DNA of 64,000 nt from Cornus controversa (lineage: Eukaryota; Streptophyta; Magnoliopsida; Cornales; Cornaceae). Positions within the stretch are counted from its first letter, which is position 1. Each line of letters starts with the position of its first letter. The position numbers were made by a program, and so were the translations under genes. The stretch covers positions 9,790,501-9,854,500 of the forward strand of contig CM048847.1 in NCBI GenBank assembly GCA_026545225.1. Reading direction: 5' to 3'. Under the pieces are notes generated by a model that saw only the letters and a program-made list of their open reading frames with translations, did not search any database and had not been told where the DNA came from. Below, piece after piece: positions 1-64,000 of this stretch.

Positions 1-359
1 TTGTAATTTTGTTCACTCATGAGGATAAAGAAAAACAAAACAAGCACACCCAAAAATTCTAAGATTACTGTAGTCAGGAACTTGCCCGTAAAGATGCTCA
101 TAGGGTATGTGATTTTGTAAAAGTGGTGTAGGTACATGATTCATGGTATAGATAGCAGTGAGAGATGATTCGCCCTAAAAATATGATGGCACAGAAGAAG
201 AAATGACAAGTGATCAAACTAAATCTAATGTCATGCCCCGAAACCCTGACCGCCGGGACTCCCCCGGACCGATCCTGAATCCCGAGTGTGAACCCGTTCA
301 CTTAACCCCATGAACAATCTCAATTACACTCAATACATTAGTATCAAGGTTTGATACCA
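1..359 (-). other. Ty3/gypsy leader with initiator-Met-type primer binding site
   Basis: Read on the minus strand, the LTR that ends at 363 is followed after three bases by TGGTATCAAACC (348-359). This matches 10 of 12 positions of the usual plant initiator tRNA-Met primer site TGGTATCAGAGC. The remaining sequence to the window edge would be the 5' leader of an element whose gag lies off the left side. No convincing coding region is visible; a 67-codon minus-strand frame at 98-301 has no recognisable motif. The primer site assignment is inferred from its match and position. Confidence 0.5.
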
Positions 360-730
360 TGCTATAACACCCCGATTTCCAACTCTCGGAGAACCGGAGG
401 TCAAACTGTCTATTTAGCCCAATAGGCCCTCATTCCCTGCGGAAGCTTAACCTAATTATTCCATATGAATGCACACAAATCCATCTTAACTAACCCCCAT
501 GGGCCCTACATCAAATCACACACCTTAGTGAACATTTACTTGCCCACACTTTTAAGAATCACACACTTTCGAGCCTCAAAACTTTCTGTGTTTGGAATCT
601 GGAACTAAGGCTTACACCATTGGATAGATAATCCAAAAATACTCAAGTTCAAAAAAAACCACGCTCAATTTCGATCTATAACGAAGAAATTACGTCGAAA
701 TGAAGTTTTGGAAAAAGTTGTGAATCGTAA

Positions 731-950
731 TCTCGATTGATGATGGAATCTCGATTGATCGAGATTCAAGCGAGATTTTCACCCTCTCTGGACCCCAGAC
801 CTGCAATATCTCGATTGATCGAGATGGGGGTCTTGATTGATCGAAATTCCTCTTTCCTGGACTCTAAAAATCACCATAAATCATCACCCTTTCGATCAAT
901 CGAAATGGGGGTTTCGATTGATCGAAATAGGCATCTCGATTAATCAAAAT
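731..950. repeat. Cluster of near-palindromic TCGATTGATCGA repeats
   Basis: Seven copies or half-copies of a near-palindrome of the form TCTCGATTGATCGAGA or TTTCGATTGATCGAAA lie at about 731, 748, 808, 830, 891, 910 and 932, mostly within the gypsy LTR's far half. Several are joined by a short G-rich spacer. They form short hairpin-capable units. No protein-coding role is supported. Confidence 0.75.
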
Positions 951-1728
951 GCACTACCCGGGACCTCCAACAACCCTATACATGGTTCATTTGAAGCCCA
1001 ATTAACATCCTATCATCCTAGAACCCCTCAAACAAGATTAATAACATAAATGAAAGGTTCCAACATCAATTTCACTCTCAAGATCACATCCATAATTGAA
1101 TCCATACACCAAAATGAATCATTTTCTTTCACAAACACCATTCATTCATAAGGGAAACATCATCAAATGAATCAAGTGCCGCCTTGGGCATTACATAAAT
1201 TAAACCGTTGTCTTTTCACACCCAACAAGTTTAAAATCCCATACATACATCCAAATTACATATGTCCAAAGTACAACCACAACTAAAAGGGAAGTCACAT
1301 GCCACAAGCCGGCATGGATAGCCACAAAAATGCTCAAAACTCAAAAGGTAGCAAAACCACCACTAGTGTTCCACTTGGACACTCATGTCCCATCCGTCAT
1401 CGGCGCTTTATCTGTAAAATATTTAGAATAAAGGGGTGAGCACCACTGCGGCTCAGTAGAGATACCCCAACCCACCTAAGTGCCGACTCGACATGACCTA
1501 CATGGATGCATGTCACAACATTTCACATATCATTCAACATACATCATGTTCACTCACAACAATGCATATATACATATAGGGATGCATTAAACACTTATCA
1601 TGCTTCATAATTCAAATGAAGGCAATAATCATACACTTGTCTCTCTCTCGGACTCAACCCGACATCCCAACATAATTCTTGACCGAATCATGAAATCGAG
1701 ACACTTTTTCACACCATTCCAATCCCGC

Positions 1729-2026
1729 CACCGAGTATTTACCTACTCCAAGGTGGATAGACCACCGTCACCGAGTATTTACCTACTCCAAGGTGACTTG
1801 GCCCCCTTTCTTTGAATTCCCACAGAGCATTTACCTACTCCAAGGTGAGCAAACCACAATCACCGAGTATTTACCTACTCCAAGGCGATTGGGCAACCTT
1901 TTTAGAATCCCCACCGAGTATTTACCTACTCCGAGGTGAGTAAACCACCGTCACCGAGTATCTACCTACTCTAAGGTGACGCAACCACTCCAACGCCCTC
2001 TCCGAGTATTGACCTACTCTAGGCAA
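1729..2026. repeat. Imperfect tandem repeat inside the gypsy LTR
   Basis: Seven copies of a unit whose core is CCGAGTATTTACCTACTCC followed by AAGGTGA occur at irregular spacing of roughly 35-60 bp. Spacers alternate between a short form (near GGATAGACCACCGTCA) and a longer CT-rich form. It is a minisatellite within the LTR; later copies are degenerate. Confidence 0.8.
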
Positions 2027-3222
2027 TCCAACCACTCTTCCCCGTTTCCTCACAACGGCCCCAATATATGCATTTCGAACATATTAACATCAAGCATTTA
2101 ATTTCATGCCTCAAAATGCACATGCTAATTAATAAAAACATGTAGCATGCATTTTATCTCCACTACACCACACATATATTTACCTATACATACCAATCTA
2201 GCATAATATCCACATATGCTCACAAAACTTCACTTAAGCACATTTTAATCATGTTTTACAAATGCACATATTTTCTATACAAATATAGCATGCATTTAAC
2301 TCACTTACAACATATAGCACATATATGCCCAATATAACACATTTCTACATATATGCACAAGAGCTAACATATAAGCATACATGCTCTCATTCTCCCACAT
2401 TCTCATGCATTTGTCACTCACATCATGCATACTAGGAGATACACATCTATTGCACACAAGAGACTCAAGAGAAGAATAAAAACACCTTATCCCACCCCTC
2501 TTACATCTCTAAAACATGCAATACTCAACCTTAGCTCTCACCACTTCACCCGAAACCCTAGAATCGACAAGTAGATGAGAAAGAACACCCCTACCTCAAA
2601 AATGAAGGCCTTCCAAGCACTTCTCAAATTTCCAGCAATGCCAACCTTGCCAAACCGCGACTTTGATCAGTTCAAAGGGAAGCCCTAGTCGTCCCCTACG
2701 TATCTCCCTCCTTCGGCAAGCCTTGAATCCAAGCCGAAGACCTCCAAAATCTAGAGAGAAGGAAGAGAGAAGAAGTGGGAGCAATATAGAGAGAGAAGCA
2801 GCCGTGAGATATGAAATATCTCTGCAGATTTTGACCATTTAAGGTCCCTAGGTCACGAAAAGACCAAAATACCCCTAAGCCACTTAACGCACCTTCCCGG
2901 ACTCCTTTTTCGATTCTGAAAACTCCTACGGTCTCGAAATCACTTCCTTAACTCTCTAAACATTTCATCTAAGCCATTTCCAAAAATAAATATTTTTGGG
3001 AATTTTCTGGATTTCCGGGCCCACTTAAGTCACATCCCGGGCCCCGGTTTGACCAAAAAGTCAAACTTCTCCAATTCTCCCGAAAACTTTCCAAAACCTT
3101 AAAAACACTTCCCAAGCATGTTTCCCACACTCAAAACATGTTAAACATCACTCAAAATGCATTTATGGCAATTATAATGCGAAAAATGCAAAACCGGCCA
3201 AAATTGGTCACGATCTCTACAA

Positions 3223-3233
3223 CCTCCCCCCTT
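3223..3233 (-). other. Polypurine tract of the gypsy element
   Basis: The minus strand reads AAGGGGGGAGG, one base before the LTR start at 3221 and just after the end of pol. This is the plus-strand primer position for reverse transcription and fixes the orientation of the element. Confidence 0.8.
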
Positions 3234-3267
3234 AAGGGAATTTCGTCCCCGAAATTAGAAACATACC

Positions 3268-4661
3268 TCAAGTAGTGAACAACTCAGGGTATTTTGAGCG
3301 GACTTCTTGTTCTCACTCCTATGTAGCCTCCTCGACTCCGTGATGCCTCCAAAGGACTTTAACCAATGGAATCGTCTTGCCTCGAAGCACTTGCTCCTTA
3401 GCATCCAAAACCTGTACCGGTCTCTCCTCATATGACACATCCTCCTCCACCTCAAGATCTGTCCAATCTAACACATGTGAAGGATCTGGCTCATACTTTC
3501 TCAACATCGAAATGTGGAAAGTATTGTGCACACTTGACAATTGCGGTGGCAATGCCAAGCGGTATGCGACCTCACCCACACGATCCAATATCTCGAATGG
3601 ACCGATAAATCGTGGGGCTAGCTTCCCGCTACGCCCAAACCTCATCAAACCCCGTCGTGGTGAGACTTTCAAGAAGACATGGTCCCCCACCTCAAATGCC
3701 AAAGGCCTCCGCCTTTTGTCAGCATAGCTTTTCTGACGACTCTGAGCCGTAAGCAAACGCTACCGTATATTCTTAATCTTTTCTGTAGTCTCTCTGACTA
3801 TATCTGGCCCCAAAGCCACTGTCTCACCAACCTCTGTCCAACAAACTGGTGACCTACAAGGTCTACCGTACAAGGCCTCAAATGGAGCCATCTCAATACT
3901 AGCTTGGTAGCTATTATTGTATGCAAACTCCACTAATGGAAGGTGATCCTCCCAACTGCCTCAAAAATCAAGTGCACATGCTCTAAGCATATCCTCCAAA
4001 ATCTATATAGTACGCTCCGACTGACCATCTGTCTGGGGATGGAAAGTCGTACTGAAATGGAGGTCCGTATCAAGTGCGGCCTGAAAACTTTGCCAAAATC
4101 GTGATGTGAATCTCGGATCTCTATCAGACATAATGGAAACTGGCACTCCGTGCAGTCTCACAATCTGATCAATATATAACCGACTAAGGGTATCCACATC
4201 ATCTGTCACTCGAATAGGAAGGAAATGAGCCACCTTGGTCAACCTATCCACAATGACCCAAACTGCATCATGACTCTTCCTTGTCCTAGGTAACCCCGTC
4301 ACAAAGTCCATAGTAACGTGTTCCCACTTCCACATAGTTACCGGTAAGGGCTGTAACAAACCTGCCGGTCTCTGATGCTCGGCCTTCACTTGTTGACAAG
4401 TGAGGCACCTCGCCACAAACCGTGCGACGTCCTTTTTCATACCCTTCCACCAATACTGTCTACGAAGGTTGTGGTACATTTTGGTACCACCGGGATGTAC
4501 TGCAAGTCTGGAACTATGAAACTCCCTCAGAACCTCATCCCTACAAGCCAATGGAACAACCATTCTGCCTTTGAACCTCAGACCTCCATCTGAATGGATA
4601 ACCCAATCCTCCACTGCCTCGCCACCCGTAATCTGAGTGCGAATGCTCTCTAACTCTGTGT
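3268..4661 (-). pseudogene. Ty3/gypsy pol, integrase to chromodomain (broken)
   Basis: This is the C-terminal part of a minus-strand Ty3/gypsy polyprotein. From 4614 downward it shows the integrase zinc-binding HHCC region (histidines in HSSRLAVH and MYHNL, then CLTC) and a catalytic core with acidic residues in [15 protein letters not shown] and GQSER. A GPF/chromodomain tail follows (RFIGPFEIL, then LVKVLWRHHGVEEAT). In-frame stops interrupt it at 4003-4005, 3961-3963, 3760-3762 and 3319-3321, with another shortly after; the natural end is at 3268-3270. The coding frame continues without interruption up to 4662, where the array was inserted. The other half of pol is at 48660-49600. The element is inactive. 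The chromodomain tail and long LTR point to the Tekay/Del group. Confidence 0.9.
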
Positions 4662-4666
4662 TATGC
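4662..4666. repeat. Left target site duplication (TATGC) of the tandem array
   Basis: TATGC abuts the TG of the first LTR at 4667 and recurs directly after the CA of the eighth LTR (48660-48664). Five base pairs is the normal duplication size for LTR retrotransposon integrase. Removing the array and one copy rejoins the gypsy pol frame. Confidence 0.93.
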
Positions 4667-5222
4667 TGATCGGCGTTGAATGTTACGCATTCTAGCCTCT
4701 TAACTTATGTATTTTATTCTCTTAGTGATAGATTATTTTGTGATTTTACTTTGTTTTAGTGTTTTCTGTATTTTCAGGGCCTTAATGATTATTTCAGTTA
4801 AAACCAGGATTTTGGGCTTTTAAAGAAGACATCCAAGATGGTGAGATGAAGCCTACATCAAGGAGATTCACTCAACCATTTATTTCAACTCAAATCAGCC
4901 CAAGGAAGAGGTCCAAGAGAATTACAACTGCTTAAGAAGGTTTCGGGCCTGAAGCCCAAATCTGCGCATAATGCAGTCTTAATCCCGTTTTGGAAAACGG
5001 ACCAGAAGTCTTATTTCCGAGCCTCAAATCGACATAATTTACGCGTGGGGTTGAACGAAATTTGATTCTGCACACTTTTGTATTTCACGAAAATTCCGTG
5101 AATCGGACTTCTAGTGGGTCAAAAGTTGGGCCGAAGTTAGCAGGAAAAACCCACCTGATTAGTGCTGCGGGAAACCCTAATTTATTCCTAATTGGATTAG
5201 GACTTTGATGTATTCTCTTGGT

Positions 5223-5230
5223 TATTTAAA
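5223..5230 (+). promoter_or_regulatory. TATA-like box in the array LTR
   Basis: TATTTAAA lies 556 bases into the LTR and is repeated at the same offset in all eight LTRs (for example 11305). The diverged relative has TATAAAG at the matching place. Transcription would start about 30 bases downstream. The start site itself is inferred. Confidence 0.55.
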
Positions 5231-5455
5231 GTGACAAATTGGGGCTGTATTGAGGAGGCTTGGCAGCAGCTTTGAAGAGCTTTTGGAATAGAGAATCATT
5301 GGAGAACAAGGCGTATCATGAGCGGCTAGTTCAGCCACCAGGGTTCTGATGGAGCCCTAACTAAACATCACTGGTTTGATTGTTCTAATTATTGGGGATT
5401 TTTGTATTCATTCATAGATTGTGTAATTTAGAGGATTCTTATTATTGAATTGAGC

Positions 5456-5461
5456 AATAAA
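5456..5461 (+). terminator. Polyadenylation signal AATAAA in the array LTR
   Basis: AATAAA lies 789 bases into the LTR, downstream of the TATA-like box, and is conserved in all LTRs (for example 48015-48020). It would end transcripts in the R region of the next LTR. Leaky use would give multi-unit transcripts. Confidence 0.5.
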
Positions 5462-6105
5462 AGTCTTATAAATTCAGTTTCAATGATTTCTTATCTTGTC
5501 TTAGATACTTGATTGTTGTTATTGAACTCGTCCCTCTTATTTTCTGTGATCATGAGAGTGATTATTACACAATGGTTTTCACTGAATATATCATTAAAAT
5601 CTTTGATGGATTATGCCTAGAGAAGATGAACCATACTGCACCCTAGATTAGAGTAGTTAGGCAGATGGCTCATGCCAATCGAAGATAGTCCATGACTTAG
5701 CCTTAATCATATGTTATCTTCTTGACGGATGGAGGTGAGCTTGTAGCCACCGACACCACTTATGCATGATATGATGCCCCATAGTTAGTTCAATTGACCC
5801 TTGATTGTGAAGTTAGTGGTGAAATCAATTACCCTAGACTTATCTTATATTCTCTACACTCCTTAGTTTTTCTTGCTTTTGTTCAATTGCTTCATTAGTT
5901 AATTTAGAATTAAAAATCAGAACTTATTTCTTTTAAATTTAATTAGAATTAGTCCTAACAATTCAACACAGTCAGACCATAGTCCTTGAGGTTCGACACC
6001 CATTCCTTTCGATAGCCCTATTCTGCAAGGAATTCGTTCTATTGCGAAGTGTGGAAATTTTAATTGATATACTTTTTGAGTCACACTCACACACGAATCA
6101 ATTTT

Positions 6106-6123
6106 TGGCGCCGTTGCCGGGGA
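6106..6123 (+). other. Primer binding site for tRNA-Asp (unit 1)
   Basis: TGGCGCCGTTGCCGGGGA begins five bases after the LTR. Its first 17 bases are the exact complement of the 3' end of plant cytosolic tRNA-Asp, from memory of that tRNA (ending CCCCGGCAACGGCGCCA). Identical sites occur in the other units at 12188-12205, 18271-18288, 24349-24366, 30426-30443, 36507-36524 and 42586-42603. All seven are intact, so each unit could in principle prime reverse transcription. Confidence 0.9.
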
Positions 6124-6412
6124 CTGTCTATTTGATTGTTTGGATTTTTAGAATTAGTTCTAATTGGATTTTTAGTTTAGGAAATTTTTTTTTTATTATT
6201 TTTATTAATTTTCTTTTATTTTTTTATTTATTTTATTTTTGTTTTCTTTTCAATTACTAATTAGTTTTATTTTATTTTTTAGTTTAGAATTTTTTTTTAT
6301 TTGCTACTAACCTAATTTTTTTTTATTTTTTTATTTTTTATTTTTCTTTTATTTTTCTTTCCGGTACATCAATCACCATACCATTGAGCAAGAGGAAGAG
6401 ATTATTTACATC
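6124..6412 (+). other. T-rich untranslated leader (unit 1)
   Basis: Between the primer site and gag lies about 290 bp dominated by T runs with scattered A, and no coding signal. It is the most length-variable part of the unit. Units 1 and 2 have an extra 11-bp T-rich block just before CCGGTACATC, which units 3-7 lack. Units 3-6 have a pure T run where units 1, 2 and 7 have an interrupting A. Confidence 0.7.
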
Positions 6413-8251
6413 ATGGATGGTGTGCGTGGTAATACTGAGGACAACAATATTGTGCCTAATGCTGTTGTGGAAAAAGCGAGATTGATCAGAGACTACTATG
6501 TCCCAGAGACTTATAATTCACCAGCTGATTTTCAATTGCCTGATGTCACTGCACAGAACTATGAGATCAAGCCCAGTATCATTCATATGTTGCCATCCTA
6601 TTTTGGGTTGACTCATGAGGATCCGTACAAGCACTTGGATGAATTTTTAGAAGTTTGCTCATTAACGAAAATTCACAACTTCTCTGAAGATGCTTTTCGG
6701 ATGCGACTCTTTCCATTCTCTCTAAAGGAAAAGGCCAAGTATTGGTTCAGATCTCTACCGGCGAGCTCTATCACTACATGGACTCAAATGCAAAATGAAT
6801 TTTTGAAGAAATATTTTCCGATAGGGAGGACCAATCAATTCAGACGAGCTATCACTAGTTTCTCTCAATTTGAGGGGGAACAATTTTTTGAGACATGGGA
6901 GAGATTCAAGGACCTTCTTAGGAAGTGTCCTCATCATCAAGTTCCAATGTGGCAGTTAGTGCAATGTTTCTATGAAGGGCTAACTGAAGGTAACAGACAG
7001 ATGGTTGATGCGTCATGTGGAGGTACTTTTATGTTGAAGAGTGAAGAAGAGGCATGGACCTTATTTGAAAATCTTAGTGACAACTCTCTACAACATGTGT
7101 CCTCTACTCGTTCTAGCAGACCAACCCATTCAAGGAAGGAAGATGATATTTTTGAGATTGGTTCTGCAGATGCTATGTCTACCATTGTGGATGCTGTGGC
7201 ACAAAGAGTGGTGCAACTCATGGCGGGTTGTCAAGTGCCTAATCAATCTTCATATCCTTCTATTTTTGAGCCATGTGCTTTTTGCTCGAGTCCTATGCAT
7301 CATATGAATAATTGCCCTTCAATTGGGCAGTTTGTCGATCTTCCACAAGGACAAGGGGGAGCAATTCAGCCCACTTTTCAACCTCAGAACTATGTGCCTT
7401 CACAATTATATCAAGAACAAGTTCCTATGGCACAGAGGTATTCAGCCATTGAGGACAAGATGACAATTGTCCTAGAAAAACTTGAGAAGCTTGACTCTAT
7501 TATCGAGATAGTGCAAGCTACTGCAGCAAAAGTTCAATCCACAACTCAACTGGTTTATTCTCATTCTCAATCGATTGCCAAACTGGAATTTCAGTTTGGA
7601 CAACTTGTCAATGCCGTGAGTAAAAGAGAAGAGGAGAAACTACCAAGCCAACCAGTTGCCAACCCAAGAGGGGTTCATGTCCTTAACAATATTTCTTCTT
7701 CAAGTAACCCACACCATGAACAATTTCAAGCCATCACCACTTTTAGAAGTGGAGAAATAAGTGACAACAAGGTGGGGGAGAAGAAGCTTGTTGAAGAAGA
7801 AGTGCCAAAGAGTCCAAATGTTGAAATTTCTCATGAGCCTAAGGTGAAATTGAATACTTTTAATGCCATTCAACATCCTTTAGATGAGAGTGATTGTTTC
7901 TTCATGGATGGCTTTGATGATTATATTGAAGAAGTTGATCCGGTTGCTCTATCACATGATGTTGAGAATTCCACTAAGGGGGTGAATAATTTACTTGATG
8001 TAGTGGTCATGAAAAATACTCCACCTTGGAGGATTCCGATTGAGCCATTGCCTATTCTTTCTAGCATTCCTTCAATGCCATCATTAGAGTCTCCTCCATG
8101 GGTAAAATTGAAACATGTTCCGTCAAGGGAGAGAGATGTGTTTTTTGAAGCCAATGACACCATTCCGATCACTTTGAGTTCAACCCAAGGAGGTGAGGAT
8201 CATATAGGAGGAACAAAGTTAAATCTCCTCAAGAGATGTGGCATTGGGTGA
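6413..8251 (+). CDS. Gag protein of the array element, unit 1
   Basis: A 612-residue Gag, the structural protein that would form the virus-like particle and package element RNA. Residues about 60-225 form a retrotransposon Gag capsid domain (KYWFRSLP, FLKKYFP, FFETWERFKDLLRKCPHH). A CCHC zinc knuckle sits at C288, C291, H296, C301. Residues about 345-405 have a heptad-like, probably coiled-coil pattern. The C-terminal part resembles the linker found between protease and RT in Athila-type polyproteins (TTFRSGE near 442-448; segment 555-591 ending in TIPITLSS). A protease motif and RT are absent, so pol seems deleted rather than shifted. The start is the first ATG after the T-rich leader. The ORF is undamaged and the protein is identical in all seven units. 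Family placement is by motif recognition, not by search. Confidence 0.9.
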   Translation: MDGVRGNTEDNNIVPNAVVEKARLIRDYYVPETYNSPADFQLPDVTAQNYEIKPSIIHMLPSYFGLTHEDPYKHLDEFLEVCSLTKIHNFSEDAFRMRLFPFSLKEKAKYWFRSLPASSITTWTQMQNEFLKKYFPIGRTNQFRRAITSFSQFEGEQFFETWERFKDLLRKCPHHQVPMWQLVQCFYEGLTEGNRQMVDASCGGTFMLKSEEEAWTLFENLSDNSLQHVSSTRSSRPTHSRKEDDIFEIGSADAMSTIVDAVAQRVVQLMAGCQVPNQSSYPSIFEPCAFCSSPMHHMNNCPSIGQFVDLPQGQGGAIQPTFQPQNYVPSQLYQEQVPMAQRYSAIEDKMTIVLEKLEKLDSIIEIVQATAAKVQSTTQLVYSHSQSIAKLEFQFGQLVNAVSKREEEKLPSQPVANPRGVHVLNNISSSSNPHHEQFQAITTFRSGEISDNKVGEKKLVEEEVPKSPNVEISHEPKVKLNTFNAIQHPLDESDCFFMDGFDDYIEEVDPVALSHDVENSTKGVNNLLDVVVMKNTPPWRIPIEPLPILSSIPSMPSLESPPWVKLKHVPSRERDVFFEANDTIPITLSSTQGGEDHIGGTKLNLLKRCGIG

Positions 8252-10735
8252 ACTTTCAATTGAAGTCGATGACCGTCTCCTACGGACGTTAAATTGTAGG
8301 ATTTGTATGTATTTCTATCCTTTAATTTCTTTAGTTTTCTTTTATTTTTATTTTTATTTTATTTTGTTTTATTTTATTATTTTTAGTTTATGTTTTTCTT
8401 TAGTTTCTTTCAATTCTAGTTGCGTTTTAATATTTTTTTCTTTGAGTTTTTGATGTATAAGTTGCTTCCGGAGGATGCCAAGAGGTGTACCGAGGTATTT
8501 GGACTCAAAATAGGTGAAAAAGAGAGGTCTCGGTCGACCTTGGGCGATGGACCCTCCAAAAATACCCTTCCCGGTCGACCCTTGGCGATAGATACTTAAC
8601 AAGCTCCAGCAGGGGGGATCGATCGCCCCTTTGAAGGGGGATCGATCGCCCCCATTATTTGACAAAGAGAACAGGCAACCAGCTGGGCGATCGATCGCCC
8701 AGCCCATGGGGGATCGATCGCCCCAGCCCCAACATGCCCAACTGCTCTGATTTTGTGCTATTTCGCTCCCTCTTCACAACTTATATGCTCCCACTTGAAA
8801 ATGCATCACTTTGGTGACTCTCCAACATCAAAATACACTCTCAAAATATTTCATAACACTACTTGATCATCATCATTCATCACCATCTTCATCTATTCCA
8901 ATCTATTTTTCTCCATCCTCATTAAATGATCAATTTTCTCAAATTTCTTCTTCACAAGGAAGTAGACTTTGTTTGAAAAATTGGTTGGATTTCTTTGAGA
9001 GGTTTTGTGCTACAAGTTTGGGGGAGGACATTGCACATTAAATGTGGACTAGTTGGTTGATTTTGATGCAACATTCCGGCCATGACTTAGATGCTTCGGC
9101 ACCACCTTTTCCTTGATTTTTTTCGGAGGTAACTATCTTTTGTATTTTTATTTTTATTTTTAATTTTCTTTTCTTTATTTTGTTTTTCATATTATTTTTT
9201 TTATTTAGTTTCAAAAAAAAAAAAAAAAAAAATTTATTTCATATTTATTTTCACCCATACTATTTCACTTGGTCTTTGGGGTATAGTGGTTTATTTTGAC
9301 AGGTTGTAACATCCAAGTTTGGGGGTGTGCTTGCATTGCCTTCATACAACTTGGTGTGCTCTATTTTCTTGCCACTCATTCTCCGGATTCCTGGTATTAT
9401 CGTTCTTACTCCTCTCTATGCTTTGATTGATAGTACATTGAGGACAATGTACAGTTTAAGTTTGGGGGTGAGGCGATGCCTATTTTTGTGCTTTATTGCA
9501 ATATGGGGGGAAATTTGTGTGAAATTCTTCTTGTTTTAGGATTTTTATTTATTTTATTTTCTTAGTTTATTTTTTATTTTCTTTTGTTTTATTTTTAGAT
9601 AGAATGTTTTGACATCATTCAAGGGATTAATACCTTATGTAGGTGCTTAACTTGCAATTTTTGAGTATGTTTGAAATTTTTGAAAACTGTGGTTTAAATT
9701 AAGTGGTTTTAATCATGATTTGCAATAACATGTTTTGAAGTGATTGATTTTAGTTTCCTTACATGCACAAACACACTAGCATAATTTTGTGAGGTATAAA
9801 TCTATGTTTTGAGTTATTGAGTTACATATGCTTGATATTAATTAGTATCTCTTGAGAATGAGTACCAATGATGTGTTTTACTTGACTTCAATGAAAAAGA
9901 AAAAAAAAGAAGAAAAAGAAAAAAGAAAAAAAAGTGATGAATAAGCAAATCAATTTGATCCTTTTCATGAGTAACCGGGCCTCTATGCCTCAGGAAGCAC
10001 GGAGTGTTCGCGTCAAAAGTGAAAAGGTGAGAAAAGATGAGCATTGGTTGTCTTGATTTGTAGCCTGACTGATTCGAGTAATTAGGTCTTCGGGGTATCT
10101 TAAAGCCTAGTGCCCTAAAGCCATCTGGCTTGGGAGTCATTGACCGAAAGCTTGCTACATGGATCTTTCAGAAAGCTTAATAGATCAAGACATTGCACAA
10201 CCAATAAAGCAATGAAAAAAAGAATGATGAAAAAAAAAATGAAAAAGTCATGTATGCATGTTGGGAAGTATGAGTTCAATAAGGGGAGTTAGTGAGTTGA
10301 AGGGGTATGTGCCTTAATATATTCAGAACTTGGTTATGCTACATGAGATGACTGCTAGTTCACTTTACACGAGGAAGCTAGAGTTGATTATTTTGAGATA
10401 TGTTGATGTGAATTATGTGTGGGGACCATTGATTTGAATTATAGAATTTGAAAGTTTGAAATTATTCTTGAATGCAAGTTTGTAACTATGTATTGTAATT
10501 TTCTTCTTGAATTAATGTTGAAACAGAATTTTGAATGTTTGTGGGTAACATTTCTGGAAACCCTCACGAGACTATACTCGTCCACTAGGGGGAACCTAGG
10601 GGTTTAAAGGCTTGTTGCATATGCTAAATGCAATCGTTTCTCCCACGAAAGTGGAGTTAGGTAGTTTAGTTAGTGTTTAGTAGTTTCTTTGTTTTAGTTT
10701 TGTTTTATTCTATTGCTAAGGGACTAGCAATATGT
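8252..10735 (+). other. Long non-coding 3' region of unit 1
   Basis: About 2.5 kb with no credible gene. Soon after the gag stop, a short stretch ending GGACGTTAAATTG (about 8285-8297) recalls the segment that follows integrase in Athila-like elements. Next come T-rich runs, the GATCGATCGC cluster (8612-8724), three AAGTTTGGGGG motifs (9014, 9315, 9458), a 20-base A run (9213-9232) and a purine stretch (about 9891-9932). A conserved block around 9961-10140 is also seen in the diverged relative at 49601. Open frames here (for example 8369-8707 and 9838-10140 on the minus strand) lack domains. The same layout holds in every unit. Confidence 0.7.
8532..8724. repeat. GC-rich palindrome cluster (unit 1)
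   Basis: Two GGTCGACC palindromes (8532-8539, 8573-8580) are followed by four copies of a GATCGATC-centred motif flanked by G and C runs, at about 8614, 8636, 8683 and 8708. The third is a perfect 22-bp palindrome (8682-8703) with core GGGCGATCGATCGCCC. It is a GC-rich island in a very AT-rich element and recurs in each unit (for example 14614-14806, 20694-20886, 26772-26964). In units 3 and 4 one A is G (20803 and 26881), breaking the second copy. Confidence 0.85.
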
Positions 10736-10746
10736 AAGTTTGGGGG
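10736..10746 (+). other. Polypurine tract before LTR 2
   Basis: AAGTTTGGGGG followed by TG lies immediately before the LTR start at 10749. Equivalent sites are at 16818, 22896, 28974, 35054, 41134 and 47213, and at 50329 in the diverged relative. The T-interrupted purine run is typical of this element type. Confidence 0.75.
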
Positions 10747-10748
10747 TG

Positions 10749-12182
10749 TGATCGGCGTTGAATGTTACGCATTCTAGCCTCTTAACTTATGTATTTTATT
10801 CTCTTAGTGATAGATTATTTTGTGATTTTACTTTGTTTTAGTGTTTTCTGTATTTTCAGGGCCTTAATGATTATTTCAGTTAAAACCAGGATTTTGGGCT
10901 TTTAAAGAAGACATCCAAGATGGTGAGATGAAGCCTACATCAAGGAGATTCACTCAACCATTTATTTCAACTCAAATCAGCCCAAGGAAGAGGTCCAAGA
11001 GAATTACAACTGCTTAAGAAGGTTTCGGGCCTGAAGCCCAAATCTGCGCATAATGCAGTCTTAATCCCGTTTTGGAAAACGGACCAGAAGTCTTATTTCC
11101 GAGCCTCAAATTGACATAATTTACGCGTGGGGTTGAACGAAATTTGATTCTGCACACTTTTGTATTTCACGAAAATTCCGTGAATCGGACTTCTAGTGGG
11201 TCAAAAGTTGGGCCGAAGTTAGCAGGAAAAACCCACCTGATTAGTGCTGCGGGAAACCCTAATTTATTCCTAATTGGATTAGGACTTTGATGTATTCTCT
11301 TGGTTATTTAAAGTGACAAATTGGGGCTGTATTGAGGAGGCTTGGCAGCAGCTTTGAAGAGCTTTTGGAATAGAGAATCATTGGAGAACAAGGCGTATCA
11401 TGAGCGGCTAGTTCAGCCACCAGGGTTCTGATGGAGCCCTAACTAAACATCACTGGTTTGATTGTTCTAATTATTGGGGATTTTTGTATTCATTCATAGA
11501 TTGTGTAATTTAGAGGATTCTTATTATTGAATTGAGCAATAAAAGTCTTATAAATTCAGTTTCAATGATTTCTTATCTTGTCTTAGATACTTGATTGTTG
11601 TTATTGAACTCGTCCCTCTTATTTTCTGTGATCATGAGAGTGATTATTACACAATGGTTTTCACTGAATATATCATTAAAATCTTTGATGGATTATGCCT
11701 AGAGAAGATGAACCATACTGCACCCTAGATTAGAGTAGTTAGGCAGATGGCTCATGCCAATCGAAGATAGTCCATGACTTAGCCTTAATCATATGTTATC
11801 TTCTTGACGGATGGAGGTGAGCTTGTAGCCACCGACACCACTTATGCATGATATGATGCCCCATAGTTAGTTCAATTGACCCTTGATTGTGAAGTTAGTG
11901 GTGAAATCAATTACCCTAGACTTATCTTATATTCTCTACACTCCTTAGTTTTTCTTGCTTTTGTTCAATTGCTTCATTAGTTAATTTAGAATTAAAAATC
12001 AGAACTTATTTCTTTTAAATTTAATTAGAATTAGTCCTAACAATTCAACACAGTCAGACCATAGTCCTTGAGGTTCGACACCCATTCCTTTCGATAGCCC
12101 TATTCTGCAAGGAATTCGTTCTATTGCGAAGTGTGGAAATTTTAATTGATATACTTTTTGAGTCACACTCACACACGAATCA
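10749..12182 (+). repeat. Array LTR 2
   Basis: 1434 bp; carries a private T at 11112 (TCAAATTGACA instead of TCAAATCGACA). Otherwise it has the LTR 1 haplotype at the C/T and T-insertion markers. Confidence 0.93.
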
Positions 12183-12494
12183 ATTTTTGGCGCCGTTGCC
12201 GGGGACTGTCTATTTGATTGTTTGGATTTTTAGAATTAGTTCTAATTGGATTTTTAGTTTAGGAAATTTTTTTTTTATTATTTTTATTAATTTTCTTTTA
12301 TTTTTTTATTTTTTTTATTTTTGTTTTCTTTTCAATTACTAATTAGTTTTATTTTATTTTTTAGTTTAGAATTTTTTTTTATTTGCTACTAACCTAATTT
12401 TTTTTTATTTTTTTATTTTTTATTTTTCTTTTATTTTTCTTTCCGGTACATCAATCACCATACCATTGAGCAAGAGGAAGAGATTATTTACATC

Positions 12495-14333
12495 ATGGAT
12501 GGTGTGCGTGGTAATACTGAGGACAACAATATTGTGCCTAATGCTGTTGTGGAAAAAGCGAGATTGATCAGAGACTACTATGTCCCAGAGACTTATAATT
12601 CACCAGCTGATTTTCAATTGCCTGATGTCACTGCACAGAACTATGAGATCAAGCCCAGTATCATTCATATGTTGCCATCCTATTTTGGGTTGACTCATGA
12701 GGATCCGTACAAGCACTTGGATGAATTTTTAGAAGTTTGCTCATTAACGAAAATTCACAACTTCTCTGAAGATGCTTTTCGGATGCGACTCTTTCCATTC
12801 TCTCTAAAGGAAAAGGCCAAGTATTGGTTCAGATCTCTACCGGCGAGCTCTATCACTACATGGACTCAAATGCAAAATGAATTTTTGAAGAAATATTTTC
12901 CGATAGGGAGGACCAATCAATTCAGACGAGCTATCACTAGTTTCTCTCAATTTGAGGGGGAACAATTTTTTGAGACATGGGAGAGATTCAAGGACCTTCT
13001 TAGGAAGTGTCCTCATCATCAAGTTCCAATGTGGCAGTTAGTGCAATGTTTCTATGAAGGGCTAACTGAAGGTAACAGACAGATGGTTGATGCGTCATGT
13101 GGAGGTACTTTTATGTTGAAGAGTGAAGAAGAGGCATGGACCTTATTTGAAAATCTTAGTGACAACTCTCTACAACATGTGTCCTCTACTCGTTCTAGCA
13201 GACCAACCCATTCAAGGAAGGAAGATGATATTTTTGAGATTGGTTCTGCAGATGCTATGTCTACCATTGTGGATGCTGTGGCACAAAGAGTGGTGCAACT
13301 CATGGCGGGTTGTCAAGTGCCTAATCAATCTTCATATCCTTCTATTTTTGAGCCATGTGCTTTTTGCTCGAGTCCTATGCATCATATGAATAATTGCCCT
13401 TCAATTGGGCAGTTTGTCGATCTTCCACAAGGACAAGGGGGAGCAATTCAGCCCACTTTTCAACCTCAGAACTATGTGCCTTCACAATTATATCAAGAAC
13501 AAGTTCCTATGGCACAGAGGTATTCAGCCATTGAGGACAAGATGACAATTGTCCTAGAAAAACTTGAGAAGCTTGACTCTATTATCGAGATAGTGCAAGC
13601 TACTGCAGCAAAAGTTCAATCCACAACTCAACTGGTTTATTCTCATTCTCAATCGATTGCCAAACTGGAATTTCAGTTTGGACAACTTGTCAATGCCGTG
13701 AGTAAAAGAGAAGAGGAGAAACTACCAAGCCAACCAGTTGCCAACCCAAGAGGGGTTCATGTCCTTAACAATATTTCTTCTTCAAGTAACCCACACCATG
13801 AACAATTTCAAGCCATCACCACTTTTAGAAGTGGAGAAATAAGTGACAACAAGGTGGGGGAGAAGAAGCTTGTTGAAGAAGAAGTGCCAAAGAGTCCAAA
13901 TGTTGAAATTTCTCATGAGCCTAAGGTGAAATTGAATACTTTTAATGCCATTCAACATCCTTTAGATGAGAGTGATTGTTTCTTCATGGATGGCTTTGAT
14001 GATTATATTGAAGAAGTTGATCCGGTTGCTCTATCACATGATGTTGAGAATTCCACTAAGGGGGTGAATAATTTACTTGATGTAGTGGTCATGAAAAATA
14101 CTCCACCTTGGAGGATTCCGATTGAGCCATTGCCTATTCTTTCTAGCATTCCTTCAATGCCATCATTAGAGTCTCCTCCATGGGTAAAATTGAAACATGT
14201 TCCGTCAAGGGAGAGAGATGTGTTTTTTGAAGCCAATGACACCATTCCGATCACTTTGAGTTCAACCCAAGGAGGTGAGGATCATATAGGAGGAACAAAG
14301 TTAAATCTCCTCAAGAGATGTGGCATTGGGTGA
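12495..14333 (+). CDS. Gag protein, unit 2
   Basis: Translation is identical to unit 1 over all 612 residues. The unit shares with unit 1 the extra 11-bp block in the leader, so units 1 and 2 are sister copies. Its leader differs by one base (TTTTTTATTTTTTTTATT in place of an ATTTATTTTATT form). Confidence 0.9.
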   Translation: MDGVRGNTEDNNIVPNAVVEKARLIRDYYVPETYNSPADFQLPDVTAQNYEIKPSIIHMLPSYFGLTHEDPYKHLDEFLEVCSLTKIHNFSEDAFRMRLFPFSLKEKAKYWFRSLPASSITTWTQMQNEFLKKYFPIGRTNQFRRAITSFSQFEGEQFFETWERFKDLLRKCPHHQVPMWQLVQCFYEGLTEGNRQMVDASCGGTFMLKSEEEAWTLFENLSDNSLQHVSSTRSSRPTHSRKEDDIFEIGSADAMSTIVDAVAQRVVQLMAGCQVPNQSSYPSIFEPCAFCSSPMHHMNNCPSIGQFVDLPQGQGGAIQPTFQPQNYVPSQLYQEQVPMAQRYSAIEDKMTIVLEKLEKLDSIIEIVQATAAKVQSTTQLVYSHSQSIAKLEFQFGQLVNAVSKREEEKLPSQPVANPRGVHVLNNISSSSNPHHEQFQAITTFRSGEISDNKVGEKKLVEEEVPKSPNVEISHEPKVKLNTFNAIQHPLDESDCFFMDGFDDYIEEVDPVALSHDVENSTKGVNNLLDVVVMKNTPPWRIPIEPLPILSSIPSMPSLESPPWVKLKHVPSRERDVFFEANDTIPITLSSTQGGEDHIGGTKLNLLKRCGIG

Positions 14334-16830
14334 ACTTTCAATTGAAGTCGATGACCGTCTCCTACGGACGTTAAATTGTAGGATTTGTATGTATTTCTAT
14401 CCTTTAATTTCTTTAGTTTTCTTTTATTTTTATTTTTATTTTATTTTGTTTTATTTTATTATTTTTAGTTTATGTTTTTCTTTAGTTTCTTTCAATTCTA
14501 GTTGCGTTTTAATATTTTTTTCTTTGAGTTTTTGATGTATAAGTTGCTTCCGGAGGATGCCAAGAGGTGTACCGAGGTATTTGGACTCAAAATAGGTGAA
14601 AAAGAGAGGTCTCGGTCGACCTTGGGCGATGGACCCTCCAAAAATACCCTTCCCGGTCGACCCTTGGCGATAGATACTTAACAAGCTCCAGCAGGGGGGA
14701 TCGATCGCCCCTTTGAAGGGGGATCGATCGCCCCCATTATTTGACAAAGAGAACAGGCAACCAGCTGGGCGATCGATCGCCCAGCCCATGGGGGATCGAT
14801 CGCCCCAGCCCCAACATGCCCAACTGCTCTGATTTTGTGCTATTTCGCTCCCTCTTCACAACTTATATGCTCCCACTTGAAAATGCATCACTTTGGTGAC
14901 TCTCCAACATCAAAATACACTCTCAAAATATTTCATAACACTACTTGATCATCATCATTCATCACCATCTTCATCTATTCCAATCTATTTTTCTCCATCC
15001 TCATTAAATGATCAATTTTCTCAAATTTCTTCTTCACAAGGAAGTAGACTTTGTTTGAAAAATTGGTTGGATTTCTTTGAGAGGTTTTGTGCTACAAGTT
15101 TGGGGGAGGACATTGCACATTAAATGTGGACTAGTTGGTTGATTTTGATGCAACATTCCGGCCATGACTTAGATGCTTCGGCACCACCTTTTCCTTGATT
15201 TTTTTCGGAGGTAACTATCTTTTGTATTTTTATTTTTATTTTTAATTTTCTTTTCTTTATTTTGTTTTTCATATTATTTTTTTTATTTAGTTTCAAAAAA
15301 AAAAAAAAAAAAAATTTATTTCATATTTATTTTCACCCATACTATTTCACTTGGTCTTTGGGGTATAGTGGTTTATTTTGACAGGTTGTAACATCCAAGT
15401 TTGGGGGTGTGCTTGCATTGCCTTCATACAACTTGGTGTGCTCTATTTTCTTGCCACTCATTCTCCGGATTCCTGGTATTATCGTTCTTACTCCTCTCTA
15501 TGCTTTGATTGATAGTACATTGAGGACAATGTACAGTTTAAGTTTGGGGGTGAGGCGATGCCTATTTTTGTGCTTTATTGCAATATGGGGGGAAATTTGT
15601 GTGAAATTCTTCTTGTTTTAGGATTTTTATTTATTTTATTTTCTTAGTTTATTTTTTATTTTCTTTTGTTTTATTTTTAGATAGAATGTTTTGACATCAT
15701 TCAAGGGATTAATACCTTATGTAGGTGCTTAACTTGCAATTTTTGAGTATGTTTGAAATTTTTGAAAACTGTGGTTTAAATTAAGTGGTTTTAATCATGA
15801 TTTGCAATAACATGTTTTGAAGTGATTGATTTTAGTTTCCTTACATGCACAAACACACTAGCATAATTTTGTGAGGTATAAATCTATGTTTTGAGTTATT
15901 GAGTTACATATGCTTGATATTAATTAGTATCTCTTGAGAATGAGTACCAATGATGTGTTTTACTTGACTTCAATGAAAAAGAAAAAAAAAGAAGAAAAAG
16001 AAAAAAGAAAAAAAAGTGATGAATAAGCAAATCAATTTGATCCTTTTCATGAGTAACCGGGCCTCTATGCCTCAGGAAGCACGGAGTGTTCGCGTCAAAA
16101 GTGAAAAGGTGAGAAAAGATGAGCATTGGTTGTCTTGATTTGTAGCCTGACTGATTCGAGTAATTAGGTCTTCGGGGTATCTTAAAGCCTAGTGCCCTAA
16201 AGCCATCTGGCTTGGGAGTCATTGACCGAAAGCTTGCTACATGGATCTTTCAGAAAGCTTAATAGATCAAGACATTGCACAACCAATAAAGCAATGAAAA
16301 AAAGAATGATGAAAAAAAAAATGAAAAAGTCATGTATGCATGTTGGGAAGTATGAGTTCAATAAGGGGAGTTAGTGAGTTGAAGGGGTATGTGCCTTAAT
16401 ATATTCAGAACTTGGTTATGCTACATGAGATGACTGCTAGTTCACTTTACACGAGGAAGCTAGAGTTGATTATTTTGAGATATGTTGATGTGAATTATGT
16501 GTGGGGACCATTGATTTGAATTATAGAATTTGAAAGTTTGAAATTATTCTTGAATGCAAGTTTGTAACTATGTATTGTAATTTTCTTCTTGAATTAATGT
16601 TGAAACAGAATTTTGAATGTTTGTGGGTAACATTTCTGGAAACCCTCACGAGACTATACTCGTCCACTAGGGGGAACCTAGGGGTTTAAAGGCTTGTTGC
16701 ATATGCTAAATGCAATCGTTTCTCCCACGAAAGTGGAGTTAGGTAGTTTAGTTAGTGTTTAGTAGTTTCTTTGTTTTAGTTTTGTTTTATTCTATTGCTA
16801 AGGGACTAGCAATATGTAAGTTTGGGGGTG

Positions 16831-18265
16831 TGATCGGCGTTGAATGTTACGCATTCTAGCCTCTTAACTTATGTATTTTATTCTCTTAGTGATAGATTAT
16901 TTTGTGATTTTACTTTGTTTTAGTGTTTTCTGTATTTTCAGGGCCTTAATGATTATTTCAGTTAAAACCAGGATTTTGGGCTTTTAAAGAAGACATCCAA
17001 GATGGTGAGATGAAGCCTACATCAAGGAGATTCACTCAACCATTTATTTCAACTCAAATCAGCCCAAGGAAGAGGTCCAAGAGAATTACAACTGCTTAAG
17101 AAGGTTTCGGGCCTGAAGCCCAAATCTGCGCATAATGCAGTCTTAATCCCGTTTTGGAAAACGGACCAGAAGTCTTATTTCCGAGCCTCAAATCGACATA
17201 ATTTACGCGTGGGGTTGAACGAAATTTGATTCTGCACACTTTTGTATTTCACGAAAATTCCGTGAATCGGACTTCTAGTGGGTCAAAAGTTGGGCCGAAG
17301 TTAGCAGGAAAAACCCACCTGATTAGTGCTGCGGGAAACCCTAATTTATTCCTAATTGGATTAGGACTTTGATGTATTCTCTTGGTTATTTAAAGTGACA
17401 AATTGGGGCTGTATTGAGGAGGCTTGGCAGCAGCTTTGAAGAGCTTTTGGAATAGAGAATCATTGGAGAACAAGGCGTATCATGAGCGGCTAGTTCAGCC
17501 ACCAGGGTTCTGATGGAGCCCTAACTAAACATCACTGGTTTGATTGTTCTAATTATTGGGGATTTTTGTATTCATTCATAGATTGTGTAATTTAGAGGAT
17601 TCTTATTATTGAATTGAGCAATAAAAGTCTTATAAATTCAGTTTCAATGATTTCTTATCTTGTCTTAGATACTTGATTGTTGTTATTGAACTCGTCCCTC
17701 TTATTTTCTGTGATCATGAGAGTGATTATTACACAATGGTTTTCACTGAATATATCATTAAAATCTTTGATGGATTATGCCTAGAGAAGATGAACCATAC
17801 TGCACCCTAGATTAGAGTAGTTAGGCAGATGGCTCATGCCAATCGAAGATAGTCCATGACTTAGCCTTAATCATATGTTATCTTCTTGACGGATGGAGGT
17901 GAGCTTGTAGCCACCGACACCACTTATGCATGATATGATGCCCTATAGTTAGTTCAATTGACCCTTGATTGTGAAGTTAGTGGTGAAATCAATTACCCTA
18001 GACTTATCTTTATATTCTCTACACTCCTTAGTTTTTCTTGCTTTTGTTCAATTGCTTCATTAGTTAATTTAGAATTAAAAATCAGAACTTATTTCTTTTA
18101 AATTTAATTAGAATTAGTCCTAACAATTCAACACAGTCAGACCATAGTCCTTGAGGTTCGACACCCATTCCTTTCGATAGCCCTATTCTGCAAGGAATTC
18201 GTTCTATTGCGAAGTGTGGAAATTTTAATTGATATACTTTTTGAGTCACACTCACACACGAATCA
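16831..18265 (+). repeat. Array LTR 3
   Basis: 1435 bp; carries T at 17944 and an extra T in CTTATCTTTATATTC. These two linked variants define a second LTR haplotype shared with LTRs 4 and 6. Confidence 0.93.
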
Positions 18266-18574
18266 ATTTTTGGCGCCGTTGCCGGGGACTGTCTATTTGA
18301 TTGTTTGGATTTTTAGAATTAGTTCTAATTGGATTTTTAGTTTAGGAAATTTTTTTTTTATTATTTTTATTAATTTTCTTTTATTTTTTTATTTTTTTAT
18401 TTATTTTATTTTTGTTTTCTTTTCAATTACTAATTAGTTTTATTTTTTTTTTTAGTTTAGAATTTTTTTTTATTTGCTACTAACCTAATTTTTTTTTATT
18501 TTTTTATTTTTTATTTTTCTTTCCGGTACATCAATCACCATACCATTGAGCAAGAGGAAGAGATTATTTACATC

Positions 18575-20413
18575 ATGGATGGTGTGCGTGGTAATACTGA
18601 GGACAACAATATTGTGCCTAATGCTGTTGTGGAAAAAGCGAGATTGATCAGAGACTACTATGTCCCAGAGACTTATAATTCACCAGCTGATTTTCAATTG
18701 CCTGATGTCACTGCACAGAACTATGAGATCAAGCCCAGTATCATTCATATGTTGCCATCCTATTTTGGGTTGACTCATGAGGATCCGTACAAGCACTTGG
18801 ATGAATTTTTAGAAGTTTGCTCATTAACGAAAATTCACAACTTCTCTGAAGATGCTTTTCGGATGCGACTCTTTCCATTCTCTCTAAAGGAAAAGGCCAA
18901 GTATTGGTTCAGATCTCTACCGGCGAGCTCTATCACTACATGGACTCAAATGCAAAATGAATTTTTGAAGAAATATTTTCCGATAGGGAGGACCAATCAA
19001 TTCAGACGAGCTATCACTAGTTTCTCTCAATTTGAGGGGGAACAATTTTTTGAGACATGGGAGAGATTCAAGGACCTTCTTAGGAAGTGTCCTCATCATC
19101 AAGTTCCAATGTGGCAGTTAGTGCAATGTTTCTATGAAGGGCTAACTGAAGGTAACAGACAGATGGTTGATGCGTCATGTGGAGGTACTTTTATGTTGAA
19201 GAGTGAAGAAGAGGCATGGACCTTATTTGAAAATCTTAGTGACAACTCTCTACAACATGTGTCCTCTACTCGTTCTAGCAGACCAACCCATTCAAGGAAG
19301 GAAGATGATATTTTTGAGATTGGTTCTGCAGATGCTATGTCTACCATTGTGGATGCTGTGGCACAAAGAGTGGTGCAACTCATGGCGGGTTGTCAAGTGC
19401 CTAATCAATCTTCATATCCTTCTATTTTTGAGCCATGTGCTTTTTGCTCGAGTCCTATGCATCATATGAATAATTGCCCTTCAATTGGGCAGTTTGTCGA
19501 TCTTCCACAAGGACAAGGGGGAGCAATTCAGCCCACTTTTCAACCTCAGAACTATGTGCCTTCACAATTATATCAAGAACAAGTTCCTATGGCACAGAGG
19601 TATTCAGCCATTGAGGACAAGATGACAATTGTCCTAGAAAAACTTGAGAAGCTTGACTCTATTATCGAGATAGTGCAAGCTACTGCAGCAAAAGTTCAAT
19701 CCACAACTCAACTGGTTTATTCTCATTCTCAATCGATTGCCAAACTGGAATTTCAGTTTGGACAACTTGTCAATGCCGTGAGTAAAAGAGAAGAGGAGAA
19801 ACTACCAAGCCAACCAGTTGCCAACCCAAGAGGGGTTCATGTCCTTAACAATATTTCTTCTTCAAGTAACCCACACCATGAACAATTTCAAGCCATCACC
19901 ACTTTTAGAAGTGGAGAAATAAGTGACAACAAGGTGGGGGAGAAGAAGCTTGTTGAAGAAGAAGTGCCAAAGAGTCCAAATGTTGAAATTTCTCATGAGC
20001 CTAAGGTGAAATTGAATACTTTTAATGCCATTCAACATCCTTTAGATGAGAGTGATTGTTTCTTCATGGATGGCTTTGATGATTATATTGAAGAAGTTGA
20101 TCCGGTTGCTCTATCACATGATGTTGAGAATTCCACTAAGGGGGTGAATAATTTACTTGATGTAGTGGTCATGAAAAATACTCCACCTTGGAGGATTCCG
20201 ATTGAGCCATTGCCTATTCTTTCTAGCATTCCTTCAATGCCATCATTAGAGTCTCCTCCATGGGTAAAATTGAAACATGTTCCGTCAAGGGAGAGAGATG
20301 TGTTTTTTGAAGCCAATGACACCATTCCGATCACTTTGAGTTCAACCCAAGGAGGTGAGGATCATATAGGAGGAACAAAGTTAAATCTCCTCAAGAGATG
20401 TGGCATTGGGTGA
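18575..20413 (+). CDS. Gag protein, unit 3
   Basis: Intact and identical to the other copies. The unit has the short leader form, the G at 20803 within the palindrome cluster and an 18-base A run, all three shared only with unit 4. Confidence 0.9.
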   Translation: MDGVRGNTEDNNIVPNAVVEKARLIRDYYVPETYNSPADFQLPDVTAQNYEIKPSIIHMLPSYFGLTHEDPYKHLDEFLEVCSLTKIHNFSEDAFRMRLFPFSLKEKAKYWFRSLPASSITTWTQMQNEFLKKYFPIGRTNQFRRAITSFSQFEGEQFFETWERFKDLLRKCPHHQVPMWQLVQCFYEGLTEGNRQMVDASCGGTFMLKSEEEAWTLFENLSDNSLQHVSSTRSSRPTHSRKEDDIFEIGSADAMSTIVDAVAQRVVQLMAGCQVPNQSSYPSIFEPCAFCSSPMHHMNNCPSIGQFVDLPQGQGGAIQPTFQPQNYVPSQLYQEQVPMAQRYSAIEDKMTIVLEKLEKLDSIIEIVQATAAKVQSTTQLVYSHSQSIAKLEFQFGQLVNAVSKREEEKLPSQPVANPRGVHVLNNISSSSNPHHEQFQAITTFRSGEISDNKVGEKKLVEEEVPKSPNVEISHEPKVKLNTFNAIQHPLDESDCFFMDGFDDYIEEVDPVALSHDVENSTKGVNNLLDVVVMKNTPPWRIPIEPLPILSSIPSMPSLESPPWVKLKHVPSRERDVFFEANDTIPITLSSTQGGEDHIGGTKLNLLKRCGIG

Positions 20414-22908
20414 ACTTTCAATTGAAGTCGATGACCGTCTCCTACGGACGTTAAATTGTAGGATTTGTATGTATTTCTATCCTTTAATTTCTTTAGTTTT
20501 CTTTTATTTTTATTTTTATTTTATTTTGTTTTATTTTATTATTTTTAGTTTATGTTTTTCTTTAGTTTCTTTCAATTCTAGTTGCGTTTTAATATTTTTT
20601 TCTTTGAGTTTTTGATGTATAAGTTGCTTCCGGAGGATGCCAAGAGGTGTACCGAGGTATTTGGACTCAAAATAGGTGAAAAAGAGAGGTCTCGGTCGAC
20701 CTTGGGCGATGGACCCTCCAAAAATACCCTTCCCGGTCGACCCTTGGCGATAGATACTTAACAAGCTCCAGCAGGGGGGATCGATCGCCCCTTTGAAGGG
20801 GGGTCGATCGCCCCCATTATTTGACAAAGAGAACAGGCAACCAGCTGGGCGATCGATCGCCCAGCCCATGGGGGATCGATCGCCCCAGCCCCAACATGCC
20901 CAACTGCTCTGATTTTGTGCTATTTCGCTCCCTCTTCACAACTTATATGCTCCCACTTGAAAATGCATCACTTTGGTGACTCTCCAACATCAAAATACAC
21001 TCTCAAAATATTTCATAACACTACTTGATCATCATCATTCATCACCATCTTCATCTATTCCAATCTATTTTTCTCCATCCTCATTAAATGATCAATTTTC
21101 TCAAATTTCTTCTTCACAAGGAAGTAGACTTTGTTTGAAAAATTGGTTGGATTTCTTTGAGAGGTTTTGTGCTACAAGTTTGGGGGAGGACATTGCACAT
21201 TAAATGTGGACTAGTTGGTTGATTTTGATGCAACATTCCGGCCATGACTTAGATGCTTCGGCACCACCTTTTCCTTGATTTTTTTCGGAGGTAACTATCT
21301 TTTGTATTTTTATTTTTATTTTTAATTTTCTTTTCTTTATTTTGTTTTTCATATTATTTTTTTTATTTAGTTTCAAAAAAAAAAAAAAAAAATTTATTTC
21401 ATATTTATTTTCACCCATACTATTTCACTTGGTCTTTGGGGTATAGTGGTTTATTTTGACAGGTTGTAACATCCAAGTTTGGGGGTGTGCTTGCATTGCC
21501 TTCATACAACTTGGTGTGCTCTATTTTCTTGCCACTCATTCTCCGGATTCCTGGTATTATCGTTCTTACTCCTCTCTATGCTTTGATTGATAGTACATTG
21601 AGGACAATGTACAGTTTAAGTTTGGGGGTGAGGCGATGCCTATTTTTGTGCTTTATTGCAATATGGGGGGAAATTTGTGTGAAATTCTTCTTGTTTTAGG
21701 ATTTTTATTTATTTTATTTTCTTAGTTTATTTTTTATTTTCTTTTGTTTTATTTTTAGATAGAATGTTTTGACATCATTCAAGGGATTAATACCTTATGT
21801 AGGTGCTTAACTTGCAATTTTTGAGTATGTTTGAAATTTTTGAAAACTGTGGTTTAAATTAAGTGGTTTTAATCATGATTTGCAATAACATGTTTTGAAG
21901 TGATTGATTTTAGTTTCCTTACATGCACAAACACACTAGCATAATTTTGTGAGGTATAAATCTATGTTTTGAGTTATTGAGTTACATATGCTTGATATTA
22001 ATTAGTATCTCTTGAGAATGAGTACCAATGATGTGTTTTACTTGACTTCAATGAAAAAGAAAAAAAAAGAAGAAAAAGAAAAAAGAAAAAAAAGTGATGA
22101 ATAAGCAAATCAATTTGATCCTTTTCATGAGTAACCGGGCCTCTATGCCTCAGGAAGCACGGAGTGTTCGCGTCAAAAGTGAAAAGGTGAGAAAAGATGA
22201 GCATTGGTTGTCTTGATTTGTAGCCTGACTGATTCGAGTAATTAGGTCTTCGGGGTATCTTAAAGCCTAGTGCCCTAAAGCCATCTGGCTTGGGAGTCAT
22301 TGACCGAAAGCTTGCTACATGGATCTTTCAGAAAGCTTAATAGATCAAGACATTGCACAACCAATAAAGCAATGAAAAAAAGAATGATGAAAAAAAAAAT
22401 GAAAAAGTCATGTATGCATGTTGGGAAGTATGAGTTCAATAAGGGGAGTTAGTGAGTTGAAGGGGTATGTGCCTTAATATATTCAGAACTTGGTTATGCT
22501 ACATGAGATGACTGCTAGTTCACTTTACACGAGGAAGCTAGAGTTGATTATTTTGAGATATGTTGATGTGAATTATGTGTGGGGACCATTGATTTGAATT
22601 ATAGAATTTGAAAGTTTGAAATTATTCTTGAATGCAAGTTTGTAACTATGTATTGTAATTTTCTTCTTGAATTAATGTTGAAACAGAATTTTGAATGTTT
22701 GTGGGTAACATTTCTGGAAACCCTCACGAGACTATACTCGTCCACTAGGGGGAACCTAGGGGTTTAAAGGCTTGTTGCATATGCTAAATGCAATCGTTTC
22801 TCCCACGAAAGTGGAGTTAGGTAGTTTAGTTAGTGTTTAGTAGTTTCTTTGTTTTAGTTTTGTTTTATTCTATTGCTAAGGGACTAGCAATATGTAAGTT
22901 TGGGGGTG

Positions 22909-24343
22909 TGATCGGCGTTGAATGTTACGCATTCTAGCCTCTTAACTTATGTATTTTATTCTCTTAGTGATAGATTATTTTGTGATTTTACTTTGTTTTA
23001 GTGTTTTCTGTATTTTCAGGGCCTTAATGATTATTTCAGTTAAAACCAGGATTTTGGGCTTTTAAAGAAGACATCCAAGATGGTGAGATGAAGCCTACAT
23101 CAAGGAGATTCACTCAACCATTTATTTCAACTCAAATCAGCCCAAGGAAGAGGTCCAAGAGAATTACAACTGCTTAAGAAGGTTTCGGGCCTGAAGCCCA
23201 AATCTGCGCATAATGCAGTCTTAATCCCGTTTTGGAAAACGGACCAGAAGTCTTATTTCCGAGCCTCAAATCGACATAATTTACGCGTGGGGTTGAACGA
23301 AATTTGATTCTGCACACTTTTGTATTTCACGAAAATTCCGTGAATCGGACTTCTAGTGGGTCAAAAGTTGGGCCGAAGTTAGCAGGAAAAACCCACCTGA
23401 TTAGTGCTGCGGGAAACCCTAATTTATTCCTAATTGGATTAGGACTTTGATGTATTCTCTTGGTTATTTAAAGTGACAAATTGGGGCTGTATTGAGGAGG
23501 CTTGGCAGCAGCTTTGAAGAGCTTTTGGAATAGAGAATCATTGGAGAACAAGGCGTATCATGAGCGGCTAGTTCAGCCACCAGGGTTCTGATGGAGCCCT
23601 AACTAAACATCACTGGTTTGATTGTTCTAATTATTGGGGATTTTTGTATTCATTCATAGATTGTGTAATTTAGAGGATTCTTATTATTGAATTGAGCAAT
23701 AAAAGTCTTATAAATTCAGTTTCAATGATTTCTTATCTTGTCTTAGATACTTGATTGTTGTTATTGAACTCGTCCCTCTTATTTTCTGTGATCATGAGAG
23801 TGATTATTACACAATGGTTTTCACTGAATATATCATTAAAATCTTTGATGGATTATGCCTAGAGAAGATGAACCATACTGCACCCTAGATTAGAGTAGTT
23901 AGGCAGATGGCTCATGCCAATCGAAGATAGTCCATGACTTAGCCTTAATCATATGTTATCTTCTTGACGGATGGAGGTGAGCTTGTAGCCACCGACACCA
24001 CTTATGCATGATATGATGCCCTATAGTTAGTTCAATTGACCCTTGATTGTGAAGTTAGTGGTGAAATCAATTACCCTAGACTTATCTTTATATTCTCTAC
24101 ACTCCTTAGTTTTTCTTGCTTTTGTTCAATTGCTTCATTAGTTAATTTAGAATTAAAAATCAGAACTTATTTCTTTTAAATTTAATTAGAATTAGTCCTA
24201 ACAATTCAACACAGTCAGACCATAGTCCTTGAGGTTCGACACCCATTCCTTTCGATAGCCCTATTCTGCAAGGAATTCGTTCTATTGCGAAGTGTGGAAA
24301 TTTTAATTGATATACTTTTTGAGTCACACTCACACACGAATCA
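22909..24343 (+). repeat. Array LTR 4
   Basis: 1435 bp; T at 24022 and the extra-T haplotype, as in LTRs 3 and 6. Confidence 0.93.
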
Positions 24344-24652
24344 ATTTTTGGCGCCGTTGCCGGGGACTGTCTATTTGATTGTTTGGATTTTTAGAATTAG
24401 TTCTAATTGGATTTTTAGTTTAGGAAATTTTTTTTTTATTATTTTTATTAATTTTCTTTTATTTTTTTATTTTTTTATTTATTTTATTTTTGTTTTCTTT
24501 TCAATTACTAATTAGTTTTATTTTTTTTTTTAGTTTAGAATTTTTTTTTATTTGCTACTAACCTAATTTTTTTTTATTTTTTTATTTTTTATTTTTCTTT
24601 CCGGTACATCAATCACCATACCATTGAGCAAGAGGAAGAGATTATTTACATC

Positions 24653-26491
24653 ATGGATGGTGTGCGTGGTAATACTGAGGACAACAATATTGTGCCTAAT
24701 GCTGTTGTGGAAAAAGCGAGATTGATCAGAGACTACTATGTCCCAGAGACTTATAATTCACCAGCTGATTTTCAATTGCCTGATGTCACTGCACAGAACT
24801 ATGAGATCAAGCCCAGTATCATTCATATGTTGCCATCCTATTTTGGGTTGACTCATGAGGATCCGTACAAGCACTTGGATGAATTTTTAGAAGTTTGCTC
24901 ATTAACGAAAATTCACAACTTCTCTGAAGATGCTTTTCGGATGCGACTCTTTCCATTCTCTCTAAAGGAAAAGGCCAAGTATTGGTTCAGATCTCTACCG
25001 GCGAGCTCTATCACTACATGGACTCAAATGCAAAATGAATTTTTGAAGAAATATTTTCCGATAGGGAGGACCAATCAATTCAGACGAGCTATCACTAGTT
25101 TCTCTCAATTTGAGGGGGAACAATTTTTTGAGACATGGGAGAGATTCAAGGACCTTCTTAGGAAGTGTCCTCATCATCAAGTTCCAATGTGGCAGTTAGT
25201 GCAATGTTTCTATGAAGGGCTAACTGAAGGTAACAGACAGATGGTTGATGCGTCATGTGGAGGTACTTTTATGTTGAAGAGTGAAGAAGAGGCATGGACC
25301 TTATTTGAAAATCTTAGTGACAACTCTCTACAACATGTGTCCTCTACTCGTTCTAGCAGACCAACCCATTCAAGGAAGGAAGATGATATTTTTGAGATTG
25401 GTTCTGCAGATGCTATGTCTACCATTGTGGATGCTGTGGCACAAAGAGTGGTGCAACTCATGGCGGGTTGTCAAGTGCCTAATCAATCTTCATATCCTTC
25501 TATTTTTGAGCCATGTGCTTTTTGCTCGAGTCCTATGCATCATATGAATAATTGCCCTTCAATTGGGCAGTTTGTCGATCTTCCACAAGGACAAGGGGGA
25601 GCAATTCAGCCCACTTTTCAACCTCAGAACTATGTGCCTTCACAATTATATCAAGAACAAGTTCCTATGGCACAGAGGTATTCAGCCATTGAGGACAAGA
25701 TGACAATTGTCCTAGAAAAACTTGAGAAGCTTGACTCTATTATCGAGATAGTGCAAGCTACTGCAGCAAAAGTTCAATCCACAACTCAACTGGTTTATTC
25801 TCATTCTCAATCGATTGCCAAACTGGAATTTCAGTTTGGACAACTTGTCAATGCCGTGAGTAAAAGAGAAGAGGAGAAACTACCAAGCCAACCAGTTGCC
25901 AACCCAAGAGGGGTTCATGTCCTTAACAATATTTCTTCTTCAAGTAACCCACACCATGAACAATTTCAAGCCATCACCACTTTTAGAAGTGGAGAAATAA
26001 GTGACAACAAGGTGGGGGAGAAGAAGCTTGTTGAAGAAGAAGTGCCAAAGAGTCCAAATGTTGAAATTTCTCATGAGCCTAAGGTGAAATTGAATACTTT
26101 TAATGCCATTCAACATCCTTTAGATGAGAGTGATTGTTTCTTCATGGATGGCTTTGATGATTATATTGAAGAAGTTGATCCGGTTGCTCTATCACATGAT
26201 GTTGAGAATTCCACTAAGGGGGTGAATAATTTACTTGATGTAGTGGTCATGAAAAATACTCCACCTTGGAGGATTCCGATTGAGCCATTGCCTATTCTTT
26301 CTAGCATTCCTTCAATGCCATCATTAGAGTCTCCTCCATGGGTAAAATTGAAACATGTTCCGTCAAGGGAGAGAGATGTGTTTTTTGAAGCCAATGACAC
26401 CATTCCGATCACTTTGAGTTCAACCCAAGGAGGTGAGGATCATATAGGAGGAACAAAGTTAAATCTCCTCAAGAGATGTGGCATTGGGTGA
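24653..26491 (+). CDS. Gag protein, unit 4
   Basis: Intact, identical protein. The unit pairs with unit 3 by the G at 26881 and the 18-base A run, which suggests one was copied from the other. Confidence 0.9.
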   Translation: MDGVRGNTEDNNIVPNAVVEKARLIRDYYVPETYNSPADFQLPDVTAQNYEIKPSIIHMLPSYFGLTHEDPYKHLDEFLEVCSLTKIHNFSEDAFRMRLFPFSLKEKAKYWFRSLPASSITTWTQMQNEFLKKYFPIGRTNQFRRAITSFSQFEGEQFFETWERFKDLLRKCPHHQVPMWQLVQCFYEGLTEGNRQMVDASCGGTFMLKSEEEAWTLFENLSDNSLQHVSSTRSSRPTHSRKEDDIFEIGSADAMSTIVDAVAQRVVQLMAGCQVPNQSSYPSIFEPCAFCSSPMHHMNNCPSIGQFVDLPQGQGGAIQPTFQPQNYVPSQLYQEQVPMAQRYSAIEDKMTIVLEKLEKLDSIIEIVQATAAKVQSTTQLVYSHSQSIAKLEFQFGQLVNAVSKREEEKLPSQPVANPRGVHVLNNISSSSNPHHEQFQAITTFRSGEISDNKVGEKKLVEEEVPKSPNVEISHEPKVKLNTFNAIQHPLDESDCFFMDGFDDYIEEVDPVALSHDVENSTKGVNNLLDVVVMKNTPPWRIPIEPLPILSSIPSMPSLESPPWVKLKHVPSRERDVFFEANDTIPITLSSTQGGEDHIGGTKLNLLKRCGIG

Positions 26492-28986
26492 ACTTTCAAT
26501 TGAAGTCGATGACCGTCTCCTACGGACGTTAAATTGTAGGATTTGTATGTATTTCTATCCTTTAATTTCTTTAGTTTTCTTTTATTTTTATTTTTATTTT
26601 ATTTTGTTTTATTTTATTATTTTTAGTTTATGTTTTTCTTTAGTTTCTTTCAATTCTAGTTGCGTTTTAATATTTTTTTCTTTGAGTTTTTGATGTATAA
26701 GTTGCTTCCGGAGGATGCCAAGAGGTGTACCGAGGTATTTGGACTCAAAATAGGTGAAAAAGAGAGGTCTCGGTCGACCTTGGGCGATGGACCCTCCAAA
26801 AATACCCTTCCCGGTCGACCCTTGGCGATAGATACTTAACAAGCTCCAGCAGGGGGGATCGATCGCCCCTTTGAAGGGGGGTCGATCGCCCCCATTATTT
26901 GACAAAGAGAACAGGCAACCAGCTGGGCGATCGATCGCCCAGCCCATGGGGGATCGATCGCCCCAGCCCCAACATGCCCAACTGCTCTGATTTTGTGCTA
27001 TTTCGCTCCCTCTTCACAACTTATATGCTCCCACTTGAAAATGCATCACTTTGGTGACTCTCCAACATCAAAATACACTCTCAAAATATTTCATAACACT
27101 ACTTGATCATCATCATTCATCACCATCTTCATCTATTCCAATCTATTTTTCTCCATCCTCATTAAATGATCAATTTTCTCAAATTTCTTCTTCACAAGGA
27201 AGTAGACTTTGTTTGAAAAATTGGTTGGATTTCTTTGAGAGGTTTTGTGCTACAAGTTTGGGGGAGGACATTGCACATTAAATGTGGACTAGTTGGTTGA
27301 TTTTGATGCAACATTCCGGCCATGACTTAGATGCTTCGGCACCACCTTTTCCTTGATTTTTTTCGGAGGTAACTATCTTTTGTATTTTTATTTTTATTTT
27401 TAATTTTCTTTTCTTTATTTTGTTTTTCATATTATTTTTTTTATTTAGTTTCAAAAAAAAAAAAAAAAAATTTATTTCATATTTATTTTCACCCATACTA
27501 TTTCACTTGGTCTTTGGGGTATAGTGGTTTATTTTGACAGGTTGTAACATCCAAGTTTGGGGGTGTGCTTGCATTGCCTTCATACAACTTGGTGTGCTCT
27601 ATTTTCTTGCCACTCATTCTCCGGATTCCTGGTATTATCGTTCTTACTCCTCTCTATGCTTTGATTGATAGTACATTGAGGACAATGTACAGTTTAAGTT
27701 TGGGGGTGAGGCGATGCCTATTTTTGTGCTTTATTGCAATATGGGGGGAAATTTGTGTGAAATTCTTCTTGTTTTAGGATTTTTATTTATTTTATTTTCT
27801 TAGTTTATTTTTTATTTTCTTTTGTTTTATTTTTAGATAGAATGTTTTGACATCATTCAAGGGATTAATACCTTATGTAGGTGCTTAACTTGCAATTTTT
27901 GAGTATGTTTGAAATTTTTGAAAACTGTGGTTTAAATTAAGTGGTTTTAATCATGATTTGCAATAACATGTTTTGAAGTGATTGATTTTAGTTTCCTTAC
28001 ATGCACAAACACACTAGCATAATTTTGTGAGGTATAAATCTATGTTTTGAGTTATTGAGTTACATATGCTTGATATTAATTAGTATCTCTTGAGAATGAG
28101 TACCAATGATGTGTTTTACTTGACTTCAATGAAAAAGAAAAAAAAAGAAGAAAAAGAAAAAAGAAAAAAAAGTGATGAATAAGCAAATCAATTTGATCCT
28201 TTTCATGAGTAACCGGGCCTCTATGCCTCAGGAAGCACGGAGTGTTCGCGTCAAAAGTGAAAAGGTGAGAAAAGATGAGCATTGGTTGTCTTGATTTGTA
28301 GCCTGACTGATTCGAGTAATTAGGTCTTCGGGGTATCTTAAAGCCTAGTGCCCTAAAGCCATCTGGCTTGGGAGTCATTGACCGAAAGCTTGCTACATGG
28401 ATCTTTCAGAAAGCTTAATAGATCAAGACATTGCACAACCAATAAAGCAATGAAAAAAAGAATGATGAAAAAAAAAATGAAAAAGTCATGTATGCATGTT
28501 GGGAAGTATGAGTTCAATAAGGGGAGTTAGTGAGTTGAAGGGGTATGTGCCTTAATATATTCAGAACTTGGTTATGCTACATGAGATGACTGCTAGTTCA
28601 CTTTACACGAGGAAGCTAGAGTTGATTATTTTGAGATATGTTGATGTGAATTATGTGTGGGGACCATTGATTTGAATTATAGAATTTGAAAGTTTGAAAT
28701 TATTCTTGAATGCAAGTTTGTAACTATGTATTGTAATTTTCTTCTTGAATTAATGTTGAAACAGAATTTTGAATGTTTGTGGGTAACATTTCTGGAAACC
28801 CTCACGAGACTATACTCGTCCACTAGGGGGAACCTAGGGGTTTAAAGGCTTGTTGCATATGCTAAATGCAATCGTTTCTCCCACGAAAGTGGAGTTAGGT
28901 AGTTTAGTTAGTGTTTAGTAGTTTCTTTGTTTTAGTTTTGTTTTATTCTATTGCTAAGGGACTAGCAATATGTAAGTTTGGGGGTG

Positions 28987-30420
28987 TGATCGGCGTTGAA
29001 TGTTACGCATTCTAGCCTCTTAACTTATGTATTTTATTCTCTTAGTGATAGATTATTTTGTGATTTTACTTTGTTTTAGTGTTTTCTGTATTTTCAGGGC
29101 CTTAATGATTATTTCAGTTAAAACCAGGATTTTGGGCTTTTAAAGAAGACATCCAAGATGGTGAGATGAAGCCTACATCAAGGAGATTCACTCAACCATT
29201 TATTTCAACTCAAATCAGCCCAAGGAAGAGGTCCAAGAGAATTACAACTGCTTAAGAAGGTTTCGGGCCTGAAGCCCAAATCTGCGCATAATGCAGTCTT
29301 AATCCCGTTTTGGAAAACGGACCAGAAGTCTTATTTCCGAGCCTCAAATCGACATAATTTACGCGTGGGGTTGAACGAAATTTGATTCTGCACACTTTTG
29401 TATTTCACGAAAATTCCGTGAATCGGACTTCTAGTGGGTCAAAAGTTGGGCCGAAGTTAGCAGGAAAAACCCACCTGATTAGTGCTGCGGGAAACCCTAA
29501 TTTATTCCTAATTGGATTAGGACTTTGATGTATTCTCTTGGTTATTTAAAGTGACAAATTGGGGCTGTATTGAGGAGGCTTGGCAGCAGCTTTGAAGAGC
29601 TTTTGGAATAGAGAATCATTGGAGAACAAGGCGTATCATGAGCGGCTAGTTCAGCCACCAGGGTTCTGATGGAGCCCTAACTAAACATCACTGGTTTGAT
29701 TGTTCTAATTATTGGGGATTTTTGTATTCATTCATAGATTGTGTAATTTAGAGGATTCTTATTATTGAATTGAGCAATAAAAGTCTTATAAATTCAGTTT
29801 CAATGATTTCTTATCTTGTCTTAGATACTTGATTGTTGTTATTGAACTCGTCCCTCTTATTTTCTGTGATCATGAGAGTGATTATTACACAATGGTTTTC
29901 ACTGAATATATCATTAAAAGCTTTGATGGATTATGCCTAGAGAAGATGAACCATACTGCACCCTAGATTAGAGTAGTTAGGCAGATGGCTCATGCCAATC
30001 GAAGATAGTCCATGACTTAGCCTTAATCATATGTTATCTTCTTGACGGATGGAGGTGAGCTTGTAGCCACCGACACCACTTATGCATGATATGATGCCCC
30101 ATAGTTAGTTCAATTGACCCTTGATTGTGAAGTTAGTGGTGAAATCAATTACCCTAGACTTATCTTATATTCTCTACACTCCTTAGTTTTTCTTGCTTTT
30201 GTTCAATTGCTTCATTAGTTAATTTAGAATTAAAAATTAGAACTTATTTCTTTTAAATTTAATTAGAATTAGTCCTAACAATTCAACACAGTCAGACCAT
30301 AGTCCTTGAGGTTCGACACCCATTCCTTTCGATAGCCCTATTCTGCAAGGAATTCGTTCTATTGCGAAGTGTGGAAATTTTAATTGATATACTTTTTGAG
30401 TCACACTCACACACGAATCA
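28987..30420 (+). repeat. Array LTR 5
   Basis: 1434 bp; G at 29920 (AAAAGCTTTG), shared only with LTR 8, plus a private T at 30238. It has the C / no-extra-T haplotype. Confidence 0.93.
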
Positions 30421-30729
30421 ATTTTTGGCGCCGTTGCCGGGGACTGTCTATTTGATTGTTTGGATTTTTAGAATTAGTTCTAATTGGATTTTTAGTTTAG
30501 GAAATTTTTTTTTTATTATTTTTATTAATTTTCTTTTATTTTTTTATTTTTTTATTTATTTTATTTTTGTTTTCTTTTCAATTACTAATTAGTTTTATTT
30601 TTTTTTTTAGTTTAGAATTTTTTTTTATTTGCTACTAACCTAATTTTTTTTTATTTTTTTATTTTTTATTTTTCTTTCCGGTACATCAATCACCATACCA
30701 TTGAGCAAGAGGAAGAGATTATTTACATC

Positions 30730-32568
30730 ATGGATGGTGTGCGTGGTAATACTGAGGACAACAATATTGTGCCTAATGCTGTTGTGGAAAAAGCGAGATT
30801 GATCAGAGACTACTATGTCCCAGAGACTTATAATTCACCAGCTGATTTTCAATTGCCTGATGTCACTGCACAGAACTATGAGATCAAGCCCAGTATCATT
30901 CATATGTTGCCATCCTATTTTGGGTTGACTCATGAGGATCCGTACAAGCACTTGGATGAATTTTTAGAAGTTTGCTCATTAACGAAAATTCACAACTTCT
31001 CTGAAGATGCTTTTCGGATGCGACTCTTTCCATTCTCTCTAAAGGAAAAGGCCAAGTATTGGTTCAGATCTCTACCGGCGAGCTCTATCACTACATGGAC
31101 TCAAATGCAAAATGAATTTTTGAAGAAATATTTTCCGATAGGGAGGACCAATCAATTCAGACGAGCTATCACTAGTTTCTCTCAATTTGAGGGGGAACAA
31201 TTTTTTGAGACATGGGAGAGATTCAAGGACCTTCTTAGGAAGTGTCCTCATCATCAAGTTCCAATGTGGCAGTTAGTGCAATGTTTCTATGAAGGGCTAA
31301 CTGAAGGTAACAGACAGATGGTTGATGCGTCATGTGGAGGTACTTTTATGTTGAAGAGTGAAGAAGAGGCATGGACCTTATTTGAAAATCTTAGTGACAA
31401 CTCTCTACAACATGTGTCCTCTACTCGTTCTAGCAGACCAACCCATTCAAGGAAGGAAGATGATATTTTTGAGATTGGTTCTGCAGATGCTATGTCTACC
31501 ATTGTGGATGCTGTGGCACAAAGAGTGGTGCAACTCATGGCGGGTTGTCAAGTGCCTAATCAATCTTCATATCCTTCTATTTTTGAGCCATGTGCTTTTT
31601 GCTCGAGTCCTATGCATCATATGAATAATTGCCCTTCAATTGGGCAGTTTGTCGATCTTCCACAAGGACAAGGGGGAGCAATTCAGCCCACTTTTCAACC
31701 TCAGAACTATGTGCCTTCACAATTATATCAAGAACAAGTTCCTATGGCACAGAGGTATTCAGCCATTGAGGACAAGATGACAATTGTCCTAGAAAAACTT
31801 GAGAAGCTTGACTCTATTATCGAGATAGTGCAAGCTACTGCAGCAAAAGTTCAATCCACAACTCAACTGGTTTATTCTCATTCTCAATCGATTGCCAAAC
31901 TGGAATTTCAGTTTGGACAACTTGTCAATGCCGTGAGTAAAAGAGAAGAGGAGAAACTACCAAGCCAACCAGTTGCCAACCCAAGAGGGGTTCATGTCCT
32001 TAACAATATTTCTTCTTCAAGTAACCCACACCATGAACAATTTCAAGCCATCACCACTTTTAGAAGTGGAGAAATAAGTGACAACAAGGTGGGGGAGAAG
32101 AAGCTTGTTGAAGAAGAAGTGCCAAAGAGTCCAAATGTTGAAATTTCTCATGAGCCTAAGGTGAAATTGAATACTTTTAATGCCATTCAACATCCTTTAG
32201 ATGAGAGTGATTGTTTCTTCATGGATGGCTTTGATGATTATATTGAAGAAGTTGATCCGGTTGCTCTATCACATGATGTTGAGAATTCCACTAAGGGGGT
32301 GAATAATTTACTTGATGTAGTGGTCATGAAAAATACTCCACCTTGGAGGATTCCGATTGAGCCATTGCCTATTCTTTCTAGCATTCCTTCAATGCCATCA
32401 TTAGAGTCTCCTCCATGGGTAAAATTGAAACATGTTCCGTCAAGGGAGAGAGATGTGTTTTTTGAAGCCAATGACACCATTCCGATCACTTTGAGTTCAA
32501 CCCAAGGAGGTGAGGATCATATAGGAGGAACAAAGTTAAATCTCCTCAAGAGATGTGGCATTGGGTGA
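30730..32568 (+). CDS. Gag protein, unit 5
   Basis: Intact, identical protein. The 3' region has T at 33574 (CACCTATAC), shared with units 6 and 7, and the longest A run (21 bases), but retains the G of AAGTTTGGGGG that units 6 and 7 lost. Confidence 0.9.
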   Translation: MDGVRGNTEDNNIVPNAVVEKARLIRDYYVPETYNSPADFQLPDVTAQNYEIKPSIIHMLPSYFGLTHEDPYKHLDEFLEVCSLTKIHNFSEDAFRMRLFPFSLKEKAKYWFRSLPASSITTWTQMQNEFLKKYFPIGRTNQFRRAITSFSQFEGEQFFETWERFKDLLRKCPHHQVPMWQLVQCFYEGLTEGNRQMVDASCGGTFMLKSEEEAWTLFENLSDNSLQHVSSTRSSRPTHSRKEDDIFEIGSADAMSTIVDAVAQRVVQLMAGCQVPNQSSYPSIFEPCAFCSSPMHHMNNCPSIGQFVDLPQGQGGAIQPTFQPQNYVPSQLYQEQVPMAQRYSAIEDKMTIVLEKLEKLDSIIEIVQATAAKVQSTTQLVYSHSQSIAKLEFQFGQLVNAVSKREEEKLPSQPVANPRGVHVLNNISSSSNPHHEQFQAITTFRSGEISDNKVGEKKLVEEEVPKSPNVEISHEPKVKLNTFNAIQHPLDESDCFFMDGFDDYIEEVDPVALSHDVENSTKGVNNLLDVVVMKNTPPWRIPIEPLPILSSIPSMPSLESPPWVKLKHVPSRERDVFFEANDTIPITLSSTQGGEDHIGGTKLNLLKRCGIG

Positions 32569-35066
32569 ACTTTCAATTGAAGTCGATGACCGTCTCCTAC
32601 GGACGTTAAATTGTAGGATTTGTATGTATTTCTATCCTTTAATTTCTTTAGTTTTCTTTTATTTTTATTTTTATTTTATTTTGTTTTATTTTATTATTTT
32701 TAGTTTATGTTTTTCTTTAGTTTCTTTCAATTCTAGTTGCGTTTTAATATTTTTTTCTTTGAGTTTTTGATGTATAAGTTGCTTCCGGAGGATGCCAAGA
32801 GGTGTACCGAGGTATTTGGACTCAAAATAGGTGAAAAAGAGAGGTCTCGGTCGACCTTGGGCGATGGACCCTCCAAAAATACCCTTCCCGGTCGACCCTT
32901 GGCGATAGATACTTAACAAGCTCCAGCAGGGGGGATCGATCGCCCCTTTGAAGGGGGATCGATCGCCCCCATTATTTGACAAAGAGAACAGGCAACCAGC
33001 TGGGCGATCGATCGCCCAGCCCATGGGGGATCGATCGCCCCAGCCCCAACATGCCCAACTGCTCTGATTTTGTGCTATTTCGCTCCCTCTTCACAACTTA
33101 TATGCTCCCACTTGAAAATGCATCACTTTGGTGACTCTCCAACATCAAAATACACTCTCAAAATATTTCATAACACTACTTGATCATCATCATTCATCAC
33201 CATCTTCATCTATTCCAATCTATTTTTCTCCATCCTCATTAAATGATCAATTTTCTCAAATTTCTTCTTCACAAGGAAGTAGACTTTGTTTGAAAAATTG
33301 GTTGGATTTCTTTGAGAGGTTTTGTGCTACAAGTTTGGGGGAGGACATTGCACATTAAATGTGGACTAGTTGGTTGATTTTGATGCAACATTCCGGCCAT
33401 GACTTAGATGCTTCGGCACCACCTTTTCCTTGATTTTTTTCGGAGGTAACTATCTTTTGTATTTTTATTTTTATTTTTAATTTTCTTTTCTTTATTTTGT
33501 TTTTCATATTATTTTTTTTATTTAGTTTCAAAAAAAAAAAAAAAAAAAAATTTATTTCATATTTATTTTCACCTATACTATTTCACTTGGTCTTTGGGGT
33601 ATAGTGGTTTATTTTGACAGGTTGTAACATCCAAGTTTGGGGGTGTGCTTGCATTGCCTTCATACAACTTGGTGTGCTCTATTTTCTTGCCACTCATTCT
33701 CCGGATTCCTGGTATTATCGTTCTTACTCCTCTCTATGCTTTGATTGATAGTACATTGAGGACAATGTACAGTTTAAGTTTGGGGGTGAGGCGATGCCTA
33801 TTTTTGTGCTTTATTGCAATATGGGGGGAAATTTGTGTGAAATTCTTCTTGTTTTAGGATTTTTATTTATTTTATTTTCTTAGTTTATTTTTTATTTTCT
33901 TTTGTTTTATTTTTAGATAGAATGTTTTGACATCATTCAAGGGATTAATACCTTATGTAGGTGCTTAACTTGCAATTTTTGAGTATGTTTGAAATTTTTG
34001 AAAACTGTGGTTTAAATTAAGTGGTTTTAATCATGATTTGCAATAACATGTTTTGAAGTGATTGATTTTAGTTTCCTTACATGCACAAACACACTAGCAT
34101 AATTTTGTGAGGTATAAATCTATGTTTTGAGTTATTGAGTTACATATGCTTGATATTAATTAGTATCTCTTGAGAATGAGTACCAATGATGTGTTTTACT
34201 TGACTTCAATGAAAAAGAAAAAAAAAGAAGAAAAAGAAAAAAGAAAAAAAAGTGATGAATAAGCAAATCAATTTGATCCTTTTCATGAGTAACCGGGCCT
34301 CTATGCCTCAGGAAGCACGGAGTGTTCGCGTCAAAAGTGAAAAGGTGAGAAAAGATGAGCATTGGTTGTCTTGATTTGTAGCCTGACTGATTCGAGTAAT
34401 TAGGTCTTCGGGGTATCTTAAAGCCTAGTGCCCTAAAGCCATCTGGCTTGGGAGTCATTGACCGAAAGCTTGCTACATGGATCTTTCAGAAAGCTTAATA
34501 GATCAAGACATTGCACAACCAATAAAGCAATGAAAAAAAGAATGATGAAAAAAAAAATGAAAAAGTCATGTATGCATGTTGGGAAGTATGAGTTCAATAA
34601 GGGGAGTTAGTGAGTTGAAGGGGTATGTGCCTTAATATATTCAGAACTTGGTTATGCTACATGAGATGACTGCTAGTTCACTTTACACGAGGAAGCTAGA
34701 GTTGATTATTTTGAGATATGTTGATGTGAATTATGTGTGGGGACCATTGATTTGAATTATAGAATTTGAAAGTTTGAAATTATTCTTGAATGCAAGTTTG
34801 TAACTATGTATTGTAATTTTCTTCTTGAATTAATGTTGAAACAGAATTTTGAATGTTTGTGGGTAACATTTCTGGAAACCCTCACGAGACTATACTCGTC
34901 CACTAGGGGGAACCTAGGGGTTTAAAGGCTTGTTGCATATGCTAAATGCAATCGTTTCTCCCACGAAAGTGGAGTTAGGTAGTTTAGTTAGTGTTTAGTA
35001 GTTTCTTTGTTTTAGTTTTGTTTTATTCTATTGCTAAGGGACTAGCAATATGTAAGTTTGGGGGTG

Positions 35067-36501
35067 TGATCGGCGTTGAATGTTACGCATTCTAGCCTCT
35101 TAACTTATGTATTTTATTCTCTTAGTGATAGATTATTTTGTGATTTTACTTTGTTTTAGTGTTTTCTGTATTTTCAGGGCCTTAATGATTATTTCAGTTA
35201 AAACCAGGATTTTGGGCTTTTAAAGAAGACATCCAAGATGGTGAGATGAAGCCTACATCAAGGAGATTCACTCAACCATTTATTTCAACTCAAATCAGCC
35301 CAAGGAAGAGGTCCAAGAGAATTACAACTGCTTAAGAAGGTTTCGGGCCTGAAGCCCAAATCTGCGCATAATGCAGTCTTAATCCCGTTTTGGAAAACGG
35401 ACCAGAAGTCTTATTTCCGAGCCTCAAATCGACATAATTTACGCGTGGGGTTGAACGAAATTTGATTCTGCACACTTTTGTATTTCACGAAAATTCCGTG
35501 AATCGGACTTCTAGTGGGTCAAAAGTTGGGCCGAAGTTAGCAGGAAAAACCCACCTGATTAGTGCTGCGGGAAACCCTAATTTATTCCTAATTGGATTAG
35601 GACTTTGATGTATTCTCTTGGTTATTTAAAGTGACAAATTGGGGCTGTATTGAGGAGGCTTGGCAGCAGCTTTGAAGAGCTTTTGGAATAGAGAATCATT
35701 GGAGAACAAGGCGTATCATGAGCGGCTAGTTCAGCCACCAGGGTTCTGATGGAGCCCTAACTAAACATCACTGGTTTGATTGTTCTAATTATTGGGGATT
35801 TTTGTATTCATTCATAGATTGTGTAATTTAGAGGATTCTTATTATTGAATTGAGCAATAAAAGTCTTATAAATTCAGTTTCAATGATTTCTTATCTTGTC
35901 TTAGATACTTGATTGTTGTTATTGAACTCGTCCCTCTTATTTTCTGTGATCATGAGAGTGATTATTACACAATGGTTTTCACTGAATATATCATTAAAAT
36001 CTTTGATGGATTATGCCTAGAGAAGATGAACCATACTGCACCCTAGATTAGAGTAGTTAGGCAGATGGCTCATGCCAATCGAAGATAGTCCATGACTTAG
36101 CCTTAATCATATGTTATCTTCTTGACGGATGGAGGTGAGCTTGTAGCCACCGACACCACTTATGCATGATATGATGCCCTATAGTTAGTTCAATTGACCC
36201 TTGATTGTGAAGTTAGTGGTGAAATCAATTACCCTAGACTTATCTTTATATTCTCTACACTCCTTAGTTTTTCTTGCTTTTGTTCAATTGCTTCATTAGT
36301 TAATTTAGAATTAAAAATCAGAACTTATTTCTTTTAAATTTAATTAGAATTAGTCCTAACAATTCAACACAGTCAGACCATAGTCCTTGAGGTTCGACAC
36401 CCATTCCTTTCGATAGCCCTATTCTGCAAGGAATTCGTTCTATTGCGAAGTGTGGAAATTTTAATTGATATACTTTTTGAGTCACACTCACACACGAATC
36501 A
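35067..36501 (+). repeat. Array LTR 6
   Basis: 1435 bp; T at 36180 with the extra-T haplotype, although it lies between LTRs 5 and 7, which both have the other haplotype. Confidence 0.93.
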
Positions 36502-36810
36502 ATTTTTGGCGCCGTTGCCGGGGACTGTCTATTTGATTGTTTGGATTTTTAGAATTAGTTCTAATTGGATTTTTAGTTTAGGAAATTTTTTTTTTATTAT
36601 TTTTATTAATTTTCTTTTATTTTTTTATTTTTTTATTTATTTTATTTTTGTTTTCTTTTCAATTACTAATTAGTTTTATTTTTTTTTTTAGTTTAGAATT
36701 TTTTTTTATTTGCTACTAACCTAATTTTTTTTTATTTTTTTATTTTTTATTTTTCTTTCCGGTACATCAATCACCATACCATTGAGCAAGAGGAAGAGAT
36801 TATTTACATC

Positions 36811-38649
36811 ATGGATGGTGTGCGTGGTAATACTGAGGACAACAATATTGTGCCTAATGCTGTTGTGGAAAAAGCGAGATTGATCAGAGACTACTATGTC
36901 CCAGAGACTTATAATTCACCAGCTGATTTTCAATTGCCTGATGTCACTGCACAGAACTATGAGATCAAGCCCAGTATCATTCATATGTTGCCATCCTATT
37001 TTGGGTTGACTCATGAGGATCCGTACAAGCACTTGGATGAATTTTTAGAAGTTTGCTCATTAACGAAAATTCACAACTTCTCTGAAGATGCTTTTCGGAT
37101 GCGACTCTTTCCATTCTCTCTAAAGGAAAAGGCCAAGTATTGGTTCAGATCTCTACCGGCGAGCTCTATCACTACATGGACTCAAATGCAAAATGAATTT
37201 TTGAAGAAATATTTTCCGATAGGGAGGACCAATCAATTCAGACGAGCTATCACTAGTTTCTCTCAATTTGAGGGGGAACAATTTTTTGAGACATGGGAGA
37301 GATTCAAGGACCTTCTTAGGAAGTGTCCTCATCATCAAGTTCCAATGTGGCAGTTAGTGCAATGTTTCTATGAAGGGCTAACTGAAGGTAACAGACAGAT
37401 GGTTGATGCGTCATGTGGAGGTACTTTTATGTTGAAGAGTGAAGAAGAGGCATGGACCTTATTTGAAAATCTTAGTGACAACTCTCTACAACATGTGTCC
37501 TCTACTCGTTCTAGCAGACCAACCCATTCAAGGAAGGAAGATGATATTTTTGAGATTGGTTCTGCAGATGCTATGTCTACCATTGTGGATGCTGTGGCAC
37601 AAAGAGTGGTGCAACTCATGGCGGGTTGTCAAGTGCCTAATCAATCTTCATATCCTTCTATTTTTGAGCCATGTGCTTTTTGCTCGAGTCCTATGCATCA
37701 TATGAATAATTGCCCTTCAATTGGGCAGTTTGTCGATCTTCCACAAGGACAAGGGGGAGCAATTCAGCCCACTTTTCAACCTCAGAACTATGTGCCTTCA
37801 CAATTATATCAAGAACAAGTTCCTATGGCACAGAGGTATTCAGCCATTGAGGACAAGATGACAATTGTCCTAGAAAAACTTGAGAAGCTTGACTCTATTA
37901 TCGAGATAGTGCAAGCTACTGCAGCAAAAGTTCAATCCACAACTCAACTGGTTTATTCTCATTCTCAATCGATTGCCAAACTGGAATTTCAGTTTGGACA
38001 ACTTGTCAATGCCGTGAGTAAAAGAGAAGAGGAGAAACTACCAAGCCAACCAGTTGCCAACCCAAGAGGGGTTCATGTCCTTAACAATATTTCTTCTTCA
38101 AGTAACCCACACCATGAACAATTTCAAGCCATCACCACTTTTAGAAGTGGAGAAATAAGTGACAACAAGGTGGGGGAGAAGAAGCTTGTTGAAGAAGAAG
38201 TGCCAAAGAGTCCAAATGTTGAAATTTCTCATGAGCCTAAGGTGAAATTGAATACTTTTAATGCCATTCAACATCCTTTAGATGAGAGTGATTGTTTCTT
38301 CATGGATGGCTTTGATGATTATATTGAAGAAGTTGATCCGGTTGCTCTATCACATGATGTTGAGAATTCCACTAAGGGGGTGAATAATTTACTTGATGTA
38401 GTGGTCATGAAAAATACTCCACCTTGGAGGATTCCGATTGAGCCATTGCCTATTCTTTCTAGCATTCCTTCAATGCCATCATTAGAGTCTCCTCCATGGG
38501 TAAAATTGAAACATGTTCCGTCAAGGGAGAGAGATGTGTTTTTTGAAGCCAATGACACCATTCCGATCACTTTGAGTTCAACCCAAGGAGGTGAGGATCA
38601 TATAGGAGGAACAAAGTTAAATCTCCTCAAGAGATGTGGCATTGGGTGA
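36811..38649 (+). CDS. Gag protein, unit 6
   Basis: Intact, identical protein. Downstream, A at 39418 changes the first polypurine-like motif to AAGTTTAGGGG, a change shared only with unit 7. Confidence 0.9.
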   Translation: MDGVRGNTEDNNIVPNAVVEKARLIRDYYVPETYNSPADFQLPDVTAQNYEIKPSIIHMLPSYFGLTHEDPYKHLDEFLEVCSLTKIHNFSEDAFRMRLFPFSLKEKAKYWFRSLPASSITTWTQMQNEFLKKYFPIGRTNQFRRAITSFSQFEGEQFFETWERFKDLLRKCPHHQVPMWQLVQCFYEGLTEGNRQMVDASCGGTFMLKSEEEAWTLFENLSDNSLQHVSSTRSSRPTHSRKEDDIFEIGSADAMSTIVDAVAQRVVQLMAGCQVPNQSSYPSIFEPCAFCSSPMHHMNNCPSIGQFVDLPQGQGGAIQPTFQPQNYVPSQLYQEQVPMAQRYSAIEDKMTIVLEKLEKLDSIIEIVQATAAKVQSTTQLVYSHSQSIAKLEFQFGQLVNAVSKREEEKLPSQPVANPRGVHVLNNISSSSNPHHEQFQAITTFRSGEISDNKVGEKKLVEEEVPKSPNVEISHEPKVKLNTFNAIQHPLDESDCFFMDGFDDYIEEVDPVALSHDVENSTKGVNNLLDVVVMKNTPPWRIPIEPLPILSSIPSMPSLESPPWVKLKHVPSRERDVFFEANDTIPITLSSTQGGEDHIGGTKLNLLKRCGIG

Positions 38650-41146
38650 ACTTTCAATTGAAGTCGATGACCGTCTCCTACGGACGTTAAATTGTAGGAT
38701 TTGTATGTATTTCTATCCTTTAATTTCTTTAGTTTTCTTTTATTTTTATTTTTATTTTATTTTGTTTTATTTTATTATTTTTAGTTTATGTTTTTCTTTA
38801 GTTTCTTTCAATTCTAGTTGCGTTTTAATATTTTTTTCTTTGAGTTTTTGATGTATAAGTTGCTTCCGGAGGATGCCAAGAGGTGTACCGAGGTATTTGG
38901 ACTCAAAATAGGTGAAAAAGAGAGGTCTCGGTCGACCTTGGGCGATGGACCCTCCAAAAATACCCTTCCCGGTCGACCCTTGGCGATAGATACTTAACAA
39001 GCTCCAGCAGGGGGGATCGATCGCCCCTTTGAAGGGGGATCGATCGCCCCCATTATTTGACAAAGAGAACAGGCAACCAGCTGGGCGATCGATCGCCCAG
39101 CCCATGGGGGATCGATCGCCCCAGCCCCAACATGCCCAACTGCTCTGATTTTGTGCTATTTCGCTCCCTCTTCACAACTTATATGCTCCCACTTGAAAAT
39201 GCATCACTTTGGTGACTCTCCAACATCAAAATACACTCTCAAAATATTTCATAACACTACTTGATCATCATCATTCATCACCATCTTCATCTATTCCAAT
39301 CTATTTTTCTCCATCCTCATTAAATGATCAATTTTCTCAAATTTCTTCTTCACAAGGAAGTAGACTTTGTTTGAAAAATTGGTTGGATTTCTTTGAGAGG
39401 TTTTGTGCTACAAGTTTAGGGGAGGACATTGCACATTAAATGTGGACTAGTTGGTTGATTTTGATGCAACATTCCGGCCATGACTTAGATGCTTCGGCAC
39501 CACCTTTTCCTTGATTTTTTTCGGAGGTAACTATCTTTTGTATTTTTATTTTTATTTTTAATTTTCTTTTCTTTATTTTGTTTTTCATATTATTTTTTTT
39601 ATTTAGTTTCAAAAAAAAAAAAAAAAAAAATTTATTTCATATTTATTTTCACCTATACTATTTCACTTGGTCTTTGGGGTATAGTGGTTTATTTTGACAG
39701 GTTGTAACATCCAAGTTTGGGGGTGTGCTTGCATTGCCTTCATACAACTTGGTGTGCTCTATTTTCTTGCCACTCATTCTCCGGATTCCTGGTATTATCG
39801 TTCTTACTCCTCTCTATGCTTTGATTGATAGTACATTGAGGACAATGTACAGTTTAAGTTTGGGGGTGAGGCGATGCCTATTTTTGTGCTTTATTGCAAT
39901 ATGGGGGGAAATTTGTGTGAAATTCTTCTTGTTTTAGGATTTTTATTTATTTTATTTTCTTAGTTTATTTTTTATTTTCTTTTGTTTTATTTTTAGATAG
40001 AATGTTTTGACATCATTCAAGGGATTAATACCTTATGTAGGTGCTTAACTTGCAATTTTTGAGTATGTTTGAAATTTTTGAAAACTGTGGTTTAAATTAA
40101 GTGGTTTTAATCATGATTTGCAATAACATGTTTTGAAGTGATTGATTTTAGTTTCCTTACATGCACAAACACACTAGCATAATTTTGTGAGGTATAAATC
40201 TATGTTTTGAGTTATTGAGTTACATATGCTTGATATTAATTAGTATCTCTTGAGAATGAGTACCAATGATGTGTTTTACTTGACTTCAATGAAAAAGAAA
40301 AAAAAAGAAGAAAAAGAAAAAAGAAAAAAAAGTGATGAATAAGCAAATCAATTTGATCCTTTTCATGAGTAACCGGGCCTCTATGCCTCAGGAAGCACGG
40401 AGTGTTCGCGTCAAAAGTGAAAAGGTGAGAAAAGATGAGCATTGGTTGTCTTGATTTGTAGCCTGACTGATTCGAGTAATTAGGTCTTCGGGGTATCTTA
40501 AAGCCTAGTGCCCTAAAGCCATCTGGCTTGGGAGTCATTGACCGAAAGCTTGCTACATGGATCTTTCAGAAAGCTTAATAGATCAAGACATTGCACAACC
40601 AATAAAGCAATGAAAAAAAGAATGATGAAAAAAAAAATGAAAAAGTCATGTATGCATGTTGGGAAGTATGAGTTCAATAAGGGGAGTTAGTGAGTTGAAG
40701 GGGTATGTGCCTTAATATATTCAGAACTTGGTTATGCTACATGAGATGACTGCTAGTTCACTTTACACGAGGAAGCTAGAGTTGATTATTTTGAGATATG
40801 TTGATGTGAATTATGTGTGGGGACCATTGATTTGAATTATAGAATTTGAAAGTTTGAAATTATTCTTGAATGCAAGTTTGTAACTATGTATTGTAATTTT
40901 CTTCTTGAATTAATGTTGAAACAGAATTTTGAATGTTTGTGGGTAACATTTCTGGAAACCCTCACGAGACTATACTCGTCCACTAGGGGGAACCTAGGGG
41001 TTTAAAGGCTTGTTGCATATGCTAAATGCAATCGTTTCTCCCACGAAAGTGGAGTTAGGTAGTTTAGTTAGTGTTTAGTAGTTTCTTTGTTTTAGTTTTG
41101 TTTTATTCTATTGCTAAGGGACTAGCAATATGTAAGTTTGGGGGTG

Positions 41147-42580
41147 TGATCGGCGTTGAATGTTACGCATTCTAGCCTCTTAACTTATGTATTTTATTCT
41201 CTTAGTGATAGATTATTTTGTGATTTTACTTTGTTTTAGTGTTTTCTGTATTTTCAGGGCCTTAATGATTATTTCAGTTAAAACCAGGATTTTGGGCTTT
41301 TAAAGAAGACATCCAAGATGGTGAGATGAAGCCTACATCAAGGAGATTCACTCAACCATTTATTTCAACTCAAATCAGCCCAAGGAAGAGGTCCAAGAGA
41401 ATTACAACTGCTTAAGAAGGTTTCGGGCCTGAAGCCCAAATCTGCGCATAATGCAGTCTTAATCCCGTTTTGGAAAACGGACCAGAAGTCTTATTTCCGA
41501 GCCTCAAATCGACATAATTTACGCGTGGGGTTGAACGAAATTTGATTCTGCACACTTTTGTATTTCACGAAAATTCCGTGAATCGGACTTCTAGTGGGTC
41601 AAAAGTTGGGCCGAAGTTAGCAGGAAAAACCCACCTGATTAGTGCTGCGGGAAACCCTAATTTATTCCTAATTGGATTAGGACTTTGATGTATTCTCTTG
41701 GTTATTTAAAGTGACAAATTGGGGCTGTATTGAGGAGGCTTGGCAGCAGCTTTGAAGAGCTTTTGGAATAGAGAATCATTGGAGAACAAGGCGTATCATG
41801 AGCGGCTAGTTCAGCCACCAGGGTTCTGATGGAGCCCTAACTAAACATCACTGGTTTGATTGTTCTAATTATTGGGGATTTTTGTATTCATTCATAGATT
41901 GTGTAATTTAGAGGATTCTTATTATTGAATTGAGCAATAAAAGTCTTATAAATTCAGTTTCAATGATTTCTTATCTTGTCTTAGATACTTGATTGTTGTT
42001 ATTGAACTCGTCCCTCTTATTTTCTGTGATCATGAGAGTGATTATTACACAATGGTTTTCACTGAATATATCATTAAAATCTTTGATGGATTATGCCTAG
42101 AGAAGATGAACCATACTGCACCCTAGATTAGAGTAGTTAGGCAGATGGCTCATGCCAATCGAAGATAGTCCATGACTTAGCCTTAATCATATGTTATCTT
42201 CTTGACGGATGGAGGTGAGCTTGTAGCCACCGACACCACTTATGCATGATATGATGCCCCATAGTTAGTTCAATTGACCCTTGATTGTGAAGTTAGTGGT
42301 GAAATCAATTACCCTAGACTTATCTTATATTCTCTACACTCCTTAGTTTTTCTTGCTTTTGTTCAATTGCTTCATTAGTTAATTTAGAATTAAAAATCAG
42401 AACTTATTTCTTTTAAATTTAATTAGAATTAGTCCTAACAATTCAACACAGTCAGACCATAGTCCTTGAGGTTCGACACCCATTCCTTTCGATAGCCCTA
42501 TTCTGCAAGGAATTCGTTCTATTGCGAAGTGTGGAAATTTTAATTGATATACTTTTTGAGTCACACTCACACACGAATCA
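41147..42580 (+). repeat. Array LTR 7
   Basis: 1434 bp; C / no-extra-T haplotype with T in AAAATCTTTG, like LTR 1. Confidence 0.93.
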
Positions 42581-42889
42581 ATTTTTGGCGCCGTTGCCGG
42601 GGACTGTCTATTTGATTGTTTGGATTTTTAGAATTAGTTCTAATTGGATTTTTAGTTTAGGAAATTTTTTTTTTATTATTTTTATTAATTTTCTTTTATT
42701 TTTTTATTTTTTTATTTATTTTATTTTTGTTTTCTTTTCAATTACTAATTAGTTTTATTTTATTTTTTAGTTTAGAATTTTTTTTTATTTGCTACTAACC
42801 TAATTTTTTTTTATTTTTTTATTTTTTATTTTTCTTTCCGGTACATCAATCACCATACCATTGAGCAAGAGGAAGAGATTATTTACATC

Positions 42890-44728
42890 ATGGATGGTGT
42901 GCGTGGTAATACTGAGGACAACAATATTGTGCCTAATGCTGTTGTGGAAAAAGCGAGATTGATCAGAGACTACTATGTCCCAGAGACTTATAATTCACCA
43001 GCTGATTTTCAATTGCCTGATGTCACTGCACAGAACTATGAGATCAAGCCCAGTATCATTCATATGTTGCCATCCTATTTTGGGTTGACTCATGAGGATC
43101 CGTACAAGCACTTGGATGAATTTTTAGAAGTTTGCTCATTAACGAAAATTCACAACTTCTCTGAAGATGCTTTTCGGATGCGACTCTTTCCATTCTCTCT
43201 AAAGGAAAAGGCCAAGTATTGGTTCAGATCTCTACCGGCGAGCTCTATCACTACATGGACTCAAATGCAAAATGAATTTTTGAAGAAATATTTTCCGATA
43301 GGGAGGACCAATCAATTCAGACGAGCTATCACTAGTTTCTCTCAATTTGAGGGGGAACAATTTTTTGAGACATGGGAGAGATTCAAGGACCTTCTTAGGA
43401 AGTGTCCTCATCATCAAGTTCCAATGTGGCAGTTAGTGCAATGTTTCTATGAAGGGCTAACTGAAGGTAACAGACAGATGGTTGATGCGTCATGTGGAGG
43501 TACTTTTATGTTGAAGAGTGAAGAAGAGGCATGGACCTTATTTGAAAATCTTAGTGACAACTCTCTACAACATGTGTCCTCTACTCGTTCTAGCAGACCA
43601 ACCCATTCAAGGAAGGAAGATGATATTTTTGAGATTGGTTCTGCAGATGCTATGTCTACCATTGTGGATGCTGTGGCACAAAGAGTGGTGCAACTCATGG
43701 CGGGTTGTCAAGTGCCTAATCAATCTTCATATCCTTCTATTTTTGAGCCATGTGCTTTTTGCTCGAGTCCTATGCATCATATGAATAATTGCCCTTCAAT
43801 TGGGCAGTTTGTCGATCTTCCACAAGGACAAGGGGGAGCAATTCAGCCCACTTTTCAACCTCAGAACTATGTGCCTTCACAATTATATCAAGAACAAGTT
43901 CCTATGGCACAGAGGTATTCAGCCATTGAGGACAAGATGACAATTGTCCTAGAAAAACTTGAGAAGCTTGACTCTATTATCGAGATAGTGCAAGCTACTG
44001 CAGCAAAAGTTCAATCCACAACTCAACTGGTTTATTCTCATTCTCAATCGATTGCCAAACTGGAATTTCAGTTTGGACAACTTGTCAATGCCGTGAGTAA
44101 AAGAGAAGAGGAGAAACTACCAAGCCAACCAGTTGCCAACCCAAGAGGGGTTCATGTCCTTAACAATATTTCTTCTTCAAGTAACCCACACCATGAACAA
44201 TTTCAAGCCATCACCACTTTTAGAAGTGGAGAAATAAGTGACAACAAGGTGGGGGAGAAGAAGCTTGTTGAAGAAGAAGTGCCAAAGAGTCCAAATGTTG
44301 AAATTTCTCATGAGCCTAAGGTGAAATTGAATACTTTTAATGCCATTCAACATCCTTTAGATGAGAGTGATTGTTTCTTCATGGATGGCTTTGATGATTA
44401 TATTGAAGAAGTTGATCCGGTTGCTCTATCACATGATGTTGAGAATTCCACTAAGGGGGTGAATAATTTACTTGATGTAGTGGTCATGAAAAATACTCCA
44501 CCTTGGAGGATTCCGATTGAGCCATTGCCTATTCTTTCTAGCATTCCTTCAATGCCATCATTAGAGTCTCCTCCATGGGTAAAATTGAAACATGTTCCGT
44601 CAAGGGAGAGAGATGTGTTTTTTGAAGCCAATGACACCATTCCGATCACTTTGAGTTCAACCCAAGGAGGTGAGGATCATATAGGAGGAACAAAGTTAAA
44701 TCTCCTCAAGAGATGTGGCATTGGGTGA
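42890..44728 (+). CDS. Gag protein, unit 7
   Basis: Intact, identical protein. The 3' region matches unit 6 (A at 45497, T at 45733). The leader is a hybrid: it lacks the 11-bp block like units 3-6, but has the A-interrupted TTTTATTTTATTTTTTAG run of units 1 and 2. Confidence 0.9.
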   Translation: MDGVRGNTEDNNIVPNAVVEKARLIRDYYVPETYNSPADFQLPDVTAQNYEIKPSIIHMLPSYFGLTHEDPYKHLDEFLEVCSLTKIHNFSEDAFRMRLFPFSLKEKAKYWFRSLPASSITTWTQMQNEFLKKYFPIGRTNQFRRAITSFSQFEGEQFFETWERFKDLLRKCPHHQVPMWQLVQCFYEGLTEGNRQMVDASCGGTFMLKSEEEAWTLFENLSDNSLQHVSSTRSSRPTHSRKEDDIFEIGSADAMSTIVDAVAQRVVQLMAGCQVPNQSSYPSIFEPCAFCSSPMHHMNNCPSIGQFVDLPQGQGGAIQPTFQPQNYVPSQLYQEQVPMAQRYSAIEDKMTIVLEKLEKLDSIIEIVQATAAKVQSTTQLVYSHSQSIAKLEFQFGQLVNAVSKREEEKLPSQPVANPRGVHVLNNISSSSNPHHEQFQAITTFRSGEISDNKVGEKKLVEEEVPKSPNVEISHEPKVKLNTFNAIQHPLDESDCFFMDGFDDYIEEVDPVALSHDVENSTKGVNNLLDVVVMKNTPPWRIPIEPLPILSSIPSMPSLESPPWVKLKHVPSRERDVFFEANDTIPITLSSTQGGEDHIGGTKLNLLKRCGIG

Positions 44729-47225
44729 ACTTTCAATTGAAGTCGATGACCGTCTCCTACGGACGTTAAATTGTAGGATTTGTATGTATTTCTATCCTTT
44801 AATTTCTTTAGTTTTCTTTTATTTTTATTTTTATTTTATTTTGTTTTATTTTATTATTTTTAGTTTATGTTTTTCTTTAGTTTCTTTCAATTCTAGTTGC
44901 GTTTTAATATTTTTTTCTTTGAGTTTTTGATGTATAAGTTGCTTCCGGAGGATGCCAAGAGGTGTACCGAGGTATTTGGACTCAAAATAGGTGAAAAAGA
45001 GAGGTCTCGGTCGACCTTGGGCGATGGACCCTCCAAAAATACCCTTCCCGGTCGACCCTTGGCGATAGATACTTAACAAGCTCCAGCAGGGGGGATCGAT
45101 CGCCCCTTTGAAGGGGGATCGATCGCCCCCATTATTTGACAAAGAGAACAGGCAACCAGCTGGGCGATCGATCGCCCAGCCCATGGGGGATCGATCGCCC
45201 CAGCCCCAACATGCCCAACTGCTCTGATTTTGTGCTATTTCGCTCCCTCTTCACAACTTATATGCTCCCACTTGAAAATGCATCACTTTGGTGACTCTCC
45301 AACATCAAAATACACTCTCAAAATATTTCATAACACTACTTGATCATCATCATTCATCACCATCTTCATCTATTCCAATCTATTTTTCTCCATCCTCATT
45401 AAATGATCAATTTTCTCAAATTTCTTCTTCACAAGGAAGTAGACTTTGTTTGAAAAATTGGTTGGATTTCTTTGAGAGGTTTTGTGCTACAAGTTTAGGG
45501 GAGGACATTGCACATTAAATGTGGACTAGTTGGTTGATTTTGATGCAACATTCCGGCCATGACTTAGATGCTTCGGCACCACCTTTTCCTTGATTTTTTT
45601 CGGAGGTAACTATCTTTTGTATTTTTATTTTTATTTTTAATTTTCTTTTCTTTATTTTGTTTTTCATATTATTTTTTTTATTTAGTTTCAAAAAAAAAAA
45701 AAAAAAAAATTTATTTCATATTTATTTTCACCTATACTATTTCACTTGGTCTTTGGGGTATAGTGGTTTATTTTGACAGGTTGTAACATCCAAGTTTGGG
45801 GGTGTGCTTGCATTGCCTTCATACAACTTGGTGTGCTCTATTTTCTTGCCACTCATTCTCCGGATTCCTGGTATTATCGTTCTTACTCCTCTCTATGCTT
45901 TGATTGATAGTACATTGAGGACAATGTACAGTTTAAGTTTGGGGGTGAGGCGATGCCTATTTTTGTGCTTTATTGCAATATGGGGGGAAATTTGTGTGAA
46001 ATTCTTCTTGTTTTAGGATTTTTATTTATTTTATTTTCTTAGTTTATTTTTTATTTTCTTTTGTTTTATTTTTAGATAGAATGTTTTGACATCATTCAAG
46101 GGATTAATACCTTATGTAGGTGCTTAACTTGCAATTTTTGAGTATGTTTGAAATTTTTGAAAACTGTGGTTTAAATTAAGTGGTTTTAATCATGATTTGC
46201 AATAACATGTTTTGAAGTGATTGATTTTAGTTTCCTTACATGCACAAACACACTAGCATAATTTTGTGAGGTATAAATCTATGTTTTGAGTTATTGAGTT
46301 ACATATGCTTGATATTAATTAGTATCTCTTGAGAATGAGTACCAATGATGTGTTTTACTTGACTTCAATGAAAAAGAAAAAAAAAGAAGAAAAAGAAAAA
46401 AGAAAAAAAAGTGATGAATAAGCAAATCAATTTGATCCTTTTCATGAGTAACCGGGCCTCTATGCCTCAGGAAGCACGGAGTGTTCGCGTCAAAAGTGAA
46501 AAGGTGAGAAAAGATGAGCATTGGTTGTCTTGATTTGTAGCCTGACTGATTCGAGTAATTAGGTCTTCGGGGTATCTTAAAGCCTAGTGCCCTAAAGCCA
46601 TCTGGCTTGGGAGTCATTGACCGAAAGCTTGCTACATGGATCTTTCAGAAAGCTTAATAGATCAAGACATTGCACAACCAATAAAGCAATGAAAAAAAGA
46701 ATGATGAAAAAAAAAATGAAAAAGTCATGTATGCATGTTGGGAAGTATGAGTTCAATAAGGGGAGTTAGTGAGTTGAAGGGGTATGTGCCTTAATATATT
46801 CAGAACTTGGTTATGCTACATGAGATGACTGCTAGTTCACTTTACACGAGGAAGCTAGAGTTGATTATTTTGAGATATGTTGATGTGAATTATGTGTGGG
46901 GACCATTGATTTGAATTATAGAATTTGAAAGTTTGAAATTATTCTTGAATGCAAGTTTGTAACTATGTATTGTAATTTTCTTCTTGAATTAATGTTGAAA
47001 CAGAATTTTGAATGTTTGTGGGTAACATTTCTGGAAACCCTCACGAGACTATACTCGTCCACTAGGGGGAACCTAGGGGTTTAAAGGCTTGTTGCATATG
47101 CTAAATGCAATCGTTTCTCCCACGAAAGTGGAGTTAGGTAGTTTAGTTAGTGTTTAGTAGTTTCTTTGTTTTAGTTTTGTTTTATTCTATTGCTAAGGGA
47201 CTAGCAATATGTAAGTTTGGGGGTG

Positions 47226-48659
47226 TGATCGGCGTTGAATGTTACGCATTCTAGCCTCTTAACTTATGTATTTTATTCTCTTAGTGATAGATTATTTTGT
47301 GATTTTACTTTGTTTTAGTGTTTTCTGTATTTTCAGGGCCTTAATGATTATTTCAGTTAAAACCAGGATTTTGGGCTTTTAAAGAAGACATCCAAGATGG
47401 TGAGATGAAGCCTACATCAAGGAGATTCACTCAACCATTTATTTCAACTCAAATCAGCCCAAGGAAGAGGTCCAAGAGAATTACAACTGCTTAAGAAGGT
47501 TTCGGGCCTGAAGCCCAAATCTGCGCATAATGCAGTCTTAATCCCGTTTTGGAAAACGGACCAGAAGTCTTATTTCCGAGCCTCAAATCGACATAATTTA
47601 CGCGTGGGGTTGAACGAAATTTGATTCTGCACACTTTTGTATTTCACGAAAATTCCGTGAATCGGACTTCTAGTGGGTCAAAAGTTGGGCCGAAGTTAGC
47701 AGGAAAAACCCACCTGATTAGTGCTGCGGGAAACCCTAATTTATTCCTAATTGGATTAGGACTTTGATGTATTCTCTTGGTTATTTAAAGTGACAAATTG
47801 GGGCTGTATTGAGGAGGCTTGGCAGCAGCTTTGAAGAGCTTTTGGAATAGAGAATCATTGGAGAACAAGGCGTATCATGAGCGGCTAGTTCAGCCACCAG
47901 GGTTCTGATGGAGCCCTAACTAAACATCACTGGTTTGATTGTTCTAATTATTGGGGATTTTTGTATTCATTCATAGATTGTGTAATTTAGAGGATTCTTA
48001 TTATTGAATTGAGCAATAAAAGTCTTATAAATTCAGTTTCAATGATTTCTTATCTTGTCTTAGATACTTGATTGTTGTTATTGAACTCGTCCCTCTTATT
48101 TTCTGTGATCATGAGAGTGATTATTACACAATGGTTTTCACTGAATATATCATTAAAAGCTTTGATGGATTATGCCTAGAGAAGATGAACCATACTGCAC
48201 CCTAGATTAGAGTAGTTAGGCAGATGGCTCATGCCAATCGAAGATAGTCCATGACTTAGCCTTAATCATATGTTATCTTCTTGACGGATGGAGGTGAGCT
48301 TGTAGCCACCGACACCACTTATGCATGATATGATGCCCCATAGTTAGTTCAATTGACCCTTGATTGTGAAGTTAGTGGTGAAATCAATTACCCTAGACTT
48401 ATCTTATATTCTCTACACTCCTTAGTTTTTCTTGCTTTTGTTCAATTGCTTCATTAGTTAATTTAGAATTAAAAATCAGAACTTATTTCTTTTAAATTTA
48501 ATTAGAATTAGTCCTAACAATTCAACACAGTCAGACCATAGTCCTTGAGGTTCGACACCCATTCCTTTCGATAGCCCTATTCTGCAAGGAATTCGTTCTA
48601 TTGCGAAGTGTGGAAATTTTAATTGATATACTTTTTGAGTCACACTCACACACGAATCA
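47226..48659 (+). repeat. Array LTR 8 (outer right)
   Basis: 1434 bp, ending CACACGAATCA directly at the TATGC duplication with no primer site after it. That marks it as the true 3' end of the inserted structure. It shares G (48159) with LTR 5 only. Confidence 0.93.
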
Positions 48660-48664
48660 TATGC
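48660..48664. repeat. Right target site duplication (TATGC)
   Basis: Exact copy of 4662-4666, directly after the CA end of LTR 8. Confidence 0.93.
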
Positions 48665-49600
48665 CTCTGCTCCTCAACCACCCTACTCACTAGAGTTGGT
48701 TGCGCTATGAGTGTGAACAAAGTGGCATGTCCATCACTCTCACTAAAGCATAATCCCATTTCTGAGATGTCTTCCATCATCTTCCATTCACGAATGGCGA
48801 TGCTAGCCAAAGTACCATGTGATTTCCTGCTCAATGCATCGGTAACCACATTAGCCTTCCCTGGGTGATACTGAAGATCAAAGTTGTAGTCTTCCATGTA
48901 TTCAACCCATCTCCTCTATCTCATATTTAAGTCATTTTGCGTAAAAAGGTACTTCAAACTCTTATGATCGGAGAAAACCTCAAACTTCTCTCCGTAGAGA
49001 TAATGCCTCCACATTTTCAAAGCAAAAATTACCGCCGCCAACTCCAAGTCTTGAGTCGGATAATTCTGCTCGTGGATCTTCAACTGTCGGGAACCATATG
49101 CAACAACCCTCTCGGTCTGCATCAATACACATCCCAAACCATCCCGTGAAGCATCACAGTAGATGACATAACCCAAACCGCACTCGGGAATAATCAATAT
49201 TGGAGCACTAGTCAATCTACGCTTCAATTCCATAAAGGAATGCTCGCAAGCCTCGTTCCACTCAAACTTAACTCCTTTACGAGTAAGTTTGGTCATCGGC
49301 GCCGCTAACTTCAAAAAGTCCTTCACGAAACGCCGGTAATATCCTGCCAATCCCAAGAAGCTACGTATATCGAATATGTTCTTAGGCCTCTCCCAATCCA
49401 TTACCGCTTCTATCTTAGAAGGGTCTACCGATACTCCTCCTTCCGACACCACGTGTCCTAGGAACTTCACCTCCGTTAGCCAAAATTCACATTTTTCGAA
49501 TTTGGCATACAAACGGTGCTCTCTCAATCTCTGCAACACTGTCCTCAAATGGATCTCATGCTCTTCCATAGTGTTTGAGGATATTTTCAAATTCATTTTG
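48660..49600 (-). pseudogene. Ty3/gypsy pol, RT end and RNase H (broken, truncated)
   Basis: This is the upstream half of the pol gene split by the array. On the minus strand from about 49575 it shows the RT C-terminal end ([11 protein letters not shown], then [11 protein letters not shown]). RNase H follows with acidic residues in [15 protein letters not shown] and SDHKSL, then the connection [16 protein letters not shown]. An in-frame TAG at 48916-48918 interrupts it. The RT active-site region, protease and gag are missing, because the gypsy sequence ends at about 49600 and is replaced by a piece of another element. Its reading frame meets the integrase half at 4661 across one copy of TATGC, which shows they were once continuous. 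Confidence 0.9.
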
Positions 49601-50341
49601 TTCGCGTCAAAAGTGAAAGGGTGAGAAAAGATGAGCATTGGTTGTCTTGATTTGTAGCCTGACTGATTCGAGTAATTAGGTTCTTCGGGGTGTCTTAACG
49701 CCTAGTGCCCTAAAGCCATCTGGTTTGGGAGTCACTGACTGAAAGCTTGCTACATGGGTCTTTCAGAAAGCTTAATAGATCAAGACATTGCACAACCAAT
49801 AAAGCAATAAAAAAAATGAAAAAAAATATATGAAAAAGTCATGTATTCATGTCTGGAAGTATAATTTCAATAAGGGGAGCTAGTGAGTTGAAGGGTATGT
49901 GTCTTAATATATTCGGAGCTGGGTAATGCCACATGAGAGGATTGTTAGTTCACTTTTCACGAGGGAGCTAGAATTGGTTACTTTGAGATATGTTGATGTG
50001 AATTATGTGTAGGGACCATTACTTTGAATTATGGAATTTGAAAATTTGAAATTATTCTTGAATGCAAGTTTGTAACTATATATTATAATCTTCTTTTTGA
50101 TTAATGTTTAAACAGAAATTTTGAATGTTTGTGGGTAACATTTCTGGAAACCCTCACGAGACTATAAATCGTCCACTAGGGGGAACCTAGGGGTTCAAAG
50201 GCTTGTTGCATATGCTAAATGCAATCGTTTCTCGCACGAAAGAGGAGTTGGGTAGTTTAGTTTGTGTTTAGTTAGTTTCCTTTGTTTTAGTTTTATTTTA
50301 TTCTATTGCTAAGGGACTAGCAATATGTAAGTTTGGGGGTG
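49601..50341 (+). mobile_element. 3' internal fragment of a diverged array relative
   Basis: From TTCGCGTCAAAAGTGAAAGG this aligns with the end of the array internal region (unit 1 from about 10007 to 10748), with many substitutions and small indels. It ends with the same polypurine tract (50329-50339). No gag remains. It joins abruptly to truncated gypsy RT at 49598-49601, where a short TGTTCGCG match is present. Confidence 0.88.
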
Positions 50342-51719
50342 TGATCGGCGTTGAATGTTACGCATTCTAGCCCCTTAATTTGCATATTTTATTCTTTTAG
50401 TGATAGGTTATATGTGATTTTACTCTGTTTTTGTATTTTCTGTCTTTTTCAGGGCCTTAATGATTATTTCAGATAAAACCATGATTTTGGGCTTTTAAAA
50501 ATGATATCCAAGAAGGTTATATGAAGCCTGCATCTAATGAGTCCATTCAACTCCATATTTCAACTCAAATCAGCCCAAGGAAGAGGTTCAAGAGAATTAC
50601 AACTGCTTAAGAAGATTACGGGCCTGAAGCCCAATTCTACACTTAATCCAGTTTTGGAAAGTGGACTGAAAATCTTATTTTTGAGTCTCAATTCGACTTA
50701 ATTCCCAAATGGGTTGAACGAAATTCGATTCTGGACACTTTTGTATTTCACGTAAATTTCGTGAATCGGACTTCTACTGGGTCAAAACTTGGGCCGAAAG
50801 TCAGCAGAAAAATCTACCTATTTAGGGCTGCGGGAAAACCCTAATTGTTTCCTAATTGGATTAGGACTTTATCTCCTAATTGGATTAGGACTTTATGTAT
50901 TCTCTTGGGGTATAAAGAGGTGAATTGGAGGCTGTTTTGGAGGAGAAAAGAAGTGGAGGCCAGGGCAGAGAAGACAGAGACAATCCGGGTTTTATTTATT
51001 CATTATGTCTTTTATTATTTTGTCATCTTCTTCTTCTACCATGTGTAACTAAATTCTTCAACTAAGGTTGAGGAGGAAACCTCCATTAATGAAGTGAAGT
51101 TCTTTTGTTCATTAATTGATTCTCATGTGTATGATTTAAATTCTTATGATTTTCGCTTCTTGTGATTAATTATTTTATAGTTCTTTCACCATCTATATCA
51201 TGTATATGTGGTAGTTAGAAGGTATTATAATTAATCTAAGCTTGGGTTTGTATTTCTTAAAAGTGATAATCTTTGATCTTATGTTTTTCATTAAATTGGA
51301 TACATAGGATGCTTAGAATTTTACACTAGTGAAGCGAAGGAAAATCTACCTTTGTAATATATTCTTCATAGTGCTTTATTGTTAAATCTTGAGTAAGCAA
51401 TAGATTGATTTCTTGATTGCTACTCCAAATTTGGGAATTAATAAATAAATATTAGAAGCTTCATGGATTTAATGGTGGTGGAATTCGAAACCTTAGTTAT
51501 TTTCTCTATTTGATTTTAATAGTGTTATTTTATTTGCATGTTAGTTTAATTTATCTCAAATCAACCAACTTGTGTTTAAACTAGATTAGTTTTAAATTAA
51601 TTTGAATTTGTGTTAGTTTTTCTTCTCAAAGCATTCCCTTGGGTTCGACCTCGTTCTTGCCGAACTATACTTTAATAGATTCGTACACTTGCGAGTTATT
51701 TAACAATTTTAAAGCAACA
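50342..51719 (+). repeat. 3' LTR of the diverged array relative
   Basis: Starts TGATCGGCGTTGAATG like the array LTR and aligns clearly through its first 600 bases; it drifts afterwards and ends ...AAGCAACA. It is 1378 bp, with a TATA box (TATAAAG at 50911) matching the array LTR promoter position. It contains a local duplication of CTAATTGGATTAGGACTTTAT (about 50850-50894). Its end abuts copia integrase coding sequence, so this is where the relative once inserted. Confidence 0.8.
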
Positions 51720-52665
51720 TCAGTGGCTACAAGAGAAGGTCCCCAAATATCATAATGAACAAGATCAAAAGAAGAAGAAACAAATGACTCACTATTATAA
51801 AATGGTAAAGCAGGTTGTTTGCCTAATTGACCAGAAATGCAATCAAAAGAATCAGTTTTAACTGATCTTAACAAACCCTTGGATGCGAGACTTTTGACTC
51901 GAGATACCGATGCATGACCCAAACGAGAATGCCACAACTTAAGAGTAAGTATACTACTTTGTGTAGATATAGTTGTGATAGAAGAAGTAGGTAGATGTAA
52001 GGAAGAAAGCTCAAATAGGCACCCTGTCTTACGACTTGTCCCAATGATCTGTCCTGTTTGAGGATCTTGTACAACACAGCCAATAGAGGAAAAGGTTATA
52101 TTCAAACATAGCTCAGTCAATTGACCAACAGACAAAAGATTAAGAAAAAGATTGGGAACAAGATAAACAGCGGGAACAGACAAATTTGATTGAGAGACAG
52201 TGCTTATGTGACTAATGGCCATAGTGGAGCCATTAACTGTGTGAATAATAGGGGCATGAGATGTATGAGTCTGAGCAGTGAGCAAAGTATGGTTATGAGT
52301 CATATGATTGCAGCAAGCAGAGTCCAAAAATCACAAATTAGGTGTACCTGGTGCGGTTGAGAAAGCAGAGTTAGATGAGCTTGAACCTGATTGCTTGGAT
52401 AGAACTTGGTTAAGAATTACCTCCAGATCAGCAGCAAAAAATGTAAATGGGGACGCCTCAAAAGGAGTAGTAACTGGTGCAGAAGGAGAAGGATGAGATG
52501 ACACTGTCTCTGTGGTAGCAATAGCTGCAGCATTACGAGGTCTAGTAAATTTGAAACACTTCTCAATTGTATGCCCTGATTTGTGACAATAATTGCAGAA
52601 ACGTTCACTATTTTTGTGATGAAATGATTGTGCTCGCTGTTTGTTACTACTATTTTGACAAAAAT
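51720..52665 (-). pseudogene. Ty1/copia Gag zinc knuckle to integrase start (broken)
   Basis: On the minus strand, a Gag CCHC knuckle (CNYCHKSGHTIEKC, about 52560-52605) leads into a protease start (LDSACCNHMT near 52325). The GAG-pre-integrase/zinc region follows (LWHSRLGHASVSRVKSL, then DCISGQLGKQ) and the integrase start (FDLVHYDIWGP). A TGA before LDSAC replaces what is usually a tryptophan, and one zinc-binding cysteine appears as glycine in DCISG. Upstream gag is largely missing and the rest of integrase, RT and RNase H is cut off by the LTR ending at 51719. Protease has DSA rather than the common DSG, which may be a lineage trait rather than a mutation. Confidence 0.85.
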
Positions 52666-52679
52666 AAGAAGAATATATG

Positions 52680-53354
52680 TTGAGTGAAGGCCAAAAAGAA
52701 GAATATTTATGAAATAAAGCCTACACTGAAATCTCATTTTGGGGAGAAAAATCTCATTTTGAGCCATTTAGAAAGTTCAAATGACAAAATTGACTGGAAA
52801 ATTGGAATCAGCGCAAAATTTCACGCAAGGTAGGCCTAAAAAAATTTCCAGTTACTGAAGTGGTAGTGTCTGATGATGTGGCATCGACATAGCAAAGAAA
52901 CTGACATGGCAGTGACCAAGGCAGGAAAAACTGACGTGGCAAAAAATCTAATGTGTCAGATGAGTCAATGATGATTTGGATATCAACATGGTGGATGATG
53001 TGGCATTGTATGATGAGTCAGCGATGAAGTGGCAGATGACATGACAGCGCGTGAATAAGCTTCTGGTGCATGAGAGCGCATGGCCATGAGTGGCAGCGCA
53101 TCGACCGCGTAACGGTGCGTGGCAGTGCCAAAAAAGAACTAGAGGGTTCTGGCGGCTCGTGGGAGCGCGTTAAGGCTCTGTTCAGGTTGACTTTTACAGC
53201 GTCTTGATCGTTTTCTCGAGAGTTTCGATATGATATATTCAAAAGAAGAAAACAAGTTCCAAAAGATGGATTTTTAGCACCAAATAAAAGAAGGTTCTCT
53301 TTGAATGACGAGAACAATTAAACGGAGGAAGAAAAGGAGGGTTTTAAAACCCTA
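52680..53354 (-). other. Leader of the minus-strand copia element
   Basis: Non-coding sequence between the copia primer site and the gag remnant. It has degenerate repeats around 52860-53110 built from GATGTGGCA, TGACATGGCA and TGACGTGGCA. An open frame at 53018-53317 has no recognisable domain. Confidence 0.55.
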
Positions 53355-53366
53355 GCTCTAATACAA
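53355..53366 (-). other. Degenerate initiator-Met primer binding site of copia
   Basis: The minus strand reads TTGTATTAGAGC, 10 of 12 matches to TGGTATCAGAGC, directly after the LTR end. It fixes the LTR boundary and the minus orientation. Confidence 0.7.
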
Positions 53367-53605
53367 TGTTAGAAATAAGAGGAAAAAGAGAGAAATATCT
53401 CCGAAATATATTAATGAATGATATATAAAATAATTTATAGTGAGAGCATATATATAGGATAAGGAAAAAGTGGGGAGCAAGTTATCCTATACATAGTAAG
53501 TCCCCAATTAGAGGAATCCCAATTGGATGTAGGAAAAGGAGAAATATAAAATATACTAATATATATTAACATATATATTTGAAAATAAATTAATAAATAT
53601 TAACA
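53367..53605 (-). repeat. 5' LTR of the minus-strand copia element
   Basis: 239 bp with TGTTA...TAACA ends, adjacent to the primer site. Such short LTRs are common in copia elements. The partner 3' LTR is not in the window; it was lost with the rest of pol. Confidence 0.7.
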
Positions 53606-55169
53606 CTAAGGTATTATTAAAGAAAAAAAAATGGACATACTAGTATTTTTGTAATTTGGTTAGAGTGATTAGCTTTCCAAAATAAATTAAGTAAATATAG
53701 TTATTGGTCCAATATTGACAAAAAGAAGTGTTAGCATTATGGTTGGAGCCTTTGTATTAAGAGAAATGGAGTAGATTCAATACTTCATAGCAACTAAATT
53801 TTTATATATATCAAGTTGTCGGGTTGCTCAGATTCACAAGATGGGCCGGGCTCGAGTTGAGATTCATAACAGCCCGAGCTCGGCACTTGAAAATTTGTGA
53901 GGTTTATGTCGAAACTTCTGCTTGTCATCAAATGGCTTTCTATTTCTTTTTTGCCATACTTAGCAATCTAAAACTGATAATCCATTAGCTGAACAAATTG
54001 TATATGGATTATGGTCGATTTGATCCGATATAATATAATATATAATCTATCATAAATATAATATTTAATGTTATAATATATAACATTTACAAATTAAAAT
54101 ATTTTTTATCATTATTTCCTTCTCTTCTTACCCCTCTCTATTTTCTCTCTTTATTGTTTTTTTTTCTTTAATAAAAAGTCAAATACTTACTTTTCTACAA
54201 TGTTTTCTATATATTTTACTTTTCTTCTCAGGCTTCTCTATTTTTTTTCTACTTATTAGTTCATAATATCTTTTGAAGTAAATTTTGTTTTAAAAAAATT
54301 ATATACTTTTCGAATCGGGTTATCAGATTAGATACTCATTCTTTAACATAGGTAGGATTACTATTTTCCATTTTTTTTCATACGCATTAATGGATTTATA
54401 TCTCTAAAAATTAAATCATGAAATTACTAGTAAAATCATAAAGGTTGTGCTCAGTCAAACACACCCAAAGTATTATTAATTCAAATGCTTCACTTAATTG
54501 ATACTCAACATTTCATAGTATAGTAAGCATACATTATTAAGCATTAAATAAACTAGAGTAGGAAAGCTATATATAAAGAAGAGTAGAGTCCTAAAATTAT
54601 AGGATTGGTTATTGATATATGATATAGCAAAACTGCTAATAATTTTTTAATAGAAATTCTAGAGTATGTTTGTTATCTGTAGTTTCTTTTTATTGTTTGT
54701 CTTTTCTTAAAAACAAGGAAAGGAATCTATAAAGGGTCAAAATTAAACACAAATGTCATTTTGGATTTTTATCAACAATTAATTTGCTTGTCTCACATGG
54801 ATCCATTTTTTTCAAACTCCTTATGTAAGGAACTACAAAAGAAATTAAAAAATGGTGAATTAGGGAGGTTTGGTCATGAATGAAATTTGAACTGGAGATT
54901 GAACCTAGACGAAATGAATTTCTCTAATAAGAAAAAATATATATTAAAACAATTGCCTATAAATAAGTTTATCTTTTCACTATAAGATATAGCATTTTAT
55001 ATTAATTATATAAAAACATTGTTACATAATAAATTTCTTTTCTTACGTAGTAAGAAATTTCCGCAAAAAAATTTTGTAGTATTATTATCTTCATATATCA
55101 AATATAATACATGTAATTATTCAATTTTAAATTTTGTGATAAGAAAATAATGAAATTATTTAAAACAAT
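53606..55169. other. AT-rich sequence without recognised features
   Basis: About 1.5 kb, mostly A and T, with no open frame of note, no LTR ends and no domain. One GC-richer patch lies at 53820-53900 (GGGCCGGGCTCGAG region). I see no gene here. Confidence 0.6.
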
Positions 55170-55370
55170 TGACAAGAATAAAAATTCACAAGGAAAGAGA
55201 TTTTTTAGCCATGACAAAAAAGATTTACCACAAAATATCTTCGTGGCGAAAGAATTAGCAGTCACCACGAAAAGGAATTCATGGCAAAAATGACATTTGG
55301 TCACAAAGGTTGAAAGTCGTGGTGAAAATAGAATTTTTAACCACAACAAACAAATTATCGTGGATTAATA
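55170..55370. mobile_element. Possible CACTA-like subterminal repeat region
   Basis: Repeated short motifs in both orientations (TTCGTGGCGAAA, CACCACGAAAA, TTCATGGCAAAA, TTTGGTCACAAA, GTCGTGGTGAAA, TTTAACCACAAC) resemble the subterminal repeats that bind transposase in plant CACTA elements. No CACTA terminus or transposase was found, so this is a tentative fragment. Confidence 0.35.
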
Positions 55371-55379
55371 ATAGATCTA

Positions 55380-56440
55380 TGATAGGCATAGAATGTTGTG
55401 CATTCAGTCCTTCTAATTTACTTATGTTAATCCTTTATTTATGTTTATATTAGTGTTTTTATGGTATTATTCCATTTTAGTCATTTTCAGATCCTTAGCT
55501 GAAAATGTGATTAATTCTATGATTTTTGGGCTTTCAATGAGACTTCTATAAGATCAAGAAATTTTTATTAGTTTGGATCAACTTCCAATGATGAGTCCAT
55601 GAATTGGCCCAAGTTATATTGAACATTTAATGCAAATGGGCCAAAAATTTGAATTAGTTCATTCATTCGGTCAAGTACAAGTTCAAGACCAAGCTCAAAC
55701 CCAAAATTAGTTCACCATAACTTCATACTCCAAACTTTGATTAAGGTGATTTTTGTGGATGTGGAAAGATAAAAGAGAGTCTAAATACTTCTAGTTTTGA
55801 GAAAATTCTAAATTTGACATTGGTAGTTGAAAGTGGCCAAAAACAGTAGCATAAAAATTCTCGGCAGATTTCTTCTTTGATTGCTTTGTAAACTTGTGAC
55901 AAGTGTCTAATGATATAACAAGCAACCACCACACTCAATGAATTCATCAAGTGATATACACATGGAGGAAAATGATCCAAATCTTATAAAATGGGATACA
56001 TATGGAGCTATTTAGGCCATGGGATGAGTCTAAATTTGGCCATAAATGGAGGACATTTTGAGAAGAGAAAAAAGAAGGGGAATTGAGTAGTGTACTATAG
56101 GAGGAGACTTGAGTGAAAAAATTATGCACGTGTAGAGAAATATGAAGTGCTCTCCAACCATGGAGACTTGTAACTTAGCCATGAGGGCTAAAACTCTTCC
56201 TAGGGCATTGATGTAGCCCTAGCCAAGCCTCAATGGTATGTTAATAATATTTTTATTTGGGATTTTTATATATGTATAATAAGTTGTGTAACTTTGAGGA
56301 TTACATTTGTAATCGAATTATAAAGTTATATTCAATCTTGACTTCATTCTTCTCTTGTCTTAGAAAGTATGTTTTCAAGATTGAAATCAAATCATATTTC
56401 TTTTCTATGTGTGACATATATATTTGTAATTGGCATATTT
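55380..56440 (+). repeat. Old, truncated LTR of the array superfamily
   Basis: Starts TGATAGGCATAGAATGTTGTGCATTC, which aligns with the array LTR start. Similarity continues through the TTTTGGGCTTT and GAGCCCTAAC-like blocks to about the GTGATCA region. Then it fades; the right limit is approximate. It has no primer site after it, so it is a truncated or solo LTR. It is more diverged than the copy at 50342. Confidence 0.6.
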
Positions 56441-56599
56441 CGGTGATCAAAACTTGATTGATCGAGTTATAATTTTTGATTTATTCTTTGTATCGATTAT
56501 CGACATCTTCGAGCTGACACTCAAGTGCATGGAAGCAAATAAATCAGTAAAAATACCATATAGTACAGATAAGTATGGTGATGACACTCTGCACTTTTT

Positions 56600-57591
56600 A
56601 TTTTTGAGCCTATTTTAAAAAATTAGGGTTTTTCAAAGTAGGACCGATCCCCAATATTCAGGACCGGTCTAACTTATCTCAACAATTAGGTTTCTGAAGG
56701 TTTTTTACAAAGTTCCACCAGTCCTAATTATTTGGCACCGGTCCCACTTAGCCTGTTCCAAATAGCAAATAGATTTTGACAAAAATTCTGATTCCTATTG
56801 GGTTCGAAACTTCTAGGAGAGTTCTATTTTGATATTCAACTTCTTTTCCAAGTAGAATTAGAACTTCCTTGCCTATATATATGTATTCATATTTTCTCTA
56901 CAAGATAAGCAGAAAAAGCCTGAAAAATTATTATTTTTAGAGAGAGAAAGTATATACAGTATAATTAGGGCTATATATTTTTAAGAACACACATTCATAC
57001 TTCACGAGTGATATTTAGGATGGTGTTCTACTTTTGATTAGTTGTTCAGATATTGCATCAAATTATTCGCTGATCAGAACATTGGATTGATGGTTCTTCA
57101 TTTCCTTGCTTGCTGAGGAAGAAAGGTGATCATATTGCACTACAAAGGAAACGGAATACTTGCTGAGTATTTTTGTTATTCCAGTAACCTTTCTATAAGG
57201 ATCGTGACGTTAGTCAGAAGTCTGCAACAATTGGACGTGTTGTCGCAATCATAAGCCTAAGGCGTTCCACATCAGATTCTTGACAGAGTGAAGAGGGGTG
57301 TGAGTCTAAGACAGAGTCTGCTGTACTTTGCTTCATCATAGTGGATTGGTTTCTTGAGGCTTTCTGCCTCCCTCCGTGGTTTTTCTCACCTTAGGTTTCC
57401 ACGTATATCTAGTGCATTCTTTACTTTACTTGCACTTTATTTATTTACTTGCTTTGTGGGATTGCTTAAAATTTTAAATGAAATTAAAATTGAATTAATT
57501 AAAAATTAACCAAATGAGCAAGTGATCTTATTCACCCCCCTCTAGGTTTTAAAGTACTTTTCGCAACTGCTTCCGTACCGCGCAACTCACA
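56600..57591 (+). repeat. 5' LTR of a Sirevirus-like copia element (start uncertain)
   Basis: It ends near GCGCAACTCACA, directly before an exact initiator-Met primer site. Its early part holds ACCGGTC motifs (about 56640-56750) that recur at 63597-63690. The exact start could not be fixed; a junction with the old LTR lies somewhere in 56440-56600. Confidence 0.55.
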
Positions 57592-57593
57592 AT

Positions 57594-57605
57594 TGGTATC
57601 AGAGC
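57594..57605 (+). other. Primer binding site, initiator tRNA-Met (copia)
   Basis: TGGTATCAGAGC is an exact match to the standard plant copia primer site, 78 bases before the gag ATG at 57683. Confidence 0.85.
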
Positions 57606-57682
57606 AGTGTTCTCTAATTTGTGAATAGTTCATTGTGAAGTATTTTTAAAATCAAAATTTATTTTTGTTTTCAAAAATTATT

Positions 57683-59229
57683 ATGGAATCTAGTATGAAA
57701 AAGGGTGGATCGATTCAGCGAACTCCTTTGTTTGATAGTTCAAATTATACTTTTTGGAAGTCTCGCATGAAATCCTTTTTAAAATCTCAAGGAGAGAGAA
57801 TTTGAATGGCTGTAGAGAATTGCTATAAAATTCCTACCACTAGCACTGGTGATGGTGATACTGATATGACTGTAGACGAGTACAAAGCAACATGGTCTAA
57901 TGTTGAGCATGAAGATGCTAATAATAACAACAAGGGTTTATATGTAATATTTAATTTTGTTGTTCCTTCTGAATTTGCTAGAATTTTTGCATGTACGTTC
58001 CACTTCGAAAGAAGCATGAGATATTTTACAGGTAACTCATGAGGGTACCACCAAGGTAAGGAGATCTAAGTTACAAATGCTTGCTACTAAATTTGAAACA
58101 ATTAGAATGAATGAAGATGAGATGTTTTCTGATTTTTATTCTAGACTGAATAATATTATTCAAAGTAGTGCTAACCTTAGTGAAAAAATTCCTTTCTATC
58201 AGATTATTAGAAAAATCATAAGATCATTGCCTAATAGGTTCTAAGCTAAGCTGGAAGCCTTAGATGAGAGCAGAGATGTAGATTCTATGGAGGTGGCTGA
58301 GTTAGTTGGATCAATTCAAACTTTTGAGATGAAATATCCAAAGCTTCAGAAAGCAAAAAATTTGGCTTTAAAAACCTCAAAGACTTCCAAGTCTTCAAGT
58401 TTGTCAAATATTTCAAATTCTTCAAAATCTGAAGTTGGAAAAATTGAAAGTTTTGAATATGATTCAAATAATGATATTGCACTCGTCATCTTGAGAAAAA
58501 GAAATCCTTCTAAATTCCAGAATCAAAGCTCATCATCTAAAGGTAAAGAAAGGAAAGAGAAAGAATATGACTCTAGGGAGACTGAACTTACTTGTTGAAC
58601 ATGTGGTGGTAAAGGTCATACATCTAATCAATGTCAAGTCCTAAGAAAAATAGCTTTAGTGCAAAGAAAAGTTCAAACAAGAAAGCCATGAAAGCTATTA
58701 TTTCTGAGTCTGAATCTTCTAACTCTGATAGTGATTCATCTGTTGAGAATGATTTTCTTAATTTTGTAGCTTTATTGAATAATGGTACTGTTAATGATTC
58801 TTCTTTTGATGTAGGTGAAACAGAGGTGTACACTACTCTCAGTAGAGTAGGGTCTGATGATTCAGAAGTTGAGCAATCTGATGTAGAATTATGTGAAAGC
58901 AAGCGCCTGAACTCTATGAGAAATTACTGGAAGCTTATAATAAAAAATCTGAGAAGCAGAAGCAAGAAAAATCTAAGAAAGAAACTTTGAAGAAAAATAA
59001 TAAAGATCAATTGAAGTTGATTGAAGAGAATTAAACAAAAATTCTGAATCTTCAAGGAAAAGTCAAGTTTCTCGAAAGTGAGGTAAGTCAAGCTATTTCT
59101 GCCAAAGATGTTCTTATTACTAAAATTAGTTTTCTTGAGCCTGAATTGAAAAAATCACAAGAGAAATTAAATCCTTTTACTTCTAGACAGATTAAGCTTG
59201 ATAGCATGAATAGTGTTGAAAAGCCTGCA
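57683..59229 (+). pseudogene. Sirevirus-like copia gag, 5' part (broken)
   Basis: The start ATG gives MESSMKKGGS and a copia Gag N-terminal motif (NYTFWKSRMKSFL). A TGA replaces codon 41 (57803-57805). A one-base insertion near 57996 shifts the frame, and more stops follow, including one inside the first CCHC knuckle (about 58594-58620). The capsid-like helical region (LQMLATKFETIRMNEDEM, about 58070-58130) and a lysine- and glutamate-rich, probably coiled-coil region (about 58900-59200) are recognisable. It is cut by a solo LTR at 59230 and resumes at 61952. The long Gag with coiled coil and two knuckles suits Sireviruses. Confidence 0.8.
59225..59229. repeat. Left target duplication of the solo LTR (CTGCA)
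   Basis: Pairs with CTGTA at 61952-61956, with one transition difference. Confidence 0.6.
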
Positions 59230-61951
59230 TGTAGAGACTGTGCCCAATTTTGGCTAATTTTTTTAATTTTTCATCATTTATTACTTTAAATGTATTTTAA
59301 ATTATATTTAACATGTTTTGAATGCGAAAAACATGTTTAGAAGGTTGGAATATGGTTTTGAGAACTTTTTAAAAAGTTTGACTTTTTGGTCAATGGGAGC
59401 CCCGAGATGAGGTTAAGTGAGTATGAGAATTCTGAAAATATTATGAAAATTTTTTATTTTTGAGTATGGACTAAAAGAAATTTTTAGAGTGTTATGGAAG
59501 TGATTTCGAGTCCAACGGAGTTTTCGAGAATTAATTCGGAGGTCGGGAGGGTACGTTAAGTGGCCCGGGGGCAAAACGATCTTTTTGCGCCCCTAGGAGT
59601 GAAATAAATATCCCAAGGTCTGGGATATTTCATATTTATAGATCTCACTCTCTCTCTAAAAGTCACCACTTCATCTCTCTCCCTTCTCTCTAGATTTTAG
59701 GTCACTTGGGGTGTGATTTGTAAGATTTCAAAGAAGGAAAGTGTGTAGAGGGCGTCAAGGGCTTCGGTTTGAACCGATCAAAGTCTACGTTCCATAAATT
59801 TTGGTACGGCTAGGATTTCTCAAAGTTGGATTCAAAGCATAGGATTTGAGGTAGGAGTGCTAGACTCATCTTTACTTTGATTCTATAGGTCACATATTTG
59901 TGACATGAAAGATAAGTCGATATTTCTTGAGTTTAGGATTTTGTGTATATGTATTTATATATATGAAAATGTGATTTATGCATATATATATGTCTAACAT
60001 GTTAGTTAGGGCTTACATATGTCACATATGTGATATTAAGACTATGTATGCTAATTGTTGAAATTGTGTTCATTTGATGAAAATGTATAAATCTAAGTTT
60101 CTATATATAATGATGCATGAAAGATATGATTTTCTTAAAAAATGCATAAACATGATGATTTTCATGAGGTGAGTGGAATAACATTGTGACATATTTGATT
60201 TAAAGAAGAAAATGCATTGATTTGATAAAATGCATTCCCTTGTGTGGGATATGTGCATTATGTGATAATATGCACTATGTGACGAGTTTTGGGGCAGGAG
60301 TGTAAGAAATTAAGATAAAGGCATGGATCCCTATGGTGAAAGACCCAAAACTTGGCCAAGCGGGTGTCGCATCCGTCAGAATAGTGAACCGAGAAGCGTA
60401 AGCAGAGTTTGGGTGCCAATGGGACCCTTACTATTGTTTTGATTTGAGCGCCCCTTTGAATTGATTTTTGGACTTATGTGGTGTGAGTTTTACATTGAAT
60501 TGTGACTTGATCAATTTTCTACATGTATGTATACATTGGAATGTGAAGCATCACGCATGATTTATAAAACGTGATTGTTTATGGGTAAAAAGCATGGATA
60601 TTTGTTATATAGATTGTAATGATTTCATATGCATCCATGCATGGCCGCTTGAGTTAGAGTAGAGTTGGGTGGATCATTCCTACTAAGCGAGAGAGGATAA
60701 GCTCACCCCCTATATACAATTTTTTTTCAGATAAGGCACCAATGGAGGATGAGCCATGATTAGCTCAATGGACCTTGTTGAGTTTCTTTTGGACTTTTGG
60801 ATCTTTTGATATGTATGTAGATGTCCCTATTCTGTGGCATATGGACTCTTTTGGGAAATGTTATTCTTAAAGTTGGACAACATATTTATATTTGAATTTC
60901 ATATGTATAAGCCATGTTGGACATGTATGGAAGACTTTGAACATAATTGTAAGGCCATTAGGGGGGGACACGTGTCCAAAAGTGTCCATTTTGAATTTAA
61001 GGTGTGAATGACATATGCAATGATTTGTATGATTTCAATAGAAATGTATGAGGATTTGTGAGATTATGGTGATATGAATGTGTGAATTAGGGTGTGTGTA
61101 TGCCAATGTACCATTTGTAGATCCTTAGAATGTTAGGAGTAAGATTTTGTTTTGGAAATGAAAATATTGCCAGTCAAATGATCACATTCTGCCCGAATTT
61201 TGGAGAATTTTTTTGAGGAGTCTACACAATTCCAAATGATTTGAAATTTTTATCACATCTTTCCCTAGATATCTAGTATTCCCAGATTTAATTTGGTAAA
61301 ATTTGGACAACGACAGAATTTATAAAAATTCAACAAAATTCTGCCACTAGATTTTACAATTCTGTTGGGCACCAAATTGGTTGTCAAAACTGTTTCATTT
61401 GGCTAACATCCAGCCATTAAGGTTGGCTCAACCTTCTTCTATATTTAGTCTAGTTTCTATATAATTTTTGTTTACCTCATTTCGAGTTAAAATGAATTTT
61501 CTACAAATTTTTTTATGACTGTTGCGCAGATTGCACTCTAGCAGTGCACTGTTCATTTCGGAATTACTGTAACTTTTTAGCTACTTCCTGGTAATGAGAA
61601 ATCAGGGTTCAGGACCTCTTCAAAAGGTCTAAATTATGTTTTTAAGCTTCTTGGGACTATAGTAGGATGAGACAATGGTCCAACAAAATTTTTGAAACTT
61701 TTTACGAAAAGTTACTATATATTCACGAGGGCCAAAAATTACTTTTATTTTGAAATTGTTCTAAATGATTTCAACGAGGACCATGGTTAGTTATGCATAA
61801 TCACTTAATTATATGCATACTGAGTTGCTTCCGCAGTTAAGAGAATTGGATTGGATGTTAGATATTTTCAAAACGGTTGTTTTGAATAGATTTCACCGTT
61901 CACCCCCATTTCCCTCGCTCTCAACCAGGTGTCGAAAATTGGGGCGTGACA
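59230..61951 (+). repeat. Solo LTR of a Tekay/Del-like gypsy element
   Basis: 2722 bp from TGTAGAGACTGTGCCC to GGGGCGTGACA, flanked by CTGCA/CTGTA. It has no primer site or pol on either side, so it is the remnant left by recombination between two LTRs. Its ends and the internal CTCACCCCC...CAGATAAGGCACC stretch (about 60700-60740) correspond to the minus-strand LTR at 363-3221. The copia gag frame resumes in register on the far side. Confidence 0.8.
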
Positions 61952-62388
61952 CTGTAGGAGATAAAACTGGATTAGGTTTTGTTGGGTCATCATCTAAGGG
62001 AAAAACTGTTTTTGTTAAACCCAAGAATTTGATTGTGTTTGAACCCAAACCTAAGCTTCAAGTTGAGTCTTTCCATGCTAATGTTGTGTCCAATGTGCTT
62101 TATTTTTCTTTTTGTGGTAAAAATGGACATAGTTAACACTATTGCTATAAAAAGAGAAGACATTTTAATTCTAATTTTCATGTGCATAATTCTTTTGCTA
62201 AGAATAGGGTTCATACTAAAAAGTCACATTATTGGAACAAACTCAAAACTTCTCAAGGTAAAAAGAATTCAAGTAAAAAGAAGAATGTTTTTGTTTCTCA
62301 ACAATACTTTCCTGATAAATTGCTTGTTAAAACAATTTGGATGAAAAAGAAAGACTTGGAGAAGTTTGTGCCTGTTGATACTATGTGA
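61952..62388 (+). pseudogene. Sirevirus-like copia gag, 3' part (broken)
   Basis: Continues the interrupted gag in the same frame (GDKTGLGF, then a lysine-rich tail). A second CCHC knuckle (CGKNGHS then HYC) has lost its first cysteine and contains a TAA at 62134-62136. The frame ends at 62386-62388. No protease, integrase or RT follows, so pol has been deleted. Confidence 0.75.
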
Positions 62389-63560
62389 TTTATTCCTAAT
62401 AGATCTTTGCGTGCAAAATCCCCTAACTGAGTCATTTAGGACTTTGATGGTCATGGACTGAGCTCATGTTCATTATCAGTTTTCCATTGGACCAAATCTT
62501 TTAGGTTAAGATATGTTTTGTTTATTTTTTAGTAATAATCATATGAGATTATGAAAATTATAATTTTCTGAAAAATAATGTAAATTCTTTGTATTTCTTT
62601 TTAATTTCACTTTGATTTGTGAATGCATAATTGTGACACTTAGTTTGTCAAATGGATGAAGTACTTGATTTTATGATCTAAACATTGATGACTAATATTC
62701 TATATTTATATCTTTTTAGAGGTAAATCTTTTGAGTCCATACAATTTGTGCATTAGTCCAACTCTGAGAGAATTGATTGAAAACTAATGTGAAGTTGACT
62801 AGAGTATATTGTATGAGTAGCATTGAAGGCTTAAATGATCAATAAATAAAAAAAGGATGAAAAAAAATTATGTTTTTATTCAGCATGAAAAAATAATAAT
62901 AAGAAATTACTGAATATTTAAGACAAAAAGGAAAAGGCTACCTTCGGGATGTGTTCGAAACTTCCACTACAATGTAAATCTTCAATAAGATATCTTTAAA
63001 AATTAAAGAGTTATTTTGAGGAAAATAGCTAGCTACCCATAAGCGTTAAAGTCACCGTCTTAGAAATAAAAAATAAAAAATAATAATAAAATTCAATGAA
63101 AAAAAATGTTTGATCATCTGTAGTTATATTTGCTTATCATCCAATATGTTTTAGAAGATGAATCAAAGAAATTTGATTAATTTTTTATGAAGTTGGATTG
63201 CACACACACACCTGAATTTATTACATGAATTTCTAAATATTTATAAATATTTGTGTGCTGGAAGTTGTATCATGATCATGAATTTGAAAATGAATTTTAT
63301 GGATAAATTATGGGTTTTAAAATTTTGCATTTATAAATGTTTGAAATTTTTCAAAAATTTTAGAACTCATGTTATTCTTTGAAAAATGTGCTTTGATTAT
63401 TCTCATGAGATTATTCATGTTTTATTTTTTATTTATTTTTCTTGAAAAATTTTTAAAAATCCAAAAATATGTTTATTTTGATTCTGTGTTTATGTTTCAT
63501 ACCTTGTGTGCTTAATTGTTAAATCAAGTTGAGATGAGGTGTTTTTGGTGAATTGAAGGT
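62389..63560. other. AT-rich sequence without recognised features
   Basis: No domain, LTR boundary or primer site was found. It may be 3' untranslated sequence of the copia element, but nothing proves this. Confidence 0.5.
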
Positions 63561-63569
63561 CCAAAGTGT

Positions 63570-64000
63570 AATTTTTCATAATTCACAAAGTTGGATCAGT
63601 CCTAATTATTGAGCACCGGTCGCACTTCTGCAGGTTCTGAGGAACCGAGAAGTTGGACCGGTGCCCAAAAATTAGGACCGGTCGCACTTAGCGAATGCTC
63701 AGAAAATAGCATTTCGCTCGCGCGCTTTGGTGTTTAAGTGATATCATTTTTTCATGCACACACACATTCTCTGTCTCATTCTTACTCAAACTCTCAATCT
63801 CTCTAAACACTCTAAAACTCACCAACTCAAAATACATTCTCTTCTACATTTCTTGTGGTTAGGTGATTGATTAGTGGATTAAGATTGAAATTTTGGACTA
63901 TTCTGATTGTGGGGTTGTTGATTGTTGATTTGGTAATACTTGTGCAAACAAATACATTGAGAATTTGAGGTTTATAGACTTACACACTAAGTGTTCGATA
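63570..64000 (+). repeat. Partial LTR-like sequence of a related copia family
   Basis: The stretch ACAAAGTTGGATCAGTCC (about 63587) with CACCGGTCGCACTT aligns with ACAAAGTTCCACCAGTCC and CACCGGTCCCACTT near 56710-56750 in the copia 5' LTR. Other parts differ, so it is a relative, or a diverged 3' LTR. It runs off the window. Confidence 0.45.

Follow-up and report, generated by a model that had tools for sequence, protein, structure and literature searches.

Seven head-to-tail units of a gag-only LTR retrotransposon inside one target site duplication in Cornus controversa

How do seven complete copies of one LTR retrotransposon come to stand head to tail, sharing their LTRs, at a single chromosomal site? 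The available text of PMC11899658 states the origin of shared-LTR tandems, by complex insertion or by later recombination, as an open matter. We analysed a window of 64,000 nucleotides from contig CM048847.1 of Cornus controversa, which contains no N; positions are those of the window and feature coordinates are collected in Table 1.

Self-BLAST and alignment resolved eight LTRs and seven internal regions that alternate head to tail, with an LTR at each end. All the sequence between the outer duplications amounts to 43,993 bp. The LTRs are 1434-1435 bp long, the internal regions 4643-4648 bp, and the period is 6078-6082 bp. Self-BLAST shifts of 6082, 12164, 18242, 24320, 30400, 36480 and 42559 bp gave identities, in the same order, of 99.876% (one unit), 99.771%, 99.752%, 99.695%, 99.640% (five units), 99.694% (six units) and 99.930%; the last covers one LTR only, and the others tend downward with distance. 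The PPT gtaagtttgggggtg precedes the LTR at 7/7 inner 5' LTR borders and ATTTT followed by the PBS stands after it at 7/7 inner 3' borders, with the PBS TGGCGCCGTTGCCGGGG after LTR1-7 and the PPT AGTTTGGGGGTG before LTR2-8. For an array of 44 kb, chance occurrence is no concern.

TATGC lies immediately 5' of LTR1 and immediately 3' of LTR8, and at none of the 14 inner junctions checked. When the flanks are joined without the array, an antisense Ty3/gypsy pol is read in a single frame through the join, indicating one integration site; RNase H precedes the insertion site in this frame, integrase follows it, and the right-hand part terminates at one stop. Alternating LTRs and internal regions, one outer duplication and continuous flanks make the array a tandem LTR-retrotransposon with shared LTRs. 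A sequence-only reading of this DNA had counted eight LTRs and seven internal regions with a period near 6.08 kb, which proved exact to the base, and its placing of TATGC on the outermost ends alone holds. Duplications between units, which it had set against its own interpretation, were sought at the same 14 junctions and none was found, and the single insertion with shared LTRs that it proposed is backed by the outer TATGC and the pol frame across the joined flanks.

Among the best 120 of 7986 matches to the host integrase, the top ones have 92% identity over 81% of the query and 80% over the entire query, and the named ones are scattered across flowering plants. Two of those listed carry bacterial labels, which we take as contamination.

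Table 1. Features of the array and its surroundings (positions in the window)
Feature	Position	Strand	Basis
Left target site duplication TATGC	4662..4666	.	Array border, flank join
LTR1, 1434 bp; no variable column vs LTR7	4667..6100	+	LTR alignment
Internal region I1, 4648 bp; PBS at 6106, PPT at 10737	6101..10748	+	Alignment
gag ORF unit 1, 612 aa from first ATG to stop	6413..8251	+	Retrotrans_gag PF03732, E 8.8e-21
gag ORFs units 2-4	12495-14333, 18575-20413, 24653-26491	+	Protein same as unit 1
gag ORFs units 5-7	30730-32568, 36811-38649, 42890-44728	+	Protein same as unit 1
LTR2, common to units 1 and 2	10749..12182	+	LTR alignment
Internal region I2	12183..16830	+	Internal-region alignment
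LTR3, 1435 bp	16831..18265	+	LTR alignment
Internal region I3; no variable column vs I4	18266..22908	+	Internal-region alignment
LTR4; no variable column vs LTR3	22909..24343	+	LTR alignment
Internal region I4	24344..28986	+	Internal-region alignment
LTR5; G at LTR position 934, otherwise in LTR8 only	28987..30420	+	LTR alignment
Internal region I5	30421..35066	+	Internal-region alignment
LTR6; no variable column vs LTR3, LTR4	35067..36501	+	LTR alignment
Internal region I6	36502..41146	+	Internal-region alignment
LTR7; no variable column vs LTR1	41147..42580	+	LTR alignment
Internal region I7	42581..47225	+	Internal-region alignment
LTR8	47226..48659	+	LTR alignment
Right target site duplication TATGC	48660..48664	.	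Array border
Host element: integrase part, antisense Ty3/gypsy pol, left of array	4006..4659	-	PF17921, E 5e-22; PF00665, E 2.7e-6 (under curated cut-off)
Host element: RNase H + reverse transcriptase end, right of array	48919..49701	-	PF17919, PF17917, E ~1e-29; PF00078, E 8.8e-7 (slightly under its cut-off)
Older related fragment: 3' internal-region part + first 529 bp of LTR	49599..50870	+	~89% alike overall, ~85% across its LTR part

The repeated element is of the gag-only TR-GAG type: it has LTRs, a PBS, a PPT and one gag ORF, and no pol domain in the ORFs scanned. The sequence-only reading had neither classed the element as gag-only nor named a TR-GAG tandem as its parallel, and did not mention that such tandems are regarded as common in plants. 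All seven gag ORFs encode one and the same 612-aa protein, which was scanned against Pfam as the unit 1 copy. No other stop-to-stop ORF of at least 150 aa lies entirely within the array. The search for pol was ORF-based: four of the seven smaller unit 1 ORFs (≥80 aa) were scanned and matched nothing in Pfam at E values up to 5, the remaining three overlapping gag. The gag domain suggests a Ty3/gypsy affinity, and the PBS is, we presume, complementary to tRNA-Asp. Among the best 120 of 138 gag relatives, identity is at most 64% where 15% of the query is covered and 62% where 48% is covered; the plants named there include Alnus, Chenopodium, Senna, Telopea and Victoria. No tRNA genes were found in the window. 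A Cassandra TRIM was considered and rejected, as the array has no 5S rRNA match at Rfam cut-offs, a gag ORF is present and the unit measures 6.08 kb.

Shared-LTR tandems, described as common in plants, were presented as known by the sequence-only reading, and published cases include a three-unit TR-GAG tandem (PMC11728184); the comparisons in this paragraph hold for the available portions of the sources. Tandems sharing inner LTRs occur in rice, Arabidopsis, almond and cotton, and gypsy elements are over-represented among those of rice (PMC11899658). Like the present array they alternate LTRs and internal regions within one 5-bp duplication, and one of the two loci detailed there, TLI2, has parts that are 99% identical and is nested inside another transposon; however, these two rice loci have two internal regions each, compared with seven here, and the scan admitted loci of at most 40,000 bp, a size that the present array exceeds (PMC11899658). 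LTRtype complex elements of Arabidopsis also include 10 LTR-IN-LTR-IN-LTR structures genome-wide, plus four elements with more than three LTRs (PMC5379124). TR-GAG elements share with ours two LTRs, a single gag ORF and the lack of pol, and AT5TE33540 of Arabidopsis, with a 562-aa Gag, shows that they can transpose, although it belongs to a Copia family whereas the present gag is of the PF03732 kind; the text available to us of PMC8704663 and PMC5818461, on which this comparison draws, describes no TR-GAG tandem array. The closest published parallel is the TR-GAG tandem of sunflower, in which Galadriel 13-1, 13-2 and 13-3 are likewise gag-only, tandem, near-identical and joined by mutual LTRs, but whose units, assigned to the Galadriel clade, number three rather than seven (PMC11728184). 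Cassandra TRIM arrays reach 12 units, but these are only ~0.5 kb each, lack gag and carry a 5S rRNA-like promoter, and the longest were detected by PCR (PMC7215508). The description of the array as unusually long holds beside the two internal regions of each detailed rice locus (PMC11899658) and the three sunflower elements (PMC11728184), the 12 units of Cassandra being short, and in the portions of the cited papers available to us we found no longer shared-LTR array of full-size units.

Variation among the units was used as a record of their history. We recorded 14 variable events, 5 in LTRs and 9 in internal regions, of which 10 are shared by at least two copies. Each of the seven shared internal events fills one unbroken stretch of adjacent units, and just 16 of 5040 unit orders (0.003) need equally few switches. 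Two of the runs overlap, units 3-6 at site 6274 and units 5-7 at site 9256, and fail the four-gamete test, indicating recombination or recurrent change among units. Two length changes near each other, of 8 bp and 11 bp, separate two internal haplotypes, I1-I2 and I3-I7. The LTR variants have no neighbour order, ~63% of unit orders being equally good: two changes are common to LTR3, LTR4 and LTR6 and absent in LTR5, and one is common to LTR5 and LTR8. At LTR site 1253 the base context was set aside on account of a register shift from the indel at 1179. Of the features of satellite-type concerted evolution, the head-to-tail array and the neighbour-shared internal variants are present; the LTR variants are unordered, and the units number only seven.

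One of 1434 sites distinguishes LTR1 from LTR8, and two of ~4640 distinguish I1 from I7; mean pairwise substitution is 0.00102 for LTRs and 0.00045 for internal regions (excluding the substitution at 6230, which adjoins a length change). The internal divergence is therefore at or below the level expected of the original LTR pair. At substitution rates of 1.3e-8 and 7e-9, the estimated age is ~17,000-50,000 years, its LTR basis being one difference.

We think it probable that the array is a single TR-GAG insertion that grew by stepwise unequal exchange and conversion on the chromosome. One non-autonomous, gag-only element would have entered the pol of the older antisense gypsy element, creating the TATGC duplication; the starting state was presumably one unit, integrated by the enzymes of a partner element. 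Long identical LTRs may then have mispaired between sister chromatids or homologues, every unequal exchange adding one LTR and one internal region, to give LTR-I-LTR-I-LTR and eventually seven units. Continued exchange and conversion would carry new mutations to adjacent units and hold the array ~99.6-99.9% alike. We infer this sequence of steps, and to explain the unordered LTR variants we add the ad hoc idea that LTR5 was converted once from an LTR8-like copy.

The internal variant runs fit stepwise exchange and conversion better than a heptamer mutated solely after insertion. Simulated one-shot heptamers with independent mutations contained shared variants in 0 of 5000 arrays, as follows from the construction of the model, and with most observed events shared we rejected this process alone as a full account. 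Stepwise simulations, which were crude and used arbitrary exchange rules (59-214 of 600 runs qualified per rate, at five rates), yielded at least five shared variants, all contiguous, in just 7-18% of runs with 6-12 variants. This low yield, the unordered LTR variants and an outgroup that polarises one variant only, at LTR site 364, count against stepwise exchange. The sequence-only reading had allowed either exchange or a multimer; exchange stands as a leading route, and the internal runs disfavour the one-shot multimer that it had left open. The authors of PMC11899658 could not, in the portions available, separate insertion from recombination; the internal variants here lean to recombination.

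It is unlikely that a ready-made multimer was integrated once with TATGC and acquired its variant pattern by later conversion between units. Such a multimer could be concatemeric cDNA, produced by template switching or from the read-through transcript of a template that was tandem or circular; it could also be the rolling-circle product of a one-LTR circle. The single duplication and the uniform units agree with it, the haplotypes I1-I2 and I3-I7 could reflect two templates, and a multimer homogenised after insertion is expected to have the same appearance. Proposals for plant tandems include template switching (PMC7215508) and the transcription of circular DNA into tandem RNAs (PMC11899658), and in the latter paper, as far as its available text goes, the authors were unable to choose between routes. 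However, a seven-unit cDNA would measure ~44 kb, and units made from one circle would be identical at first, so that independent mutation would give private rather than shared changes; the neighbour order of the internal variants would still require exchange on the chromosome.

The count of seven is that of one assembly, and we consider it improbable that a genuine array was given a wrong number of units by collapse, expansion or the joining of two haplotypes. An 8545-bp stretch from 15297 recurs exactly one unit on, and LTR3-I3 is identical to LTR4-I4, which might mislead short or noisy reads. Neighbours other than units 3 and 4 nevertheless differ at definite sites, the next longest exact repeats found being 5464 bp, and the ordered series of internal variants is unlike the product of random mis-joining. 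Comparison at shifts no more than 10 bp away from a multiple of 6080 found no exact repeat within the array longer than 8545 bp, so the array could be resolved with accurate 10-20 kb reads. Far less credible still is a history in which the family inserted here at least twice independently and the copies were nested or became joined by recombination between their LTRs: the older related fragment lies less than 1 kb to the right in the same orientation, but it is just ~89% alike, TATGC matches at the outer ends and is absent at the inner junctions, and the host frame continues across the site once the flanks are joined. We rejected both joining by recombination and nesting on the outer duplication and the flank join.

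The array is a new, long example of the published shared-LTR tandem structure, larger than the limit of at least one published scan (PMC11899658, in the text available). Seven units and 14 marker variants provide an internal record of history that is scarcely possible with two units; in the internal regions this record favours chromosomal exchange. At this single site a gag-only element has reached a copy number where the distinction between transposon and satellite blurs. The sequence-only reading saw here the birth of a megasatellite from one insertion, as an interpretation; that the TR-GAG insertion is a nascent megasatellite, expanding and contracting by unequal exchange in living populations, is a tentative and rather doubtful extension of the exchange reading. 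If it is true, each step would add a complete promoter-LTR and an intact gag gene, and the locus could become a heritable gag-dosage locus and the seed of a 6-kb satellite.

Self-comparison of the window reveals a head-to-tail array in a single orientation at 4667-48659, made up of eight LTRs (LTR1-LTR8) of 1434-1435 bp each and seven internal regions (I1-I7) of 4643-4648 bp each, with units that measure, between successive LTR starts, 6082, 6082, 6078, 6078, 6080, 6080 and 6079 bp. A polypurine tract (PPT) immediately precedes the LTR at all seven inner 5' borders, and ATTTT and a primer binding site, which we take to match plant tRNA-Asp, immediately follow it at all seven inner 3' borders. 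The target site duplication TATGC was found at 0 of these 14 inner junctions. By LTR and internal-region boundaries and TATGC positions, the coordinates that the sequence-only reading gave for the array and its duplication are exact. The count of seven units is the assembly's; among shifts no more than 10 bp away from a multiple of 6080, the longest exact repeat found within the array is 8545 bp and the next longest are 5464 bp, so the order of the units is within reach of accurate long reads.

Features of the array and its flanks (positions within the window)
Feature	Position	Strand or units	Basis
TATGC, left of array	4662-4666		
TATGC, right of array	48660-48664		
Host integrase, left of array	4006-4704 (as scanned)	minus	Pfam domain scan
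Host RNase H and reverse transcriptase end, right of array	48919-49701	minus	Pfam domain scan
Copia-like ORF	51665-52330	minus	Pfam scan
snoR71 (RF00097) match, unit 1; same place in other six units	6837-6942	minus	Rfam
8-bp and 11-bp internal length changes		separate I1-I2 from I3-I7	
Internal variant	6274	I3-I6	
Internal variant, and shorter A run	8641	I3-I4	
Internal variant	9020	I6-I7	
Internal variant	9256	I5-I7	

The flanks are parts of an older Ty3/gypsy element in the orientation opposite to the array. Its RNase H and integrase zinc-binding domain matches are well over the Pfam cut-offs, and its reverse transcriptase and integrase core matches are under them. Joined with one TATGC, the flanks form the expected empty site, with a single frame running through the join and free of stops over about 80 residues upstream and about 220 downstream of it; this continuity argues against several independent insertions. 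Stops lie beyond the open stretch on both sides, indicating that the host element is decayed. The left flank also carries a tandem repeat (1728-1988; 92-bp unit, 2.8 copies), and an inverted pair about 70% alike, one member in each flank (2659-3221 and 59230-59785), is possibly derived from related old elements. At 49599-50870 lies an older copy of the array's own family, about 89% alike and in the same orientation, containing the 3' internal part and the LTR start and possibly extending to about 51000. Because a later LTR part has a 69% match at 56209-56364, a younger insertion with the copia-like ORF may have split this copy.

Variants were called from a piecewise alignment of the LTRs and internal regions separately. 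There are five variable columns in the LTRs and nine variable events in the internal regions (five substitutions, the 8-bp and 11-bp length changes and two A-run changes), and 10 of the 14 are common to at least two copies. The shared internal variants all form unbroken runs of neighbouring units (7/7), and when all 5040 unit orders were enumerated, 16 had equally few switches. For the overlapping runs at 6274 and 9020, and at 6274 and 9256, all four combinations are present, indicating exchange between units or repeated change at the same site. Identity tends downward with distance (self-BLAST: 99.876, 99.771, 99.752, 99.695, 99.640 and 99.694% for spacings of one to six units). LTR variants have no neighbour order, 63% of orders doing as well: two changes are common to LTR3, LTR4 and LTR6 and absent from LTR5, and one is common to LTR5 and LTR8. 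On a construction of our own, in which an LTR8-like copy converted LTR5, an LTR3-6 run would be restored, the same set as at site 6274. As a weak observation on a stretch chosen post hoc, 6347-8640 (unit 1 coordinates) and its equivalents, 2294 bp with the whole gag ORF inside, have no variant in any of the seven units, all 14 events lying elsewhere.

Unequal exchange between LTRs and integration of a multimer had both been proposed from the sequence, and the ordered internal variants favour the former over a multimer inserted in one step. We favour a single insertion of one element, whose LTRs would have paired out of register and so added whole units, with ongoing exchange that would have spread variants to neighbouring units. 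In a crude stepwise model, 7-18% of the runs with 6-12 variants had at least five that were shared, every shared one being contiguous. The lack of order among the LTR variants counts against such spread between neighbours. A heptamer inserted whole, with independent mutations alone, was rejected: it gave shared variants in 0 of 5000 simulated arrays against the 10 of 14 observed, a zero that follows from the simulation model itself. We set the rules of these simulations, which are a guide only. A multimer inserted whole and homogenised afterwards fits alike and would be expected to leave the same pattern in one individual; we consider it rather unlikely. LTR1 and LTR8 have 1 difference in 1434, and I1 and I7 have 2 in about 4640. 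At rates from the literature this corresponds to about 17,000-50,000 years, with wide error.

According to four reports, a rice pangenome contains 266 potential shared-LTR tandems, in a search of loci up to 40,000 bp that left their origin undecided (PMC11899658); in sunflower, three TR-GAG elements stand in tandem and share LTRs with one another (PMC11728184); PCR detected Cassandra arrays with as many as 12 short units (PMC7215508); and Arabidopsis has four elements with more than three LTRs (PMC5379124). The kind is therefore already known, as the sequence-only reading held, which called a chain of such length unusual. The two rice loci described have two internal regions apiece and the sunflower tandem three elements, whereas the Cornus controversa array has seven units, and it is longer and more informative than the full-size cases compared. 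That it records the birth of a megasatellite is a hypothesis.

Each unit has one long ORF, which in unit 1, the unit scanned, carries a Retrotrans_gag domain (PF03732, 8.8e-21). Translated from the first ATG, gag is an identical 612-residue protein in all seven units; among the best 120 of 138 matches its relatives come from many plants, and some are fusions with protease or reverse transcriptase domains. No further ORF of at least 150 codons lies wholly inside the array. Four of the seven smaller unit 1 ORFs (at least 80 codons) were scanned and had no Pfam match; the other three overlap gag. Since gag is the sole long ORF and the scanned smaller ORFs have no Pfam match, the element is, by its predicted coding content, of the gag-only, non-autonomous TR-GAG kind, a character absent from the earlier description. 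The non-coding part of unit 1 contains repeated palindromes at 8613-8724 (GGGGGATCGATCGCCCC and a close variant), the last pair of which is listed in all seven units. Four PPT-like copies (AAGTTTGGGGG) occur in unit 1, at 9007-9026, 9308-9327, 9451-9470 and 10729-10748, only the last adjoining an LTR; three of the four are present in each of the seven units.

Every one of the seven units has a match to Rfam RF00097 (snoR71) on the strand antisense to gag (46.2 bits, cut-off 40). When reverse-complemented, the printed RF00097 consensus reads as an open 35-residue frame, which itself scores 26.8 bits for Retrotrans_gag, over the Pfam cut-off of 24.1, and for this reason RF00097 as modelled looks like antisense retrotransposon gag mislabelled as a snoRNA family. 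Among the papers searched, three mention snoR71 and none pairs it with "retrotransposon". Plant snoR71 annotations are worth checking.
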